Assembly: GCF_900090205.1 (NCBI RefSeq)
Contig: NZ_LT607802.1
Span: 3,103,970-3,167,969 of the forward strand
Direction: 5' to 3'
DNA from: Vogesella sp. LIG4
GTDB lineage: Bacteria; Pseudomonadota; Gammaproteobacteria; Burkholderiales; Chromobacteriaceae
DNA length: 64,000 nt
Below the pieces are notes generated by a model. It was given only the letters and a program-made list of their open reading frames with translations, was not told where the DNA came from and ran no database searches. The translations under genes and the position numbers were made by a program. This document shows positions 1-64,000 of this stretch, piece after piece; position 1 is the first letter of the stretch, and every line of letters starts with the position of its first letter.

Positions 1-98
1 TACTGATTGGAGCGAATGCCATCTTCTTCCCCGGGTTCACTCTCATTCAGCAAGACAAAGCGGTGTGTTCCGCTGTCAAACAGATCAATATTTTGCAT
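1..98 (-). CDS. Probable oxygen-binding di-iron (MBL-fold/ODP-like) protein, N-terminal fragment
   Basis: Only the first 32 codons are in the window; the gene runs off the left edge. The ATG is at 98-96. The fragment contains LFDSGTHRFVLLNE and ends GIRSNQ, with the next codon beginning TA (Tyr possible). From memory this resembles the start of flavodiiron-like MBL-fold proteins (ODP/FprA-type), which often begin with an acidic 'DDGTH+F' strand and a 'TNQYL' strand. The ribosome site is weak, but the upstream DNA carries a perfect FNR-type box with a correctly spaced -10. Regulation by oxygen would fit an oxygen-binding protein. The frame is well supported by its context; the family call is tentative because the metal ligands lie outside the window. 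Confidence 0.5.
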   Translation of the reverse strand, partial: MQNIDLFDSGTHRFVLLNESEPGEEDGIRSNQ

Positions 99-132
99 GA
101 TTTTTTGAAGATCAGGATATTCAGTTGTTTGC

Positions 133-174
133 AATATATGGGATGCCCATCGGGCTTCGGTTGATCCAGATCAA
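133..174 (-). promoter_or_regulatory. FNR/ANR-type class II promoter
   Basis: TTGATCCAGATCAA at 161-174 is a perfect match to the FNR box TTGAT-N4-ATCAA. On the minus strand a TATATT -10 hexamer lies at 138-133. The centre-to-centre distance from box to -10 is about 32 bp, which is what a class II FNR promoter (box at -41.5) needs. It reads into the gene starting at 98, giving a leader of about 28 nt. Function is inferred from the match. Confidence 0.7.
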
Positions 175-494
175 ATCGAAATGCATGCCACCGCCGCTGT
201 GTCTTGCTGCTTTGCCGGGAATTACATGGCGCTATTTGCGGGCCATGCCGCATGGTGTGCGATAGGGTGATGCCTGTATTTCTGACTGGAGGGCTGGTGT
301 TTTACATGGGCTTGAGCCAGCCATGTAGTGGCATATCTGCTGCTGTTTTGCGCAAAGAAAAGCAAGCAGTAATTTTATGGGGACGAAAATCTGGTGCAGT
401 TTTTCGGGTTTTTAGGCGGGGATTTGGGAATTGATCGAGCGTGGCAAGCAATTGCCATTGCATCGTGTGGAGGGGCTGCGCTGGTATGGCCATC

Positions 495-532
495 AAGCCC
501 GGCCAGCAAATTATTTGCAGGCCGGCTTTTTT
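495..532 (+). terminator. Rho-independent terminator-like hairpin with no assigned upstream gene
   Basis: An interrupted stem pairs AGCC-GGCC with GGCCGGCT, closes over an inner GCAAAT/ATTTGC arm, and is followed by six T on the plus strand. No plus-strand gene is recognised upstream, so the transcript it would end is unknown. Confidence 0.5.
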
Positions 533-600
533 GTGCGGCCAGGTAAGTATTGTGCTGTTTCGCCGTGGCAGAAACAGTGAACACCGTGATGGTACGGTTT

Positions 601-2238
601 TCAGCAGCTGGTGGCGGCGTGGTGATTTTCTGTCGCGTTGTGATTTTCCGCCTTGAAAACCACCACGGTATTCCGCCCGCCTTTCTTGGCCTTGTACATG
701 GCCTCGTCGCCGAATCGCAATAGCTCCTGTGCATTGCCTGCATGGTCGGGGTAGGTCGCCACCCCAATACTGGATGAGATATTGAGTGCCAGACCATCTT
801 CCATCATGAATGGCTGATCCAGCAGGGTTCTGATGTGTTCGGCAACACCCACGGCAGCGTCGGTGGCGTCGATATTCTGCAACAGCACAACAAACTCGTC
901 GCCTCCAATGCGGGCAACGGTGTCCGTCTTGCGCAGGCATCTGCCGATTCGGTTCGCTACCTGTTTCAGCAGCCAGTCGCCGGTGTTGTGGCCATAAACG
1001 TCATTCACTGCCTTGAACTTGTCCAGGTCGATAAACAGCACCGCTATCCTGAGCCGTTCCGGACGTGCCTGGGCGATTGACTGCTCCAGGCGCTCATCCA
1101 GCAATCTGCGATTGGGGAGGTCGGTGACCTGGTCATGAAACGCCAGGTAGTCAAGCTTGTGTTGAATCTGCTTCTGTTCGGTAAGGTCGTAATTGACGCC
1201 GACCATGCGTAGCGGCTTACCCTGCGGGTCATAGGTGGTATGCGCTACTGCCTTGATATAGTGCACCGAGCCATCCGGCCAGATCACGCGGAATTCCGGC
1301 GCGTATGTCCGCTCCCCGCGCAGCGCGGCCTGTATTTCTTCCGTGACATAGGCTTTGTCATCCGGGTGGATGGCATTTGACCAGGTCTCGTAGGCTCCCG
1401 TGAAATTGTCTTCATGGATGCCGTAGAGCTTGTACATCACTTCATCCCAGATCAGTTGGCCATTTTCAATATCCCAGTCCCAGATACCGACAATGCCGGC
1501 CGAGGCGGCAGCCTCCAGGCGCTCCTTGGCATCAACCAGCGCTTTGGTGCGTTCAATAACCTGCTTTTCCACGCTCTCATAGGCGATTCTGGCGCGGTGT
1601 TCGGCAATGCTTTGCTGGGCAATCAGGGTGGCAAACCCTACCAGCATTTTCAGAATGGAGGGGAGTTTCTCTTCCGCTACAATCGGCACTTCGGATAGCG
1701 CCTTGAAATACCTGTCCGGATCAAAGCCGAACTGGTCGCACTGCGCTTCGAAATACGCCATGCTGGGCGGCTCAAGAAAAAACTGGCCGATAAACAGGTT
1801 GGCAATGTGCTGCCCTTCGATGACGATAGGCGATGCACAGTCAGTCAGGCCATTATGGCAGCGGTAAATGGCATAATTCTTGCCGTCACTCATGTGCCGC
1901 GACAGGCTTTTGTCGCTTTCCAGGCAGCGCTCAAGGGTTGTCGAATTGACGCGATGAAACTCCATGCACAGGCGCTGCCAGTTCGAGGATGATAAAACCC
2001 GGCCATTAAAGTCGATAATCGCAACCGGCAGCCCGACAACCTCCAGATAACTGGCAAATACTTCGTTCATCAGGCTGAAGTCGACCAGCTCTGCAAGGTT
2101 GAATGCGGAGTCGGGTGATTTTTCTTCTTGCGCCAAATCCAGATTCCACTTGGCAAATAGTGGATCCCGCATCTGTTTTAATTGGGATGGACGAACAAAG
2201 AATATGGGCTGCGGAGTGACTTGGGGCGAATTCGTCAT
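601..2238 (-). CDS. PocR-PAS-GGDEF diguanylate cyclase
   Basis: 545 aa. It probably makes cyclic di-GMP from two GTP in response to a ligand. Domains in order: a PocR-type sensory domain at about 45-215, with several Cys (RCHNGLTDCASP region) as in that family; a PAS domain at about 240-355 (GIWDWDI start, WPDGSVHYI core); and a GGDEF domain at about 365-525 with intact RIGGDEF near 445. An RKTD motif lies five residues before GGDEF, the classical RxxD inhibitory site, so product feedback is likely. There are no membrane segments, so it acts in the cytoplasm. PocR domains in known proteins bind small organic ligands; the ligand here is unknown. Both neighbours are separated by 0.5-0.6 kb, so it is transcribed alone. 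Confidence 0.9.
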   Translation of the reverse strand: MTNSPQVTPQPIFFVRPSQLKQMRDPLFAKWNLDLAQEEKSPDSAFNLAELVDFSLMNEVFASYLEVVGLPVAIIDFNGRVLSSSNWQRLCMEFHRVNSTTLERCLESDKSLSRHMSDGKNYAIYRCHNGLTDCASPIVIEGQHIANLFIGQFFLEPPSMAYFEAQCDQFGFDPDRYFKALSEVPIVAEEKLPSILKMLVGFATLIAQQSIAEHRARIAYESVEKQVIERTKALVDAKERLEAAASAGIVGIWDWDIENGQLIWDEVMYKLYGIHEDNFTGAYETWSNAIHPDDKAYVTEEIQAALRGERTYAPEFRVIWPDGSVHYIKAVAHTTYDPQGKPLRMVGVNYDLTEQKQIQHKLDYLAFHDQVTDLPNRRLLDERLEQSIAQARPERLRIAVLFIDLDKFKAVNDVYGHNTGDWLLKQVANRIGRCLRKTDTVARIGGDEFVVLLQNIDATDAAVGVAEHIRTLLDQPFMMEDGLALNISSSIGVATYPDHAGNAQELLRFGDEAMYKAKKGGRNTVVVFKAENHNATENHHAATSC

Positions 2239-2847
2239 GACTGAAGGCTACCTGACGAGTAAATGCAATTTCTCGGCAACAATAAATGTACGGCCGGCCT
2301 GGGGCCCGTTTGCCACACAGGCAAAAACAAGCTGACCGGGGCGCCTGGGCTTGTCCGCCACGCGAACACTTGATATCCGGTTCTTTAAGTGCCCGGCGCC
2401 GCCTGTTCAAGCTGATGCGTAGCTGCAAACCGGGCCAGCAAGGGCGAATTTGGCCACCGACAAGATTTGGCTGCAACCAGAATGCCTGCATTCTTGCATG
2501 CTTTTCGCTGCCAGGTTGCATAAATAGCGGCTGGTTCTGCTGTCGCCGCGTGCTGGCGCTGTCCGCAAGTGAAGGTGGGTCGAAGGTGGGTGGATAGTGC
2601 CAACGCTGTCGGCTGGCGTGGCGTTGCTGGCAGCAGCTTGCCCAGCGACAGGGTGGCGCCGGTGCTGGCTGGCGCTCGGCTCAGCGGGCGTGTTGCTGTG
2701 GGCTGTGCACGCCGTAACATGTTCGTAAAATTACATACTTATACTCAGTATCGAACATTTTTGTCGCATTCCTTATGTTGCGGCGCACAACAGTGCTCTA
2801 CAATGGCACCATCGTTTGGAAATGCAAAACTTCTTGGACTACTGAAA
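2239..2847. other. 0.6 kb intergenic region with tandem 10-mer and candidate promoter
   Basis: No convincing gene. It contains a tandem direct repeat GAAGGTGGGT at 2571-2580 and 2582-2591. An AT-rich stretch at about 2725-2815 probably holds the promoter of the small gene at 2848. The promoter of the minus-strand diguanylate cyclase must also lie in its left part, but I cannot point to convincing hexamers. Confidence 0.45.
2778..2804 (+). promoter_or_regulatory. Candidate sigma-70 promoter for the small gene at 2848
   Basis: TTGCGG at 2778-2783 and TACAAT at 2799-2804 with a 15 bp spacer, which is short. The -10 is good and the -35 moderate. It is placed 44 bp before the start codon in an AT-rich stretch. 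Confidence 0.35.
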
Positions 2848-3060
2848 ATGAAATACATTATCTCCAGCCTGCTGTCCCTGTTTACCCGTAACGAAGTACA
2901 GCCGGAACCGGGTTTCCGCGTGAATTACGCACCGTTTGGCCACGTACAGAAGTTTGACGGCACCGTTGTTGCCTGCGACCAGGCTCGCGGCGTACTGGTT
3001 GCCTGGCCGCGTGGCGGCGCTGACTGGCTGCCGAAAAACCATCTGTCGGTTATCTGCTAA
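2848..3060 (+). CDS. Small basic protein of unknown function
   Basis: 70 aa, starting at ATG 2848 and ending at TAA 3058-3060. It begins with a short hydrophobic stretch (YIISSLLSLF) followed by a soluble part with PGFRVNYAPFGHVQKFDG and a C-terminal Cys. I do not recognise a family. Coding nature is supported by the good codon pattern, an AT-rich upstream region with a possible promoter, and a compact terminator 24 bp after the stop. There is no clear Shine-Dalgarno, so the start is less certain than the frame. It is not in an operon with either neighbour. Confidence 0.7.
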   Translation: MKYIISSLLSLFTRNEVQPEPGFRVNYAPFGHVQKFDGTVVACDQARGVLVAWPRGGADWLPKNHLSVIC

Positions 3061-3083
3061 GCTTTTTCGCTTTGCAACATGTG

Positions 3084-3106
3084 GCCCGCCATTGTGCGGG
3101 CTTTTG
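3084..3106 (+). terminator. Rho-independent terminator after the small gene
   Basis: GCCCGC (3084-3089) pairs with GCGGGC (3096-3101), followed by TTTTG. Confidence 0.7.
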
Positions 3107-3183
3107 TCGTTTATGGGGCCGGCGCAGTGCCGGGTCCTGGTCGTGCCGGCATCACCGGGGCTGGCGCGACATCCGCACGACCC

Positions 3184-3210
3184 AAAAAAAAACGCGCACC
3201 GAAGTGCGCG
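3184..3210 (-). terminator. Rho-independent terminator of betA
   Basis: On the minus strand CGCGCAC, a TTCG tetraloop and GTGCGCG form a perfect 7 bp stem followed by nine T. It lies 20 bp beyond the betA stop. Confidence 0.9.
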
Positions 3211-3229
3211 CGGAGAGGGTTGAACAGGG

Positions 3230-4966
3230 TCAACGAATGCTTGCTGCCTTGGGTGGATACCACAGCAGCGGAGCACCGGTCTGGGTGTCGCTTGCGGCCA
3301 ACTTGAGCGGCTGGCGGCCGGCGACAAAGTAGGGTGCCTGCGAGCGTGCCAGCGGCGCGCGGCCGCGGATACGGTCGGCGATCTTCTCCGCCATCATGAT
3401 GGTGGGCGCGTTGAGGTTGCCGGTCACCACCTGCGGCATGATGGAGGCGTCCACCACGCGCAGGCCGGACAGACCATGCACGCGGCCTTCGTTGTCCACC
3501 ACTGCCATCGGGTCGCTGGCATCGCCCATCTTGCAGGTGCAGGACGGATGCAGCGCGGTCTCGGCGTGTTCACGTACGAAGGCGTCGATCTCTGCATCGC
3601 TCTTGATCATCATGCCCGGCTTGATTTCCTTGCCGCGGAATTCGTCCATGGCACGCTGGGCGATGATCTCGCGGGTGATGCGCACCCCGGCGCGGAATTC
3701 CTGCCAGTCGATATCGTGCGCCATGTAGTTGAAGCGCAGGATGGGATGGTCGCGCGGGTCGCAGCTCTTCAGTTTGATGGTGCCGGTGCTGGGCGAGCGC
3801 ATGGAGCCGACGTGGCACTGGAAGCCATGCGCCTTCACCGGGTTGCTGCCGTCGTAGTTCATTGCCAGCGGAATGAAGTGGTATTGCAGGTTGGGCCAGG
3901 CGAACTGCTCGCTGCTGCGGATGAAGCCGCCGGCCTCAAAGTGGTTGCTGGCGCCGATGCCGGTGCCGCGCAGATACCATTCGATGCCGATCGGCGGCTT
4001 GTTCCACCATTGCAGCGATGGGTATAGCGATACCGGCTTGAGGCATTCGTACTGCAGGTACATTTCCAGGTGATCCTGCAGGTTTTCGCCCACGCCGGGC
4101 AGGTGCGCCACGCTGTTGATGCCCATGGCGCGCAGCTCGTCGGCATTGCCCACGCCGGAGCGCAGCAGCAGCTGCGGCGAGGCGATGGCGCCATTGCTGA
4201 CGATCACTTCGCGGCTGGCATAGGCCTCGTGCCAGCTGCCGCCCTGCAGATAGCTCACGCCAATGGCGCGCTTGCCGTCGAACAGGATACGGTCGGCCAG
4301 CGCGCGGGTTTTCACCTGCAGGGTCGGCCGCTGGCGCGCGGTGTCCAGGTAGGCCAGCGAGGTGCTGCAGCGGCGGCCGTCGGCGGTGGTGGTACGGTCC
4401 ATCGGGCCGAAGCCTTCCTGGCGGTAGCCGTTCAGGTCGTCGGTGCGCGGGTAGCCGGCCTGCTCGCTGGAGGCCACGAAGGCAGCGAACAGCGGCGAGA
4501 TATCGGCTTTGGGCGTGGTGACATGCAGCGGGCCGCTGTCGCCGTGGAAATCGTTGCCGCCCTTGTCATAGGTTTCCGCCTTGCGGAAATAGGGCAGGCA
4601 GTCGCGGTAGCTCCAGTCTTCCAGCCCCTTGTTGCTGGCCCAGTTGTCGTAGTCCATGGCATTGCCGCGGATGTAGACCATGCCGTTGATCAGCGATGAG
4701 CCGCCCAGGCCCTTGCCGCGGCCCTGGGTCATGATGCGGTTGCCCATGTGCGGCTCGGGCTGGGTGGTGTAGGCCCAGTTATAGGTCTTGCCCTGCAGCG
4801 GGTAGGCCAGCGCCGCCGGCATCTGGGTGCGCCAGTCCAGGCGCCAGTCCGGGCCGCCTGCTTCCAGCAGCAGCACGCTGACATCGGCATCTTCCGTCAG
4901 GCGTGCGGCCAGCACACAGCCGGCTGAGCCGGCACCGACGATGATGTAGTCGAATTCCTGTTTCAT
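3230..4966 (-). CDS. betA: Choline dehydrogenase
   Basis: 578 aa GMC-family flavoprotein that oxidises choline to betaine aldehyde. The N-terminal FAD-binding motif VGAGSAG is at about 10-16, followed by LLLEAGG. GMC signatures are visible ([20 protein letters not shown], the [17 protein letters not shown] stretch, and near the C terminus HPSCTCKMG and [11 protein letters not shown]). It is slightly longer than the usual 550-565 aa because of a C-terminal tail after RIRGRAPL, in which a GTTGGCCGCA copy encodes Leu-Ala-Ala. Its start has AAGAGAAC at ribosome-site distance. It lies 120 bp downstream of betB on the same strand, and the two very likely form an operon. No betI or choline transporter gene is in the window. 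Confidence 0.93.
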
Positions 4967-5086
4967 GACCGTTCTCTTGCGGCTGCGCCGCGTTCAGGGT
5001 GGGCGGACATTGCGGTAACCGGCACGAGCGCGCCCGCCGCGGAAGGTTGGCCGCAGCGGGCGAGCGGGGCGCCGGGTGTGTGCGTC

Positions 5087-6550
5087 TTACTCGTACGGGC
5101 AGGCTACGCCGCTCAACTCCACGTACACACTCTTGAGCTGGGTGTAGTAGTCCAGCGTGGCCAGGCTGTTCTCGTGGCCGATGCCGGATTCCTTCAGCCC
5201 GCCGAACGGCATTTCGATCGGCGTGATGTTGTAGTTGTTGATCCAGCATACGCCGGCCTGCAGTTTTTCCACCATGCGGTGGCCGCGTGCCAGGTCACGG
5301 GTGAACACGCCGGCGGCCAGGCCCAGGCGGGTGTCGTTGGCGCGTGCCAGCACCTCGGCCTCGTCCTTGAACTTCAGCACCGACATTACCGGGCCGAAGA
5401 TTTCCTCGCGCACGATGCTCATCTCGTCGTGGCAACCGGCAAAGATGGTGGGGGCAACGAAGTTGCCGCCCTCGCAGCCCGGTACTTCCACGCGGTGACC
5501 ACCGGCCAGCAGGCTGGCGCCTTCGGCGATGCCCTGTTCGATGTAGCGCAGTACGGTGGCGGCGTGGTCGCCGGAAATCTGCGCACCCACCTGGGTGTCC
5601 GGCAGCAGCGGGTCGCCGATCTTCAGCTTGCGGGTGCGGGCCACCAGTTTTTCCAGGAAGGCATCGTGAATGGCCTCGTGCACGAACACGCGGGTGCCGT
5701 TGGTGCAGATTTCGCCCTGGGTGTAGAAGTTGGCCAGCATGGCGGCGGAAACCGCCTGGTCCAGGTCGGCATCATCGAAGATGATCAGCGGCGATTTGCC
5801 GCCCAGCTCCATGGTGACGCGCTTCAGCGTCTTGGCGGCATCGGCCATGATGGCCTTGCCGGTTTCCACCGAGCCAGTCACCGATACCTTGGCCACGTCC
5901 GGGTGGGCAATCAGCTGGCGCGCCGGTTTGGAGCTGCCCAGGATCACGTTGAACACGCCGTCCGGCACGCCGGCTTCGGTGTAGATCTTGGCCAGTTCGA
6001 TAGCGCTCATCGGGGTGAGCGAGGCCGGTTTGTAGATCATGGCATTGCCGCAGGCCAGCGCCGGGGCGGATTTCCAGCAGGCGATCTGGATCGGGTAGTT
6101 CCAGGCGCCAATGCCCAGGCACACGCCCAGCGGTTCGCGGCGGGTGTAGGCGAAGGCGCCCTTGAGTGCGAACTGCTGGCCATGGATGCTGGCAGCCAGG
6201 CCGCCGAAGTATTCCACGCAGTCGGCGCCGGACATTACGTCCACCACCTCGGCCTCCTGGATAGGTTTGCCGTTGTCGCGCACTTCCAGCAGCGCCAGCT
6301 CGGCGTTGCGTTCCCGCAGCAGCTGCGCCGCACGGTTGAGGATGCGGCCGCGCTCGGCGCCGCTCATTGCCGACCAGACGGCAAAACCCTGCTTGGCGGC
6401 CTCTACGGCCAGCGCCACTTCGTCGTCGCCGGCCTGCTGCACGCGGCACAGCACCTTGCCGGTGGCCGGTTCGATATTGTCGAGCAACGGCAGTGCCGGA
6501 TTATCGATACTGCGGCCGCCGATATAACTGCACAGAATGGGGGTGTTCAC
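5087..6550 (-). CDS. betB: Betaine aldehyde dehydrogenase
   Basis: 487 aa NAD(P)-dependent aldehyde dehydrogenase that converts betaine aldehyde to glycine betaine. ALDH hallmarks are present: IGAWNYPIQIACWKSAPAL, the catalytic Glu in MELGGKSP at about 250, the nucleophile Cys in GEICTNGTR at about 284, and EEIFGPVMSV. I chose GTG at 6550-6548 because GAGGAGA lies just upstream and the protein then starts NTPILCSYIGGR, like BetB proteins. The open frame continues upstream without family similarity. It is the first gene of betB-betA and is divergent from purU across a 304 bp gap. Confidence 0.93.
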   Translation of the reverse strand: MNTPILCSYIGGRSIDNPALPLLDNIEPATGKVLCRVQQAGDDEVALAVEAAKQGFAVWSAMSGAERGRILNRAAQLLRERNAELALLEVRDNGKPIQEAEVVDVMSGADCVEYFGGLAASIHGQQFALKGAFAYTRREPLGVCLGIGAWNYPIQIACWKSAPALACGNAMIYKPASLTPMSAIELAKIYTEAGVPDGVFNVILGSSKPARQLIAHPDVAKVSVTGSVETGKAIMADAAKTLKRVTMELGGKSPLIIFDDADLDQAVSAAMLANFYTQGEICTNGTRVFVHEAIHDAFLEKLVARTRKLKIGDPLLPDTQVGAQISGDHAATVLRYIEQGIAEGASLLAGGHRVEVPGCEGGNFVAPTIFAGCHDEMSIVREEIFGPVMSVLKFKDEAEVLARANDTRLGLAAGVFTRDLARGHRMVEKLQAGVCWINNYNITPIEMPFGGLKESGIGHENSLATLDYYTQLKSVYVELSGVACPYE

Positions 6551-6854
6551 GTCGTCTCCTCGCTTGTCGCCCAGGCTATGCCGGCATTGGGCCATGTTGG
6601 CCGCATGGCGTCCTGTCTGTTTCCGACATCTACCCATGTCGGCGCGACCAGCGCTAATGTCCAGAAAAGGCCAGCCCGTGACGGCTGGCGACCAGTCGCG
6701 CCGTGGGCTGGGCGCTAAGGTTAGCCGTATCGAGCCTGTTGCTGGTTTTTTTACGTTGTAGCCGGCCCACCGGGCCTGCGCAGCTGCCATAAAGATCATG
6801 AACAGGCTCATGGCCCGCATCGGGCGACATGACGCACACAAGAGGAGATCACCC
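6551..6854. other. Divergent betB/purU intergenic region
   Basis: 304 bp with no gene. It should contain promoters for betB (minus) and purU (plus). Visible elements are one GTTGGCCGCA copy at 6596-6605 and a hairpin GCCAGCC/GGCTGGC at about 6670-6690. I see no convincing operator palindrome of BetI type. Confidence 0.5.
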
Positions 6855-7715
6855 ATGAGCGCATCCCACCGCTACACGCTGACCTGCACCTGTCGCAGCG
6901 GCCCGGGCCAGGTGGCCCGCATCTCCCAGTTGCTGGATCAGCAGCACTGCTATATCGACGAGCTGGCGGTGTTTGACGACCAGGAAACCGAGCGCTTCTT
7001 CGTGCGCAGTACCTTTCATGCGCTGGATGGCGTATTCACCGAAGCCGGCCTGCGCGAGGGCCTGGCCGGCCTGACCGAACAGGGCGTGGTGGAATGGAAC
7101 CTGCACGACAGCCGCGTGCGCCCGCGCGTGCTGATCATGGTGTCCAAACTGGACCACTGCCTGAACGACCTGCTGTACCGCCGCAAGATGGGCGACCTGG
7201 ACATGGACGTGGTGGCGGTGGTGTCCAACCATCCGGACCTGGAGCCGATTGCCCGCAGCTACGGCATTCCCTACCACCATCTGCCGCTGACGGCGGACAC
7301 CAAGCCGCAGCAGGAAGCGGCGCTGCTGGCGCTGGTGGAATCCACCGGTGCCGAGCTGGTGGTGCTGGCGCGCTATATGCAGGTGCTGTCGCAAGAAACC
7401 TCGCGCCTGTTCGCCGGCCGCGCCATCAATATCCATCACTCCTTCCTGCCCGGCTTCAAGGGTGCCAAGCCCTACCACCAGGCGCATGCGCGCGGGGTGA
7501 AGCTGATCGGCGCCACCGCGCACTACGTTACCGACGATCTGGACGAAGGCCCGATCATTGAACAGGTGGTGGAGCGGGTGGATCACGCGCACAGCGCCGA
7601 GCAGCTGCTCACTGTGGGGCGTGACATGGAGTGCCTGGCACTGGCGCGCGCGGTACGCTTCCACCTGGAGCGGCGCGTGTTCCTCAACGGCAACCGCACC
7701 GTGGTGCTGCGCTGA
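6855..7715 (+). CDS. purU: Formyltetrahydrofolate deformylase
   Basis: 286 aa, the usual PurU length. It hydrolyses 10-formyl-THF to THF and formate. An N-terminal ACT domain (about 7-85) precedes a formyltransferase-fold domain with INIHHSFLPGFKGA (Asn near 192, His near 194) and VTDDLDEGPII (Asp near 227), the catalytic triad of this fold. The ATG at 6855 has AGGAGATC 7 nt before it and matches the family N terminus. The position next to betAB makes sense: demethylation of betaine loads one-carbon units onto THF, and PurU can release the excess as formate. It is followed by a double hairpin. Confidence 0.94.
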   Translation: MSASHRYTLTCTCRSGPGQVARISQLLDQQHCYIDELAVFDDQETERFFVRSTFHALDGVFTEAGLREGLAGLTEQGVVEWNLHDSRVRPRVLIMVSKLDHCLNDLLYRRKMGDLDMDVVAVVSNHPDLEPIARSYGIPYHHLPLTADTKPQQEAALLALVESTGAELVVLARYMQVLSQETSRLFAGRAINIHHSFLPGFKGAKPYHQAHARGVKLIGATAHYVTDDLDEGPIIEQVVERVDHAHSAEQLLTVGRDMECLALARAVRFHLERRVFLNGNRTVVLR

Positions 7716-7737
7716 GCGGAAGCTTCGGCAGGTAGTA

Positions 7738-7771
7738 AAAGGTTGGCCGCACGTTTGTGCGGCCAACCTTT
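7738..7771 (+). terminator. Terminator built from an inverted pair of GTTGGCCGCA
   Basis: AAAGGTTGGCCGCAC (7738-7752) pairs perfectly over 15 bp with 7757-7771 across a GTTT loop. Each arm contains one exact 10-mer. The T-run is short, but the flanking A/T pairs extend the stem in both directions, so it may serve both strands. Confidence 0.8.
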
Positions 7772-7773
7772 AT

Positions 7774-7810
7774 CGACAAGGCCCTTTCGCCAGGCGGAAG
7801 GGCCTTGTCG
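7774..7810. repeat. Second long hairpin after purU
   Basis: CGACAAGGCCCTT (7774-7786) pairs perfectly with 7798-7810 across an 11 base loop. It has no T-run. It stands only 2 bp after the preceding hairpin, in the convergent gap between purU and the carbonic anhydrase, and is likely a back-up bidirectional terminator. Confidence 0.6.
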
Positions 7811-7872
7811 CGTAAACGGCAGGGCGCCGATTCAATCGCGCTGCCAGCAGCCCGGGCGGGCGCTTCGGGTGA

Positions 7873-8532
7873 TCAGGCTGCCGCGGTCTGCCGCGGCTGC
7901 AGCGGGCACACCAGTGGCACGAAGGCCTGGCCGGCGGCGTCGTAGCCCCACAGTGCGCCATCGTTGAGGTCGAAGAACCAGCCATCCAGTACCAGCTCGC
8001 CGGCCGCCACTTTCTGCGCCAGCCACGGGTAGGACAGCAGATTGTCCAGCGACACCATGATGGCGGCCTGCTCGCAGCGGCGCAGGCGCTGCGCCTCGTC
8101 CTCGTGGCCGTAGCGGCGGTAGACGAAATCGCGTGCCGGCGCAGCGATATCCAGCCAGCGGGTGAGGGCGCTGTCCTGTGGCGTACTGCGCTGCATCAGC
8201 GCGCGGATGCCGCCGCAGCCAGCGTGACCCATCACGATGATGCGCTCCACCTGCAGGTTGAGCACGGCGAATTCCAGCGCCGCCGCCACGCTGGCGTGCA
8301 GGTTGCCGGCATCGTAGGGCGGCACCAGGTTGGCCACGTTGCGCACCACGAACATCTCGCCAGGCTGGCTGCTCATCAGAGCCGGCGGGTGCACGCGCGA
8401 ATCGCAGCAGCCTATCACCAGCGTGGCCGGGCTCTGGCCGTGGCGCAGCGATTCGTACAGATTGTGTTCCGGGGAAAAATAGTCTTGCTGAAAGCGGCGG
8501 AAGCCTTCCAGCAGCGGTTCGACCGAGTTCAT
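7873..8532 (-). CDS. Beta-class carbonic anhydrase
   Basis: 219 aa. It catalyses reversible CO2 hydration with a zinc held by Cys (in GCCDSRV, about residue 43), His and Cys (GHAGCGG, about 103 and 106); the Asp-Arg pair of CDSR is also present. The length and the MFVVRNVANLVPP block fit beta carbonic anhydrases of the Can/CynT kind. The start at 8532 (MNSVEPLLEGF) was chosen from the family N terminus; the frame is open further upstream. No signal peptide, so it is cytoplasmic. Its stop faces the purU terminator region and it lies downstream of moaA, from which a hairpin separates it. Confidence 0.9.
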   Translation of the reverse strand: MNSVEPLLEGFRRFQQDYFSPEHNLYESLRHGQSPATLVIGCCDSRVHPPALMSSQPGEMFVVRNVANLVPPYDAGNLHASVAAALEFAVLNLQVERIIVMGHAGCGGIRALMQRSTPQDSALTRWLDIAAPARDFVYRRYGHEDEAQRLRRCEQAAIMVSLDNLLSYPWLAQKVAAGELVLDGWFFDLNDGALWGYDAAGQAFVPLVCPLQPRQTAAA

Positions 8533-8615
8533 GATGCGGCTCGCTTCAAGGTTCTGGTGCAGCCGGTCTCGTGGCGGAGCGAAACCGGCTGCAGCAGAGC
8601 CCGACGCCGGCAAGG

Positions 8616-8639
8616 GTTGGCCGCAGGCTTGCGGCCAAC
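8616..8639 (-). terminator. Inverted GTTGGCCGCA pair downstream of moaA
   Basis: The 10-mer at 8616-8625 and its complement at 8630-8639 form a 10 bp stem with a 4 base loop. It sits 8 bp after the moaA stop and 84 bp before the carbonic anhydrase start, consistent with a moaA terminator, although no T-run follows. Confidence 0.6.
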
Positions 8640-8647
8640 GGGGCGCG

Positions 8648-9622
8648 TCAGCCGCCGGTCATCGACATGAAACGCACCACCTGTTGCGGGCGTTCGATGA
8701 ACTCGTGCTTTTCCGGCTTGAGCTCGATGGCCTCGCGGATGGCGGCCTCCAGCTCGGCATCGCTACAGCCGGCGCGCAGCAGCGGGCGCAGTTCGAAGCG
8801 CTCTTCCTGCCCCAGACACATGTACAGCGTGCCATCCACCGACAGCCGCACGCGGTTGCAGGTGGCGCAGAAGTGCTGCGACATCGGCGTGATCAGCCCC
8901 AGGGTGAAGCGGCCGTCGCGGCTTTCCCAGTAGCGGGCCGGGCCGCCGCCCAGGGTTTTGCAGCTTTCCTGCAGGTCGAAGCGCTGGCTCAGCTGGTGCA
9001 GCAGGCGCGACAGGTTGAGCCCCTGGGTGTGCTGGCCGGTGCTGCCCATCGGCATCGCTTCGATGAGACGCAGGATGAAGTTGTTTTCGATACAGAAGGC
9101 GATCATCGCTTCGATGTCGCCATCGTTGACGCCCACCATCGGCACCATATTGATCTTGATGGTCTTGAAGCCGGCGTCGCGCGCGGCGGACAGGCCGTGC
9201 AGCACCTTGTCCAGGCTGTCGCTGCCGCTGATCTCCTGCACGCAGTCGCGGCGCAGCGAATCCAGGCTTACGTTCAGGCGGTTGAGGCCGGCCTTGAACA
9301 GCGCCTGGGCGTGTTTGTCCAGCTGGGTGCCGTTGGTGGTCAGCGACAAATCCTCGACGCCGGGCAGGGCGGACAGCCTTGCGGCCAACTCGGGGAGGTT
9401 GCGTCGCAGCAGCGGCTCGCCGCCGGTGAGGCGGATGCGGCGGGTGCCCAGGCGGGCGAAGCTGGCGATCACGCGTTCCATTTCGTCGAAGGTCAGCCAG
9501 TTCTCCGGCTCTTCGAAACCCTTGAAGCCCTTGGGGATGCAGTAGCTGCAACGCAGGTCGCAGCGGTCGGTTACCGAGACACGCAGGTATTCGATATTTC
9601 TGCCAAAGCGGTCGGACAACAT
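8648..9622 (-). CDS. moaA: GTP 3',8-cyclase (molybdenum cofactor biosynthesis)
   Basis: 324 aa radical-SAM enzyme of the first step of molybdopterin synthesis (GTP to 3',8-cyclo-GTP). The SAM cluster motif is C21-DLR-C25-SY-C28. The second, C-terminal 4Fe-4S cluster is CATCNRVRLS with a third Cys in TLYMC. The protein ends in Gly-Gly, as MoaA does. The ATG at 9622-9620 gives the normal MLSDRFGR N terminus; a longer frame upstream has no similarity. No other mo genes are in the window. A GTTGGCCGCA copy at 9380-9389 is read as Leu-Ala-Ala. Confidence 0.94.
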   Translation of the reverse strand: MLSDRFGRNIEYLRVSVTDRCDLRCSYCIPKGFKGFEEPENWLTFDEMERVIASFARLGTRRIRLTGGEPLLRRNLPELAARLSALPGVEDLSLTTNGTQLDKHAQALFKAGLNRLNVSLDSLRRDCVQEISGSDSLDKVLHGLSAARDAGFKTIKINMVPMVGVNDGDIEAMIAFCIENNFILRLIEAMPMGSTGQHTQGLNLSRLLHQLSQRFDLQESCKTLGGGPARYWESRDGRFTLGLITPMSQHFCATCNRVRLSVDGTLYMCLGQEERFELRPLLRAGCSDAELEAAIREAIELKPEKHEFIERPQQVVRFMSMTGG

Positions 9623-9841
9623 ACGACACTTTCCGATACGGGTGAATTGCACACAGTGTAGGTCAAAGCAAACGCCCTGCCAGTTGGCCGGAGGTAGGCG
9701 CTGGCCTAGCTCTTTCGGCGTAAGCATCACCGGCATTGGTCGTGTGCCGGGGGCTATTTCTTACAGTATGCCGCGTTTTTTCGTGCACCTGCTTTGCTGA
9801 TTGCGACATGCCGGCGGTAGGGTTTTTGCCGCGGTAATGCA

Positions 9842-9863
9842 AAACGGGCCCGCAGGCCCGTTT
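9842..9863 (-). terminator. Terminator of puuC
   Basis: AAACGGGCC (9842-9850) and GGCCCGTTT (9855-9863) form a perfect 9 bp stem with loop CGCA, followed on the minus strand by a fourth T. It lies 21 bp after the puuC stop. Confidence 0.7.
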
Positions 9864-9884
9864 GCTACCGATATCGCGTATCGC

Positions 9885-11372
9885 TTACAGCTTGATCAGC
9901 GTGGACTTCAGCTCGGTGTACTTCTCCAGCGCGTGCAGCGACTTGTCGCGGCCGTTGCCGGATTGCTTGAAGCCGCCGAACGGGAAGTTCATGTCACCGC
10001 CTTCGTCGTAGCAGTTCACCCACACGGTGCCGGCGCGCAGGCGGCGCGATACCTGGTGTGCAGTGGTGACGTTGCTGGTCCACACCGCGGCGGCCAGGCC
10101 GTACTCGGTGTCGTTGGCGATGCGGATGGCTTCTTCCACATCCTTGAAGGTGATGATGGACAGTACCGGGCCGAAGATTTCCTCGCGGCAGATGGTCATG
10201 TCCGGGCGCTGGCATACGAAGGCGGTCGGCTCAATGAACAGGCCGGTGTCTACGTGGGTGGCCTTGCCGCCGCATACCAGTTCGGCGCCTTCAGACTTGG
10301 CCTTGTCGATGTAGGACAGCACCTTGTCGTACTGGGTGCGATCGACGATGGCGCCCATGCCGCTGGACGGGTCCAGCGGGTCGCCGGGGTAGAAGCCGTC
10401 GGCGGCCTTCTTGAATTCGGCAACGAAGGCATCCTTGATGTCTTCATGCACCAGCAGGCGCGAGCCGGCGGTACACATTTCACCCATATTGTAGAAGATG
10501 GCGCCGGCAGCGGTGCGTGCGGCACGCGCCAGGTCCGGGCAATCCGGCAGCACGATATTGGGCGACTTGCCGCCCAGCTCCAGCCATACACGCTTGAGGT
10601 TGGACTGCGCGGCATCGGCGGCGATCAGCTTGCCCACGCCGGTGGAGCCGGTGAAGGCGATGCAGTCGATGTCCATGTGCATGGCCAGGCGCTTGCCCAC
10701 GTCGCCGGCGCCCGGCAGTACCTGGAAGATGCCGTCCGGGATGCCGGCCTGCTTGGCCAGCGCGGCCAGGCGGATGGCGGTCAGCGGCGATTTTTCCGAC
10801 GGTTTCAGGATCAGTGCATTACCTGCTGCCAGCGCCGGGCCAAATTTCCAGCTGGCCATCAGAATGGGGAAGTTCCACGGCACCACGGCGGCAACCACGC
10901 CAATGGCTTCGCGGGTAACCAGGCCCACCAGTTTCGGGTCCACCGGGGCGACTTCGCCGCCCACCTTGTCGATGGCTTCGGCAAACCATTCCACACAATA
11001 GGCTGCGCCCGGTACATCCACCGTGGTGGTGTCGCCAATGGGTTTGCCGGCATCCAGGGTTTCCAGCAGAGCCAGTTCGTCGCGATGTTCGCGGATCAGC
11101 GCGGCAAAGCGCTTCAGGATGCGGCCACGGGCCAGCGGCGGCAGGTCGGACCAGCCACCATTTTCAAAGGCGCGACGGGCAGCCTTTACTGTCAGCTCCA
11201 CTTCGTGCTCACCAGCCCAGGCGATGCTGGCGAGCTTGTCACCAGTGGCCGGGTTGATGCAGTCGAAGCTGCGACCGTCGGCGGCGTCGACGTATTCACC
11301 GTCGATAAAGGCGCGGCCTTCGATCTTGATTTCGCTGGAAAGGGCTTTCCACTCAGCGTGGGTGCGAGCCAT
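9885..11372 (-). CDS. puuC: Gamma-glutamyl-gamma-aminobutyraldehyde dehydrogenase
   Basis: 495 aa aldehyde dehydrogenase. ALDH signatures: VVPWNFPILMASWKFGPAL, FTGSTGVGK, the catalytic Glu in LELGGKSP, the nucleophile Cys in MGEMCTAGSR, and EEIFGPVLSI. Length and sequence style match E. coli PuuC, which oxidises gamma-glutamyl-gamma-aminobutyraldehyde to gamma-glutamyl-GABA in putrescine catabolism. Assignment to this substrate, rather than a generic aldehyde, rests on the genes around it (puuR, puuD, puuA). It lies 43 bp downstream of puuR on the same strand, probably as an operon. Confidence 0.88.
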   Translation of the reverse strand: MARTHAEWKALSSEIKIEGRAFIDGEYVDAADGRSFDCINPATGDKLASIAWAGEHEVELTVKAARRAFENGGWSDLPPLARGRILKRFAALIREHRDELALLETLDAGKPIGDTTTVDVPGAAYCVEWFAEAIDKVGGEVAPVDPKLVGLVTREAIGVVAAVVPWNFPILMASWKFGPALAAGNALILKPSEKSPLTAIRLAALAKQAGIPDGIFQVLPGAGDVGKRLAMHMDIDCIAFTGSTGVGKLIAADAAQSNLKRVWLELGGKSPNIVLPDCPDLARAARTAAGAIFYNMGEMCTAGSRLLVHEDIKDAFVAEFKKAADGFYPGDPLDPSSGMGAIVDRTQYDKVLSYIDKAKSEGAELVCGGKATHVDTGLFIEPTAFVCQRPDMTICREEIFGPVLSIITFKDVEEAIRIANDTEYGLAAAVWTSNVTTAHQVSRRLRAGTVWVNCYDEGGDMNFPFGGFKQSGNGRDKSLHALEKYTELKSTLIKL

Positions 11373-11415
11373 TGTGTTTCTCCTTTGTTGTGTCTATCCG
11401 CCGGTTTCCCGGCGG

Positions 11416-11961
11416 TCAGAACGTGGGAGGCGAACTTGCGCTGACAATCTCGCAGGTTTCGCCGCCAACGTTGCGAAAGCGGTGTGGCAACTTGCTATCA
11501 AAGTAGTAAGAGTCGCCTGGGCCGAGTACGCGCACGTCGTTACCAACGGTGACTTCGATGCGCCCCTTCAGCACCACGCCGCCTTCCTGTCCTTCGTGCA
11601 TCAGCATTTCCGGGCCGGTATCGGCATCGGGCTGGTACACCTCGCGCAGGATGGCGATGTCGCGACGCTCATGGGACGTCCCGACCAGCATGAGCTGGAT
11701 CTGGTCGTTGCCCAGGTTGGGGAGCTCGTCCGGGGTGTAGAACACGCGCGGCTGTTGCGGATCGGCGTCGAAGGTAAAGAAGTCCGACAGGGTCATCGGC
11801 AAACCTTCCAGTACCTTGCGCAGCGAACTGATCGAGGGGCTGACGCGATTTTGTTCGATCAAGGAGATCGTTCCGTTAGTAACGCCAGCTCGTTTGGCCA
11901 GTTCGCGCTGGGAAAGACCCATGCGTTCGCGAACCATCCGTAGTCGTGCTCCGACATCCAT
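11416..11961 (-). CDS. puuR: XRE-cupin transcriptional regulator, PuuR type
   Basis: 181 aa. An N-terminal helix-turn-helix (about 6-60, with LSQRELAKRAGVTNGTISLIE) is joined to a C-terminal cupin (about 105-175, MLMHEGQEGGVVLKG and LGPGDSYYFDSKLPHRF). This architecture and length are those of PuuR, the putrescine-responsive repressor of the puu genes. It is divergent from ald-puuD-puuA across 210 bp and upstream of puuC, so it can control both operons from one intergenic region. It probably also represses itself. Confidence 0.88.
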   Translation of the reverse strand: MDVGARLRMVRERMGLSQRELAKRAGVTNGTISLIEQNRVSPSISSLRKVLEGLPMTLSDFFTFDADPQQPRVFYTPDELPNLGNDQIQLMLVGTSHERRDIAILREVYQPDADTGPEMLMHEGQEGGVVLKGRIEVTVGNDVRVLGPGDSYYFDSKLPHRFRNVGGETCEIVSASSPPTF

Positions 11962-12171
11962 GCTTTCTGTCCAATCCGTATGTTAATAATTTTAGACGTT
12001 TGATGATAAGGATTTTGACCGCTTTTGCCATGGTTGTTGCGCCGCAATAACAAAATTTCTTGGCAACATGTGCATTTTATAGTCAAAATCAGTGTGTGGT
12101 TGCAAGTTTGTTGTAGATTTTTTTAAACAACACCTGTACAACACATCACGACACAGCCAAAGGAGACAGCT
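11962..12171. promoter_or_regulatory. puuR/ald divergent control region with operator-like repeats
   Basis: AT-rich 210 bp. A perfect 9 bp inverted repeat, GATTTTGAC (12011-12019) and GTCAAAATC (12082-12090), spans the middle. Nearer ald there is ACAACAC at 12127-12133 and 12138-12144 (11 bp period), with a GTTTGTTGTA copy in the opposite sense at 12106-12115. Either set could be PuuR operators; the E. coli PuuR site itself is not evident. Confidence 0.45.
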
Positions 12172-13296
12172 ATGTTAATAGGCGTTCCGAAGGAGATCAA
12201 AAATCACGAGTATCGCGTTGGCCTCACGCCGTCCGGTGTTCGTGAAATCGTGGCCGCCGGCCACAAGGTGGTAGTGCAGACCCAGGCTGGTCTGGCCATC
12301 GGTTTTACCGATGAAAACTACCTGCAGGCGGGGGCTTCCATCGCGGCTACGGCCGAGGCGGTGTTTGCTGCAGCCGACATGATCATCAAGGTGAAGGAAC
12401 CGCAGCCGGTGGAATGCCGCATGCTGCGTCCCGGGCAAGTGTTGTTTACCTATCTGCATCTGGCGCCGGACCCGGAACAGACCCGGTTGCTGGTGGATTC
12501 CGGCGCCATCGCCATCGCTTACGAGACGGTGACCGACGAGCGTGGTGGCCTGCCGCTGCTGGCGCCGATGTCGGAAGTGGCTGGCCGCATGGCGGTACAG
12601 GCCGGTGCGCATGCGCTGGAAAAGGCGCAGGGCGGTCGCGGCGTGCTGCTGGGCGGTGTGCCGGGCGTGGCGCCGGCCAGGGTGGTGGTAATCGGTGGTG
12701 GCGTGGTGGGGCTGAACGCGGCGCGCATGGCGCAGGGTCTGGGCGCGGATGTGACGCTGCTGGACAAGTCGCTGGGCCGGCTGAAGGAAATCGACAACGT
12801 ATATCAAGGTCGCATCAAGACGCTGATGTCCAATGCGGCCAACATCGAGGAGTCGATCCGCGATGCCGACATGGTGGTCGGCGCGGTGCTGATTCCGGGG
12901 GCGGCGGCACCCAAGCTGGTGAGCCGCGCCATGCTGAAGAATATGAAGACCGGCGCGGTGCTGGTGGATGTGGCCATCGACCAGGGTGGCTGCTTCGAGA
13001 CCAGTCGCGCCACTACACACCAGGACCCGACCTATATCGTGGACGGCATCGTGCACTACTGCGTGGCGAATATGCCGGGCGGCGTGGCTCGCACCTCCAC
13101 CATGGCGCTGACCAATGCCACGCTGCCGTACGCGCTGGAGCTGGCCGGCAAGGGCTGGGCCGAGGCGCTGGTGGCCAACCCGCACCTGCGCAACGGCCTG
13201 AACGTATGCCGCGGCCAGGTGACCTACGCCGCCGTGGCACGCGACCTGGGGTACGAGTACGTAGAACCGTTGGCCGCCATCAAGGCAGCCAGTTGA
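12172..13296 (+). CDS. ald: Alanine dehydrogenase
   Basis: 374 aa, the normal length. It interconverts L-alanine and pyruvate plus ammonia with NAD. The N terminus [20 protein letters not shown] is diagnostic. Other marks are the NAD-binding [14 protein letters not shown] near 170 and [28 protein letters not shown] lies 8 nt before the ATG. It is the first gene of ald-puuD-puuA-aminotransferase, which is unusual for a putrescine locus. It would recycle alanine made by the aminotransferase back to pyruvate. Confidence 0.95.
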
Positions 13297-13311
13297 GCAA
13301 CTGAGGAAATC

Positions 13312-14067
13312 ATGCAGCAACCGATTATCGGTATTCCCTGTGATGTTAAGCAGATCGGGCTGTTTCCGTTCCACGCGGTAGGTGAGAAGTACATCACCGC
13401 CGCCGTGGGCGGGGCGGGCGGTATCGCCATCCTGATCCCTTCGCTGGGTGACGCCACGCAGCTGCGCGCCATCGTCGACATGGTCGATGGTGTGCTGCTG
13501 CCGGGTTCGCCCTCCAACGTCGAGCCGCACCACTATCAGGGGGCGCCCAGCCGTGAGGGCACCCAGCACGATGTGGCGCGCGATGCCACCACGCTGCCGC
13601 TGATCGACATGCTGATCGAGGAAGGCGTGCCGCTGTTGGGCATCTGCCGCGGTTTCCAGGAGATCAACGTGGTCCTGGGCGGGGAGCTGCACCAGCATGT
13701 ACAGGAGCAGCCCGGGCTGAACGATCACCGTGAGCCGGACACCACCGACCTGGACGAAATGTACGGGCCGGCCCACCCGGTGAAGTTGGCCGAAGGCAGT
13801 CTGCTGCAAGGCTGGCTGGGCTGCGACAGTGTAATGGTGAACTCCATCCACCAGCAGGGCATCAAGCGGCTGGCGCCGGGGCTGGAAGTGGAAGCCGTGG
13901 CCGAGGATGGCCTGGTGGAAGCCTACCGGGTGGCGTCTGCCAGGAACTTCGCCTATGCAGTACAGTGGCATCCGGAATGGAAATACTGGGACAACAAAGT
14001 ATCCCAGGCAATTTTGAAGGCTTTCGGCGATGCCTGCCGAGAGCGCCGTATGCGTCGGAACCAATAG
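13312..14067 (+). CDS. puuD: Gamma-glutamyl-gamma-aminobutyrate hydrolase
   Basis: 251 aa class I glutamine-amidotransferase-like hydrolase that frees GABA and glutamate from gamma-glutamyl-GABA, the last Puu step. The nucleophile Cys112 is in LLGICRGFQEIN and the His220/Glu222 pair in QWHPEW, the standard triad. Length is as for PuuD (about 250). It starts 15 bp after ald with GAGGAAA before the ATG, so it is co-transcribed and lies 72 bp before puuA. Confidence 0.93.
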   Translation: MQQPIIGIPCDVKQIGLFPFHAVGEKYITAAVGGAGGIAILIPSLGDATQLRAIVDMVDGVLLPGSPSNVEPHHYQGAPSREGTQHDVARDATTLPLIDMLIEEGVPLLGICRGFQEINVVLGGELHQHVQEQPGLNDHREPDTTDLDEMYGPAHPVKLAEGSLLQGWLGCDSVMVNSIHQQGIKRLAPGLEVEAVAEDGLVEAYRVASARNFAYAVQWHPEWKYWDNKVSQAILKAFGDACRERRMRRNQ

Positions 14068-14139
14068 CCGGCGCGTACTCGGCAAACCATCCGCCCCGGG
14101 TCTGACTTCCCGCGAGGCTGGAGAAAAGAGGAAAGCATC

Positions 14140-15474
14140 ATGAGTCACCAAATGTTCGAATGGTTGCGTGAGCACAGAATCACCGAAGTGGAGTGCATTG
14201 TTCCGGATATGACCGGCGTTGCACGCGGCAAGATCGTGCCGAAGGACAAGTTCGTGTCCGAGGCCGAGATGCGCCTGCCCGAAGCGGTGCTGATCCAGAC
14301 AGTTACCGGCGATTACCCGGATGACAGCATGCTGGATCTGACCGACCCGGATATGGTCCTGAAGCCGGATCCGGACAGCCTGCGCTTCGTGCCGTGGGCT
14401 ACCGACCCGACTGCCCAGCTGATCTTCGACGCCTTCCGCGCCGATGGCAGCCCGGTGGAAGTGGCACCGCGCAGCGTGCTGCGCCGCGTGCTGCAGCTGT
14501 ACAGCGACAAGGGTTGGGCGCCGGTAGTGGCGCCGGAAATGGAGTTCTACCTGCTGTCGCCGAACCCGGATCCGGACATTCCGCTGGCTCCGCCTATCGG
14601 CCGTACCGGCCGCGCCGAATTCGGCCGTCGCTCCTATGCCATCGATGCGGTGAACGAATTCGACCCGCTGTTCGAAGACATTTACGACTACTGCCATGCG
14701 CAGAATCTGGAAGTCGACACGCTGATTCACGAAATCGGCACCGCGCAGATGGAGATCAACTTCCTGCACGGCAACGCGCTGGATCTGTGTGACCAGGTGT
14801 TCCTGTTCAAGCGCACCGTGCGCGAGGCAGCGTTCCGCCACAATATGTACGCCACCTTCATGGCCAAGCCGATGGAAGGCGAGCCGGGCAGCGCGATGCA
14901 TATTCACCAGAGTGTGACCGACATCAACACCGGCAAGAACCTGTTCAGCAACGCGGATGGCAGTGCGTCCGAGATGTTCCTGCACTTCATCGGCGGCCTG
15001 CAGCACTACCTGCCGGAGTGCATGCCGTTCTTCGCACCGTACGTGAACTCCTACCGTCGCCTGTCGCGCTACACCGCGGCACCGACCAACGTGGAGTGGG
15101 GCTACGACAACCGTACCGTCGGCCTGCGCGTGCCGCATTCCTCGCCGGCTGCGCGCCGCGTGGAAAACCGCGTGCCGGGCGTGGACGTGAACCCGTACAT
15201 CGCCATGGCCGCCACCCTGGCCTGCGGCTACCTGGGTATCGTCAACAAGATCCAGCCGCGTGACCCGCTGGCCAGCGATGCCTACGAGCTGCCGTTCCAG
15301 TTCCCGCGTGGCACCGAGGAGGCACTGGAGCGCCTGTCGCGCTGCCACGACGTGGCCGAAGTACTGGGCCCGCGTTTCGTGAAGATGTTCATCGGCATGA
15401 AAGAGAAGGAATTTGCCGAGTACTTCCGCGTGATCAGCCCGTGGGAACGCCGCTTCCTGCTGCTGCACGTGTAA
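14140..15474 (+). CDS. puuA: Gamma-glutamylputrescine synthetase
   Basis: 444 aa glutamine-synthetase-fold ligase that joins glutamate and putrescine with ATP, the first Puu step. The N terminus has CIVPDMTGVARGKIVPKDKF, characteristic of PuuA rather than GlnA. GS motifs follow: APEMEFYLL, AMHIHQS and the YTAAPTNVEWGYDNRTVGLR region. GAGGAAAG precedes the ATG. A hairpin (15531-15556) and 103 bp separate it from the aminotransferase gene, which may be read through or have its own promoter. Confidence 0.93.
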   Translation: MSHQMFEWLREHRITEVECIVPDMTGVARGKIVPKDKFVSEAEMRLPEAVLIQTVTGDYPDDSMLDLTDPDMVLKPDPDSLRFVPWATDPTAQLIFDAFRADGSPVEVAPRSVLRRVLQLYSDKGWAPVVAPEMEFYLLSPNPDPDIPLAPPIGRTGRAEFGRRSYAIDAVNEFDPLFEDIYDYCHAQNLEVDTLIHEIGTAQMEINFLHGNALDLCDQVFLFKRTVREAAFRHNMYATFMAKPMEGEPGSAMHIHQSVTDINTGKNLFSNADGSASEMFLHFIGGLQHYLPECMPFFAPYVNSYRRLSRYTAAPTNVEWGYDNRTVGLRVPHSSPAARRVENRVPGVDVNPYIAMAATLACGYLGIVNKIQPRDPLASDAYELPFQFPRGTEEALERLSRCHDVAEVLGPRFVKMFIGMKEKEFAEYFRVISPWERRFLLLHV

Positions 15475-15530
15475 GCGGTTGACGTAATAACAAGCACCGC
15501 AGCCTCCGGGCTGACGATTCCGGTGCAGGA

Positions 15531-15556
15531 GCCCGCGGCCAACCTTGGTCGCGGGC
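15531..15556 (+). repeat. Hairpin between puuA and the aminotransferase
   Basis: GCCCGCG (15531-15537) pairs with CGCGGGC (15550-15556), with further inner pairing. The left arm contains a one-mismatch copy of the dispersed 10-mer (15534-15543). There is no T-run, so it may attenuate or stabilise mRNA rather than terminate. Confidence 0.5.
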
Positions 15557-15577
15557 CTATTACCCAGGAGAGTAGAA

Positions 15578-16960
15578 ATGACGCAGCAACAACGCAGCAC
15601 CGCCCAGTGGCGCGAACTGGATGCAGCACATCACCTGCATCCGTTTACCGACACCACCTCGCTGAACCAGCAGGGCGTGCGCATGATTACCCACGCCGAC
15701 GGTATCTATCTGTGGGATAGCGAAGGCAACAAGATCACCGACGGCATGGCCGGCCTGTGGTGCGTGAATCTCGGCTATGGCCGCAAGGACCTGTCTGATG
15801 TCGCCAAGCGCCAGATGGACGAGCTGGCCTACTACAACACTTTCTTCAAGACCTCGCACCCGGCCGTGGTAGAGCTGTCGCACCTGCTGGCGCAAGTGGC
15901 ACCGGCCGGTTTCGACCACGTGTTCTACACCAACTCCGGCTCCGAGTCGGTAGACACCATGATGCGCATGGTGCGCCGTTACTGGGACGTGAAAGGCAAG
16001 CCGCAGAAGAAAACCCTGATCGGCCGCTGGAACGGCTATCACGGTTCCACCATCGGCGGTGCTTCGCTGGGTGGCATGAGCTATATGCACGAGCAGGGCG
16101 ACCTGCCGATTCCGGGCATCGCCCACATCGAACAGCCGTGGTACTACAAGCACGGCAAGGACATGACCCCGGAAGAGTTCGGCCTGGCGGCTGCCCGCTG
16201 GCTGGAAGACAAGATTCTGGAAATCGGCGCCGACAAGGTTGCCGCCTTCGTGGGTGAGCCTATCCAGGGCGCCGGCGGCGTGATCATCCCGCCGTCCACC
16301 TACTGGCCGGAAGTGGAACGCATCTGCCGCAAGTACGACATCCTGCTGGTTGCCGACGAGGTGATCTGCGGTTTCGGCCGTACCGGCGAGTGGTTCGGCC
16401 AGCAGCACTTCGGCTTCAAGCCGGACATCTTCACCACCGCCAAGGGCCTGTCCTCCGGCTACCTGCCGATCGGCGCGGTATTCGTTGGCAATGAAGTGGC
16501 GGCAACGTTGGCCGCAGGCGGCGATTTCAACCACGGCTTTACCTATTCCGGCCACCCGGTGGCTGCCGCCGTGGCGCACGCCAACGTCAAGGCGCTGCGC
16601 GACGAGGGCATCGTCAAGCGCGTGAAGGAAGAAACCGGCCCTTACATGCAGCAGCGCTGGCGCGAAACCTTCGGCCAGTTCGAGCATGTGGACGACGTTC
16701 GTGGCGTCGGGCTGATCCAGGCGTTCACCCTGGTGAAGAACAAGGCCACCCGCGAGCTGTTCGACAACTGGGGCGAGATGGGCACCATGTGCCGTGACAT
16801 CTTCTTCGGCAACAACCTGATCATGCGTGCCTGCGGCGACCACATGGTATCCGCACCGCCGCTGGTGATCACCAAGGCCGAGATCGACACCATGCTGGGT
16901 ACTGCCGCCCGCTGCATGGAAACCTTCGAGCAGAAACTGCGCGAGCGCGGCCTGGCCTGA
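15578..16960 (+). CDS. Omega-aminotransferase (putrescine/gamma-glutamylputrescine--pyruvate type)
   Basis: 460 aa class III PLP aminotransferase. It starts MTQQQRSTAQWRELDAAHHL and matches, from memory, the Chromobacterium violaceum omega-transaminase nearly end to end; SpuC of Pseudomonas is a more distant relative. The PLP lysine is Lys289 in TTAKGLSSGYLP; NSGSESVDTM, WNGYHGSTIGG and LLVADEVICGFGRTG are also diagnostic. I chose ATG 15578 because CAGGAGAG precedes it. Pyruvate is the likely acceptor, giving alanine, which ald in the same locus can recycle. No puuB oxidase is present, so this enzyme may do that step on gamma-glutamylputrescine, or act directly on putrescine. Confidence 0.92.
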   Translation: MTQQQRSTAQWRELDAAHHLHPFTDTTSLNQQGVRMITHADGIYLWDSEGNKITDGMAGLWCVNLGYGRKDLSDVAKRQMDELAYYNTFFKTSHPAVVELSHLLAQVAPAGFDHVFYTNSGSESVDTMMRMVRRYWDVKGKPQKKTLIGRWNGYHGSTIGGASLGGMSYMHEQGDLPIPGIAHIEQPWYYKHGKDMTPEEFGLAAARWLEDKILEIGADKVAAFVGEPIQGAGGVIIPPSTYWPEVERICRKYDILLVADEVICGFGRTGEWFGQQHFGFKPDIFTTAKGLSSGYLPIGAVFVGNEVAATLAAGGDFNHGFTYSGHPVAAAVAHANVKALRDEGIVKRVKEETGPYMQQRWRETFGQFEHVDDVRGVGLIQAFTLVKNKATRELFDNWGEMGTMCRDIFFGNNLIMRACGDHMVSAPPLVITKAEIDTMLGTAARCMETFEQKLRERGLA

Positions 16961-16982
16961 TAGTCAGCAAGCGACAAGCAGT

Positions 16983-17020
16983 AAAAAGCGGGTTTTGATA
17001 CAATCAAACCCGCTTTTTTT
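16983..17020 (+). terminator. Rho-independent terminator of the puu operon
   Basis: A stem of about 16 bp (AAAAAGCGGGTTT paired with AAACCCGCTTTTT, one bulged T) followed by a T-run to 17020. Confidence 0.9.
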
Positions 17021-17142
17021 ATTCATAATGATCGCAGCGGGCCGTCTGTACATGCGGATGGCGCACGCTGTGGCATCTCTACTCGCGCACAAAGCTGCGG
17101 CCAACCCGGCTGGCGCAGCACAACCCGACAAAGGCAGGCAGC

Positions 17143-18066
17143 ATGGCTGACGAATCGCAACGCCCCATCGTCGTCAAGAAAATCAAGAAAGGCGGCCACG
17201 GCCACCATGGCGGTGCGTGGAAAATCGCCTACGCCGACTTCGTGACCGCGATGATGGCGTTCTTCCTGCTGATGTGGCTGCTGGGCTCGACTTCAACAGG
17301 CATCTTGCAAGGTATTTCCGATTACTTCAGGTCCCCGCTGAAGACTGCGCTGCAGGGTGGCGAGGGCACCGGTGCAGCTACCTCGGTGATCAAGGGTGGC
17401 GGCACCGACCTCACCAAGTCCACCGGCGTGGTGTCCAAGGGTAGCCCTCGCCAGCAGACCGACCAGCAGAAAGGCCGTGGCGCACAGGACAAGGAGCGGA
17501 TGAAGCTGCTGCAGCAGCGCATCCAGCAGCGGCTGGATGCCACGCTGAACAAGAACGATGCGCTCAAGTCGCTGCAGAACCAGATCCGCATGGAGATGAC
17601 GCCGGATGGCCTGCGCATCATGATCATCGATGAACAGAACCGGCCGATGTTCCAGTCCGGCGGCTTCGTGCCGCTGGATCACACCCGCCTCATCCTGCAG
17701 CAGATCGGCCGCGAGCTGAACGGTATGGATAACCACATCAGTATTTCCGGGCATACCGACGCCAACCGCTTCCCGGGTAGTGCCGCTGGCTATACCAACT
17801 GGGAGCTGTCGGCCGACCGCGCCAATGCCGCGCGCCGGGAGATGGTGGCCGGTGGCATGCTGGACGAGAAAGTGCTGCGCGTGGTTGGCCTGGGTGCGGC
17901 CGACCCCATCAATAAACAGAACGTATTCAGCCCGGAAAACCGGCGCATCGCCATCGTGATTCTCACCAAGGAAGCGGAAGATCGCATCCGCTCCGATGGC
18001 GGGCAGTCGGGCGATGCTTCGGCGCCGGCTGGTGACGTGGCAGCCGCATCGCAAGGCAAGCAGTAG
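17143..18066 (+). CDS. motB: Flagellar motor stator protein MotB
   Basis: 307 aa. After a basic, His-rich start, a single membrane helix (about 27-48) carries the proton-relay Asp32 in YADFVTAMMAF. A Gln/Lys-rich linker leads to an OmpA-like peptidoglycan-binding domain (SISGHTDANRF; NWELSADRANAARREM; VVGLGAADP). It couples proton flow to torque as a stator with MotA. No motA lies upstream: the preceding gene is the aminotransferase and a terminator lies between. MotA must therefore be encoded elsewhere. The following gene starts on the last base of the motB stop. Confidence 0.92.
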   Translation: MADESQRPIVVKKIKKGGHGHHGGAWKIAYADFVTAMMAFFLLMWLLGSTSTGILQGISDYFRSPLKTALQGGEGTGAATSVIKGGGTDLTKSTGVVSKGSPRQQTDQQKGRGAQDKERMKLLQQRIQQRLDATLNKNDALKSLQNQIRMEMTPDGLRIMIIDEQNRPMFQSGGFVPLDHTRLILQQIGRELNGMDNHISISGHTDANRFPGSAAGYTNWELSADRANAARREMVAGGMLDEKVLRVVGLGAADPINKQNVFSPENRRIAIVILTKEAEDRIRSDGGQSGDASAPAGDVAAASQGKQ

Positions 18067-18815
18067 TGCGTGTCGGCGTCTTGCTGCGCCCGGTGCTGAC
18101 CCAGCTGCTGGCGGCATTGCTGGCATGGTTTTTCGTGGCGCCACTGCAGCAGCCCTGGACATGGGCGGGTCTGCAGGCGCTGCTGGTGCTGCTGCTGGCG
18201 CGCCTGCAGGGCATGAACGGCCTCGCCTTGCTGCTGCAGGCCTTGCTGGCGCCGGCGGTGCTGCTGGCCTCGCACTGGCAGTTGCCGCCGTGGCTGTATC
18301 TTGCCGGCTTGCTGTTGTTGCTGGCGCTGTCACGCAATGCGCTGACCGAGCGCGTGCCACTGTACCTGTCTTCGAGCGAGAGCATTGGCCGCCTGGCCGA
18401 CATGCTGCCGCAGGGCGCCCGTGTGCTGGACCTGGGCAGTGGCGACGGGCGGGTGGTGTTGCAGTTGGCCGCAAGCCGCCATGATCTACAGTTGCTCGGC
18501 ATCGAGAACGCCTTGCTGCCCTGGCTGTGGAGCCGTATCCGCTACCTGCTGGCCGGCCGCCCCGCCAATGCCCGGCTGCGCTATGGCAGCTTCTGGCAGC
18601 AGAACTGGGCGGATTTCGACGTGGTGCATGCCTTCCTGTCGCCGGCGCCGATGGCGCGGGTATGGCAGCAGTTTCAGCAGCAGTGCCATCCTGATGCCAT
18701 ACTTGTAAGTAACTCCTTTATGATAGAAGGCGTACTACCGGTACATCGCCTCGCCCTGTCCGGGCCCCTGCAAACCGAACTCTTGATCTGGCGTCACCCG
18801 CATGGAACTTGCTAA
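18066..18815 (+). CDS. Membrane-anchored class I SAM methyltransferase, substrate unknown
   Basis: 249 aa. The GTG start overlaps the last base of the motB TAG, implying coupled translation. The first 95 residues are very Leu/Ala-rich with about three membrane helices. A Rossmann methyltransferase domain follows with motif I VLDLGSGDGRV near 120 and an acidic residue in LLGIENA. The combination of a membrane N terminus and a methyltransferase resembles uncharacterised 'class I SAM-dependent methyltransferase' proteins of Neisseriales. A copy of GTTGGCCGCA lies inside motif region I (Leu-Ala-Ala after GRVVLQ). Substrate cannot be deduced; the motB neighbour is not conclusive. Confidence 0.78.
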   Translation: MRVGVLLRPVLTQLLAALLAWFFVAPLQQPWTWAGLQALLVLLLARLQGMNGLALLLQALLAPAVLLASHWQLPPWLYLAGLLLLLALSRNALTERVPLYLSSSESIGRLADMLPQGARVLDLGSGDGRVVLQLAASRHDLQLLGIENALLPWLWSRIRYLLAGRPANARLRYGSFWQQNWADFDVVHAFLSPAPMARVWQQFQQQCHPDAILVSNSFMIEGVLPVHRLALSGPLQTELLIWRHPHGTC

Positions 18816-20130
18816 CTGGTTGTCATCGCTATCCGAGAACCGCTGGCCCGTACTGGCAGATACGGCGGTGCAGGTGCGGCAGATGATGGCGCGCCATCAG
18901 GATGAGCTGGCATTTCCGGAACTGGCCAACCTGATGCTGTCCGACCCGTTCCTGCTGCTGGATCTGCTGCGCATGGTAGGGGGGTCCAGTGCGCTGCAGC
19001 GCAGCGAATCCAACCCGACGGTCGAGCAGATGCTGATGCTGATCGGGCTGGAAAGCGTGCAGAAGCGCTTTGGCAACGTGCAGGCGCTGATGGTCAGCCG
19101 CGGCAAGCTGGACCCTGAGGTGATCGATGCGCTGGGCCTGTGGCTGGGCAAGAGCCGGGTGGCGGCCTTCCTGATCAAGGACTGGCTGGCGATGATAGGC
19201 GAGACGCGGGTGCAGGATTGCTTCATTGCCGCACTGGTGTACAACCTGCCGGCCTGCCTGTACCTGATCTATCGCAACCGCGAGCCGCAGGGGCCGCTGC
19301 TGCAGGAAGTGTCGGACGTGTTCGGCATGGACTACCCCAAGCTGCTGGAGCAGTTCATTCAGCATCTGGCCCTGCCCAGCGGCCTGCTGGTTACCCTGGG
19401 TGGCGGGGCGACCAGCCGCCGCAAGCAGCTGCTCAAGCTGGCCATTGCCACCGCCAACGGCATCGACCAGGGCTGGTGGCGGCCGCAGTGGCATATCGGC
19501 ATCGAGGCGGCGGCGCGGCTGATCGGCAGTACGCCGGAAGCGGCGCACGAGGCGGTGCGCGACGCCATCCTGCGGGTGGCGCGCAATCCGCGTGCCCGAG
19601 GCTACACCTACCCGGCGCGGGCATTCCTGTGGCGCGAAGGGCCGTTCCCGGTGGCGCCAAGTGCCCAGCCGGTACCGACCCTGAGTGGCGCGGAGCAACT
19701 GGAGCAGGCTTTGCGCGAGTCAATCCGCCACTTCGCCAACGATCTCAAGCTGGAGCGCATTTTCTTCCTGCGCTACGACCAGCACAGTCACACCCTGCGC
19801 CTGCGCTACCAGGTGGGGCTGGATGACCATGATCCGATTCGCAAGCTGGTGGTGTCGCTGGAGCCGGGGTGCTTCTTCAACCTGCTGGCCAGCAAGCCGC
19901 AGAGCTTCCACGCTCCATCCGGGGCGCGTACGCAGCTGGCACATCGCTATGGCGACGATTTTCTGTCCCTGCTGGGCGAGGGCGCGTTTGCCGCCATGTC
20001 CGTGTTTACCGGCCACAAGCTGGCAGGCGTGTTCGTGGTGGATAACTACCGCAGCAATAAACCTATCGAAGATGATACTTACCAGCGCTTCAAGGAAACC
20101 GTGGCGCGGGTATCGCAGATTGTCCTGTAA
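18802..20130 (+). CDS. HDOD-domain signalling protein
   Basis: 442 aa. The N-terminal half is an HDOD domain (ELANLMLSDPFLLLDLLRMV; TVEQMLMLIGLESVQKRFG; FIAALVYNLPACLYLI), which is an HD-superfamily fold lacking the catalytic HD pair. The C-terminal part (about 300-442) looks like a GAF-like sensory fold (FFLRYDQHSHTLRLRYQVG; AAMSVFTGHKLAGVFVVDN). Such proteins are regulatory adaptors in motility and c-di-GMP networks. It overlaps the methyltransferase by 14 bp, and the next ATG follows its stop without a gap. No enzymatic role is suggested. Confidence 0.82.
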   Translation: MELANWLSSLSENRWPVLADTAVQVRQMMARHQDELAFPELANLMLSDPFLLLDLLRMVGGSSALQRSESNPTVEQMLMLIGLESVQKRFGNVQALMVSRGKLDPEVIDALGLWLGKSRVAAFLIKDWLAMIGETRVQDCFIAALVYNLPACLYLIYRNREPQGPLLQEVSDVFGMDYPKLLEQFIQHLALPSGLLVTLGGGATSRRKQLLKLAIATANGIDQGWWRPQWHIGIEAAARLIGSTPEAAHEAVRDAILRVARNPRARGYTYPARAFLWREGPFPVAPSAQPVPTLSGAEQLEQALRESIRHFANDLKLERIFFLRYDQHSHTLRLRYQVGLDDHDPIRKLVVSLEPGCFFNLLASKPQSFHAPSGARTQLAHRYGDDFLSLLGEGAFAAMSVFTGHKLAGVFVVDNYRSNKPIEDDTYQRFKETVARVSQIVL

Positions 20131-20916
20131 ATGAATTTTCACAAGCACATTACTTCTGCGGCCAACGACGACATGAAGTTGCTGGCCCGCCTGCTCGACA
20201 ACGCGCGCGAGCGCCGTAAACACGATGTCCTCGTGCTGGAGGGCATACACCTGCTGCAGTCGGCATTGGCGGCCGGTTGGCGGCCGCATGCGGTGTATGT
20301 CAACGAGGCAGCGGCCGGCAAGGTCGAGTTGCTGGCGCTGCTGGCCAGTGTCGACCCGCGGCATTGCCAGCTGGTAAGCACCGCGGTGCTGAGCAAGGTG
20401 ACGGCGCTGGCCAGCCCGGCCGAGGTGCTGGCCATCTGCCCGCGGCCGGCGGCTGCAAGCGCGGCGCCGGGTGGCGGCTGCGTCATGCTGGACGACATCC
20501 AGGACCCGGGCAACCTGGGCACCATACTGCGCTGCGCTGCTGCGGCCAACGTGCGAGAGGTGTTTCTGTCCAGGGGCTGTGTCGATGTCTACTCTCCCAA
20601 GGTGTTGCGCGCCGGGATGGGGGCGCACTTTGCGCTGAACATCCACGAAGCGCAGGATCTGCCGGCAAGGTTGGCCGCATGGCCGGGGCGCAAACTGGTG
20701 ACGCATCTGGAGGGCAGTGTGTCGCTGTATGGCCAGGATCTGCGCGGCCCGGTGGCTTTCGTGTTCGGCAACGAGGGCGCCGGGGTGAGTGAGGCGGTGC
20801 TGGCGCAGGCGGATGTGCGGGTGCGCATCCCGATGCCGGGGCATGCCGAGTCACTGAACGTGGCCATGGCGGCCACGGTGTGCCTGTTCGAGCGGGTGCG
20901 GCAGCTGGAAGGCTGA
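20131..20916 (+). CDS. TrmH/SpoU-family RNA 2'-O-methyltransferase
   Basis: 261 aa. An N-terminal substrate-binding domain (RRKHDVLVLEGIHLLQSAL) is followed by the knotted SPOUT domain with its three motifs: DDIQDPGNLGTILR, FVFGNEGAGVS and IPMPGHAESLNVAMAA. It methylates ribose in rRNA or tRNA; the exact site is not predictable from sequence. The start codon directly follows the previous stop (TAA-ATG). Two exact 10-mer copies are in frame (Ala-Ala-Asn at 20157 and 20541) and one reads Leu-Ala-Ala (20670), a high density for one gene. Confidence 0.92.
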   Translation: MNFHKHITSAANDDMKLLARLLDNARERRKHDVLVLEGIHLLQSALAAGWRPHAVYVNEAAAGKVELLALLASVDPRHCQLVSTAVLSKVTALASPAEVLAICPRPAAASAAPGGGCVMLDDIQDPGNLGTILRCAAAANVREVFLSRGCVDVYSPKVLRAGMGAHFALNIHEAQDLPARLAAWPGRKLVTHLEGSVSLYGQDLRGPVAFVFGNEGAGVSEAVLAQADVRVRIPMPGHAESLNVAMAATVCLFERVRQLEG

Positions 20917-20931
20917 TTGGCAGCAAAACAG

Positions 20932-20957
20932 ACAAGGCCGCGCTTGCGCGGCCTTGT
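20932..20957 (+). terminator. GC-rich hairpin after the RNA methyltransferase
   Basis: ACAAGGCCGCGC pairs with GCGCGGCCTTGT (12 bp, very tight loop). There is no T-run. It lies 15 bp after the stop and 56 bp before the next start. Confidence 0.55.
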
Positions 20958-21013
20958 GCATGGTGCGGCCGCTGGCGCGGCATGGCGAAAATGGTGTTTC
21001 GGCGGAGGTGGCG

Positions 21014-21445
21014 ATGTTGAACTGGCAAGCAGCTCAGGCCGACGATTTCGAGGCGTTGCACCAGCTGCGGCTGGCTGCCATGCGTCCAAGTCTGGAAGCG
21101 GTGGGACGCTACGATCCGCCGCGCTCGCGTCAGCGCTTTGCAAGTCGCTTTGTGGCTCAGGATACCCGCTGGATATTGCTGGCCGGCGAGCGGGTGGGGT
21201 TTGCCGCCATGCGCGTGGCAGAGGGCTACTGCCAGCTGGAGCATCTGTATGTGCACCCGCAGGCACAAGGCCGTGGTGCGGGTAGCTGGGCGCTGCATGC
21301 GCTGCAGCAGGAGGCGCGACTGCTGGGGCTGGGCATCCGCCTGGCGGCCTTGCGCGACAGCCCGGCAAATCACTTCTACCAGCACCTGGGCTTTGTGCGC
21401 AGCCACGAAGAAGAATGGGATATCTATTACCTGTGGCAGCCATAG
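21014..21445 (+). CDS. GNAT-family N-acetyltransferase
   Basis: 143 aa. It carries the GNAT acetyl-CoA loop LYVHPQAQGRGAGSWAL and the C-terminal NHFYQHLGFVRSHEEEWDIYY strand-helix. The start at 21014 was chosen because GGAGGTGG lies about 5 nt before it and the mature N terminus MLNWQAAQADDFEAL is typical; the frame is open further back. It acts on an unknown amine substrate in the cytoplasm. It is preceded by a hairpin, so it may be transcribed separately from the motB group. Confidence 0.87.
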   Translation: MLNWQAAQADDFEALHQLRLAAMRPSLEAVGRYDPPRSRQRFASRFVAQDTRWILLAGERVGFAAMRVAEGYCQLEHLYVHPQAQGRGAGSWALHALQQEARLLGLGIRLAALRDSPANHFYQHLGFVRSHEEEWDIYYLWQP

Positions 21446-21540
21446 CGCCAGCAGGGTCGATGGGCCAGAACTGACGGCGCTGCCAGCGCACGCGATGGCC
21501 GGAACGCTTGAGGGCTTGCCGGTAGCCGGCAGGCCCTGAT

Positions 21541-21708
21541 TTATTCCTTGGATTCACGCTCCATGCGGCGCCGTTCTATCTCCCGGCGGGCATTGGCGTT
21601 GCGGATGTCTTCCGGCCGGCTGCGTGGCATCGGCTTGCCGGCGAGGATGTTGCTGCGGACTTCTGCACGAACTTCGAAATAGGCGGACTTGGACTGGTAA
21701 TGCGACAT
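21541..21708 (-). CDS. Small charged protein of unknown function
   Basis: 55 aa, start ATG at 21708-21706 preceded by GGAG at the right spacing. It is rich in Arg, Glu and Ser and ends in an Arg/Glu-rich helix (ANARREIERRRMERESKE). There is no membrane segment and no family that I recognise. The strong ribosome site and clean frame support it as a gene. It is isolated: a GNAT gene converges on it and the DUF1415 gene lies upstream beyond a terminator. Confidence 0.65.
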   Translation of the reverse strand: MSHYQSKSAYFEVRAEVRSNILAGKPMPRSRPEDIRNANARREIERRRMERESKE

Positions 21709-21953
21709 GACGGCAGCTCCTTGGTGAGGAAACGGCGACATCAGTGCCTGTATCTGGCTTGTAGACCGACAGCCCGTAGGCTGGCACTGGGCGCGCAGGC
21801 ATGCGTGTGAATCTGTATTACGCCTGTGGCTGGTCAAGTGCAAGGTTAAGGGCTGGGTGTGCCGCCATGGGCGGGCGTAGTGGGGTGGCGAGTGTTGTAT
21901 CAAGGCAAATCCGGCCGCCACCGCCGGCTTGCTGCCCGTTGGCCGCAGCCATG

Positions 21954-21977
21954 AAAAAGCCGGCATGTGCCGGCTTT
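21954..21977 (-). terminator. Terminator of the DUF1415 gene
   Basis: AAAGCCGGCA (21956-21965) and TGCCGGCTTT (21968-21977) form a stem followed on the minus strand by further T. It lies 8 bp beyond the stop at 21986. Confidence 0.8.
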
Positions 21978-21985
21978 GGATGGGG

Positions 21986-22546
21986 TCATTTGGCCTGGTG
22001 CGGGCCGACATCCAGTGCTGCCCAGCCGTCGCGGCCAAGCTGCTGCATGGTTTCGATATTGCGCTCGTAGATGGCCGCCGGGTCGGGGAAGGCTTCGACG
22101 GCGCGGGCAATGCTGGCCTCGCGCAGCAGGTGCAGTGTCGGGTATGGTGAGCGGTTGGTGTTGTTGCTCACATCGTTGAGCGTAGTGCCATCAAACTGGA
22201 ACTTGGGGTGGAACTCCGCTACCTGGAGTTCGCCCTCCAACTGCAGGTCGGCCAGTACGGCATCCACTACGCCCAGGAATTCGTTGAAATCCAGGAAGCG
22301 CTGCAGCACGAAAGGGTGCACCAGCAGGGTGGTGTCGATCTCTTCCGGGTCGCTGTCGGCCAGCAGGCGCAGTTCGGTAATCAGGTGCTCCAGCAGGGTT
22401 TCCGGCGTGGCGGCATCGCTGACCACGATGCGCACCTGTTCCTTGATGTAGACCGACTTGGCGAACGGGCACAGGTTCAGGCCGATGACGGCCTTTTCCA
22501 GCCAGTTGCGGGTGCTGGCGATGATGTCGTCGTGGGAGGTGTCCAT
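21986..22546 (-). CDS. DUF1415-family protein
   Basis: 186 aa. The sequence has the features of the DUF1415 family of proteobacteria: an N-terminal TRNWLEKAVIGLNLCPFAK, a central FLDFNEFLGVVDAVL and the distinctive HPKFQFDG...NRSPYPTLHLLRE. Function is unknown. The protein is cytoplasmic with no membrane segment. It lies immediately downstream of cspA on the same strand but behind the cspA terminator (gap 75 bp). Confidence 0.88.
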   Translation of the reverse strand: MDTSHDDIIASTRNWLEKAVIGLNLCPFAKSVYIKEQVRIVVSDAATPETLLEHLITELRLLADSDPEEIDTTLLVHPFVLQRFLDFNEFLGVVDAVLADLQLEGELQVAEFHPKFQFDGTTLNDVSNNTNRSPYPTLHLLREASIARAVEAFPDPAAIYERNIETMQQLGRDGWAALDVGPHQAK

Positions 22547-22573
22547 GCGCTACTCCGGTAGGTAAAAAGCAAA

Positions 22574-22597
22574 AACCCGGATGCAAGCATCCGGGTT
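22574..22597 (-). terminator. Terminator of cspA
   Basis: AACCCGGATGC (22574-22584) pairs with GCATCCGGGTT (22587-22597), followed on the minus strand by more T. It lies 24 bp after the cspA stop. Confidence 0.85.
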
Positions 22598-22621
22598 CTT
22601 AAGTTCCAGATTCGAACCGAA

Positions 22622-22825
22622 TTAGATCGGCTGAATGTTGGAGGCTTGCTTGCCCTTCGGGCCTTCAACGATGTCGAAGCTTACGCGCTGGTTTTCAGCC
22701 AGGGAGCGGAAGCCTTTGGAGTTGATTTGCGAGAAGTGTGCAAATACGTCGTCACCGCCGTTGTCCGGAGTAATGAAGCCGAAACCTTTAGCGTCGTTGA
22801 ACCATTTTACGGTACCGGTTGCCAT
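22622..22825 (-). CDS. cspA: Cold-shock protein of the CspA family
   Basis: 67 aa OB-fold RNA chaperone. Both RNA-binding motifs are intact: KGFGFITP (RNP1) and DVFAHFSQI (RNP2). Length is standard. It melts mRNA secondary structure, typically at low temperature, but several paralogues are constitutive, so the gene number is not implied. AGGGAATA precedes the ATG. The region upstream is long enough for the structured leader usual for csp genes. Confidence 0.95.
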
Positions 22826-23120
22826 GTTCTATTCCCTTATTGAGAAAGCGTTGAGTATGAGAAAAGCGCATGTCAATCAAGGGAAAAGACAAACTGTGGT
22901 ACGGCGATAGCCTTTACAACAACTGTACAGATCACGACTTGAAAAACTGCAAGTCGCAGTCTGCCTGCGCTTATCGGGACAAGCAAGTCTTTTTTGGGGT
23001 TTGACCCTAAAAAAACCGGTGGCACTTGTCGTATGTCATGTGTTGGCGCGGCAATTTTGCCAATGAGATTTCCTGCAGGCTCTATAGTTCAGTCTGTAAT
23101 CGCAACGGGAGAACATCTGC
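22826..23120. other. Divergent cspA / Hpt-HD-GYP region
   Basis: 295 bp without a gene. It must hold the cspA promoter and leader (minus) and the promoter of the gene at 23121 (plus). A short inverted repeat GACTTG/CAAGTC is visible around 22937-22956. I cannot place hexamers with confidence. Confidence 0.4.
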
Positions 23121-24221
23121 ATGCCAGAGGCCATCGAGCACTATCGTATTGAGGATGAAGAAAGTTTTGCCGATTTCCTCTATGCGCTGAACGATTACGC
23201 CCCGCGCGCGGCGAATCTGCTGCATTTATTGCGACAGCAGCCCATGGACGTGGCGGTACAGGCCGAGCTGATGCGGCTTTTTCACACCATCAAGGGTGAT
23301 GCCGGCCTGTGCCGGCTGTATTTTGTCGAGCCGCTGGTGCACGCGGTGGAGGACATCCTGGCCCGCATCAAGTCGGGGGAGCTGCTGTTCGGCGCCGCGC
23401 TGGAGCAAGTGGTGCTGCTGGCGGTGGACCGGCTGGAGCTGCTGATCGCTGAGCTGGACAGTGGCCGCGCGGTTGCGCTGCGGGATTTCAACCAGCTGAC
23501 GGAAGCCCTGCACCCGCTGGGGCAGCTGCCGCCCGCGCAGGTGGACGAAGCGGCCTGGCAACTGGTCAAGCAACTGACCGGCTTCGTGCCGCAGGGCCAG
23601 GCAGGGCAGCAGTCGGTGGCGACGCCGGCGCAGCAGGCCGATCTTGATTTCTTTCACTCGCTGGGCCTGCAGTTCGAGCAGCGCTCCGCGCTGTTCCAGG
23701 GACGCACCGAGCGCAATCTCATTCTGGCCATGGCCTGCAATCGCGTGGCCGGCATGCCCATCGACTCGCTGCAGCTGGAGGCGGCGGTCTACGTGCACGA
23801 TGTCGGCATGATGTTCCTGCCGCAGGAGCTATGGCTGCGGCAGGGGCGCATGAGCGAGGATGAGCGCGTGCAGTTGGCCGCACACCCCGGCTGGGCAGCC
23901 GACCTGCTGGCGCGCATGCCCGGCTGGGATATGGCCGCGCGCATCGTGCGCGAACATCACGAGCGGCCGGATGGCCGCGGCTACCCGGCGGGCAAGCCCG
24001 GCGGGCTGATCTGCGATGGTGCCAAGCTGCTGGCGATTATCGATACCTTCGAAGCGGTGATCCTCAAGCATGGCCAGCGGCAACAGGCGCGCTCGCTGTT
24101 GCGGGCGGTGGCGGAAGTGAACGCCAGTGAAGCGCAGTTCGATCCGAAATGGATTGCCTGTTTCAACCAGGTGGTGCGCGAGCTGATGCAGCAGGGCGAC
24201 GCCTTGCCACATGTACGCTGA
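23121..24221 (+). CDS. Hpt and HD-GYP domain protein
   Basis: 366 aa. An N-terminal Hpt domain holds the phosphoacceptor His55 in LFHTIKGDAG. A C-terminal HD-GYP domain follows (about 175-355), with His226-Asp227 in YVHDVGMM, HPGWAADLL, EHHERPDGRGYP (GYP at 287-289) and a Lys-poor active site. HD-GYP enzymes hydrolyse cyclic di-GMP. In place of the family's HDxGK, this protein has HDVGM, so activity is uncertain. The Hpt/HD-GYP pairing suggests phosphorelay control. It is preceded by a long intergenic region and followed by the SPFH gene after 80 bp. Confidence 0.85.
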   Translation: MPEAIEHYRIEDEESFADFLYALNDYAPRAANLLHLLRQQPMDVAVQAELMRLFHTIKGDAGLCRLYFVEPLVHAVEDILARIKSGELLFGAALEQVVLLAVDRLELLIAELDSGRAVALRDFNQLTEALHPLGQLPPAQVDEAAWQLVKQLTGFVPQGQAGQQSVATPAQQADLDFFHSLGLQFEQRSALFQGRTERNLILAMACNRVAGMPIDSLQLEAAVYVHDVGMMFLPQELWLRQGRMSEDERVQLAAHPGWAADLLARMPGWDMAARIVREHHERPDGRGYPAGKPGGLICDGAKLLAIIDTFEAVILKHGQRQQARSLLRAVAEVNASEAQFDPKWIACFNQVVRELMQQGDALPHVR

Positions 24222-24301
24222 GGTCGAGTCACGCCATCCTAGCTGTATCGGCTTGCGCCTTGGCATATGATGCTGGTCTGCCAACTTTGCTGGATAGGAA
24301 C

Positions 24302-25147
24302 ATGGATCTGATTGTATTGCTCCCGCTGTTGATTTTGCTGGCGTTTGCCGGCGTGCGCATTGTCGGCCAGCAGACGCTGGCCATCGTGGAAACCTTCGGC
24401 AAGTTCTCGCGGGTGATGTCGCCTGGCCTGAACTGGGTCGTGCCGGGCGTGCAGCGCGTGGCCAAGGTAATGGAATTGCGCGTGCAGGAGCTGTCGGCGC
24501 AGGTGGAGGTGAAGACCCGCGACAATATGTTTGTCAGCCTGCCGGTGGCGATTATGGTGCGGGTGTTGCCGCAGCGCGCGGCGGATGCCTACTACCAGTT
24601 GGCCGCACCGCAGGAACAGGTCAAGACCTGGGTGCTCAATACCTTGCGTTCGTCCACGGCCACCATGAGCCTGATGAATCTGTATGAAGATCGCGATCAA
24701 CTGGCGCACCATGTGCAGCTCAACCTGGCCGAGCGCATGGGCGTGTACGGCTACGAAATCGTCAGCGTGCTGATCGACCAGCCCATGGTGTCGGAGGAGG
24801 TGCAGCACGCGTTTAACAGCGTGATCGCTTCCGAGCGCAAGCGCGAGGCGGCGGTGCAGGAAGCGGAAGCCAAGCGCGCGCTGATCCTGGGTGAGGCCAG
24901 GGCCGAGGCGGAGGCGCAGCAGCTGCGTGCCGAAGGTCTGGCCAAGGCGCGTGCGGTGCTGGCGCAAAGCCTGACCGAGGCGATCGCCCAGGCGCGTGGC
25001 AGCGGCATAGACGAGCAGGACATCATGCGCCTGCTGCTGGAAACCAACCGGCTGGATACCATCAAGTACGCTAGCGAGAAGGGCAAGCTGGTGCTGATGG
25101 ATCTGCGGCAGCAGCCCACGCCACCGGTGCAGATAGGGGTGAATTAG
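24302..25147 (+). CDS. SPFH/stomatin-like membrane protein
   Basis: 281 aa. A short N-terminal membrane anchor (about 3-18) is followed by an SPFH domain (QTLAIVETFGKFSRVMSPGL; VEVKTRDNMFVSLPVA; LRSSTATMSL) and a C-terminal Ala/Glu/Arg-rich coiled coil (SERKREAAVQEAEAKRAL). The family forms oligomers in membrane microdomains. The start at 24302 was chosen because GGATAGGAA precedes it and the anchor follows at once. No partner NfeD-type protease gene is next to it. Confidence 0.88.
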   Translation: MDLIVLLPLLILLAFAGVRIVGQQTLAIVETFGKFSRVMSPGLNWVVPGVQRVAKVMELRVQELSAQVEVKTRDNMFVSLPVAIMVRVLPQRAADAYYQLAAPQEQVKTWVLNTLRSSTATMSLMNLYEDRDQLAHHVQLNLAERMGVYGYEIVSVLIDQPMVSEEVQHAFNSVIASERKREAAVQEAEAKRALILGEARAEAEAQQLRAEGLAKARAVLAQSLTEAIAQARGSGIDEQDIMRLLLETNRLDTIKYASEKGKLVLMDLRQQPTPPVQIGVN

Positions 25148-25246
25148 GCTCCGTGTCCAAGGTGGGCATTGACGCTGGAAATGCCGCGCAGGCATGATGC
25201 AGTGCAAGAGCCGCAAACGGCCGTGCCCATTCGACAAGGAGAATTC

Positions 25247-25558
25247 ATGGAGCAGTTTGATAATGTAAGCGTGGTAAAACGCGCCAATGTGTATTTCGAC
25301 GGCAAGTGCGTGAGCCATACCGTGATTCTGCCGGACGGCACCCGCAAATCGGTAGGCGTGATCCTGCCGGCCAAGCTGCTGTTCAGCACCGGCGCGCCGG
25401 AGATCATGGAAGTGCTGGCGGGCGAGTGCAAGGTGACTCTGGCCGGCGAGCAGGCTGGCAGCACCTACAAGGGCGGTGATTCGTTCAAGGTGCCGGGCGA
25501 GAGCAGCTTCCAGATCGAAGTTACCGACACGCTGCATTACGTTTGCCACTACGGGTAA
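25247..25558 (+). CDS. ppnP: Pyrimidine/purine nucleoside phosphorylase
   Basis: 103 aa cupin-like protein of the YaiE/PpnP (DUF1255) family. It phosphorolyses various nucleosides to base and ribose-1-phosphate. Family marks are [25 protein letters not shown] and [23 protein letters not shown] lies at good distance before ATG 25247, which gives the normal length; the frame is open upstream without similarity. It is a single gene between terminator hairpins. Confidence 0.92.
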
Positions 25559-25578
25559 GCCGTCGCGGCACAAGGTGC

Positions 25579-25610
25579 AAGGCCGGGCTATAAGCCCGGC
25601 CTTGTTGTTT
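25579..25610. terminator. Bidirectional terminator between ppnP and the K+ channel gene
   Basis: AAGGCCGGGCT and AGCCCGGCCTT form an 11 bp stem with loop ATA, followed by GTTGTTT on the plus strand. The two genes converge here. Confidence 0.8.
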
Positions 25611-26592
25611 ATGCGGCATCCGCCGGCGCGTGGCGGCGGATCACCATCAGCGATTCGTCGCGGTGCAATGAGGTGTCCGGCCCCGGGTTGAACTGCACCT
25701 CGCCACCTGGCAGCTCCACCGCAATCACGATCACGCTGCCATCGCTCACCGGCAGGCATTCGCCGATGCTGCGGCCAACCCATTCTTCCTGCACCGGCAG
25801 TAACTCCGCGCGAAAGGCGTGCGGGTAGCGGTTGTGCAGCCGTTCAAAGAAATGCATCGCCTGCGGGTTCACCACCAGCGAGGCCATGTTCATGCCGCCC
25901 AGGTAGGACGGAATCACCACGTGGTCGGCGCCCACCGCCAGCAGCTTCTTGCGCGCGCTTTCGGTTTCGGCCTTGGAGACAATGGTCAGCCCGGCGTTCA
26001 GATTGCGTGCTGTCACGGTCACGAAAGCGTTGTCGGCGTCGGAGGTCAGGCTGGTAATCAGCGCGCGGGCGCGCTCGATGCCGGCCGCCAGCAGGTTGTC
26101 GTCCTCGGTGGCATCGCCAATGATGTAGGGGTGGCCGTACGGCGCCAAAAACTGGGCAGCGCGGCTGGCATCCTTTTCGATGACCACGATCTTGTGCCCG
26201 GCGCGCTGCAGCTCATCCAGCACATACAGCCCGCTGCGGCTCAGGCCGCAGATCACCACATGTTTTTCCAGGCGGGAAATGATTTTGTCCATTTTCTTCT
26301 TGCGCAAATAGGCGGGCAGGTCGCCCTGGAACAGCATCAGGGTCAGTGAAGACAGGCCGTAACCCACCACACCGGTGCCGAACACGATCAGCAGGATGGT
26401 AAAGGTACGGCCCAGGGTGTCCAGCGGGTGGGTTTCACCATAGCCGATGGTGGCCAGGGTGATGACGGTCATGTACAGGCTGTCGAATGCCGACCAGCCT
26501 TCCAGCAGGTGGTAGCCGAGCGTGCCCGTCACGACGACGGCGAGCACGAGGCCAAGCAGGGACAGCAGTTTGAGGGCGAGAGTGCGTCCCAT
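25609..26592 (-). CDS. Potassium channel with RCK (TrkA-N) domain
   Basis: 327 aa. Two membrane helices flank a pore loop with the K+ selectivity filter TIGYGE (about 48-53), preceded by TVITLA. A cytoplasmic RCK domain follows from about 110 (KHVVICGLSRSGLYVLDEL; VVIEKD; YIIGDATEDDNL), ending in a TrkA-C-like region. The NAD-like or ligand-gated fold makes it a gated two-TM potassium channel of the MthK/Kch type. It is a single transcription unit on the minus strand; promoter not identified. Confidence 0.9.
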   Translation of the reverse strand: MGRTLALKLLSLLGLVLAVVVTGTLGYHLLEGWSAFDSLYMTVITLATIGYGETHPLDTLGRTFTILLIVFGTGVVGYGLSSLTLMLFQGDLPAYLRKKKMDKIISRLEKHVVICGLSRSGLYVLDELQRAGHKIVVIEKDASRAAQFLAPYGHPYIIGDATEDDNLLAAGIERARALITSLTSDADNAFVTVTARNLNAGLTIVSKAETESARKKLLAVGADHVVIPSYLGGMNMASLVVNPQAMHFFERLHNRYPHAFRAELLPVQEEWVGRSIGECLPVSDGSVIVIAVELPGGEVQFNPGPDTSLHRDESLMVIRRHAPADAA

Positions 26593-26663
26593 GGGCGGCG
26601 GTCAGGGTGGAAACCTGTGCATTCTAGAAAAAAGCGTATGCAAAAGGGAAGGGTGACCGCTGC

Positions 26664-26692
26664 AAAAAAACAGGCGGCCAAATGGCCGCCTG
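26664..26692 (-). terminator. Terminator of the DUF2249 gene
   Basis: CAGGCGGCCA (26671-26680) pairs with TGGCCGCCTG (26683-26692). On the minus strand it is followed by seven T (26664-26670). Confidence 0.9.
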
Positions 26693-26702
26693 CCGCAATC
26701 GT

Positions 26703-27017
26703 TTAGCCGCCGGAGCAGCCGCAGCCACCGCCGCCACCGCAACCACCCTGCTGCGGAGCCGGCTCCGCTTCAGCCAGGTGGATGGTGAAGTCGATGACAA
26801 CCTGGCTGGCATCGCGCTGCTGGTAGCTGTAGCGGATCTGCTCGCCGTAGCGTTGCTGGATCTGGCCCAGCAGCGGCAGCGGGTCGTGGTCGTTGATGAA
26901 GCGCATGGTTTCGCCGTTGTGCAGCGATTCCAGGGCGCCGAAGATGGCAGCATGGCGGAAGCGCTTGGCAACGCCGCGGGCGTCGAACGGGAAGACGGTA
27001 TCGGTGAGGACTTGCAT
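26703..27017 (-). CDS. DUF2249-like small protein with Gly/Cys-rich tail
   Basis: 104 aa, start 27017 with AGGAGAAC before the ATG. The fold region (DTVFPFDARGVAKRFRHAAIFGALESL; METMRFINDHDPLPLLGQ-type segment; VVIDFTIHL) resembles the DUF2249/SirA-like domain, with the HDPLPLL motif where an alpha-beta plug binds. The last 16 residues are unusual: GGCGGGGGCGCSGG, three Cys in a glycine run. This suggests a metal or cofactor site, but I know no matched family. It is a single gene, terminated by a strong hairpin. Many DUF2249 genes lie near haem-copper or nitrate-respiration genes; none are adjacent here. Confidence 0.75.
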   Translation of the reverse strand: MQVLTDTVFPFDARGVAKRFRHAAIFGALESLHNGETMRFINDHDPLPLLGQIQQRYGEQIRYSYQQRDASQVVIDFTIHLAEAEPAPQQGGCGGGGGCGCSGG

Positions 27018-27166
27018 GTGGGGTTCTCCTGCTGATGATGACCGCACTGTGCCATGCCACTGGCGGGCTGCTCCTTGAGCGCGGATAAGAAATTGCAGGC
27101 ATGCGGCCTGGCCGCCCGGCCGGGGTGCCCGGCAGGCGGCAGATCGTGCCAACCGGTGGAGGAATG

Positions 27167-27697
27167 ATGAGGAATCTGCAGCAACAGCTGGTGAACTATG
27201 CGTGCTATCACCGTGACCCGCGCAATATCCGCACGCATCTCATCGGGGTTCCGCTGATCGTGCTGGCGGTGGCCACCCTGCTGGCCGGTGTGCCGCTGGC
27301 TGGCGTCAGCGTGGCGCATGTCGCGATATTGCTGGTGGTGCTGTACTACCTGCGGCTGAGTCGCGTGCTGGGGGCCTGCATGGCCGTTGTCATGCTGCTG
27401 GCGCTGTGGGGTGGCATAAGGTTGGCCGCATTGCCGCCGCCGGGTGGTTTGCTGACCGGTGGCGGCCTGTTCGTGCTGGGCTGGGCATTCCAGTTGTTGG
27501 GCCACGTGTATGAGGGGCGCAAGCCGGCGTTTGTCGATGATCTGGTCGGCTTGCTCATCGGCCCGCTGTTCGTGCTGGTGGAATGTCTGTTCCGCCTGGG
27601 GCTGCTGCGCGGGCTGCAGACGGAGATCGAACAGCAGGCCGGGCCGGTTGCCGTGCGCAGGGCCGATCACGGGCATAACGGCGGCGGTAGCACGTAA
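27167..27697 (+). CDS. DUF962/Mpo1-like membrane protein
   Basis: 176 aa, about four membrane helices. The family signature is present: NYACYHRDPRNIRTHLIG-VP at the N terminus, and in the second half QLLGHVYEGRKPAFVDDL. The His of these motifs are the metal ligands of yeast Mpo1, a fatty acid alpha-dioxygenase, although the bacterial substrate is not established. GGAGG at 27158-27162 fits ATG 27167 better than ATG 27164. It is followed by 64 bp before the Hsp70-like gene. Confidence 0.85.
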   Translation: MRNLQQQLVNYACYHRDPRNIRTHLIGVPLIVLAVATLLAGVPLAGVSVAHVAILLVVLYYLRLSRVLGACMAVVMLLALWGGIRLAALPPPGGLLTGGGLFVLGWAFQLLGHVYEGRKPAFVDDLVGLLIGPLFVLVECLFRLGLLRGLQTEIEQQAGPVAVRRADHGHNGGGST

Positions 27698-27700
27698 TAT

Positions 27701-27758
27701 TTGCCGCCGCGGGCGGCAGCTTCGTTATAATCCCGCTCCTTTTGCGCCAGGAGCGGGA
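27701..27758 (+). promoter_or_regulatory. Promoter and inverted repeat in front of yegD-like gene
   Basis: A perfect -10 TATAAT lies at 27726-27731, with TTGCCG (27701-27706) at 19 bp. Immediately after it a perfect 10 bp inverted repeat (27731-27740 and 27749-27758, 8 base loop) contains the ribosome site AGGAG in its right arm. With this promoter the left arm is only partly transcribed, so the repeat may be a DNA operator rather than an RNA hairpin. Confidence 0.6.
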
Positions 27759-27761
27759 ATC

Positions 27762-29015
27762 ATGACAGTAAAAGCCTGTGGCGTGGATTTTGGCACCTCC
27801 AATTCCACGGTGGGCTGGTGGCGCCCTGGGCAGCAGACCCTGCTGGCACTGGAAGAAGGCAAGACTACCTTGCCCTCGGTGGTGTTCTTCAACGCCGACG
27901 AGGAAAGCGTGGCCTTTGGCCGCGCCGCGCTGGCGGAATACCTGGAAGGCTACGAAGGTCGCCTGATGCGCTCGCTGAAAAGCATTCTCGGTACCGGGCT
28001 GATGACCGGGCAGACCGAGGTGCAAGGGCGGCCGCTGCGCTTTCTCGATCTGCTGTCCTATTTCATTTCTGCACTGAAGCAGCGCGCCGAGGTGTCGGCC
28101 GGGCGCAGCTTCGAGCAGGTGGTGCTGGGGCGCCCGGTGTTCTTCGTGGATGACGATGCAGAGGCCGATCGCCTGGCCGAGCGCACACTGGGCGAGATCG
28201 CCCGCCAGGCCGGGTTTGTCGACGTGGCGTTCCAGTATGAGCCGATTGCTGCCGCCTTTGACTACGAAAGCCGTATCCAGCGTGAAGAGCTGGTGCTGAT
28301 CGTCGATATCGGCGGCGGTACCTCGGACTTTTCGCTGCTGCGCCTGTCGCCCGATCGCGTGACCAAGGTCGAACGGCTGGGAGACATCCTGGCTAACGGC
28401 GGCGTGCATATTGGCGGCACCGATTTCGACAAGCAGCTCAGCCTGCGCGCGGTGATGCCCGAGCTTGGCTACCGCACACGGCTGCGCAACAACGCCGAAG
28501 TGCCGTCCAGCTACTACTTCAACCTGGCGACCTGGCACACCATCAACTTCGCCTACAGCCGCAAGGTGTGGTCGGAGCTGCAAGGGGTGTATGCCGATGC
28601 GCTGGAGCGCGACAAGCTGGACCGGCTGTTCAACCTGATCAGCAAGCGCGCCGGCCACTGGCTGGCCATCCAGGTGGAAGCGGCCAAGATCGCGCTGAGC
28701 GACAGCGACAGTACCTTGCTGTCGTTGCAGGAGATCGAGGACGGCCTGCAGCACGAGGTGTTGCGCGAGACCTTCCATGAGTCCATCGACCAGCTGCTGG
28801 GCAATATCGAGCGTACCGTTGGCGGCTTGCTGCAGGATGCGCAATTGCAGGCGGCGCAGGTGGACACCCTGTTCTTTACCGGCGGCTCCAGTGGCGTGCC
28901 GCTGCTGCGGCAGCGGGTGGCTGCCATGTTCCCCAACGCCACGGTGGTGGAGGGCGACCGCTACGGCAGTATTGGCAGCGGCCTGGCACTGGATGCAGCG
29001 CGGCGTTTTGGCTGA
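27762..29015 (+). CDS. yegD: Hsp70-like ATPase, YegD type
   Basis: 417 aa. It has the actin-like ATPase motifs of Hsp70 (CGVDFGTSNSTVGW at the N terminus; VDIGGGTSDFSLLRL; GGVHIGGTDFDKQL; FFTGGSSGVPLLR) but no substrate-binding or lid domain. This is the YegD family, slightly shorter than the 450 aa of E. coli. Its function is unknown; it is not a standard DnaK. The frame is open upstream, but ATG 27762 follows AGGAGCGGGAATC and gives the family N terminus. It is a single gene ended by a bidirectional terminator. Confidence 0.9.
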   Translation: MTVKACGVDFGTSNSTVGWWRPGQQTLLALEEGKTTLPSVVFFNADEESVAFGRAALAEYLEGYEGRLMRSLKSILGTGLMTGQTEVQGRPLRFLDLLSYFISALKQRAEVSAGRSFEQVVLGRPVFFVDDDAEADRLAERTLGEIARQAGFVDVAFQYEPIAAAFDYESRIQREELVLIVDIGGGTSDFSLLRLSPDRVTKVERLGDILANGGVHIGGTDFDKQLSLRAVMPELGYRTRLRNNAEVPSSYYFNLATWHTINFAYSRKVWSELQGVYADALERDKLDRLFNLISKRAGHWLAIQVEAAKIALSDSDSTLLSLQEIEDGLQHEVLRETFHESIDQLLGNIERTVGGLLQDAQLQAAQVDTLFFTGGSSGVPLLRQRVAAMFPNATVVEGDRYGSIGSGLALDAARRFG

Positions 29016-29026
29016 GCGGCAGCAAT

Positions 29027-29057
29027 AAAAAAAGCCCACCTTGCGGTGGGCTTTTTT
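29027..29057. terminator. Bidirectional terminator between yegD and the parvulin operon
   Basis: AAAAAAA-GCCCACC, loop TTGC, GGTGGGC-TTTTTT. The two genes converge here. Confidence 0.95.
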
Positions 29058-29070
29058 ACTGGCGCTGGCC

Positions 29071-29850
29071 TTACTGTACCTTGGCCTTGGCTTTCAGGTC
29101 CTTGATCAGCGCTTCGATACGCTGACCCTGCACGCGCTGTTCCAGCTGCGGACGCAGTTGTTCCAGCGGCGGTGCGGCTTCAACCTTCACGTCATCCAGC
29201 TTGATGATGTGGTAGCCGAACTGGGTCTTCACCGGTACGGCAGTTACCTGGCCTTTGGCCAGTTTCACCATGGCGCCGGAGAATTCCGGTACGAAGGTTG
29301 CCGGGTCTTGCCAGCCCAGGTCGCCACCGGTGTTCTTGCTGCCCGGATCAATGGATTTTTCCTTGGCCAGCTGGTTGAACGGCTTGCCCTTCTTCAGCGC
29401 CTCCAGCACGGCCTTGGCTTCGGCTTCGGTCTTCACCAGGATATGGCGGGCGTGGTAGCTTTTCTTCTCCGGGAACTCGGCCTTGGCCTTGTCGTATTCG
29501 GCCTTGATCTGGGCTTCGGTTACCGGGTTGGCGTGCACGTAGTCCTTGATGTAGCGGTTGGCCAGCGACATGGCCTGGGCGTTTTCCATTTCAGCCTGGA
29601 AGTCGGAGGACTTGTCCATGCCCTTCTTCACGGCTTCCTGACGCAGCACCTCGGCGGTCACCAGCTGGTCGGTCACCATTTGTACCATCTGCGGGCTGGA
29701 CGGCTGACCCTGGGCTTCCATCATCTTCACCACGGCATCGATGCGCTGCTGGCTGATGCTTACGCCGTTAACGGACGGGGTGGCCATGGCGCTGCCGGCG
29801 GCGGCAGCCAGGGTGAGGGCAATCAGGGTCTGCTTGAATCGCTTGTTCAT
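29071..29850 (-). CDS. Periplasmic peptidyl-prolyl isomerase, parvulin type
   Basis: 259 aa. A signal peptide (FKQTLIALTLAAAAGSAMA) leads to a SurA-like N-terminal region and a parvulin domain at about 130-225 (ARHILVKTEAEAKAV; GGDLGWQDP; TQFGYHIIKLDDV). It helps fold secreted or outer-membrane proteins in the periplasm. It is the last gene of the five-gene operon yciB-yciI-bolA-parvulin-parvulin and follows its paralogue after 18 bp. Confidence 0.93.
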   Translation of the reverse strand: MNKRFKQTLIALTLAAAAGSAMATPSVNGVSISQQRIDAVVKMMEAQGQPSSPQMVQMVTDQLVTAEVLRQEAVKKGMDKSSDFQAEMENAQAMSLANRYIKDYVHANPVTEAQIKAEYDKAKAEFPEKKSYHARHILVKTEAEAKAVLEALKKGKPFNQLAKEKSIDPGSKNTGGDLGWQDPATFVPEFSGAMVKLAKGQVTAVPVKTQFGYHIIKLDDVKVEAAPPLEQLRPQLEQRVQGQRIEALIKDLKAKAKVQ

Positions 29851-29868
29851 TGCTGACTTTCAGTAGGT

Positions 29869-30657
29869 TTATTGAATGTTGGCCTTCTGGCGGAGTTCGC
29901 CAATGGCATCCTGAATGGTTTTGTTCTGCAGTTCCTGCATGATGCGCGGCTTCAGCGCATCCAGCGGTGCCGGCTTGGCGTCACGGACGTCATCCACGCG
30001 GAAAACATGCCAGCCCAGCGGGGACTTGAGCGGCTTGGCGCTGACCTGGCCTTTGCCCAGGCCTTTCAGCACGTTGGCCAGCGACGGGTCCATGGTGGAC
30101 AGGTTGCCCCAGCCCATGTCGCCGTTACGGTCACGGCTGTTGGCATCCACCGACAGCTTCACCAGCGCGTCGAACTTGGCGCCTTTTTTCAGCTCGGCAA
30201 TCACCTTGTTGGCACCGGCTTCGTCAGCCAGCACGATCTCGCGTACCTGAACTTCCTTGCTGCTCTTGAACTGGGTGGCGTAGCGGTCGTATTCGGCCTG
30301 CACCTGGGCGTCGGTCACCGGGTGATTCTTCACGGTGGTGGCAAAGAAAGCCTGCTGCAGCAGCTCCTTACGGGCGTTTTCCAGTGCGGTGGCGAATTCC
30401 GGGCTCTTGTCGAGGCCGCCGCGGGTGGCGGCTTGCAGTACCAGCTCACGGCTGATCAGCGACTGGCGCAGCTCTTCGCGCAGGGCCGGGGTGTCTTGTG
30501 CGCGGCCATTGCTGTCGCGCACGACTTCCGTTACGGCCTTGTCCAGCAGATCCTTGTCGATGGCTACGCCATTGACGGTGGCAACGGGGGCGGCGGCAGC
30601 CAGGTTGGCCGCAGCAGCCAGGACGGCAGCAGCAATCAGTTTACTCGTCGGTTTCAT
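29869..30657 (-). CDS. Periplasmic peptidyl-prolyl isomerase, parvulin type (paralogue)
   Basis: 262 aa, related to the next gene downstream in length and domain order. Signal peptide AAAVLAAAANLAAAAP, then an N-terminal chaperone region and a parvulin domain (VREIVLADEAGANKVIAEL; GDMGWGN; SPLGWHVFRVDDV). The tandem arrangement suggests a duplication followed by divergence. It starts 4 bp after the bolA stop. The signal-peptide region contains a 10-mer copy read as Ala-Ala-Asn. Confidence 0.92.
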   Translation of the reverse strand: MKPTSKLIAAAVLAAAANLAAAAPVATVNGVAIDKDLLDKAVTEVVRDSNGRAQDTPALREELRQSLISRELVLQAATRGGLDKSPEFATALENARKELLQQAFFATTVKNHPVTDAQVQAEYDRYATQFKSSKEVQVREIVLADEAGANKVIAELKKGAKFDALVKLSVDANSRDRNGDMGWGNLSTMDPSLANVLKGLGKGQVSAKPLKSPLGWHVFRVDDVRDAKPAPLDALKPRIMQELQNKTIQDAIGELRQKANIQ

Positions 30658-30661
30658 GTTG

Positions 30662-30925
30662 TCAGATTTCTTCTGGGGTGAGAGTACGCATGGAAAGGGC
30701 GTGGATGCCTAGCTGCGTCAGGTCGCCAACGGCATCGTAGACCAGGCGCTGGCGCTGCAGGCGATTCTTGCCGACAAAGGCTGCCGCCACGATGACCAGG
30801 TCGAAATGGCCGCCAGACTTGGCACCGGCATGGCCAGCATGTGCGGCGCTGTCATCGGTGATGTGCAGCTGTAAGGGGTTCAGGGCTTGCAGGCGCTGTT
30901 CCAGCAGGCGGGCAGTATCACTCAT
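30662..30925 (-). CDS. bolA: BolA-family protein
   Basis: 87 aa. BolA fold with the family motif [20 protein letters not shown] and the conserved [11 protein letters not shown] strand. BolA proteins work with monothiol glutaredoxins in iron-sulfur trafficking and can bind DNA. The start codon overlaps the stop of the YciI gene (ATGA), and the next gene follows after 4 bp, so translation is coupled in this operon. Confidence 0.92.
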
Positions 30926-31224
30926 GCCGGAAATACCTTGCGGAACGGTTTGACGCTGACCTGGGCGTAGACGCCGGCGGCCACGTAGGGGTCGGCATCG
31001 GCCCAGGACTGGGCGGCTTCCAGGCTGTCGAACTCGGCAACGATCAGGCTGCCGGTGAAGCCGGCCGGGCCGGGGTCGTTGCTGTCGATGGCGGGAAACG
31101 GGCCGGCCAGCAGCAGTCTGCCGGCGGCTTGCAGTGCCTGCAGGCGTTCGAGGTGGGCCGGGCGGGCGGCCAGGCGCTGCGCCAGGGAGTCCGGCACATC
31201 CTGGCCGGTAATCGCGTACAGCAT
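30922..31224 (-). CDS. yciI: YciI-family protein
   Basis: 100 aa ferredoxin-like fold of the YciI/YCII family: [67 protein letters not shown]. Family members are small putative enzymes with a His-Asp pair; exact reaction is unknown. It shares one base with the upstream yciB stop and four with bolA start, the tightest part of the operon. Confidence 0.92.
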
Positions 31225-31757
31225 CAGTGAGTTTCCTCGACGTATTTGGACAGGTACAGGCTTTGGGCGATCACGAACACGATCATCATGCCGAAGCCGC
31301 CAAACAGCTTGAAGTTGACCCACACCTGTTCGCTGAAATTGTAGGCCACTACCAGGTTGACGGTGCCAAGCAGCAGAAAAAACACCACCCAGGCGGAGTT
31401 GAGCTTCTTCCAGACACTGTCAGGCAGGCTGAGCTGGCTACCCATCAGCGAGCGCATGCCGATGCGGCCGGTGAGCTGGCCGATCAGCAGGCCGCCGCCC
31501 ATCACCCAGTACAGCACCGTGGGTTTCCACATGATGAAATGCTTGTCGTGCAGCAGCAGGGTGGCGCCGCCCATGACACTGATCAGCGCCAGGCTGATCC
31601 ACTGCATGGTGTCCACCTTGCGGTGTCGCAGCCAGGTAAGTGCCACGGTGATGACGGTGGCGCCGATTGCTACCCCGGTAGCCAGGAACATGTCCTTGGT
31701 CAGCGAGTAGGCACCAAAGAACAGCATGACGGGGAAAAAGTCGGTAAGAAATTTCAT
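31224..31757 (-). CDS. yciB: Intracellular septation protein A family
   Basis: 177 aa membrane protein with five or six helices. [31 protein letters not shown] and [20 protein letters not shown] are typical of YciB/IspA, which affects cell-envelope synthesis and division. ATG 31757 gives the normal length of about 180. It is the first gene of the operon with yciI, bolA and two parvulins, all envelope or stress related. The divergent region 31758-31959 must contain its promoter. Confidence 0.92.
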
Positions 31758-31959
31758 GAGGCGGATTATGGCGGCAGGCCCAAGGCAGCACAAGTGTGAC
31801 CGGGTAACCAAACATTTGTTCACAACTAATAACAATTATGCTGTTCACACCACGCCGACATGACTATTGTCATAGAGATTGCCCTCTGCTGGCGGCAGAA
31901 TGAGGGCAACTGTTTATTGCCGAATTGAAATGCAACGCCGAAATATTCAAGGGGGAAAC
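31758..31959. promoter_or_regulatory. Divergent yciB / DHH-protein control region
   Basis: 202 bp, AT-rich. It contains two direct copies of TGTTCACA (31817-31824 and 31842-31849) 25 bp apart, and a short palindrome ATGAC-TATT-GTCAT at 31860-31873. These could be operators; no known site is matched. Confidence 0.35.
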
Positions 31960-32892
31960 ATGGCTGGCGAGAAATTCCGACTGGTAACCCGTAGTGACTT
32001 CGACGGCCTGGTATGTGCCGTGCTGCTGAATGAACTGGAACTGATCGACGATATCAAGTTCGTGCACCCGAAGGACATGCAGGATGGCAAGGTCGATATC
32101 GGCCCGCGCGACATCAGCACCAACCTGCCATATGTGCCGGGCGCGCACCTGGCGTTCGACCACCATTTTTCCGAAACGCTGCGTAACGAGGGCAATCGCA
32201 GCAATCATGTGATCGACCCGGCGGCGCCTTCTGCCGCACGCGTGGTGTACAACTACTACGGTGGCAAGGAGCGCTTCCCGAACATTGCCATCGAGATGAT
32301 GACGGCGGTGGACAAAGCCGACTCCGCCCAGTTTTCGCTGGAGGAAATCCTCAACCCCAAGGGCTGGGTGCTGCTCAACTACCTGATGGATGCCCGCACC
32401 GGCCTCGGCCGCTTCCGCGAGTTCCGCATCAGCAACTACGCGCTGATGATGGACCTGATTCAGTACTGCCGTAACCACAATATCGATGAAATCCTGGCGT
32501 TGCCGGATGTGCGCGAACGGGTGGAGCTGTATTTCGAGCATGAAATCCAGGCCAAGGAGCAACTGCGCCGCTGCGCTACGCTGCAGGGCCATGTGGTGGT
32601 GCTGGATCTGCGCAACGAGGAGGTGATCCACCCGATCAACCGCTTTGCCGTTTATGCGCTGTTCCCGCAGGCCAAGGTCTCCATTCACATGATGTGGGGG
32701 CTGAACAAGCAGAACACCGTGCTGGCAACCGGCAAATCCATCGTCGACCGCAGTAGCCGCTGCAATATTGGCGCGCTGATGCTGGAGTTCGGCGGCGGCG
32801 GCCACGAGGCCGCCGGCACCTGCCAGGTGGACAACGAGCAGGCGGCCGCGGCGCTGGCGCAGGTGGTGGAGCGCATCAACGCGGCAGGCTGA
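31960..32892 (+). CDS. DHH/DHHA1-family phosphoesterase
   Basis: 310 aa. DHH-family motifs: TRSDFDGLVCAV, the DHH triad in AFDHHFSET, and the DHHA1 glycine motif GGGGHEAAG near the C terminus. Family members include exopolyphosphatases, nanoRNases and RecJ; the short length without extra domains resembles NrnA-like or exopolyphosphatase-like proteins, and the substrate is not determined. AAGGGGGAAAC precedes ATG 31960. Its 3' end overlaps the convergent HAD gene by 17 bp. Confidence 0.85.
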   Translation: MAGEKFRLVTRSDFDGLVCAVLLNELELIDDIKFVHPKDMQDGKVDIGPRDISTNLPYVPGAHLAFDHHFSETLRNEGNRSNHVIDPAAPSAARVVYNYYGGKERFPNIAIEMMTAVDKADSAQFSLEEILNPKGWVLLNYLMDARTGLGRFREFRISNYALMMDLIQYCRNHNIDEILALPDVRERVELYFEHEIQAKEQLRRCATLQGHVVVLDLRNEEVIHPINRFAVYALFPQAKVSIHMMWGLNKQNTVLATGKSIVDRSSRCNIGALMLEFGGGGHEAAGTCQVDNEQAAAALAQVVERINAAG

Positions 32893-33562
32893 GCAGGCTC
32901 TCCAGCAGTTTTCTGGCTTCGAACAGGTCCTGGCACACCGCCAGGGCCTGTTTTGCTATGTCGGCCGGCGGTTGCTGCATGTCCGGCACGATGATCACCC
33001 GCATGTTGGCCGCAAGCGCCGCCTGTGCGCCGTAGGCCGAATCTTCCAGCACGATGCAGTATTCCGGCGCCACGCCCAGCCGGCTGGCCGCCTGCAGGTA
33101 GACGTCCGGCGCCGGCTTGGTACGCGCCACTTCGTCGCCGGCGATGGTGTGCTCGAAGTAGCGTGCCAGGCCGGTGCGCGCCAGCTTGATGTCTGCCAGC
33201 TGGCGCTGGGTGGCGGTGCCGACAGCGCGGGCAATATCCAGGTGGTGGCACCAGTCCAGCAGCTCGGTAATGCCGGGCTTGAGCGGAATCTCCTGCTGGT
33301 GCAGCGCCTGGTGGTATTGCCGGCGGCTCTGCGCTTCCAGTTCGCGCGCCTGCGTCTCGTCCCCCAGCTCGGTAATCAGGTAGCGCAGACACAGCGGCAT
33401 GGCTAGCCCGACCATGGCGTCGATATGCCGCTGCTGCAGCGGAATGTCCAGCGCGCTTGCCGCCTGCTGCCAGGCGCGGGCCGACAGTGACTCGGTATCG
33501 ATCATCAGGCCGTCCATGTCGAAAAGCAGGGCGGCGAAAGAAGCGGGCGTGTTACATTGCAT
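32876..33562 (-). CDS. HAD-superfamily phosphatase (beta-phosphoglucomutase-like)
   Basis: 228 aa. HAD motifs: LLFDMDGLMIDTE (nucleophile Asp), a Thr in VGTATQRQL, KPAPDVYL with Lys, and VLEDSAYGAQAA. The cap type and DMDGLMIDTE are those of the phosphatase/mutase branch. The start 33562 gives a conventional N terminus; upstream frame is not family-like. It overlaps the DHH gene tail-to-tail by 17 bp, without room for a terminator, so the two may interfere or be read through. Confidence 0.88.
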   Translation of the reverse strand: MQCNTPASFAALLFDMDGLMIDTESLSARAWQQAASALDIPLQQRHIDAMVGLAMPLCLRYLITELGDETQARELEAQSRRQYHQALHQQEIPLKPGITELLDWCHHLDIARAVGTATQRQLADIKLARTGLARYFEHTIAGDEVARTKPAPDVYLQAASRLGVAPEYCIVLEDSAYGAQAALAANMRVIIVPDMQQPPADIAKQALAVCQDLFEARKLLESLLSLPR

Positions 33563-33609
33563 GGCGGTGTTCACAATAAGACAAAGAGATATAGAGGCGG
33601 GAAGGCAGT

Positions 33610-34236
33610 ATGGCGTATTCGATTCTGATTGCGAATCCCAAGGGGGGGAGCGGTAAATCGACCCTGGCGACGAACCTGGCCGGCTTTTACGCGGCGCAGG
33701 GCTCGCGGGTGATGCTGGGCGATGTGGACAAGCAGCAGTCCTCACTGTCCTGGCTTGCCAACCGGCCGTCCCCGTTGCCGTATATCGATGGCTGGCAGGT
33801 GGCGCCGGGCGAGCCGGCCAAGCCGCCCAAGGGCACCCAGGTGGTGGTGCTGGACAGCCCGGCCGGCCTGCAGGGCAAGAAGTTGGCCGCATTGCTGAGC
33901 AAGGTGGACCGGGTCATCGTACCGATTCAACCCTCCCCATTCGATATGTGGGCGAGCCGGGAGTTTCTTGCCCAGCTGGTGCAGGAAAAAGCGGTGCGCA
34001 AGCAACGTGCCTTTGTCGGCGTGGTGGGCATGCGGGTTGATCCGCGTACCAAGTCGGCGCGCGAGCTGCAGCAGTTTCTGACCGAGCTGGAGTTGCCGGT
34101 GCTGGGCTGGCTGCGCGACACCCAGCTGTATGTGCAGGCGGCGGCCAGCGGCATGACATTGTTCGATCTGCCGGCCTCGCGCGCGGCGCGCGACCTGGAG
34201 GCGTGGCGCGGCATTTTGCAGTGGCTGGACAACTGA
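33610..34236 (+). CDS. ParA/MinD-like ATPase
   Basis: 208 aa. The deviant Walker A KGGSGKST (residues 11-18) is followed by DVDKQQSSLSW and VVLDSPAGLQG (Walker B region). Short ParA-like ATPases of this size position or partition cargo by cycling on DNA or membrane. There is no ParB-like gene next to it, so it is not a classic partition pair. The ATG at 33610 has GAGGCGGGAAGG upstream. The gene is followed by a small RNA candidate rather than by an operon partner. Confidence 0.88.
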   Translation: MAYSILIANPKGGSGKSTLATNLAGFYAAQGSRVMLGDVDKQQSSLSWLANRPSPLPYIDGWQVAPGEPAKPPKGTQVVVLDSPAGLQGKKLAALLSKVDRVIVPIQPSPFDMWASREFLAQLVQEKAVRKQRAFVGVVGMRVDPRTKSARELQQFLTELELPVLGWLRDTQLYVQAAASGMTLFDLPASRAARDLEAWRGILQWLDN

Positions 34237-34257
34237 ACCGGCGTGCGAAATTAGTGC

Positions 34258-34286
34258 TTGACGCTGCGTTTGGCGCTAAGTAGATT
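34258..34286 (+). promoter_or_regulatory. Strong sigma-70 promoter ahead of the small RNA candidate
   Basis: TTGACG (34258-34263) and TAGATT (34281-34286) with the ideal 17 bp spacer. It lies 22 bp after the ParA-like gene stop and is not followed by a coding start before the terminator. Confidence 0.65.
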
Positions 34287-34292
34287 GACAAG

Positions 34293-34366
34293 GTTTGTGT
34301 GCGAGCCCTGCGAGGCAAGCGCAGGAAGGATTGCAAGCGGAAGCCGGGTGGCTTCCGCTTTTTATT
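34293..34366 (+). ncRNA. Candidate small RNA or guaC leader/attenuator
   Basis: A transcript from the promoter above would run about 74 nt to a strong terminator. First hairpin CCTGCG/CGCAGG (34307-34325), then AGGAAGGA single-stranded linker, then an 11 bp terminator stem AAGCGGAAGCC / GGCTTCCGCTT (34335-34360) with T-run to 34366. Two GGA triplets in the linker could bind CsrA/RsmA. The terminator is 74 bp before guaC, so an alternative is a transcription attenuator of guaC. Confidence 0.6.
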
Positions 34367-34439
34367 TGGGGCCCCCTGTTTTATGTCGCTATTCCGGAAC
34401 GGCGGCATGCCACCCTGAATGCAATATGGAGCACACATC

Positions 34440-35390
34440 ATGTTCAAGAATGAACTCAATTACGGCGATGTTTATCTGGTTCCCAGAAAAACCGTCGTCG
34501 ACAGCCGCAAGGAATGCGATACCTCGGTGCAATTCGGGCCGCGCCGCTTCGACATGCCGCTGTATGCCTCCAATATGAAGAGCGTGGTTGATGCCGAAAC
34601 CTGCGAATACTTCGCCCGCCACGGCTGGTTCTACACCATGCACCGCTTCAACGTGGACACCGTCGGTTTCGTGCGTGATATGCAGGCCAAGGGCCTGTTC
34701 GCGTCGATCAGCATCGGTGTGAACGACGACACCCTGGAACAGTTGGCCGCATTGCGCGATGCCGGGCTGACGCCGGAATACATCACGCTGGATGTGGCCA
34801 ATGGCTGGTGCGTGAAGGCCGAGCGCATGATCCGCCAGGTCAAGCAGCAGTTTCCCGGCAGCTTCCTGATCGGCGGCAATATCGCCACTGCCGAGGCGGC
34901 GCGTGATCTGGAAGCCTGGGGCTGCGATGCCATCAAGGCCGGCATTGCCGGCGGTCGCGTGTGCATCACCAAGAACAAGACCGGCTTTCACCGCCCGATG
35001 ATCGCCACCGTGCGCGATTGCGCCGCCGCGGTGACCGTGCCGGTGATTGCCGATGGCGGCATCGTCGAGCACGGCGACGTGGCCAAGGCGCTGGCCTGCG
35101 GCGCCACCATGGTGATGGCCGGCTCACTGTTTGCCGGCTACGACGAGTCGGCCGGCGAAATCGTGGAAATCGGCGGCAAGCATTACAAGGAATACTTCGG
35201 CAGCGCCTCGCAGTTCAACAAGGGCGAATACAAGAACGTGGAAGGCAAGAAGATCCTGGTGGAGTACAAGGGCTCCATGGCGCGCGTGCTGGTGGAGTTG
35301 AAGGAAGACCTGCAGTCGTCGATCAGCTATGCCGGCGGCAGCACCGTGGCGGCACTGCGCGACGTCGAAATGATTGTCGTGGCGCGCTAG
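34440..35390 (+). CDS. guaC: GMP reductase
   Basis: 316 aa. It reduces GMP to IMP with NADPH in purine salvage. The catalytic Cys175 is in GGRVCITKNKTGFHRP; VPVIADGGIVEHGDVAKAL and the flap region AGSLFAGYDESAGE are diagnostic for the bacterial type. Tyr-Gly-Asp at the start (NELNYGDVYLVPRKTVV) is also typical. GGAG precedes the ATG at 34440. It is transcribed alone and ends at a hairpin-T-run terminator. A purine-responsive leader upstream is possible. Confidence 0.94.
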   Translation: MFKNELNYGDVYLVPRKTVVDSRKECDTSVQFGPRRFDMPLYASNMKSVVDAETCEYFARHGWFYTMHRFNVDTVGFVRDMQAKGLFASISIGVNDDTLEQLAALRDAGLTPEYITLDVANGWCVKAERMIRQVKQQFPGSFLIGGNIATAEAARDLEAWGCDAIKAGIAGGRVCITKNKTGFHRPMIATVRDCAAAVTVPVIADGGIVEHGDVAKALACGATMVMAGSLFAGYDESAGEIVEIGGKHYKEYFGSASQFNKGEYKNVEGKKILVEYKGSMARVLVELKEDLQSSISYAGGSTVAALRDVEMIVVAR

Positions 35391-35435
35391 GGGGCGGCGT
35401 GTCGTCGGTGCCGGCCCGGCGACGGGCTGCCTGAC

Positions 35436-35482
35436 GCGGGGCGGGGCACGCCGGGTGTGGCGCATCCGCCCCGCTTGTTTTT
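35436..35482 (+). terminator. Terminator of guaC
   Basis: GCGGGGCGG (35436-35444) pairs with CCGCCCCGC (35466-35474) around a loop that forms its own small hairpin, followed by TTGTTTTT. Confidence 0.75.
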
Positions 35483-35645
35483 GCGGGGCAATCGAACCAT
35501 TTCGTGTGTTAAATCAAGGCGGTTTTTGCTGTTGGCAAGTCGGCGGAGCTTGGCTATACCCAAGCCAAGTTCGGATTTGTGTAGGATGAGTTTGCATTGT
35601 TTGATAATCTTGATGCAGATGCCCAGCAATTGATAAGAAATCGTT

Positions 35646-37259
35646 ATGAAAATAAATATGCCGGTAACCGACAACGAGCGTTTTCTTGACCCCGCCCGCC
35701 CGATTGTCACCAAAACAGATCTCAAGGGCGCGATTACCTATGCCAACCGCGCTTTCATCGATATCAGTGGCTTTAGCGAAGAAGAATTGCTGGGCCGCAA
35801 TCACAATGTGGTGCGCCACCCGGATATGCCGCCAGAGGCGTTTGCCGACCTGTGGGACACCATCAAGGTAGGCAAACCATGGCGCGGCCTGGTGAAGAAC
35901 CGTTCCAAGAATGGCGACTTCTACTGGGTGGAAGCTTACGTTACCCCTATCAGCGAACATGGCAAGCTGGTGGGCTACATCTCGGTGCGCAGCACGCCCA
36001 AGCGCGACGAAATCGCCGCCGCCGAGGCGTTCTACAAGCAGCTGCGCGACAAACAGGCCAGCATGCCTTCCACGCTGAAGGCCATACAGAAACGCCCGGA
36101 CGCCGGACGTGCCGGCTTTGTGCTGACCGGCGTGTTCAGCGGCGGCATGCTGCTGGCTGCCGCGTGGCCGGGGCTGGGCGATCTGGTGCGGCAGATTGCC
36201 GGTGTCGGCTGTTTCATCGGCCTGAGCCTGGCGTCGTACTGGTGGCGCCGGCGCGAAAGCCTGGTGATGGCACGCATTCATGAAGGCTTCCTGACGCTGG
36301 GCGAAGGCCGGCTTGAGCAGCCGCTGCACACCCATCTTGGTGGCCAGCTGGGCGAGATGATGGATAGCCTCGAAGGCCTGCGCCTGCATCTGCGGGCACT
36401 GGTGGCCGACACCCTGTCTGCCGGCGGCATGACGTACGAGCAGGCCAAGCGACTGAGCCAGGAAGTGGAAAGCGTGGTGGCGCGCGCCCGCGAGCAGGGC
36501 GCCGGCCTGCAGCAGATCAGCGCCAGCATGGAAGAGATCAGCGGCACGGTGGAGCATGTCAGCACCATGGCCGAGCAGAGCGAGCAGGGGGCCGATGCCA
36601 CCCGCCAGGCAGCCACTACCGGTCAGGCCGTGATGGGGCTGGCGGCACGGGCGGCGGAGCAGGCGGTGGATTCCGTACATCGCTCCAAGACCGACCTGCA
36701 GCAGCTGGAACAGGCGATGGGCAAGATCAGCAATATGACCGAGCTGATTCACGAAATCGCCGAGCAGACCAACCTGCTGGCGCTGAACGCGGCCATCGAG
36801 GCGGCGCGCGCCGGCGAAACCGGCCGTGGTTTCGCCGTGGTGGCGGACGAGGTGCGCAAGCTGGCGGAACGCACCGCGCAAGCCACCGACGGTATTACCG
36901 AGACCGTGGGGCAGATCGTGTCGATCACCGAGGGGGTTAGCAATACCATGGACCAGTCGGTGACCGAGGTGGGGCACGTCAGCAACGAGATCCGCCAGGC
37001 CGCCGAGCACCTGCAGAACCTGCTGTCGGTTGCCGACCGGGCGCGGGAGTTTGCCCACTCGCTGGTGGAGCAGATGAACTCGCAGTCGGCATCCATGCAC
37101 CAGGTGGCGGCATCGGTGGAACAGTTGGCCGCATTGGGCGAGCAGAGTGTCTCCTCGGCGGATGCGGTGCTGGAAAGCTCGCATCACCTGGAGGGCGCTG
37201 CCTTCGACCTGGACAAGCTGACGCGGGACTACCGCAAGTGGCAGACCGCCCGGCGCTGA
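35646..37259 (+). CDS. PAS-containing methyl-accepting chemotaxis protein, Aer-like
   Basis: 537 aa. A PAS domain (about 15-125, [19 protein letters not shown] and [20 protein letters not shown]) lies at the N terminus without a periplasmic loop. Two closely spaced membrane segments follow (about 150-200), then a HAMP-free linker and the cytoplasmic signalling hairpin with [19 protein letters not shown] and [15 protein letters not shown]. This is the layout of Aer-type energy/redox sensors with FAD in PAS. No cheA/cheW is adjacent. A 10-mer copy lies near the C terminus in frame (Leu-Ala-Ala). Confidence 0.92.
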
Positions 37260-37284
37260 ACCGGCAGGCAGCCTGACTGATGTG

Positions 37285-37317
37285 ACAAAGCCCTTGCGCA
37301 GTGCGCAAGGGCTTTGT
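37285..37317. terminator. Bidirectional terminator between the chemoreceptor and maoC-like gene
   Basis: ACAAAGCCCTTGCGCA (37285-37300) pairs with its complement at 37302-37317; T-tracts flank both sides. Confidence 0.85.
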
Positions 37318-37341
37318 TGTTTAGGCTGGTGCGAGCCGGTA

Positions 37342-37800
37342 TCAGCTGGCTGCCGGCTGGCGCAGGGGCACCCAGATGGCGGTTTCCAGTGACATCACTT
37401 CTTGCTGGTGCTGGTTGTGTGTGGTCCAGCGCAGCTTGACCACGCCGTAGTCCGGCTGCGAGGCGGAGGACTTGCCGGACAGCACTTCGATGCTGGCCCG
37501 TAGTATGTCGCCGGCACGGGTTGGCCGCGGCCAGCGCATCTTGTCCACGCCCATGCCCACCAGCCCGCCGGCCACGCTGCGGCCGAATTCGCTTTCCACC
37601 ACCAGGCGCATGCTCAGGCTGCTGGTATGCCAGCCGCTGGCAGCCAGACCCTGGAAAATGCTGCCCTGCGCCTTGCCGTCGTCCAGGTGGAAGTACTGCG
37701 GGTCGAACTGGCTGGCGAAGGCGTGGATGTCGTCAGCCTGTACCGTGGTGCTGTCGGTGGTGAAGCGCAGGCCGGGGGTGAGGTCTTCGAAATAGAGCAT
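37342..37800 (-). CDS. MaoC-family hydratase/dehydratase
   Basis: 152 aa hot-dog fold. The region FASQFDPQYFHLDD holds the Asp-His pair of R-specific enoyl hydratases, and SGWHTSSLSMRLVVES follows. The substrate is an acyl-CoA or related thioester. The start is 6 bp after the glnD stop, so it is part of the lptF-lptG-glnD transcription unit, which has no obvious metabolic link. Confidence 0.88.
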   Translation of the reverse strand: MLYFEDLTPGLRFTTDSTTVQADDIHAFASQFDPQYFHLDDGKAQGSIFQGLAASGWHTSSLSMRLVVESEFGRSVAGGLVGMGVDKMRWPRPTRAGDILRASIEVLSGKSSASQPDYGVVKLRWTTHNQHQQEVMSLETAIWVPLRQPAAS

Positions 37801-37806
37801 GGCGGT

Positions 37807-40377
37807 TCAGATACGCAGGGTGGTAATCAGGTCGTTTTCCAGGGCCAGCAGGGTCTTGTCGTCGCCCAGGTGCGAGGAAGAAAGCAGGAAGGAGTCTTCC
37901 ACCCGGCCGCCCAGGGTCATGATCTTGGCCGAATTCACGCTGACATGGTAGTCGGACAGGGTCTTGGCGATGCGAGCCAGCAGGCCGGGATAGTCGGCGG
38001 CGGTGATGGACAGCACGTAGTGCTTGCCCTTGTCGTCCGGGCGGATCATCACCTGCGCGCGCACCGGGAAGTGCTTCTGGTGCCGGTTCAGCCGGCCCTT
38101 GGGTGGCAGCTGCACCGGGTCGTGGCGCTGCAGGGTGGCGGCCAGCTCGAATTCGATGAAGTTGATCAGGTCGCGGTAGTTGCTGTCGTGGAACTCCGGC
38201 AGGAATACGTGGAAGGTGTCCAGCGCATAGTTGTGGCGCGTGGTGTAGATCTTGGCGTCCACGATGCTGTAGTTGTGGCGGCCGAGAAAGGCGCAGATGC
38301 GGGCGAACAGTTCCGGCTGGTCCGGGGTGTAGACCAGCAGTTGCAGCCCTTCCTTGTTGTCGTCCAGCAGCCGGGCGCGCACCACCGGCTCAGTGGTGTG
38401 CATGCAGCGGTTGAGCAGCCGGGTGTGCCAGGCAATTTCGCGCGGTTCGTGGCGCAGGAAGTACACGGTATCCAGCTGGGTCCAGAATGCCTGCTCGGCG
38501 GCTTCCGGCACGGTGTTGAGGCGCAGCAGCCGCCGCGCGGCAGACTTGCGCTCTTCCAGCTCGGAGGCAACGTCGATCTGTCCGCCGCGCGTCAGTGTGC
38601 GCAGCGTGGCGTGGTAGAGGTCTTCCAGCAGCTTGGCCTTCCAGGCGTTCCACACCTTGGGGCTGGTGCCGCGGATGTCGGCCACGGTGAGGATGTACAG
38701 TGCGGCCAACTTGCGAGGGTTGGCCGCAAGGTCGGCAAACTGCTGGATGGTGGCCGGGTCGTAGATGTCCTGCTTTTGCGCGATGCTGGACATGGTGAGG
38801 TGGTGCTGCACCAGCCACACCACCAGCTCGCGATCCTCGTCGGCCATGCCGTGGGTGTCGCAGAACTGCGCGGCATCGGCCATGCCCAGCTGCGAGTGAT
38901 CGCCGCCGCGGCCCTTGGCGATGTCGTGCAGCATGCCGGCGATGTACAACAGCTCCGGCTTGTCGAAATCGTTGAGCAGCCGCGACAGCAGCGGGTACTC
39001 GTGGTTGAACTCCGGCACCGCGAAGCGGCGCAGGTTGCGCACCACCATCAGGATGTGTTCGTCCACGGTGTAGACGTGGAACAGGTCGTGCTGCATCTGG
39101 CCGATGATGCGGCCAAAGGCCGGCCAGTACTTGCCCAGCACGCCGTACAGATTCATGCGCCGCAGCGTGCGGGTCAGGCCGCGGCCTTCGCGAAACAGCT
39201 GCATGAACAGCGCCAGGTTCTGCGGGTCGTGGCGGAAGCGTTCGTTGATCTGGCGGCGGGCGTGCCACAGCGCGCGCAGGGTGCGCGGTGCCATGCCGTT
39301 CAGGCAGTGATGCTGCATGTGCAGGAAAGCCTGCAGGATGGTGGCAGGCTCGCGCTCGAACACATCGTTGTCGTAGATGCCCAGCATGTTGTTGACGCTG
39401 TAGAAGTGCTCGTCCAGGCGCTGGGTGACACGCGGCACATCGCACAGCAGGCGCGCGCGCAGGTTGGGCAGCAGGATACCGTTGAGCTGGCTGACGTTCT
39501 TGGCCGATTTGTAGTACAGCTGCATCAGCTGCTCGCTGGCGCGCTTGGCCTTGTTGTCGGCGAGGCCGCCCATGGTGGCCACCTGCTGCTGCAGGTCGAA
39601 GATCAGCCGGTCTTCGCGGCGGCGCGCGGACAGGTGCAGGTCGATGCGGATCTGCTCCAGCTGGCGCTCGCTGTAGCGGATCAGCCGCGCTTCCGACGGG
39701 GTGAGTATCTCGTTGCGGGTCAGTGATTCCCAGTTGTGGCCCACGCCGATCGCCTTGCTGATCCACAGAATGGTGTGCAGGTCGCGCAGGCCGCCGGGGC
39801 TTTCCTTGACGTTGGGTTCCAGGTTGCTGGTAACGCCGAAGTGCTTGTTGTGGCGCTGCTGCTGTTCCAGCAGCTTGCCCTCCAGGAAGCGCAGCGGGTC
39901 GCGGTGTTTTTCCACCGCGGCGTTCAGCTGGTGGTACAGCGCCGGGTTGCCGGCCAGTAGGCGGTTTTCCAGCAGCGTGGTTTCCACGGTGATGTCCTGG
40001 CGCGACTCGCTCAGGCACTCCTGCACCGTACGTACGCTGTGGCCCACTTCCAGGCCGATGTCCCACATCGCACCGATGAATTCCTCGACAAAGCCGGACA
40101 GGCTCTGCGAGGTGGCTTCCGGCAGGAGCAGCAGCAGGTCGATGTCTGAGTGCGGGAACAGTTGGCCGCGGCCATAGCCGCCCACCGCCAGCAGCGCAGC
40201 GCGCTGGCCCATGCCGAGCACTTCCCAGGCGGAGCGGATGATGCTATCGACCAACTGCCCGTGGCGCAGCAGGTAATCGCGGGCGTTGCGTTGCTGCAGA
40301 TAGGCTGCGGCCAACGTTTCACGGCCCTGTTGCAGGGCCTGGCGCCAGCGCTTGCAGTGGTCGATACGCTCGTTCAT
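37807..40377 (-). CDS. glnD: Bifunctional uridylyltransferase/uridylyl-removing enzyme
   Basis: 856 aa PII modifying enzyme, the nitrogen-status sensor. The nucleotidyltransferase motif is GGYGRGQLFPHSDIDLLLL at about 66-84, and the HD hydrolase motif HDIAKGRGGDHS is near 478. Two C-terminal ACT domains follow. Length and order match GlnD. The start codon overlaps the lptG stop (ATGA). The gene contains an adjacent inverted pair of GTTGGCCGCA (38701-38728), read as AAN...LAA, and another copy at 40306. Confidence 0.95.
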   Translation of the reverse strand: MNERIDHCKRWRQALQQGRETLAAAYLQQRNARDYLLRHGQLVDSIIRSAWEVLGMGQRAALLAVGGYGRGQLFPHSDIDLLLLLPEATSQSLSGFVEEFIGAMWDIGLEVGHSVRTVQECLSESRQDITVETTLLENRLLAGNPALYHQLNAAVEKHRDPLRFLEGKLLEQQQRHNKHFGVTSNLEPNVKESPGGLRDLHTILWISKAIGVGHNWESLTRNEILTPSEARLIRYSERQLEQIRIDLHLSARRREDRLIFDLQQQVATMGGLADNKAKRASEQLMQLYYKSAKNVSQLNGILLPNLRARLLCDVPRVTQRLDEHFYSVNNMLGIYDNDVFEREPATILQAFLHMQHHCLNGMAPRTLRALWHARRQINERFRHDPQNLALFMQLFREGRGLTRTLRRMNLYGVLGKYWPAFGRIIGQMQHDLFHVYTVDEHILMVVRNLRRFAVPEFNHEYPLLSRLLNDFDKPELLYIAGMLHDIAKGRGGDHSQLGMADAAQFCDTHGMADEDRELVVWLVQHHLTMSSIAQKQDIYDPATIQQFADLAANPRKLAALYILTVADIRGTSPKVWNAWKAKLLEDLYHATLRTLTRGGQIDVASELEERKSAARRLLRLNTVPEAAEQAFWTQLDTVYFLRHEPREIAWHTRLLNRCMHTTEPVVRARLLDDNKEGLQLLVYTPDQPELFARICAFLGRHNYSIVDAKIYTTRHNYALDTFHVFLPEFHDSNYRDLINFIEFELAATLQRHDPVQLPPKGRLNRHQKHFPVRAQVMIRPDDKGKHYVLSITAADYPGLLARIAKTLSDYHVSVNSAKIMTLGGRVEDSFLLSSSHLGDDKTLLALENDLITTLRI

Positions 40378-41450
40378 CGTCGTTCCTGTCGCGATATGGC
40401 GACCAGACCCAGCCCGAGAAACAACAGCGTGGGCAGAGTGGCCGACACGATGGGATTCCAGTTGTACAGCAAACCCATGTGCCCGAACAGGCGGTTGCTG
40501 AAGTGGAAGGCAATGCCGATGCAGATGCCGGTGAACAGCTTGATGCCCAGGTCGTTATGGCGGCCGTTCACCGGGGTGAACGCCAGCGCCACCATGGCCA
40601 TCGAGATACAGGCCAGCGGGTAGAACAGCTTGCCCCACAGCGCAATCTCGTAGCGCTGGGTCTTCTGGCTGTTGCTGCGCAGGTGGTCGATGTACTGCAT
40701 CAGGTCCAGTGCCGACATCTGTTCCGGCACTACCAGCAGCACGGACAGCAGTTCCGGCTGCAGGATGGACTGCCAGCGGGTTTCCGTGATGCGGGCAACC
40801 TTGACGCCGCTGTCGCTGATGTCGGACTGGCGCACGTTCTGCAGCTGCCACTGTTTTTCCCTGGCCAGGTAGATGGCGCGCTCCGCCACGCGGGTGCGGG
40901 TCAGCCGGTAGTCCGGGTCGTGGGTGTAGATGCGCACGCCCAGCAGGGTGTTGTCCGGTAGCATCTCGCTGATGTTGATGAAGTTGTTGTCATCCTTCAC
41001 CCACAGGCCGGAGCGGAACTCCTGCGCCACCAGCGAGTGGGTGGCGTTGAGCTTGATGCGCTCGGCGGCCTGCTCTGCGGAAGGCGCGCCGTACTCGCCG
41101 AGGAACAGTGCGAAGATGGCCATCAGCGCGCCGAACAGCAGCTTGGTGCTGGCGATGTTGCGCAGCGATACGCCGCTGGTGCGGATGGCGGTGTACTCGG
41201 AGCTGCTGGACAGCTGCGACATGGCCACCATGGCGCCAATCAATACCGCCAGCGGCATCAGCTCGTAGGCATGCCCCGGTGCCTGCAGCAGCACATACAG
41301 CAGCAGGGTGGAGGAATCGAAGCTGCCCTTGCCGAGGCTGGGCAGCTCGCCGATGGCGTCGAAAAAGCCGTACAGCGCCAGCAGGCTCACCAGCACGAAC
41401 AGGGTGGCGGCGGTAAAGCGGCGCAGCAGATAGTTGCGGATGATGCTCAT
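40374..41450 (-). CDS. lptG: LPS export permease LptG
   Basis: 358 aa inner-membrane permease of the LptB2FG exporter that hands LPS to the LptC-A-D bridge. About six membrane helices flank a periplasmic beta-jellyroll region (YLAREKQWQLQNVRQSDI). The N terminus SIIRNYLLRRFTAATLFVL is typical. The start overlaps the lptF stop and its stop overlaps the glnD start (4 bp each). Confidence 0.93.
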   Translation of the reverse strand: MSIIRNYLLRRFTAATLFVLVSLLALYGFFDAIGELPSLGKGSFDSSTLLLYVLLQAPGHAYELMPLAVLIGAMVAMSQLSSSSEYTAIRTSGVSLRNIASTKLLFGALMAIFALFLGEYGAPSAEQAAERIKLNATHSLVAQEFRSGLWVKDDNNFINISEMLPDNTLLGVRIYTHDPDYRLTRTRVAERAIYLAREKQWQLQNVRQSDISDSGVKVARITETRWQSILQPELLSVLLVVPEQMSALDLMQYIDHLRSNSQKTQRYEIALWGKLFYPLACISMAMVALAFTPVNGRHNDLGIKLFTGICIGIAFHFSNRLFGHMGLLYNWNPIVSATLPTLLFLGLGLVAISRQERR

Positions 41451-42556
41451 GTCGACTGTCTTTGCAGCAGGTTCTTCAGGCGTTGCAGCATGGGCCGCGC
41501 CGGACGGTTGTAGTAGCGCAGCAGCAGCACTGCCAGTGCCAGCATCACCAGGTGCGCCGGCAGAATGCCCAGCGAGCTGGCGATCTTGCCGCTGTTGATG
41601 GCGCTGCGCAGCGACCACAACAGGTTCTGGTACAGCAGGTAGGCGCCCAGCGCGAACACCAGGTTGTAGGCATGGCCCTGGCGCGGGTTGTAGTAGCTCA
41701 GCGGCACCGCCAGCAGCGCCAGCACCAGGCCGCCCAGCGGCATGGAAAAGCGCCAGGCCAGCTCGGCCCGGTCGGACGGGTTGTCGCTGTGCAGCAGTTC
41801 CAGCGTGGACTTGCCGTCGCTGTTCACCGGCGGGTGGATCAGCCTGGCCGCTTCAACCATCTTCAGGGTGTAGCGCTTGAATTCCATCACCTCGTAGTTG
41901 GCGCTGCCCGGCTCGCCGATGTAGCGGCGACCGTCCTTCAGCATCAGCACGCGGTTGCCGTCTTCGTCGTAGCTTACCTGGCCTTCCTTGGCGAAGATCG
42001 ACGACACTTGGCCACGGGTAGTGATCTGCAGGAACACATTGCGCGTAGCGCCGGACAGCACCGAGTAGCTTTCAATGAAATACACCCGCTCGCCGTTGCC
42101 GGATTCCTTGAACACGCCGGGTGCCAGCGCGGTCATGTCCTCGCGCTGCTTCATGGTTTCGGCGTATTCCTTGCTGCGCTGCGCGGCCCACGGGCCGACC
42201 ATGGTGGTGCCCACCGCCACCAGCACGCACAGCGGCAGGGCGAAGCGCAGCACCGGTGCCACCCAGTCGGTGAGCGACTTGCCGCTGGCCATCCATACCG
42301 CCATTTCCTGCTCGCGCCACATGCGGGTCAGCACCACGATGACACTGACAAAAATCGTCAGGATCATCAGCAGCGGAAAGAAGCCGATCGACCAGAAACC
42401 GACCATGGCAAAAATCGCGTCACTGGCAATCAGGCCCTGGGCTGCGCGCCCCAGCATGTTGATTGTCTGGGTGGAGAGCAAAATAGCAAATAAAATGGAA
42501 AAAACACCGATACTGGTATAAGTCAGCTCTCGGTTGAGGCTTTTTCGAAAAAGCAT
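41447..42556 (-). CDS. lptF: LPS export permease LptF
   Basis: 369 aa, the partner of LptG with the same architecture: N-terminal FRKSLNRELTYTSIGVFSIL, periplasmic domain in the middle (VYFIESYSVLSGATRNVFLQ), and C-terminal helices (SMPLGGLVLALLAVPLSYYNPRQGHAYNLV). First gene of lptF-lptG-glnD-maoC; divergent from pepA, as is common in proteobacteria. The promoters must lie in the 165 bp to pepA. Confidence 0.93.
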   Translation of the reverse strand: MLFRKSLNRELTYTSIGVFSILFAILLSTQTINMLGRAAQGLIASDAIFAMVGFWSIGFFPLLMILTIFVSVIVVLTRMWREQEMAVWMASGKSLTDWVAPVLRFALPLCVLVAVGTTMVGPWAAQRSKEYAETMKQREDMTALAPGVFKESGNGERVYFIESYSVLSGATRNVFLQITTRGQVSSIFAKEGQVSYDEDGNRVLMLKDGRRYIGEPGSANYEVMEFKRYTLKMVEAARLIHPPVNSDGKSTLELLHSDNPSDRAELAWRFSMPLGGLVLALLAVPLSYYNPRQGHAYNLVFALGAYLLYQNLLWSLRSAINSGKIASSLGILPAHLVMLALAVLLLRYYNRPARPMLQRLKNLLQRQST

Positions 42557-42721
42557 AAAAAGAGGCCCGTTTTGACAATGTGTCTAGAGGGTAGTGATAA
42601 TTGGAAAGGTTTCAACGATTGATTGCCGGCCAGGAAACAAGGCATGGCGGGCCGGTTCCGGCTGGGCCACAAGCCTGAGGAATGCGCCTTGCAGAACCCA
42701 ATACACATGGTGGAGCGTCCT

Positions 42722-44284
42722 ATGGAGTTTAACATTAAAAGCGGAAGCCCGGAGAAGCAGCGCGTAGCGTGCGTTGTGGTCGGCGTTTATGAAACCCGCA
42801 AACTGTCTTTTGCCGCCGATCTCCTGGATCGCATCTCCAACGGCTTCATCGCCGACGTGCTCAAACGCGGCGACATGGATGGCAAACTCGGCTCCACGCT
42901 GCTGCTGCACTCGGTGCCGCACACCCTGTGCGACCGCGTGATGCTGGTCGGCCTTGGCAAGGAACGCGATTTCCGCGCCAAGGAATACCGCGAGGCGATC
43001 CGCGCCTCGGTTAAGGCGCTGAGCAATACCCAGGCCAATGAAGTGGTGAGCTACCTCTCCGAACTGCACGTCAAGAAACACGACGTGGAGTGGATGATCG
43101 AGCAGGCCACCGTGGTGACCCAGGACGCGCTGTACCGCTTTGATCGCTTCAAGTCCAAGCAGGAAGAAACCCGCGAGCCGCGCAAGTTCACCCTGGCGGT
43201 GCCGCGCCGCAGCGACCTGGCCGACGGCGAGCGCGGCCTGGGCCGCGGCCTGGCCATTGCTGCCGGCATGAAGCTGTGCAAGGACCTGGCCAACACCCCG
43301 GGCAATATCTGCACCCCGAGCTACCTGGCGGAAACCGCGCGCGAGATGGCCGTATCCTTCGGTGCCGAGGCCGAGGTAATGGGCCCGGCCGAAATCGCCG
43401 AACTGAACATGAACTCCTTCCTGTCGGTAGCCAAGGGCAGCGACGAGGAAGCGCGCTTCGTGGTGCTCAAGCACTTTGGCGCCAAGGACAAGGCCGACCG
43501 CCCGCTGGTGCTGGTGGGCAAGGGCCTGACCTTCGACTCCGGCGGCATCTCGCTGAAGCCGGGTGAGGGCATGGATGAGATGAAGTACGACATGGGCGGT
43601 GCCGCCGCCGTGATCGGCGCCTTCCGCGCCGCGGTGGAAATGAAGCTGCCGCTGAACCTGATCTGCGTGGTGGCCACCTGCGAAAACATGCCGTCCGGCC
43701 GCGCGCTGAAGCCGGGCGACGTTGTTACCACCATGTCCGGCCAGACCGTGGAAGTACTGAACACCGACGCTGAAGGCCGCCTGGTGCTGTGCGATGCGCT
43801 GACCTATGTCGAGCGCTTCAGCCCGGCCACCGTGGTGGACGTGGCCACCCTTACCGGCGCCTGCGTGATTGCGCTGGGCCATGTGGCCACCGGCCTGTAC
43901 AGCAACCAGGATGGCCTGGCCAAGGAACTGTGGCAGGCGGGCGAGGAAGTGGGCGACCGCGCCTGGCACATGCCGCTGTGGGACGAGTACCAGGAACTGC
44001 TGAAGAGCCCGTTTGCCGACATGGCCAACATCGGCGGCCGTCCGGGTGGCAGCATCAGCGCAGCCTGCTTCCTGTCACGCTACGCCAAGGCCTACGACTG
44101 GGCGCACCTGGACATCGCCGGCACTGCCTGGCGCAGTGGCAAGGACAAGGGCGCCACCGGCCGCCCGGTGCCGATGCTGGTGCAGTTCCTGCAGGACCGT
44201 GCCGACATCGCGCTGGGCAACGTGGTGCGCCGTGGCCGTCCGCGTCGTGAAGTGGTCGAAGCGGCCGAAGATGACGCGGATTGA
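42722..44284 (+). CDS. pepA: Leucyl aminopeptidase
   Basis: 520 aa cytosolic M17 metallopeptidase with two metal ions. Active-site motifs are LVGKGLTFDSGGISLKPG (Lys and Asp), MKYDMGGAAAV and NTDAEGRLVL. PepA can also bind DNA as a Xer accessory protein. The start at 42722 was chosen because GGAG precedes and the N terminus is then conventional; it has an acidic/arginine tail (RRGRPRREVVEAAEDDAD) after the normal end. Its 3' end overlaps holC by 14 bp, the usual pepA-holC arrangement. Confidence 0.94.
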   Translation: MEFNIKSGSPEKQRVACVVVGVYETRKLSFAADLLDRISNGFIADVLKRGDMDGKLGSTLLLHSVPHTLCDRVMLVGLGKERDFRAKEYREAIRASVKALSNTQANEVVSYLSELHVKKHDVEWMIEQATVVTQDALYRFDRFKSKQEETREPRKFTLAVPRRSDLADGERGLGRGLAIAAGMKLCKDLANTPGNICTPSYLAETAREMAVSFGAEAEVMGPAEIAELNMNSFLSVAKGSDEEARFVVLKHFGAKDKADRPLVLVGKGLTFDSGGISLKPGEGMDEMKYDMGGAAAVIGAFRAAVEMKLPLNLICVVATCENMPSGRALKPGDVVTTMSGQTVEVLNTDAEGRLVLCDALTYVERFSPATVVDVATLTGACVIALGHVATGLYSNQDGLAKELWQAGEEVGDRAWHMPLWDEYQELLKSPFADMANIGGRPGGSISAACFLSRYAKAYDWAHLDIAGTAWRSGKDKGATGRPVPMLVQFLQDRADIALGNVVRRGRPRREVVEAAEDDAD

Positions 44285-44699
44285 TTTCTATACCGATGTC
44301 GCCGATGCCCGGCAGTTCGCCTGCCGGGCGGCGCAGACGGTGTTCCGCAAGGGCGAGCCGCTGCTGATCGTGCTGGCGGACAACGCCGCCTTGCAGGCCT
44401 TCAGCCAGGCGCTCTGGTCGTTTGGCGACATCTCCTTCATCCCGCATTGCCAGTGGCAGCAGCCGGAAGCGGCGATGACGCCGATCTGGCTGGCCGCCGG
44501 GGAGTTTCCGGCTGATGCCGGCCAGCGCGTGCTGCTGAACCTTTCCCCGCAAATGCCGGCGGACCCCGCCGGTTTTTCTCGTATTCTGGAAGTGGTGGGC
44601 CAGGATGAGGCATCCAAGACGGTGGCACGCAGCCGTTACCGCCGCTACCTTGACCTGGGCTTTGACATTCACCATCACAACATGAGTGATGCGGCATGA
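44271..44699 (+). CDS. holC: DNA polymerase III chi subunit
   Basis: 142 aa. Chi links the clamp-loader psi subunit to single-stranded-DNA-binding protein. Family features are the start RIDFYTDVADARQFACRAAQ (Cys and Phe in the SSB site region), WSFGDISFIPHC and SRYRRYLDLGFDIHHHNM. It follows pepA with 14 bp overlap, the standard neighbour in proteobacteria. The acidic-protein gene starts on its stop codon (ATGA). Confidence 0.92.
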   Translation: MTRIDFYTDVADARQFACRAAQTVFRKGEPLLIVLADNAALQAFSQALWSFGDISFIPHCQWQQPEAAMTPIWLAAGEFPADAGQRVLLNLSPQMPADPAGFSRILEVVGQDEASKTVARSRYRRYLDLGFDIHHHNMSDAA

Positions 44700-46726
44700 C
44701 CGACCCGAAACAAAGCGATAACGGCTGGAATCTGCAGGACCTGCCGGTACTGACCGACGTGGTGGCCGAAAGCGACGACGAACTGGAAGTGCCGGCATTC
44801 GATTTCAGCGCCGAACTGGATGAACTGGCGCGCAGCCTGCCGCCGAAGGAACCGGAGCTGGAACTGCCGCCGGAGCTTACCCTGGACGATGTGCTGGGCG
44901 CGCCGGAGGATGCCGGCGACGCCTCTGCGCTGGATGCCAGCAAGCTGATCGAAAGCCTGCCGTCGCTGGACCTGGAAGTGGACATGCCGGGCGACCTGTC
45001 GCTCGACGATGTATTGCCAAGCCCGGCGCCCGCTGCAGCGCCGCCCGCGCCCGCTGCGGAAGGTGAGGATTTCACCTTCGACCTGCCGGCCGGCGCCGCG
45101 GGCGAAGCCACGCCGCTGGCCGCCGAGGCCGGGCTTGACGCGCTGTTTGCCCGCGCCCGCTTCGAGCCGCTGCTGGCCGAAGAGGCGCTCGCTGCCGAGC
45201 AGCCTGCCGCCCCCGCCGACCATCACGCCGAACTGGCCGCCTTGCACGCGGAGCTGGAGCATTTTGCCGAACCGGTGGAAATGCCGGAGCTGCCTGCCGA
45301 TGCCTTCCTGACACAGACACCGCCGGAAGCTACGCTGATTCCCGCCGCCGAACCCGACCCGGTATGGGCGGAGAGCTGGCAGCCAGCCGCTGCCGTGGCG
45401 GAAGAGGAGGCGCAGCCAGCCTTGCCGCCAGCGTTGGCGGAGCCTGCTGCGGCTGAAGCCGCTGCCGACAGCTTCCATGTATCGCTGGACGACCTGTTGC
45501 AATCGCTGCAGCCGGCACAGGAACATGCTGCGCCGTTGTCGGCTGGCGAGCCGCCGCTGCTGGATGCTGTCATCGAGGAGGTTGGCGCTCCGCCTGCTCA
45601 TCCGCAAGCCGGGGAGCCGCTTGCCGGTACTGTGGCTGACGGCGTGGCTGACGACGTGGCGGCGGCAGCGAGTGCTGATGACTTTGCGGCCAACGTAAGC
45701 GACGCCGATTGGCCACTGGCTGACGAGGCCGCTGCTGCGGCATGGTCGCCGGAGCCGCTGGCGGTAGCGGACGCACCAAGCGGGCCGGGCCACAATGCCG
45801 CCGAGCCGCACCTTGTCGAGCCTCCGCTTGTTGAAGTTGAGCCTCCCGTTGTTGAAGCCCCTGTTGCCGAAGCAGCTACCGAAGCCGCGGCCGAACTGGC
45901 TGACGACGACGGCTGGCCACCGGAGGAGGGCGAGGACACGCTGGTGGCAGTAGAAGGCGCCGACGCGGATGCCTTCGCCGAGCCGGCCGCAGCGCCTGCG
46001 GAGCCTGCTGCAGAAGCGGAGATGGCGGCAATGCCGCATAGCATCTCGCTGGACAGCCTGCCCACCGGAGTACTGGGGGGCGGCCTGGGCCTGGCGGCGG
46101 CTGCCGCGGCCGCTGCTGCCGCTGCCCATATGGGGGCTTCCGCCAGCAGCCTGCCGGGTGGCGAAGCCTGGCCGTTGCGCAGCCAACTGCGTGGCGACAG
46201 CGAGCGCGATGTCGAGCTGGACTGGGCGCGCGATCTGCACACCGAGCCACCGCAGGGCGCCGCGCTGCAGGACGAGCCTGAAGCCATGGTGATGCGTTCG
46301 CGCCGCACGGTGGTGGACGATACGCCGGGAGCAGCCGCGCCGCGGCTGGAAGATATTCCGTTTCACCCGGTGGCGGCCAGCGAATCGCCGCTGGTGGTCA
46401 GCCCGCCGTTTACCATGGCGCCGGCGGCGGAAGCGCCCGCCATCCGCGTGGAGGCGGTGACGCCGCCACTGGAAGCCGGCCCGGTGCTGGGCGGAGTGGA
46501 CGAAGGCGCGCTGATCGAGGCGCTGTATCAGCGGGTGCTGCCGCGCATGAAAGTGGAGCTGACGCTGTGGATGCAGGACGCACTGGAGCAGCAGGCCAAG
46601 CAGCTGATTTCCGGCGTGATGCAGCAGATGAAAGAAGATTTCGACATGATGCTGGCGCAGTCACTGAAAGAATCGCTGCGCGAAGCGCTGGATGAAGTGG
46701 CGCCGCGGCACGGCAAGGACAACTGA
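44696..46726 (+). CDS. Large acidic, Ala/Glu/Pro-rich protein of unknown function
   Basis: 676 aa, mostly low-complexity and predicted disordered: long stretches of Ala, Glu, Pro and Asp with short repeated hydrophobic blocks (SLDDVL, SLDDLL, TLDDVLGAP, ISLDSLP). A run of alanines lies near residue 470. The last 75 residues are quite different: a predicted amphipathic helix (YQRVLPRMKVELTLWMQDAL and QQAKQLISGVMQQMKEDF). Translation is coupled to holC (ATGA) and to the adenosyltransferase (1 bp overlap). I recognise no family. Possible parallels are FimV/TonB-like linkers, without proof. Confidence 0.8.
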   Translation: MTDPKQSDNGWNLQDLPVLTDVVAESDDELEVPAFDFSAELDELARSLPPKEPELELPPELTLDDVLGAPEDAGDASALDASKLIESLPSLDLEVDMPGDLSLDDVLPSPAPAAAPPAPAAEGEDFTFDLPAGAAGEATPLAAEAGLDALFARARFEPLLAEEALAAEQPAAPADHHAELAALHAELEHFAEPVEMPELPADAFLTQTPPEATLIPAAEPDPVWAESWQPAAAVAEEEAQPALPPALAEPAAAEAAADSFHVSLDDLLQSLQPAQEHAAPLSAGEPPLLDAVIEEVGAPPAHPQAGEPLAGTVADGVADDVAAAASADDFAANVSDADWPLADEAAAAAWSPEPLAVADAPSGPGHNAAEPHLVEPPLVEVEPPVVEAPVAEAATEAAAELADDDGWPPEEGEDTLVAVEGADADAFAEPAAAPAEPAAEAEMAAMPHSISLDSLPTGVLGGGLGLAAAAAAAAAAAHMGASASSLPGGEAWPLRSQLRGDSERDVELDWARDLHTEPPQGAALQDEPEAMVMRSRRTVVDDTPGAAAPRLEDIPFHPVAASESPLVVSPPFTMAPAAEAPAIRVEAVTPPLEAGPVLGGVDEGALIEALYQRVLPRMKVELTLWMQDALEQQAKQLISGVMQQMKEDFDMMLAQSLKESLREALDEVAPRHGKDN

Positions 46727-47289
46727 TGGGACACCGTTTATCACGCATCATCACCCGCACCGGCGATGCCGGTACCACTGGCCTGGGCGATGGCAGCCGC
46801 GTTTCCAAGCATTCGCCGCGCATTCACGCGCTGGGCGAGGTGGATGAACTGAACTGCATTGTCGGCCTGATGCGCTGCGAGGCGCTGTCCGCCGAGGTGG
46901 ATGCCTTGCTGGCCGAGGTGCAGCACGACCTGTTCGACCTGGGTTCGGAATTGGCCGTGCCCGGTTACCAGGCGCTGCAGGAGCCGCAGCTGGCGATGCT
47001 GGAGCAGCATGCGGCCAACTGGAACGAGCAACTGCCGATGCTGAAGGAATTCATCCTGCCCGGTGGGTGCAAGGCCGCGGCGCTGGCGCACCAGGCGCGG
47101 GCGGTATGCCGCCGCGCCGAGCGCAGCGTGGTGGCGCTGGACGAGGTCGAGCCCGGCCTGCCGGCACTGCCTCGCCAGTATCTGAACCGGCTGTCCGATG
47201 TACTGTTCATCCTGTCGCGGGTGCTCAATGCCGCGGCAGGTGTCAGCGATGTGCTGTGGCGCCCGCGGCGGCTGCAGCAGGAAGACTGA
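46726..47289 (+). CDS. Cob(I)yrinic acid a,c-diamide adenosyltransferase, PduO/MMAB type
   Basis: 187 aa. It transfers the adenosyl group of ATP to cob(I)alamin. PduO-type motifs: TRTGDAGTTGLGDG at the N terminus, FILPGGCKAAA, RRAERSV and YLNRLSDVLFILSR. The ATG overlaps the last base of the preceding stop. It points to use of B12 coenzyme, although no cobalamin-dependent mutase gene is in the window. Confidence 0.93.
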   Translation: MGHRLSRIITRTGDAGTTGLGDGSRVSKHSPRIHALGEVDELNCIVGLMRCEALSAEVDALLAEVQHDLFDLGSELAVPGYQALQEPQLAMLEQHAANWNEQLPMLKEFILPGGCKAAALAHQARAVCRRAERSVVALDEVEPGLPALPRQYLNRLSDVLFILSRVLNAAAGVSDVLWRPRRLQQED

Positions 47290-47295
47290 TTCCAG

Positions 47296-47316
47296 ACGGC
47301 CTGCGGGCCGTTTTTC
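47296..47316 (+). terminator. Terminator after the adenosyltransferase gene
   Basis: ACGGCC, loop TGCG, GGCCGT, then TTTTC. Confidence 0.8.
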
Positions 47317-47332
47317 TTTGCCGGCCCGGCGC

Positions 47333-48520
47333 TCAGGCCTGGGCGCTGTCCGGCTGGTCCATGCCCAGGTGGCGCGCCAGTTCGTCGGCGCTTACCGGCA
47401 CACTGAGCAGGAAGCCCTGCAGTTCCAGATCCGGGTAGCGCCCCTGCAGGTAGGCCAGGTCGTGGCGGTTGTCCAGCCCTTCGGCCACCATGCGCAGTTT
47501 CAGTTCGCGGCCGATACGGATGATGCCGTCCAGGATGCTCTGGCTGCGCGGAGCCTGGTGGATGCCGCGAATCAGGCTGCGGTCCAGCTTGAGTTCGGTC
47601 AGCGGCAGCTCCTTGAGTTGCTCCAGGTTGGTGTGGCCGGTGCCGAAATCGTCCAGCGACAGCTCAAAGCCGCGCATGCGCAGCCGCAGCAAGGTCACCA
47701 GGGTGTGCCCCAGGTCGCTGAAGGCCATGGTCTCGGTGATTTCCAGCACGATGCGCTGCGGTTGCAGGCCGCGCGACTCCACCTCCTGCACCAGCCAGTC
47801 AAAGAACTCGGCGTCTTCCAGCAGGCTGCGCGACAGGTTGATGGACAGCCGCAAATCGTGGGCACACGGGTCGCGCGCCAGCAGATCCAGGCTGGTCTGC
47901 ACGATGCGCCGGGTAAGCAGCACGATGAAGCCTTCATGTTCCAGCCGGTTGATGAAGCTGGCGGGGCCGATCACGCCGTAGGCCGGGTGCTGCCAGCGTG
48001 CCAGCGCTTCCACCTGCACCGCGCGGTGCTCGGTCTGGCTGTAGATGGGCTGGAAGAAGGCGCAGAACTGGTTCTGCGCCAGGCCGCTGAAGATTTCGGC
48101 CAGCGGGATGGCGCGCTCCGCGCTGGTCGGGCGCTTGGCGGCCAGCAGCAGGCGCTGCACCTCGGCCTGGAATACGTCCACGTCTATCGGCTTGGCCAGG
48201 TAGGCAATGGCGGGGAAGCCCAGCTCCTCGGCAGCGCGCATGCAGCCGGCCAGCAATTCCGGCACGTGGCCGCTGAGCAGCAGCAGGGTGGGCATCTGCA
48301 CCAGCCGCGACAGCTGCTCGATCAGCTCGATGCCATCCATGCCCGGCATGTTCAGGTCGGTTATCACCAGGTCCAGCTGCTCCAGCTGGCGCGCGGTTTG
48401 CAGCGCCCAGCGGCCGTCGGAGGCCTGGTGCACTTCCACATCCGGTAACAGCTGGCACAGTGCGGCCAACATGCTGCGCTGACTGCTGCTGTCTTCCGCG
48501 ATCAGGATGTGACTGGGCAT
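47333..48520 (-). CDS. Response-regulator EAL phosphodiesterase
   Basis: 395 aa. A receiver domain (about 1-125) has the phosphoacceptor Asp in VITDLNMPGMDG and a Lys in YLAKPID. The EAL domain (about 145-380) keeps the catalytic set: EALARW, SINLS, LEITETM, DDFGTGH, ELKLDRS, VAEGLD and LQGF. It should hydrolyse c-di-GMP under phosphorelay control. There is no DNA-binding domain. The gene is alone on the minus strand; no histidine kinase gene is adjacent. Confidence 0.93.
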   Translation of the reverse strand: MPSHILIAEDSSSQRSMLAALCQLLPDVEVHQASDGRWALQTARQLEQLDLVITDLNMPGMDGIELIEQLSRLVQMPTLLLLSGHVPELLAGCMRAAEELGFPAIAYLAKPIDVDVFQAEVQRLLLAAKRPTSAERAIPLAEIFSGLAQNQFCAFFQPIYSQTEHRAVQVEALARWQHPAYGVIGPASFINRLEHEGFIVLLTRRIVQTSLDLLARDPCAHDLRLSINLSRSLLEDAEFFDWLVQEVESRGLQPQRIVLEITETMAFSDLGHTLVTLLRLRMRGFELSLDDFGTGHTNLEQLKELPLTELKLDRSLIRGIHQAPRSQSILDGIIRIGRELKLRMVAEGLDNRHDLAYLQGRYPDLELQGFLLSVPVSADELARHLGMDQPDSAQA

Positions 48521-48646
48521 ATCGACTCCATTATTGGGCGTGGACTGTTTCTATAAGATAAGCCGAGTACCATTGCATATCCAGTTGTCCTTGCTGCCAG
48601 GCAGGAAATGTCATGGCAAAATGCCGCACCCGAGTTGGAGCATCCC

Positions 48647-49192
48647 ATGCAGAACAAACACCTTTCCGCCCGTATTGCCAGCATGCTGCAGGGCGGGCAG
48701 CACAAGCAGTCCATCTATGCCGAACTGCGCGGCAGTGCCGGCAACGACCGGCAGCTGGCCTACCTGCTGGCTGCCAGCGCCAGCCCGGCGCGCCAGACCT
48801 TGCTGGCCAACAAGAACCGTGCGCTGATCGTGGTAATGGTGGCGCAGGCGATGCTGGCGCTATTGGTCGGCTACGACAGCGGGCAGTTGCTGGGCGGCAG
48901 CGCCGGGCTGTGGCTGGCGCTGTTCTATGCGCTGGTGCCGATTGCCTTTGCCGCCGGCTTCTCGCGCCATCTGGCTGCTGCCTTCAATGTCTACTTGCTG
49001 TACAGCCTGGTGCGCCTGCCTGCCTTGTTGCAGCTGGCGCTGGCGGGTGGCCTGCTGGATTGGTGGTTGCTGTCGCTGGCGGCGCTGACGCTGCTGCTGA
49101 GCTGGCATGTGCGCCGCGGGCTGTTCCCGGATTTCACCATCACCTTGCAGCCGCGCAAGGATGAGACGGGTAATTTCACCTTCAGCGATTGA
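48647..49192 (+). CDS. Integral membrane protein of unknown function
   Basis: 181 aa. The first 60 residues are soluble (SARIASMLQGGQHKQSIYAEL) and then about four membrane helices follow (ALIVVMVAQAMLALLVG; LWLALFYALVPIAFAAG; FNVYLLYSLVRLPALLQLAL; WLLSLAALTLLLSW). The C terminus is soluble and charged. No family recognised. ATG 48647 is preferred over 48608 because TTGGAG stands 6 nt upstream. It ends 50 bp before an inverted pair of the dispersed 10-mer. Confidence 0.7.
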   Translation: MQNKHLSARIASMLQGGQHKQSIYAELRGSAGNDRQLAYLLAASASPARQTLLANKNRALIVVMVAQAMLALLVGYDSGQLLGGSAGLWLALFYALVPIAFAAGFSRHLAAAFNVYLLYSLVRLPALLQLALAGGLLDWWLLSLAALTLLLSWHVRRGLFPDFTITLQPRKDETGNFTFSD

Positions 49193-49242
49193 GCAGGAAA
49201 AGTTGCGGAATGGCGGCGCAGGCGTCTGCCTGTTGCCTGACT

Positions 49243-49274
49243 ATGCGGCCAACCTTGGGAAAGGTTGGCCGCAT
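49243..49274. terminator. Inverted GTTGGCCGCA pair between convergent genes
   Basis: ATGCGGCCAACCTT (49243-49256) and AAGGTTGGCCGCAT (49261-49274) form a perfect 14 bp stem with loop GGGA. Four T follow shortly on the plus strand. It lies between the membrane protein gene and cca, which converge. Confidence 0.8.
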
Positions 49275-49279
49275 GCTTT

Positions 49280-50506
49280 TCAGGCTGGCTGTGGCCAGCG
49301 TTGTTTGCAGGCCACCAGCGCCGCCAGCCGCGCGGCGTCCACCGCCTGCGGGATGGCTTTTTTGTCGGCGCAGCCGCGTGCCACCGCGCCGGCATCCACG
49401 CTGGCGGCAGCTGCCAGCATGGCGGCCAGGTAGTCGGCCTGCGGGTAGGCACAGTTCTCGAAGTGCAGCCGGCCGCGCGCATCGGCCACGCAGGCGGCCA
49501 GCATCTGCGCAAAGCGCTCCGGACGGCGCAGCGCGTCGCAGTCGCGCAGCAGGCGCTGCACGGTATCGGGGCGCAGCTCAAAAGCGGTGTGCACCTTGGT
49601 GTGATTCAGCAGGGTGATGCGCGCCAGGTCGCGGCATTCCACCGGCACCCGCAGCCGTTCGCACAGCGCCAGCAGCGGTGCCTCGCCGCGCGGCTCATGG
49701 CCGATGTGGCGCGGCAGGATATCCGCCGGCGTCAGCGCCTTGCCCAGGTCGTGCATCAGGCAGGCAAAGCGCACCGCCAGCGGCTGATGGTTGGCCGCAG
49801 CGTAGTCCAGTACCCGCATCACATGGTCGCCGGTGTCGATTTCCGGGTGGTAGTCGGCGCGCTGCGGCACGCCGAACAGCGCATCCACTTCCGGCAGCAG
49901 CCGCGCCAGCGCGCCGCATTCGCGCAGCACCAGCAGCATGCGCGACGGGGTGTCGGTCATCAGGCCCTTGGCCAGCTCCTGCCATACCCGTTCCGCCACC
50001 AGCGCGTCCACTTCGCCGTCGGCCACCATCTGCTGCATCAGCGCCAGGGTTTCCGGCGCTACGGTAAAGCCGAAGCGGGCGGCAAAGCGCGCCAGGCGCA
50101 GGATGCGCACCGGGTCCTCGGCAAAAGCCGGGCTGACGTGGCGCAGCACGCCGGCATGCAGGTCGGCCACGCCGCCGTAGGGGTCGATCAGCGTGCCGTC
50201 GTCGTCCTCGGCAATGGCATTGATGGTGAGGTCGCGGCGGATCAGGTCTTCTTCCAGCGTCACATCCGGTGCGGCGTGAAAGGTAAAACCGTGGTAGCCG
50301 CGGCCAACCTTGCGCTCGGTGCGCGCCAGGGCGTATTCCTCCTGCGTGCGCGGGTGCAGGAATACCGGAAAATCCTTGCCCACCGGGCGATAGCCCTTGG
50401 CCAGCATGGCTTGCGGCGTGGCGCCCACCACCACCCAGTCGCGGTCTTTCACCGGCAAGCCCAGCAGGCGGTCGCGCACCGCGCCGCCAACGATATAGCA
50501 CTTCAT
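49280..50506 (-). CDS. cca: CCA-adding tRNA nucleotidyltransferase, multifunctional
   Basis: 408 aa. It adds CCA to tRNA 3' ends without template. Motifs: [10 protein letters not shown] and DRD (metal-binding acidic pair), [20 protein letters not shown] and a basic HD domain ([15 protein letters not shown]) in the C-terminal part, which gives phosphatase/2'-phosphodiesterase activities to the long form. Length matches the E. coli enzyme. Start overlaps the upstream gene's stop by 4 bp (ATGA). Confidence 0.95.
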
Positions 50507-51444
50507 TCGCGGGCAGCCCTTTCGCGGTAGCGGTCGAGCAGGCGGTTGCTTTCCTCTGCGCCCAGGTACTGCGGCGCGATGCTTTCCAGCGCTGCCGGCG
50601 TGAAGCCCAGTAGCGCGCTGGGGAAAGGCTGGCTACTGATGTTGTCCACGCGCAGCGAGCGCACATTGTCGCGGCTCAGCAGCGTGGGGCCGGGCAGCAG
50701 CTCCATCAGCGTGGCCTGCAGCATGGCAATGCCTTCCGGCAGGCCGATGACGCCGCGCGGGTGGCCGGTCAGCCGGGCCGCGTAGCCCGCCAGCTGGCGC
50801 AGCGTGTACTCGCGCGGGCCGGTGAGGTCCAGCGACTGACCGATGCTGGCCGGGGTGCGCAGGCAGGCAGCTACCGCCTGGGCCACGTCGCCGGCCCACA
50901 CCGGGGCGAAGCGGGTGTCGGCGCCGCCCAGCGGCAATACGGGGGCGATGCGCGCGAGGCCGGCGAACATATTGAGAAAGCTGTCGCCGGCGCCGAACAC
51001 TACCGACGGGCGCAGGATGGTGTAATCGAGGCCGCTGGCCTTCACCAGCGCCTCGCCCTTGCCCTTGGTCTGCTGGTAGTCGCTGGGGGCGTTCGCGGCC
51101 GCGCCCAGCGCGCTGATGTGCAGCAGGCGGCGGATGCCCAGTGCCTTGCAGGCATCGATGATGCCGGCCACCAGCGTGACATGCGCTTTTTCGAAGGCGG
51201 CCCGGCTGCCGTGCAGGATGCCCACCATGCTGATCACCGCATCGTGGCCGGCGAGAAAGTCGCGCAGCTGGCGGCTGTCGTGCACATTGCACTCCACCAG
51301 CTCGGCGGACGGCAGGTGGAGCAGCATGCCCTTGTGACGCTCACGCTGGCGGGTGGCGATGTCCAGGCTGTGGTCGTCGCGGCTCAGGTATTCGGCGATG
51401 TAGCTGCCGATGAAGCCGGCGCCGCCGATGATGGCGATTCTCAT
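50503..51444 (-). CDS. NDUFA9-like NAD(P)-binding protein (atypical SDR)
   Basis: 313 aa Rossmann-fold protein. The nucleotide-binding glycine motif GGAGFIGSY is at about 7-15. [20 protein letters not shown] carries the YxxxK-like signature, and the sequence is closest in style to complex I NDUFA9-like proteins. Function in bacteria is not settled. It is translationally coupled to cca downstream. Confidence 0.87.
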
Positions 51445-51469
51445 GTGCTGTTCTCCCTGTCTGCGTCCA

Positions 51470-53353
51470 TCAACGTGGCGGAATCATGCCCAGCCGCTGC
51501 TTGAGCGAGCCGCCGTTCTGGCGGAAGGCGCCGGCATAGTACACCGCGTTGGCCATGACCTTCTGCACGTAGTCCCGTGTTTCGTTGAACGGGATGGTTT
51601 CAGCATAGATGGCGCCTTCCAGCGGCATTTCCCCCTGCCAGCTGCGGGCACGCGCCGGGCCGGCGTTGTAGGCAGCGGTGGCCAGCACCGGCTGGTCGTC
51701 CATGCTGTCCAGCACGTGGCGCAGATACCAGGTGCCCAGGCGGATATTGGTATCGATATCGTTCACCTGGTAGCTGCCCAGGCCGATCTTGTTGGCAACC
51801 CAGCGCGCGGTGGCCGGCATCAGCTGCATCAGGCCGCTGGCACCCACGCCGGAGCGCGCCACGTTGTAGAAGCGGCTTTCCTGGCGGATCAGACCATATA
51901 CCCAGGCTTCGTCGATTTCCAGCTGCTGCGCATAGGGCTTGGTGATCTCGCGGTAGGGGGCGAGGTAGCGCAGGCCGAAATCGTGGCTGGACTTGGTGCG
52001 GTCCGCCGAGTAGATCGCCATGTCGTACAGGCCATTGCTGCGCGCCAGCTCGGCGGCGGCCAGCAGCTGCTCGTCGCTGCGGTCACGCATGGCCCAGCGC
52101 CACACCCGGCGGCCTTCCTCGCGCCATTCGCCGCGGCCGCTGCGCTCGGACAGCGCAAACAGCGCCAGTGATTGCCGCACCGGCAGCTCTGCGGCCAACT
52201 GCTGTTGCAGTGCCGGGTTGGCAGGCACTTTTTCCGGCAGCGCTTCCAGCGCGGTGCCCAGTTCCTCACGCGCCAGCAGGCCGTAGTAGTTGTGCTCGAA
52301 GCTGGTTTTTATCAGCAGCGGGTTGGCTTCGGTACCACGGCCCAGCGCGGTCAGCGCCCGTGCGCGCCAGTACTGCCACGCCGGCTTGGCGGCCAGGTCG
52401 GCGGGCAGGGCGCGGGTGATCTGTTCCAGCCGTACCCAGTCCTGCCGGCGCAGTGCGGCGCGTAGCCACCATTCCCACTGCTCGTCGGTAAGTTGCGCCG
52501 GGTCTGCCTGCGGGAAGGCGTCCAGCGCCATCACCATGTCCAGCCGCTTGGCGGCAGCCAGGGCCAGCTGACCCCAGGCGAAGCCGGTCTGCGCGGTACT
52601 CAGGCTGTCTTTGGCGTTCTGCAGGTTGGCGACAGCTGCGCTGTAGTTGCTCTTGCCCAGTTTGACGATGGCCTGCACCCGCTGCTCGTTGCTGCCGGGG
52701 TTGAAGAAGTCGCCATCGACCTCGGCCGCCAGCGCCAGACGCCGCGCCACGGTCACGAAGTTGCCAAGCAGCAGCAGCCGCAGCCGCGCTTCCACCTGCG
52801 GGCGGGCGAGCAGCTGGCGCGAAGCCTGCTCGTCGATCAGCCGCGCGCAGCCTTCGGACTGACTGGTGTCGAGGTAATCGTAGCTGGGGCGCACGCTCTG
52901 GCGCCGCTGCAGCATGGCCAGGCTGATGTAGCAGGCGGTTTCGTCGTCGCGGGCGCTGTCGTTCAGTGCCGGCGACGACTGCAGGATGTCGTCCCACTGG
53001 AAACGGCGGCCCATGTCCTTGATCAGCTCGTTCAGCACCCGCTCCACCTGGTAGCCGCTGCGGTAGCGGTTCACGAAGATGCGCGCCGGGTTGCTGTCGC
53101 CGGCCTCCAGGCTTTTCAGCGCCTGCCAGTAGGCGGGCCAGGTGTCGAGCACGCCGTTCTCGGCCTGGTTGCCCAGGCTGGTGAGCGTGGCCAGATCGCC
53201 CTTGCGGTAGGCCTCGCGGGCATCGAATAGCTGGGTGTCGCTCAGGGCGTGGCTGGTGGTCGGCAGCAAGGCCAGTGCCAGCGCCAGCGGTCGCAGCCAG
53301 GCTGCGCGGGTGGGGCGGCGCTGGCGGCCGGTAAGGAGTGTGAAGTGCGGCAT
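51470..53353 (-). CDS. slt: Soluble lytic murein transglycosylase
   Basis: 627 aa. A signal peptide (LALALALLPTTSHA) precedes a long alpha-helical superhelix and a C-terminal goose-lysozyme-like SLT domain with the catalytic Glu in LIRQESRFYNVARSG, then GLMQLMPATARWV and ATAAYNAGPARA. It cleaves peptidoglycan glycan chains to anhydro-muropeptides. Length fits Slt70. It starts 98 bp after the yaeR-like gene on the same strand. Confidence 0.93.
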   Translation of the reverse strand: MPHFTLLTGRQRRPTRAAWLRPLALALALLPTTSHALSDTQLFDAREAYRKGDLATLTSLGNQAENGVLDTWPAYWQALKSLEAGDSNPARIFVNRYRSGYQVERVLNELIKDMGRRFQWDDILQSSPALNDSARDDETACYISLAMLQRRQSVRPSYDYLDTSQSEGCARLIDEQASRQLLARPQVEARLRLLLLGNFVTVARRLALAAEVDGDFFNPGSNEQRVQAIVKLGKSNYSAAVANLQNAKDSLSTAQTGFAWGQLALAAAKRLDMVMALDAFPQADPAQLTDEQWEWWLRAALRRQDWVRLEQITRALPADLAAKPAWQYWRARALTALGRGTEANPLLIKTSFEHNYYGLLAREELGTALEALPEKVPANPALQQQLAAELPVRQSLALFALSERSGRGEWREEGRRVWRWAMRDRSDEQLLAAAELARSNGLYDMAIYSADRTKSSHDFGLRYLAPYREITKPYAQQLEIDEAWVYGLIRQESRFYNVARSGVGASGLMQLMPATARWVANKIGLGSYQVNDIDTNIRLGTWYLRHVLDSMDDQPVLATAAYNAGPARARSWQGEMPLEGAIYAETIPFNETRDYVQKVMANAVYYAGAFRQNGGSLKQRLGMIPPR

Positions 53354-53451
53354 GATGGTGTTCGCCTGAAAATAATCGTTTCTTGTCGTGCGCCCGGCGG
53401 CTGCTGGCCGGATGTGGCGCTTGTTCGGTTTACAGACGCGTTATGCGGTAA

Positions 53452-53844
53452 TCAGTTCACCTGCTCGTACAGTTCGATAGGCAGCCCGTCCGGGTCGGCC
53501 AGAAAGGTGAAGCGCTGCCCGGTGTATTCGTCCACCCGTACCGGCTCGCAGGCCACACCGGCGGCGGCCAGGCGGGCGATGTCGGCGTCCAGCGCGTCCA
53601 CCCGTAGTGCCAGGTGGCGCAGGCCGCAGGCTTCCGGACGCGTAGGGCGGGCCGGCGATGCCGGAAAGCTGAACAATTCCAGCTGGCTGCCATCGGGCAG
53701 GGCCAGGTTCAGCTTCCACGACTGCCGCTCGGTGCGGTAGTGCTCTGACAGCACGGCAAAGCCCATGGTTTCGGTATAGAAGGCGCGCGAGCGGGTGTAA
53801 TCGGCCGCGATGATGGCCACGTGGTGTATGCCGCGGATTGCCAT
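53452..53844 (-). CDS. VOC-family protein, YaeR type
   Basis: 130 aa vicinal-oxygen-chelate fold. The sequence closely follows E. coli YaeR in my memory: IHHVAIIAADYTRSRAFYTE, ELFSFPASPARPTRPEACGL, LRHLALRVD and DPDGLPIELYEQ. The metal ligands His-Glu-His-Glu of the glyoxalase superfamily are in these segments. Activity is unknown. The start 53844 was chosen from the family; the ribosome site is weak. It is upstream of slt. Confidence 0.9.
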   Translation of the reverse strand: MAIRGIHHVAIIAADYTRSRAFYTETMGFAVLSEHYRTERQSWKLNLALPDGSQLELFSFPASPARPTRPEACGLRHLALRVDALDADIARLAAAGVACEPVRVDEYTGQRFTFLADPDGLPIELYEQVN

Positions 53845-54060
53845 CAGCGGCCCGCCTGCGTAAGCGGGTGGCGGGAAATGTCTGCCGGGAAGGATGTCAA
53901 CGGGTGCTGCGCTTGCATGGGGTGCCAGGGGTGTTGCCAGGTGGGTGGCCGCCGCATGTGCGGCGGGCGAGTGGCAAGGGTATGACATTCCGGGGGTAAT
54001 TGCCATGCCATGCGGCCAACCCTGAAGCTTGGTCGCATGGCCTGATGATGCTTGCCAGGC

Positions 54061-54225
54061 TTACTCCTGGTCTGGCTGCTGCGGCTTGTCGTCATCCATC
54101 AGGATGCGGTGTGCCGGGCCCTCCAGATCGTCGAACTGGCCGGAGTGGGTGGACCACCAGAACACCGCGCCGATCACGAACACCAGCACGATGCTCAGCG
54201 GCACCAGCAGGTACAGACTTTCCAT
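54061..54225 (-). CDS. ccoS: cbb3 cytochrome oxidase maturation protein CcoS
   Basis: 54 aa single-helix membrane protein needed to assemble cbb3-type oxidase with copper or haem. The N terminus MESLYLLVPLSIVLVFVIGAV is the membrane segment, followed by FWWSTHSGQFDDLEGPAHRIL, the hallmark of CcoS (aromatic pair and DDLEGPA motif). Its start overlaps the ccoI stop by one base. The ccoNOQP genes are not in the window. Confidence 0.93.
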   Translation of the reverse strand: MESLYLLVPLSIVLVFVIGAVFWWSTHSGQFDDLEGPAHRILMDDDKPQQPDQE

Positions 54226-56669
54226 TATTTACTCCGTTTGATCAGGCGCAGCGCGTTGCTGACGACCAGCAGGGAACTCAGCGCCATGCCCAGGCTGGCC
54301 AGCCACGGCGTGACATGGCCGGCAATGGCCAGCGGCAGGGCGACCAGATTGTACACCGCGGCCCAGGCCAGATTCTGGCGGATGATGCGCATGGTGCGCC
54401 GCGCCAGTGTCAGGGCGCGCGGCAGCTGGGCGATGTCGTCGCCCATCAGCACCATGTCACCGCTGGCGCGCGCCACGTCGGTGCCGCCGCCCATGGCCAG
54501 CGATACGTCGGCGCGTGCCAGTACCGGCGCATCGTTCACGCCGTCGCCCAGCATCAGCACCCGCGCGCCGCCTTGCTGCAGCTGGCTGACATAGGCCAGC
54601 TTGTCTTCCGGCGTGGCGCCGGCGCGGTAATGGGCGATGCCCAGCTCGCCGGCCAGCGCGGCCACCGCCGTTTCGGCATCGCCGGACAGCAGGTGCACAC
54701 GCAGCCCCTGCTGGCGCAGGCTGGCGATCAGCGGTGGCACGCTGTCACGCAACTGGTCGCCAATGGCGAACCAGGCCTTGATGCCGTGCCGGTTGCCCAG
54801 TGCCACCACAGTGGCGGCGGCCGGCAGTGTTGGCGGCGTGGCCGCGCCGGCCAGGTCGGCTACGAATCCGGGTTTGCCCAGTCGCCAGCGGCTGCCGGCG
54901 ATCACGCCTTCTACGCCCTGGCCCGGCTGGTTGTGCAGTTCCGTTACCTGCGGCAGTGCCTGGGGGTCGCCTGTTTCCGTGGCGGCGGCCAGCAGCGCGC
55001 GGGCAATCGGGTGCTCGGAGCCTTGTTCCAGCGCTGCGGCCAACTGTAGTGCCGCCGTGTGCTCCGGGTGCGGGCAATCAGTGCTGGCCAGCAGCCGCAT
55101 GCGGCCGTGGGTGAGGGTGCCGGTCTTGTCGAATACCACGTCGCTGACCCTGGCCAGGGTTTCCAGCGCATGGCCGCGAGTGGTGAGCACGCCGATCTGC
55201 GCCAGGTGGCCGGTGGCGGCGGTGAGTGCCGCCGGCGTGGCCAGGCTCAGTGCGCAGGGGCAGGAAATCACCAGCACCGCCACGGTTACCCACAGCGCGT
55301 GCTGCGGGCCGGTGGCCAGGCTCCAGCCGATATAGGTGCCGGCGGCAGCCAGCAGCAGCAGGGCGACGAACCAGGCGGCGAAGCGGTCGGCCAGTTGTGC
55401 CAGCCGTGGTTTGTCCGCCAGCGCCTGGTCCAGCAGGCGCACGATGCCGGCCAGCCGGGTGTCGCCGCCGGTGCGGGTGACTTCCATCACCAGCGGGCTG
55501 GCCTGGTTGACGCTGCCGGCGATCACCATGTCGCCGCTTTGCTTGCGTATCGGCGTGCTCTCGCCGGTAAGCAGCGATTCATCCACGCTGCTGCTGCCAT
55601 CGACGATGCGGGCGTCGCAGGGAATGGTTTCGCCGGGGCGCACCAGCAGCATGGCGCCGGGCTCAACGTTGGTCGCAGCCACTTCGCGGCTGTCGCGGCT
55701 TTGCGGCCAACCATCCAGCTGGTGGGCAAAGGCCGGCACCAGCTTCACCAGCCGCTCGGTGGCCTCGCCGGTCTTGCGTCGCGCCATGCCTTCCAGGTAG
55801 CGCCCGCCCAGCAGCAGGAAGATGAACATCGATACCGAGTCGAAGTACACGCCGTGTTCCACCCTGTTCAGCAGCGCCCACAGGCTGGCAAGGAAGGCGG
55901 TGAGAATGCCGATGGTGACCGGGGTGTCCATGCCCACGCGCCGCGTTTTGATGTCGCGCCAGGTGGACTGGTAGAACGGAATCGCCGAGTACAGCACTAC
56001 CGGCAGTGTCAGCACGAAGCTGGCCCAGTGCAGTATCCACAGCCACTGGATTTCGATTTCGCCGGCCCGCGCCATGTAGACGGGCACCGCGTACATCATC
56101 ACCTGCATCATCGACAGCCCGGCCACCCACAGCCGGTTCAGTGCGGCCTTGCGCTCCTGCTGCAGCAGGCTTTCCTGCCGTGCGCTGTCATAGGGGTGGG
56201 CGCGGTAGCCGATGTCGGCAATGGCATGCAGGATCTGCGACAGCTGCAGCCGGCTGTTGTCCCAGCGCACGCGGGCGCGGTGACTGCTGTAGTTGATGTC
56301 CACGCCCAGCACGCCCGGCAGCTGGCGCACATGCTGCTCGTTCAGCCACACGCAGGCGGCGCAGGTGATGCCCTCCAGCATCAGCGTGGCCTCGCGCACC
56401 TCTCCGTCCTCGCGGCGAACGAAGCTCTGCTGCAGCTTGTCCGAGTCGTATAGCGCGATCTGTTGCAGCAGCTCCTGCGGCAGCGGCTCGGCCTTGTTGG
56501 CGTCCAGGGTGCGGTGCTGGTAGTAGTCGCCCAACCCGCTGTCGATGATGGTCTGCGCCACGGCCTGGCAGCCGGCGCAGCAGGCTTGTTCAGTGTCTTG
56601 GCGGTAGCGGATGGGGAAGTCCTGGCCCGCAGCAATGGGCAGGTGGCAGTGAAAACAGGGCTGGCTCAT
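54225..56669 (-). CDS. ccoI: Copper-translocating P-type ATPase of cbb3 oxidase assembly
   Basis: 814 aa. A Cys-rich N terminus (CFHCHLP and CCAGC) and an HMA copper-binding site (GITCAACV) precede the P1B ATPase: membrane CPC motif in SCPCALSLA, TGES, phosphorylation motif DKTGTLTHG, SEHPIARAL and GDGVNDAP. CcoI/FixI exports copper for cbb3 oxidase. It is coupled to ccoS downstream. Two exact GTTGGCCGCA copies are in frame or out of frame (55035, 55702). Confidence 0.95.
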   Translation of the reverse strand: MSQPCFHCHLPIAAGQDFPIRYRQDTEQACCAGCQAVAQTIIDSGLGDYYQHRTLDANKAEPLPQELLQQIALYDSDKLQQSFVRREDGEVREATLMLEGITCAACVWLNEQHVRQLPGVLGVDINYSSHRARVRWDNSRLQLSQILHAIADIGYRAHPYDSARQESLLQQERKAALNRLWVAGLSMMQVMMYAVPVYMARAGEIEIQWLWILHWASFVLTLPVVLYSAIPFYQSTWRDIKTRRVGMDTPVTIGILTAFLASLWALLNRVEHGVYFDSVSMFIFLLLGGRYLEGMARRKTGEATERLVKLVPAFAHQLDGWPQSRDSREVAATNVEPGAMLLVRPGETIPCDARIVDGSSSVDESLLTGESTPIRKQSGDMVIAGSVNQASPLVMEVTRTGGDTRLAGIVRLLDQALADKPRLAQLADRFAAWFVALLLLAAAGTYIGWSLATGPQHALWVTVAVLVISCPCALSLATPAALTAATGHLAQIGVLTTRGHALETLARVSDVVFDKTGTLTHGRMRLLASTDCPHPEHTAALQLAAALEQGSEHPIARALLAAATETGDPQALPQVTELHNQPGQGVEGVIAGSRWRLGKPGFVADLAGAATPPTLPAAATVVALGNRHGIKAWFAIGDQLRDSVPPLIASLRQQGLRVHLLSGDAETAVAALAGELGIAHYRAGATPEDKLAYVSQLQQGGARVLMLGDGVNDAPVLARADVSLAMGGGTDVARASGDMVLMGDDIAQLPRALTLARRTMRIIRQNLAWAAVYNLVALPLAIAGHVTPWLASLGMALSSLLVVSNALRLIKRSK

Positions 56670-56720
56670 GGCGTGCTATTGTAATGGAAGAAGTTTTAAC
56701 TGGTTTGTGGAGAGTCAAGC

Positions 56721-57710
56721 ATGGCGATGCAGGCAGTGGTGCAGTCCGGGCCGGGCGGGGTGGACACCCTGCGCCTGGACGTGGTGGAAAAACCGGAGCC
56801 GGCGCCCGGCCAGCTGCGGGTGCGGGTGTTGGCCGCAGGGCTGAATCGTGCCGATATCGTGCAGCGCGAGGGCAAGTACCCGCCGCCCAAGGGTGCTTCG
56901 CCGATACTGGGCCTGGAGGTGGCCGGCATCGTCGATGCGGTCAATGGTCCGTCGCGCTTCCAGGAGGGAGATGAGGTGTTCGGCCTGATCGCCGGTGGCG
57001 GCTATGCCGAATACGCGCTGCTGGACAGCTCGGCGGCGATTCCCAAGCCGGACATGATGAGCTGGGCCGAAGCCGCCAGCCTGCCGGAGGCGTGGATGAC
57101 CGCCTGGCACAACCTGGTGGACGTGGCCGGCCTGCATGCCGGCGAAACGGTGCTGATCCACGCTGGCGCCAGCGGCGTGGGCGCGGCGGCCATCCAGTTG
57201 GCCGGCATGCTCGGCTGCCGGGTGCTTGCCAGCGCCGGCAGCGAGGAAAAGCGCGATTTCTGCCGCCGGCTGGGTGCCGACGAGGTGATCGACAGCCGCA
57301 GCCCGGGCTTTGCCGCCAGGCTGAAGGAGCAGGGCGGGGTGGATGTGGTGCTGGACCCGGTGGGTGCGGCGCTGTTCGACGACAATATCGCGGTGTTGAA
57401 GCAGGATGGCCGCCTGGTGCTGATCGGCGTGATGAGCGGCGTGCAGGGCAGTCTCAACCTGGGCATGCTGCTGGTGAAGCGGCTGAAGGTGATCGGCTCC
57501 ACGCTGCGCAGTCAGCCGGAAGAGGTAAAGGCCAGGTTGGCCACGGCGCTGGAGCGCGAAGTGCTGCCGGCGCTGCTGGATGGCCGCGCACAGGTGACGC
57601 TGGATTGCACCTACCCGCTGGCCGCGGTGCAGGACGCACACGATTACATGGAAGCCAATCGCAATCTCGGCAAGATCGTGCTGAGCCTGCTGCCTGTCAT
57701 GCCCGGGTAA
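56721..57710 (+). CDS. NAD(P)H quinone oxidoreductase, PIG3 type
   Basis: 329 aa medium-chain dehydrogenase/reductase without catalytic zinc. Family features are GLNRADIVQREGKYPPPKGAS, EAWMTAWHNL and the NADPH site HAGASGVGAAAIQLA. PIG3-like reductases use NADPH with quinones. ATG 56721 is preceded by GGAGAG. It is divergent from ccoI with only 51 bp between, so promoters overlap. It ends at a strong terminator. Confidence 0.93.
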   Translation: MAMQAVVQSGPGGVDTLRLDVVEKPEPAPGQLRVRVLAAGLNRADIVQREGKYPPPKGASPILGLEVAGIVDAVNGPSRFQEGDEVFGLIAGGGYAEYALLDSSAAIPKPDMMSWAEAASLPEAWMTAWHNLVDVAGLHAGETVLIHAGASGVGAAAIQLAGMLGCRVLASAGSEEKRDFCRRLGADEVIDSRSPGFAARLKEQGGVDVVLDPVGAALFDDNIAVLKQDGRLVLIGVMSGVQGSLNLGMLLVKRLKVIGSTLRSQPEEVKARLATALEREVLPALLDGRAQVTLDCTYPLAAVQDAHDYMEANRNLGKIVLSLLPVMPG

Positions 57711-57775
57711 TACAGGCGGGGTAGAGTGCCGGCACAGCAAGGTACTTCCTGCTGCATGGATATGGATGGGATTAA

Positions 57776-57803
57776 GGGCGGCCACACGGCCGCCCGTTTT
57801 TTT
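57776..57803 (+). terminator. Terminator of the quinone oxidoreductase gene
   Basis: GGGCGGCC, loop ACAC, GGCCGCCC, followed by G and seven T. Confidence 0.93.
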
Positions 57804-57831
57804 GCGGCCAACGTGGGGGAGGTTGGCCGCA
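57803..57831. repeat. Inverted GTTGGCCGCA pair
   Basis: The 10-mer complement at 57803-57812 and the direct copy at 57822-57831 make a 10 bp stem with a 9 base loop, directly behind the terminator T-run. Confidence 0.85.
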
Positions 57832-57851
57832 TGCCCTGCCTTGGCTGCCTG

Positions 57852-57938
57852 GGGCGTGTGCACGATCTGGCGAGCTAGGGCGAGACAAGGCGTTTTTAAC
57901 GCCGTATCGCCGACGCGCAGCTGATCGTGAGCAGGCCC
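57852..57938. repeat. 87 bp imperfect palindrome (candidate repetitive element)
   Basis: Nested arms: GGGC with GCCC at the ends, CACGATC (57861-57867) with GATCGTG (57923-57929), GGCGA with TCGCC, and central GGCGTT/AACGCC with loop TTT. It lies between convergent genes, next to the stop of the downstream gene. It resembles dispersed intergenic palindromes of proteobacteria; no second copy is in the window. Confidence 0.5.
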
Positions 57939-58799
57939 TTAATGCTGTACCGGTGACAGAGCCTCGATCAGCGCCACTTCCTGCGTGTAGCCCAGGGCAC
58001 GCAGTTTCTCCAGCAATGCCTCGCCATCCACCTTGTACTTGTGGTCCAGCTCGTCGTGCAGCACGCGTGCTTCCACCGCCAGCCACAGGCCGCGGCAGGA
58101 TTCGGCGCTCTCGAAATGCACGCCGCGCAGCACTTCGGCTACCAGGTGCAGTTCGGCGTCGCTGAAGCGGCGCGACAGCAGCGCCTGTTCGCGGCGGATG
58201 ATTTCGGCGTAGCGGTCGCACATCTGCTGGATGCGCGCATCCAGCGGCGCCTCTTCCGGTGCGTGCTCCAGTGCCTCGGCGTTGAACCAGGCGGCAGCGT
58301 CCAGGGTGGTGTGCTCGGCGGCGTCCTGCCAGGCTTCCTGCAGCGCGGCGGCAAAGCGCGCCTCGTCCTTGAACGGCAGATCGAACTGCATGCGGGGCGG
58401 CATGTCCAGGCGCAGGGTTTCGCCGTTCACGCTCAGCGCTCCCTCGTCGTTGCAGTGCACCTCGCCGCGCCAGACGGCTTCCTCGCCGGTGGCCAGGTTG
58501 TCCACCAGTACCTCCAGGTAGGGCAGCGCCAGCGCCTGGCCTTCGTCGGCGGTTACCAGCCGTACGCCGATGTCGAACAGGTGGTGCTTGGCCACGCGCA
58601 GCATCTGCAGACCGTTGTCGTGACGCAGCAGGGTGTAGTCGTCGCCGGTGTCGTATACCGCCAGGTCGTGCTCGTCGCGCGCCGATTTCAGCAGCTTGCC
58701 CTGCAGCTCGTCGGCCAGCTGGTTGATATCGGCATCCGGCGTGCGGTAGCCGCCGCGATGTTTGTCATGCACATGCCACAGCGCATTCCAGTCGTACAT
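57939..58799 (-). CDS. Conserved-looking protein of unknown function
   Basis: 286 aa, acidic and soluble with no signal peptide. The sequence is well balanced in composition (YDWNALWHVHDKHRGGYR; LLRHDNGLQMLRVAKHHLFDIGVRL; AAWFNAEALEHAPEEAPLDA). I recognise no family. Of two in-frame ATGs, 58799 has GGGG at better spacing than 58808, so it is preferred. The large regular composition argues for a real gene. Convergent with the quinone oxidoreductase gene; 48 bp after the periplasmic binding protein gene on the same strand. Confidence 0.75.
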   Translation of the reverse strand: MYDWNALWHVHDKHRGGYRTPDADINQLADELQGKLLKSARDEHDLAVYDTGDDYTLLRHDNGLQMLRVAKHHLFDIGVRLVTADEGQALALPYLEVLVDNLATGEEAVWRGEVHCNDEGALSVNGETLRLDMPPRMQFDLPFKDEARFAAALQEAWQDAAEHTTLDAAAWFNAEALEHAPEEAPLDARIQQMCDRYAEIIRREQALLSRRFSDAELHLVAEVLRGVHFESAESCRGLWLAVEARVLHDELDHKYKVDGEALLEKLRALGYTQEVALIEALSPVQH

Positions 58800-58855
58800 G
58801 GTTGTCATCCCCCAAAAACGGCGCAGTGTACCTAAAGTTTGCGGGCAGTCCCATG

Positions 58856-59899
58856 TCAGGGTGCCTGCCAGATCCGGGTGTATGCCTCTTGATAGCCCAG
58901 GTCTGCATCGATTTCTGCATTGTTGCCGCCCGATGGCTGGGTGCGCGTCACCAGTATCGGGCGGCTGACGTAGCCACTGGGCGGCTGACCGGCAAAGGCG
59001 CGGTTGAGTTCGTCTGCCAGCTGCCAGCCCTGGGCGTTCAGGGGCTCGGCAACGGTGGCAATCTGCTGCGACAGGCCGCTGCGGATGCGGCTGATGGCCT
59101 TGTGCGAGCCGTCGCCGGCGGCGATGTTGCGAATGTCGCCGCGACCGGCGCGGCGCAGCGGGAAGTTCATCTCGTCGAAATAGATGTCGTTGATGGCCAG
59201 GGTGTGCGTCCATTGCTTGCCGAAGCGTGCGTTCATGCGGGTGATCAGCGAGTCGGTATCCGTGCTGGCGCGGCTGATGGCCACATCCTGGATGGTGAGG
59301 CAGCGGCAGCTGGCGCAGTGCGTCAGTGCGGTGCACATGGCGGCGGCCTTGGCGATGGCAATCTCGAAGCGGGTATCGGTAATGATGACCGCGCCAACCT
59401 TGCCGCCGCTGCTGCTGATGGCGTAGTTGGCGGCCAGGCGGGCAACATCCATGGCGTCGGTGGTGATGTTCACCAGCAGGTCGCCGGCCGGGCCAGGCTT
59501 GGCGCCGGCATGCCAGCCGGCCAGCTGGATGCCGGCCTGGTGTGCCCGCTGCACCAGATCCTTGAAGTCATTGGCCTGAAAACCGCCCAGCACGATGGCG
59601 TCGGGTTTGTCCTGCTCGATGGCATGGGTGATGGCGTCCCGGATGATGCTGGCGTCACCCTTGCCGTCCACATTGTTGACCCGCCAGCCCAGGTGGGTGG
59701 TGGCGGCATTGTTGAACGCGCGCAGCACGCCGCTGATGCCGCCGTTGCGGTAGTCCTGGGCAATGAAGGTGATGACTTTCGGGCCTTGACCATGAGGCCC
59801 GCTGGTTGGCCCGTCCCAGTTGCCGGGCTGGGCCGGGGCGGCGGGCGGGTACAGCATGGCAAGCAGCAAGAGGCTGTGGCGTAGGAGTCTGCTGAGCAT
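58856..59899 (-). CDS. Periplasmic substrate-binding protein, sugar-binding type
   Basis: 347 aa with a signal peptide (LLRHSLLLLAMLYPPAAPAQ). Type I periplasmic-binding-protein fold of the ribose/autoinducer family: VITFIAQDYRNGGISGVLRAFNNAA, DAIVLGGFQANDF, GWHAGAKPGPAG and VGAVIITDTRFE. An insertion with four Cys (MCTALTHCASCRCL) is unusual and may form disulfides. No permease or ATPase gene is adjacent, so it may feed a sensor or a distant transporter. The start is less certain because the frame is open 84 nt further upstream. Confidence 0.82.
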   Translation of the reverse strand: MLSRLLRHSLLLLAMLYPPAAPAQPGNWDGPTSGPHGQGPKVITFIAQDYRNGGISGVLRAFNNAATTHLGWRVNNVDGKGDASIIRDAITHAIEQDKPDAIVLGGFQANDFKDLVQRAHQAGIQLAGWHAGAKPGPAGDLLVNITTDAMDVARLAANYAISSSGGKVGAVIITDTRFEIAIAKAAAMCTALTHCASCRCLTIQDVAISRASTDTDSLITRMNARFGKQWTHTLAINDIYFDEMNFPLRRAGRGDIRNIAAGDGSHKAISRIRSGLSQQIATVAEPLNAQGWQLADELNRAFAGQPPSGYVSRPILVTRTQPSGGNNAEIDADLGYQEAYTRIWQAP

Positions 59900-60054
59900 G
59901 CGGATGGCCGAAATGAGTGATGGTGGGGTGTCGGGCATGGCCTGTGCCGGCAGCGCACGCTTTGCCGGTGCTGCTTGCGCCATGCCCTTTCAATAAACAC
60001 TAGCATAGCCCGCCGCGACAGCGTTTGTGACGATGCAAACACACAGGATGTCGT

Positions 60055-60082
60055 TTTCTGTCAGGGGTGTTTGTGCTAGAAT
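60055..60082 (+). promoter_or_regulatory. Extended -10 promoter of typA
   Basis: TAGAAT at 60077-60082 is preceded by TGC, the extended -10 pattern. The -35 region (about 60055-60060) is poor, as is usual for extended -10 promoters. Confidence 0.5.
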
Positions 60083-60115
60083 CTTCCAGTTTCGCTCATC
60101 CAATTTGAGTCACCC

Positions 60116-61930
60116 ATGACCCGACAAATTCGCAATATCGCCATCATCGCCCACGTTGACCACGGCAAGACCACCCTGGTTGACCAGCTGCTGCGCCAGT
60201 CCGGCACCTTCCGCGACAACCAGCAGGTTGACGAGCGCGTGATGGACTCCAACGACCTGGAAAAAGAACGCGGCATTACCATTCTGGCCAAGAACACCGC
60301 CATCGAATACGAAGGCGTGCACATCAACATCGTGGACACCCCGGGCCACGCCGACTTCGGTGGTGAAGTAGAGCGCGTACTGGGCATGGTTGACGGCGTA
60401 CTGCTGCTGGTGGATGCCGTTGAAGGCCCGATGCCGCAGACCCGCTTCGTGACCAAGAAGGCACTGGCACTGGGCCTGCGCCCGATCGTGGTGATCAACA
60501 AGGTAGACCGTCCGGGCGCACGTCCGGACTGGGTTGTTGACCAGACTTTCGACCTGTTCGACAAGCTGGGCGCTACCGACGAGCAGCTGGACTTCCCGAT
60601 CATCTACGCTTCCGGCCTGAACGGCTTTGCCAAGCTGGAGCTGGAAGAAGAGTCCGACAACATGCGTCCGCTGTTCGACACCGTGCTCAAGTTCGTGCCG
60701 ACCCCGGCGGGCAGTGCCGACGAGCCGCTGCAGCTGCAGATTTCTGCACTGGATTACTCCACCTACACCGGCCGCCTGGGCGTTGGCCGCGTGCTGAACG
60801 GCCGCATCAAGCCGGGTCAGGCCGTAGTGGTAATGAACCACGACGATCAGGTTGCTTCCGGTCGTATCAACCAGGTTCTGGGTTACAAGGGCCTGGACCG
60901 CGTGCCGGTGGAAGAAGCCGAAGCCGGTGACATCATCATCATCTCCGGTATCGAGGATATCGGTATCGGCGTGACCATCTGCGACAAGGATCAGCCGGTA
61001 GGCCTGCCGATGCTGTCGGTGGACGAGCCGACCCTGACCATGGACTTCATGGTGAACTCCAGCCCGCTGGCCGGTACCGAAGGCAAGTTCGTGACCAGCC
61101 GCCAGATCCGCGACCGTCTGACCAAGGAGCTGCTGACCAACGTGGCCCTGCGCGTGGAAGACACCGAGGACTCCGACGTGTTCCGCGTATCCGGCCGTGG
61201 CGAACTGCACCTGACCATCCTGCTGGAAAACATGCGTCGCGAAGGCTTCGAAATGGCTGTGGCCAAGCCGCGCGTGGTATTCAAGGAAATCAACGGTCAG
61301 AAGAGCGAGCCGTACGAGAACCTGACCATCGACCTGGAAGATGCTCACCAGGGTGGCGTGATGGAAGAAATCGGCCGTCGTCGTGGCGAGCTGACCAATA
61401 TGGAATCCGATGGCCAGGGTCGTACCCGTCTGGAATACCACATTCCGGCACGTGGCCTGATCGGCTTCCAGTCCGACTTCATGACCATGACCCGCGGCAC
61501 CGGCCTGATGAGCCACGTGTTTGACGACTACGCACCGGTGAAAGCCGACCTGCCGGGCCGTCACAACGGCGTGCTGATCTCGCAGGACAACGGCGAAGCC
61601 GTAGCCTACGCGCTGTGGAACCTGGAAGACCGCGGCCGCATGTTCGTGTCCCCGGGCGACAAGCTGTACGAAGGCATGATCATCGGCATCCACAGCCGTG
61701 ACAACGACCTGGTAGTGAACCCGCTGAAGGGCAAGAAGCTGACCAACGTGCGCGCCTCCGGTACCGACGAAGCCGTACGCCTGACCACCCCGATCAAGCT
61801 GACGCTGGAATCGGCAGTGGAGTTCATCGACGATGACGAACTGGTGGAAATCACCCCGAAATCCATCCGTATCCGCAAGCGCTGGCTGCAGGAACACGAC
61901 CGTCGTCGTATGTCCAAGGTTGAAGGCTAA
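60116..61930 (+). CDS. typA: Ribosome-associated GTPase TypA/BipA
   Basis: 604 aa translational GTPase of the EF-G/LepA group. G motifs: [10 protein letters not shown] (G1), RGITI near 50 (G2), [12 protein letters not shown] (G3) and [10 protein letters not shown] (G4). C-terminal EF-G-like domains and the TypA-specific C terminus follow. It binds 70S or 30S ribosomes and matters for growth at low temperature and 50S assembly. Length is standard. It has its own promoter and terminator and is transcribed alone. Confidence 0.96.
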
Positions 61931-61956
61931 GCCCGCACAAGCTTGTGTGGCTGACA

Positions 61957-61987
61957 AAAAACCCCGGTTTATGCCGGGGTTTTTTTC
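61957..61987 (+). terminator. Terminator of typA
   Basis: AAAAACCCCGG, loop TTTATG, CCGGGGTTTTT with T-run to 61987. Confidence 0.93.
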
Positions 61988-62078
61988 TTGCTTGTCTTAT
62001 CGATAAAGCAGGCTACGCTGAGACTATGCCAGATACGTTTGGTGTGTCCTGAGTAGTAGAGTGTTTCTCCTCCTCTTT

Positions 62079-62098
62079 TGCGGCCAAGGTTGGCCGCA
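62079..62098. repeat. Near-perfect back-to-back GTTGGCCGCA pair
   Basis: TGCGGCCAA and TTGGCCGCA abut with only GG between, flanked by T-runs. The plus copy is exact (62089-62098), the other has one mismatch. It lies 27 bp beyond the umuC stop, between typA and umuC, which converge. Confidence 0.8.
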
Positions 62099-62124
62099 TT
62101 TTGTTTGTACCGGCCGTCTCGGGC

Positions 62125-63411
62125 TCAGCAAGCGGCGCTCAGCAATTCATCCCAGCGCGTGGTGCAACGTGGCGACAGCTTGTCCTGGCGCATATGCCAG
62201 CGGCCGTCGCCCAGCAGGCTGCTGCCGGTGCGTATGCTGTCGCGGCCGAAGCGGTGGTTGATGCCGTCTACGGTCTGCATCAGCTGCTGGCTGCGCGCGG
62301 ATTCGCCGGGCAGGAACAGATCGCCCTGGCGGCTGAATTCATCGGCCACCAGCTCGTCCAGCACCACGCCGCACTTGTGGTAGCGCAGCTCCGGCTGATG
62401 CAGCTGCTGCAGCAGCCCCAGTGCGTGATGCGTCAGGGTGCGGGTGTCGGTGCAGGGTTGCAGCAGCGGCAGGCTGGCCCAGTTGCGGCGCTGCAGGCCG
62501 CCGCCACGGTCGGGCGGGTCGGTGCGCAGCATCACGTGCAGCAGGCGGGTGGCGCTATGCTGGGCGCGCAGTTTTTCCGCACAGCGTGCCACGTGGTGGC
62601 TGACGGCGGCTTGCAGTTCGTCAAGGTCGTTCAGCCGGCGGGCAAAGGAACGGGTGGAGTGGATCTGCTGCCGCGGCGGGGTGACGTCGCAGACATCCAG
62701 GCAGGCTTCGCCCTGCAACTCGCGTACCGTACGCTCCACGGCCAGCCCGAAGCGCTGCCGCGCCCAGGCAGGGTTGGCCGCAGCCAGTTGCGCCGCGTTG
62801 GCAATGCCAAGGCGCTGCAGCTGTTCGCGCAGGCGGTAGCCTATGCCCCACACCATGCCGACATCCATCGCCCGTAGTTGTGCCTCGTGCTCGGTGGTGC
62901 TCAGCATGTGCCAGTCGAACACGCCGCCGAAGCGCGGTTGCTGCTTGGCAACCAGATTGCCGAGCTTGGCCAGGGTCTTGCTGACACCGATGCCGATGGA
63001 TACCGGCAGGCCGATCTTGCTCTGTACCGCCTGGCGCAGCTGTTGCGCCCGGGTTTGCGGGTCGGGCAGGCCGGCGAAGTCGAGGAAGCATTCATCGATG
63101 CTGTAGATTTCCTGGGCGCAGGCGTGCTGCGCAGCCAGGGTCATCATGCGCCGCGACAGCGAGCCGTACAGTTCGTAGTTGGATGACAGTGCTACGCCGC
63201 GGTGGCGGTACAGCAGGTTGCGCGCTTCGTGGAATGCCACGCCCATCGGCACGCCTATCGCCTTGGCTTCCGGCGAGCGCGATACGATGCAGCCGTCGTT
63301 GTTGGACAGCACAATCACCGGCATGCCTTGCAATGCCGGGTTGAACAGCCGCTCGCAGGAGACATAGAAGTTGTTGCCATCCAGCAGGCCGTAGCAGGGT
63401 TCAGGCGGCAT
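62125..63411 (-). CDS. umuC: Translesion DNA polymerase V catalytic subunit UmuC
   Basis: 428 aa Y-family polymerase. Palm motifs: YGLLDGNNFYVSCERLF (metal-binding Asp), IVLSNNDGCIVSRS and YSIDECFLDF (Asp-Glu). The HhH region and little-finger domain follow (LREQLQRLGIANAAQL; HSTRSFARRL). It copies past DNA lesions in the SOS response with UmuD'. The start at 63411 overlaps umuD by 11 bp; AAGGA is at proper spacing. The catalytic carboxylates are all present, in contrast to its UmuD partner. Confidence 0.94.
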   Translation of the reverse strand: MPPEPCYGLLDGNNFYVSCERLFNPALQGMPVIVLSNNDGCIVSRSPEAKAIGVPMGVAFHEARNLLYRHRGVALSSNYELYGSLSRRMMTLAAQHACAQEIYSIDECFLDFAGLPDPQTRAQQLRQAVQSKIGLPVSIGIGVSKTLAKLGNLVAKQQPRFGGVFDWHMLSTTEHEAQLRAMDVGMVWGIGYRLREQLQRLGIANAAQLAAANPAWARQRFGLAVERTVRELQGEACLDVCDVTPPRQQIHSTRSFARRLNDLDELQAAVSHHVARCAEKLRAQHSATRLLHVMLRTDPPDRGGGLQRRNWASLPLLQPCTDTRTLTHHALGLLQQLHQPELRYHKCGVVLDELVADEFSRQGDLFLPGESARSQQLMQTVDGINHRFGRDSIRTGSSLLGDGRWHMRQDKLSPRCTTRWDELLSAAC

Positions 63412-63826
63412 GCTCGTCATCCTTGCCCTTGTGGCGGCGCAGCTGGCGCGCCATGCCCACCACCACGCCCCACAGCATGGCGTCGAAATGCGACGGTGGC
63501 GGCAGGTCGCGCCAGCGCTGCCGCGCATCACGATGCCCCAGCCAGACCTTGCCGCCACTATGGCGCAGCAGCCGCACCACGAAGCCGCTGTCCTGCCAGT
63601 ACACCACCAGGTCGCCGTGACGCGGCGTCAGCCCCTTGTTGAGGATCAGCAGGTCGCCATCCTGGATGCCGCAGTCGATCAGCGCATCGCCACGGGCGCG
63701 CAGGAAGAATGTTGCCATGCGGTCCGGGCAGAGCAGGGTGTTGAGGTCCAGTTCGTCGGTGGGCAGGTCGGCAGCCGGGGAGGGAAAGCCTGCCAGCGCC
63801 GGCCGGGAGATGAGCGCGAGTTTCAT
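63401..63826 (-). CDS. umuD: UmuD-like protein with replaced catalytic residues
   Basis: 141 aa, S24/LexA-like fold. The N terminus holds AGFPSPAAD, matching the UmuD cleavage site region (Ala12-Gly13 in place of Cys-Gly). In the position of the catalytic Ser of E. coli UmuD (GDSMID) this protein has GDALID, Ala48; the Lys of TVKKL is Arg85 in FVVRLL. Spacing of 37 residues between the two matches the family. The rest of the fold (GIQDGDLLIL; HGDLVVY; WGVVVGMARQL) is intact. It could be a non-cleavable partner of UmuC. The start 63826 gives the family length. Confidence 0.9.
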   Translation of the reverse strand: MKLALISRPALAGFPSPAADLPTDELDLNTLLCPDRMATFFLRARGDALIDCGIQDGDLLILNKGLTPRHGDLVVYWQDSGFVVRLLRHSGGKVWLGHRDARQRWRDLPPPSHFDAMLWGVVVGMARQLRRHKGKDDEHAA

Positions 63827-63834
63827 GGTGCTGC

Positions 63835-63858
63835 TTTTGATAATGTACAAAATCAAAA
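63835..63858 (-). promoter_or_regulatory. Candidate SOS operator of umuDC
   Basis: TTTTGAT (63835-63841) and ATCAAAA (63852-63858) make a perfect 7 bp inverted repeat with a 10 bp spacer, 9 bp upstream of the umuD ATG. It lies where a LexA box should be but does not have the canonical CTGT-N8-ACAG sequence. Confidence 0.45.
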
Positions 63859-63945
63859 TAGCGGAAAAGCCGCGCAATTTCAAGCGGCTGCCCCGGTCTG
63901 GCGTCAGCGGCGCATTCAGGCTGGCCGCCACCGTGGCGCTACCGC

Positions 63946-63951
63946 TATAAT
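63946..63951 (+). promoter_or_regulatory. -10 element TATAAT upstream of the right-edge gene
   Basis: Perfect TATAAT with a poor -35, 30 bp before the GTG at 63981. It is divergent from umuDC. Confidence 0.4.
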
Positions 63952-63980
63952 GCCCGGCTGCTTTTGACGAGGATGATATT

Positions 63981-64000
63981 GTGCGTGACCGTTTGGCCGT
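63981..64000 (+). CDS. Start of a gene running off the right edge
   Basis: GTG at 63981 with GAGGATG 6-9 nt upstream and a TATAAT further up. Only six codons (Met-Arg-Asp-Arg-Leu-Ala) are in the window, so neither family nor frame can be confirmed. An overlapping ATG at 63974 in another frame has the same ribosome site too close to it. Confidence 0.35.

Follow-up and report, generated by a model that had tools for sequence, protein, structure and literature searches.

The locus poses the question of why one asymmetric 10-mer, GTTGGCCGCA, recurs throughout the 64,000 nucleotides of Vogesella sp. LIG4 DNA analysed here (the window), and which protein might read it. A recount confirmed the 43 exact copies reported in the initial annotation, 23 on the plus and 20 on the minus strand, at the positions collected in Table 1. 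Shuffles of the window that keep the dinucleotides contain 0.69 copies on average and 2 at most, and an order-3 Markov model predicts 0.47, with GTTGGCCGCA ranking top among the 10-mers of the window. Set against 43, these values give an excess of about 60- to 90-fold, which is large, as first claimed, although the original figure of over 100-fold was somewhat high.

The genome-wide count that had been proposed as a check yielded 2895 copies in 4.15 Mb (1458 + 1437 on the two strands), compared with 8 (4 + 4) for the reversed word used as control. Within 464 kb of the same genome, GTTGGCCGCA leads all 10-mers, the outcome chosen beforehand as a test, with 328 copies observed versus 3.59 expected; its 30 one-mismatch neighbours amount to 110 in total, a mean of 3.7 each. 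The word is short, present in thousands of copies in both orientations and far above expectation, all of which are features of uptake-type words. Codon bias was considered as the source and ruled out: predicted genes in the 464 kb hold 205 of the 328 copies, against a mean of 6.8 after synonymous-codon shuffling, and the density is 2.29/kb between predicted genes versus 0.54/kb inside them, which also contradicts an origin in codon-pair bias alone.

Table 1 Copies of GTTGGCCGCA in the window, with closely spaced inverted copies given as pairs, and the ComP-like pilin gene
Feature	Position	Strand	Remark
GTTGGCCGCA	3293..3302	-	exact match
GTTGGCCGCA	5046..5055	+	exact match
GTTGGCCGCA	6596..6605	+	exact match
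inverted pair of GTTGGCCGCA	7742..7767 (+ 7742-7751, - 7758-7767)	.	between predicted convergent genes
inverted pair of GTTGGCCGCA	8616..8639 (+ 8616-8625, - 8630-8639)	.	between predicted genes
GTTGGCCGCA	9380..9389	-	exact match
GTTGGCCGCA	12834..12843	-	exact match
GTTGGCCGCA	16507..16516	+	exact match
GTTGGCCGCA	17096..17105	-	exact match
GTTGGCCGCA	18464..18473	+	exact match
GTTGGCCGCA	20157..20166	-	exact match
GTTGGCCGCA	20541..20550	-	exact match
GTTGGCCGCA	20670..20679	+	exact match
GTTGGCCGCA	21938..21947	+	exact match
GTTGGCCGCA	23873..23882	+	exact match
GTTGGCCGCA	24598..24607	+	exact match
GTTGGCCGCA	25770..25779	-	exact match
GTTGGCCGCA	27421..27430	+	exact match
GTTGGCCGCA	30604..30613	+	exact match
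GTTGGCCGCA	33005..33014	+	exact match
GTTGGCCGCA	33882..33891	+	exact match
GTTGGCCGCA	34742..34751	+	exact match
GTTGGCCGCA	37124..37133	+	exact match
inverted pair of GTTGGCCGCA	38701..38728 (- 38701-38710, + 38719-38728)	.	inside predicted gene
GTTGGCCGCA	40306..40315	-	exact match
GTTGGCCGCA	45685..45694	-	exact match
GTTGGCCGCA	47010..47019	-	exact match
GTTGGCCGCA	48461..48470	-	exact match
inverted pair of GTTGGCCGCA	49244..49273 (- 49244-49253, + 49264-49273)	.	between predicted convergent genes
GTTGGCCGCA	49790..49799	+	exact match
GTTGGCCGCA	52190..52199	-	exact match
GTTGGCCGCA	54011..54020	-	exact match
GTTGGCCGCA	55035..55044	-	exact match
GTTGGCCGCA	55702..55711	-	exact match
GTTGGCCGCA	56828..56837	+	exact match
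inverted pair of GTTGGCCGCA	57803..57831 (- 57803-57812, + 57822-57831)	.	between predicted convergent genes; six T just before, + strand
GTTGGCCGCA	62089..62098	+	exact match
GTTGGCCGCA	62773..62782	+	exact match
ComP-like pilin gene	G000:C1:1559002-1559418		outside window, near aroB

The suggestion to look for the word in other Chromobacteriaceae proved fruitful. All 13 Vogesella genomes of the family set carry GTTGGCCGCA, with 1871-2895 copies each, whereas the other 48 family genomes have only 8-58, and all 246 other genomes of an order-level sample have at most 52. Sister words occur in 10 of these 48 non-Vogesella genomes: GTTGGCCGAA (the AA word) in eight, including Pseudogulbenkiania ferrooxidans 2002 with 1104 copies, and GTTGGCCGAG (the AG word) in two, including Crenobacter luteus. 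A genome was taken as word-bearing when it held at least 183 copies of one version, so that G040 (92 GTTGGCCGAG) and G043 (85) are classed as word-less; in G036, a single 20-kb sample had no top word despite 579 copies of GTTGGCCGAA in the genome. The three versions probably form a set of dialects within the family, with GTTGGCCGCA in Vogesella, GTTGGCCGAG in Crenobacter and GTTGGCCGAA as the putative ancestral word. At aligned word sites the word is identical in 24 of 45 cells, as compared with 8.1% of all aligned 10-mers.

The limits of the word are less strict than initially described. The statement that TTGGCCGCA is always preceded by G holds for 43 of its 45 copies in the window, so exceptions exist, and its sharp boundaries are borne out only in part, since the flanks are biased at -3, -2 and -1 (A in 53%, A in 56% and G in 52% before GTTGGCCGCA) and other Vogesella tolerate alternatives at the last base, for example G060 with 816 GTTGGCCGCC and 623 GTTGGCCGCG versus 1871 GTTGGCCGCA. 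Among the word-bearing relatives sampled, G is the most frequent base at -1 in 9/9 and A at -2 in 7/9. With the prefix that it usually has, the sister word reads AGGTTGGCCGAA.

Neisseria ComP has been described as the only minor pilin proven to bind DNA in a sequence-specific manner (PMC12616744), and the search for a ComP-like minor pilin, also proposed at the outset, was successful. Such a gene lies near aroB in all 13 Vogesella genomes, and the best solved matches of the LIG4 protein are Neisseria ComP chains, both by sequence and by Foldseek, at about 20% identity; a ComP chain likewise heads the VIA-align list. By fold and by sequence, ComP is its nearest match among solved structures, as expected for a member of the ComP receptor family. 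Two paralogues that score higher on the Pfam ComP_DUS model (PF16732) served as controls and match no ComP chain. That model was itself rejected as a receptor marker because it matches all 61 family genomes, 60 of them over the cut-off, through several paralogues, PilE-like ones with high scores among them; the LIG4 pilin reaches 23.8 bits, under the cut-off of 27.3, and scores over it include those of P. ferrooxidans (G046, 64.3), G034 (62.1) and the word-less G013 (48.3). ComEC, the DNA channel family, is also found in the LIG4 genome.

The pilin varies along with the word. The 23 best matches to the LIG4 pilin are the 23 word-bearing genomes, and a loop motif is present in 21 of 22 word-bearing versus 0 of 26 word-less genomes, covering 48 of the 61; given the kinship among these genomes, the Fisher value of this association cannot be taken as a probability. 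The comparison leaves out G048, whose gene is interrupted by a stop, and 12 word-less genomes for which no clear orthologue or no sequence was obtained (G009, G014, G023, G030-G033, G039-G043). The motif was spotted in alignment A2 (22 word-bearing, 7 word-less), 19 further word-less sequences being added afterwards, and both G and D were allowed at its end so that G060 would qualify. In the predicted pilin model it lies between the first and second strands, and the β1-β2 region contacts DNA in Neisseria ComP (PMC4906244).

Taken together, the genome count, the distribution in the family and the ComP-like pilin support the original proposal of an uptake word of this lineage, and we consider it likely, with good confidence, that GTTGGCCGCA acts in Vogesella as a DNA uptake sequence and self tag, with the ComP-like pilin as its likely receptor; binding, uptake and recombination are inferred here. 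In a competent cell, the type IV pili would bind free DNA through GTTGGCCGCA and thereby favour the uptake and recombination of DNA from the same genus, and replacement of untagged by tagged alleles would keep the word abundant. The pilin, as candidate receptor, would touch DNA via its β1-β2 loop.

Another surface protein might read the uptake word instead, for example the GspH-type pilin, whose gene immediately precedes the ComP-like one in 13/13 Vogesella genomes, or a PilE-type minor pilin, PilE-like paralogues being present. The ComP-like pilin also lacks the DD region, which in Neisseria ComP two disulfides (four cysteines) keep in place: all 48 sequences have two C-terminal cysteines separated by 8-10 residues, and only the LIG4 pilin has a further cysteine beyond residue 30. 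Nevertheless, of the three LIG4 pilins compared with the PDB it alone matches ComP chains, and its match strength and loop track the word, which makes another reader unlikely.

The placement of the copies bears on readings without uptake. Gaps between convergent genes are densest in GTTGGCCGCA, at 6.53/kb, and 28 of 43 such gaps contain it. Close pairs are inverted in 35 of 36 cases, and 22 of the 26 inverted pairs with a gap of at most 20 lie between predicted genes, an arrangement typical of uptake-type words. Orientation shows no bias by half of gene (Fisher p 0.40) and no skew along the replication arms, with 159 versus 169 in the sampled chromosome halves when the origin is assumed near position 1; a Chi- or KOPS-type polar replication site was ruled out on this count. 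Two low-density stretches, L081 and L082, were considered as mobile DNA and rejected, nine of the ten proteins scanned having ordinary Pfam families (transport, redox, regulation and similar); because of these ordinary proteins and poor ORF calling there (coding 32% and 23%), we claim no depletion of the word in islands.

Recognition by a non-uptake protein of the nucleoid, methylation, repair or segregation, for chromosome upkeep as might be supposed for HIP1, would fit the numbers, as such words are commonly numerous and occur in either orientation to both sides of the chromosome. We regard it as quite improbable, since orientation is unskewed between the sampled halves under the assumed origin, the word differs from genus to genus, the inverted pairs and the enrichment in convergent gaps resemble uptake words, and the ComP-like pilin varies with the word. 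A transcription-terminator hairpin and nothing more, as the inverted pairs and the enriched convergent gaps might suggest, deserves hardly any credence, because most copies are single, the 205 of 328 in predicted genes already contradict it, and no more than 7 of the 32 close inverted pairs have a T-rich side, although at random positions the figure is 4.9%. For an uptake sequence, the inverted pairs at gene ends may have a secondary role as RNA hairpins.

Uptake words that act as self tags are known chiefly from the Neisseriaceae and Pasteurellaceae, and the present words are very probably several related uptake tags of a family for which none had been recognised. In the 2013 survey, five genomes of the group, including Lutiella nitroferrum 2002, now P. 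ferrooxidans, showed no obvious word (PMC3630211). In the literature searched we found no earlier report of the words; Table S1D of Frye 2013, which lay outside that search, may list GTTGGCCGAA for Pseudogulbenkiania, and publications containing the letters of the word had, among the matches listed, titles on other subjects. A dialect set outside the Neisseria-Kingella group, with a candidate receptor that lacks the DD region, constitutes a second natural experiment, one that bears on base reading by a pilin, on shifts of the code from genus to genus and on the time at which the system originated. The chances appear evenly balanced that uptake word and ComP predate the Neisseriaceae: the common ancestor with the Chromobacteriaceae would have had an AG-GTTGGCCGAA-like word and a one-disulfide ComP with an N-T-D loop, followed by clade shifts (to CA in Vogesella and to AG in Crenobacter) and several losses, the DD region and the CTG core being later inventions of the Neisseriaceae. 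If true, the published account, in which the DUS system originated after Chromobacterium had branched off, would be overturned.

HIP1 is a dense, short dispersed repeat of cyanobacteria, a palindrome whose function is unexplained. The Vogesella word shares its density and shortness, but is asymmetric, genus-specific and varies with the ComP-like pilin. It resembles the USS of Pasteurellaceae as a dense self word with dialects and inverted repeats, whereas neither the AA nor the AG word contains the GCGG inner core described for USS (PMC12616744), and the Vogesella complement TGCGGCCAAC contains it by one base change only.

The closest parallels are with the Neisseriaceae, whose DUS dialects are described as 10-mers of about 1000-6000 copies that follow clades, with dyad-symmetric pairs in at least one species (Frye 2013, PMC3630211); the Vogesella counts fall in the same range, and the Chromobacteriaceae dialects follow clades as well. 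G at -1 and A at -2 recall the AG prefix of most DUS dialects, and AGGTTGGCCGAA agrees with AG-mucDUS and AG-simDUS at 9/12 positions. This match makes a distant kinship of the sister word to DUS possible on sequence grounds; with seven dialects (wadDUS left out) the chance of such a 10-mer resemblance is 0.017 in one register and 0.13-0.16 with any shift and strand, and thus not significant once all of these are allowed. In the chosen register, the lack of a CTG core noted initially is borne out, positions +6 to +8 being CCG in all three Chromobacteriaceae words and CTG in all eight DUS dialects given in that survey. At +9 the Vogesella word has changed from A to C, the same substitution at the same position as that separating kingDUS from king3DUS (PMC3630211), and +10 is A in those eight dialects, GTTGGCCGCA and GTTGGCCGAA and G in Crenobacter GTTGGCCGAG, other bases being tolerated in Vogesella. 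The ComP-like pilin shares with Neisseria ComP (PDB 5hz7, 2nba, 2m3k) a WPxLP stretch, a long helix, five strands and the β1-β2 loop, but has two conserved cysteines in place of four, and their short spacing implies that no DD region is pinned to strand 1. The system is best read as a divergent family of DNA uptake sequences with their candidate receptors.

The repeat of GTTGGCCGCA that the initial annotation had claimed for the window holds, with 43 copies (23 plus, 20 minus); under an order-3 Markov model the word ranks first among 10-mers (0.47 expected), and shuffling the window with dinucleotides kept yields a mean of 0.69 and a maximum of 2. According to home-made ORF calls, 29 of these 43 copies lie in predicted genes. 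The genome-wide count that had been proposed as a check gives 2895 copies (1458 + 1437) vs 8 (4 + 4) of the reversed word. In a 464-kb sample of the same genome, composed of the window and twenty 20-kb stretches, GTTGGCCGCA is again the top 10-mer (328 copies, 3.59 expected), and all 30 words that differ from it at one position have 110 copies between them (mean 3.7, near what chance alone gives for the exact word), the commonest being GTTGGCCGCG with 23. The flanks in this sample prefer A at −3 and −2, and G at −1. The final base is relaxed in V. urethralis (G060), in G055 and in other Vogesella genomes: G060 carries 816 GTTGGCCGCC and 623 GTTGGCCGCG vs 1871 GTTGGCCGCA, the corresponding numbers for Vogesella sp. 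LIG4 being 124 and 161 vs 2895, and this possibly reflects a secondary dialect or a less strict receptor.

Codon usage is rejected as the cause, since 205 copies occur in predicted genes (home-made ORF caller) of the 464-kb sample, where 20 within-gene shuffles of synonymous codons leave 6.8 on average and never more than 11. The density of GTTGGCCGCA is 0.54 per kb inside genes vs 2.29 per kb between them when four stretches with less than 82% coding sequence are omitted, and 0.54 vs 1.48 per kb with every stretch included. Convergent gaps are richest (6.53 per kb; 28 of 43 gaps with the word), followed by co-oriented (2.18 per kb; 39 of 143) and divergent ones (0.77 per kb; 9 of 48). Neighbouring copies no more than 60 bases apart are inverted in 35 of 36 pairs, and 15 of the 35 abut to form perfect 20-base palindromes. 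Among 32 inverted pairs whose copies lie at most 20 bases apart, just 7 have a T-rich side, vs 4.9% of random positions, and many word hairpins are therefore not textbook terminators. Copies are spaced slightly more regularly than expected at random (coefficient of variation 0.90, or 0.78 without gaps of at most 70), and in the sampled stretches word orientation is not biased by chromosome half (159 vs 169, with the origin assumed near position 1). Two word-poor stretches, L081 and L082, have poor ORF calls and Pfam matches to ordinary families; they are possibly recently acquired accessory DNA.

Coordinates of the stretches and of the interrupted pilin gene
Feature	Genome and contig	Positions	Description
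Window	Vogesella sp. LIG4, NZ_LT607802.1	3,103,970-3,167,969	within the 4,147,242-base single-contig genome
L081	G000:C1 (Vogesella sp. LIG4)	3400001-3420000	lower GC, word-poor, 0.15 GTTGGCCGCA per kb
L082	G000:C1 (Vogesella sp. LIG4)	3600001-3620000	lower GC, word-poor, 0.25 GTTGGCCGCA per kb
L101	G048:C22 (P. ferrooxidans genus, g10)	201545-201955	ComP-like gene with one in-frame TAG

GTTGGCCGCA is abundant in all 13 Vogesella genomes (1871-2895 copies), nine of which show 100% identity across 3.4 kb with records of V. fluminis, V. alkaliphila, V. indigofera, V. margarita, V. urethralis, V. aquatica, 'Beta proteobacterium L13' and two metagenome bins, vs 8-58 copies in the remaining 48 family genomes; in a sample of 250 genomes from the order, four Vogesella are rich in it and the 246 others have at most 52. 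Genomes of about 2 Mb from another family (f18) have a slight excess (in G123, 34 vs 2 of the reversed word). The 20-kb stretches of relatives have top words of their own, unlike GTTGGCCGCA in the last two letters. Whole-genome counts of GTTGGCCGAA are 2168 in G037, 1851 in G045, 1368 in G010, 1245 in G038, 1104 in P. ferrooxidans 2002 (G046), 893 in G048, 579 in G036 and 183 in G047, and at most 78 in every other family genome; in the order sample it is abundant only in G010, the 249 others having at most 36. GTTGGCCGAG reaches 1940 in G034 and 1590 in Crenobacter luteus (G035), followed by 165 in G036, 92 in G040 and 85 in G043. Named 21-kb loci are consistent with this and hold 11 GTTGGCCGAG in C. 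luteus, and five and two GTTGGCCGAA in P. ferrooxidans and P. subflava, respectively. None of the word versions counted occurs at strength in genera g3, g4 and g8 or in nine of ten g2 genomes. The weak GTTGGCCGAG excess of G040 and G043, vs 21-55 copies in the four other g8 genomes, is perhaps the relic of a lost dialect; GTTGGCCGAG is not the top word in one 20-kb sample of each.

In a tree of ComEC from 20 of the 61 family genomes, a single-gene tree with weakly supported deep forks and not a species tree, Vogesella and Crenobacter each form one clade, GTTGGCCGAA lies on several deep branches, and the four word states need at least six changes. This pattern suggests that GTTGGCCGAA would be ancestral, with two shifts and several losses. 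The sole word-bearer among the ten g2 genomes, G010, is sister of two word-less g2 genomes, a comparison well suited to the study of how a word is gained or lost. The word is maintained: around comP-aroB, 24 of 45 alignable word-by-relative cells are identical at all ten bases, vs 8.1% of all aligned 10-mers, in a single-locus comparison of 11 words of the Vogesella sp. LIG4 genome with ten relatives, which share history.

The candidate receptor, a ComP-like minor pilin encoded near aroB, has in the predicted model an A-R-N-T-D-N-G stretch between strands 1 and 2 (residues 90-101). Among the 48 of 61 family genomes compared, the loop motif, defined as N, then T/V/A, D, any residue and G/D, is carried by 21 of the 22 word-bearers (at least 183 copies of one version) and by none of the 26 word-less genomes; the word-bearing exception is G045. 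The clearest independent contrast is that between G010, which has the motif, and its word-less g2 relatives. In G048 the ComP-like gene (L101) is interrupted and the words persist, which reflects either recent receptor loss or a sequencing error. Pfam PF16732 (ComP_DUS) scores two PilE-like minor pilins of Vogesella sp. LIG4 (L009, L010) above its ComP-like gene; this preference for paralogues means that annotation by PF16732 can mislead.

As far as the available portions of Frye 2013 (PMC3630211) go, no obvious DUS was found in Laribacter, Lutiella nitroferrum 2002 (P. ferrooxidans in the NCBI taxonomy), Pseudogulbenkiania NH8B and two Chromobacterium genomes, whose over-represented 10-mers are in Table S1D; BLAST found no ComP in C. 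violaceum, and the origin of the DUS system was placed after the split of that species. No earlier report of the word, or of uptake sequences in Chromobacteriaceae, Vogesella, Pseudogulbenkiania or Crenobacter, was among the matches listed in the open-licence literature (excerpts of PMC12616744, PMC12061091, PMC3868556 and PMC2346458 were also drawn on).

Compared with the dialects excerpted from PMC7371117, AGGTTGGCCGAA, i.e., GTTGGCCGAA with an AG prefix, agrees in register with AG-mucDUS (AGGTCGTCTGAA) and AG-simDUS (AGGCTGCCTGAA) at 9 of 12 positions. Without the prefix, 7 of the 10 bases agree; the probability of this by chance is 0.017 in register and 0.13-0.16 with any shift or strand. 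The prefix is a tendency: G is commonest at −1 in nine of nine sampled word-bearing relatives and A at −2 in seven, whereas G010 favours G and G038 is tied. The Vogesella change at +9 matches that from kingDUS to king3DUS in position and base (PMC3630211, in part). Kinship of the word with DUS is plausible. The word core is CCG, in contrast to the CTG of DUS, and the absence of the CTG core noted in the initial annotation is thereby confirmed. Neisseria ComP contacts DNA, according to the part of PMC4906244 consulted, through the β1-β2 loop and the DD region, the latter held by a strand 1 cysteine and a long C-terminal loop; the ComP-like pilin is without this region, and its two C-terminal cysteines are separated by 8-10 residues. 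It is thus kin to ComP but departs from it in one defining feature, the missing DD region. Both the CTG core and the DD region were looked for and are absent; on this ground we rejected assignment to the Neisseriaceae DUS dialects and file the word apart from them. Uptake, as initially proposed, is the best interpretation available, and we file GTTGGCCGCA as a putative new variant of the DUS kind that would work as DUS does.
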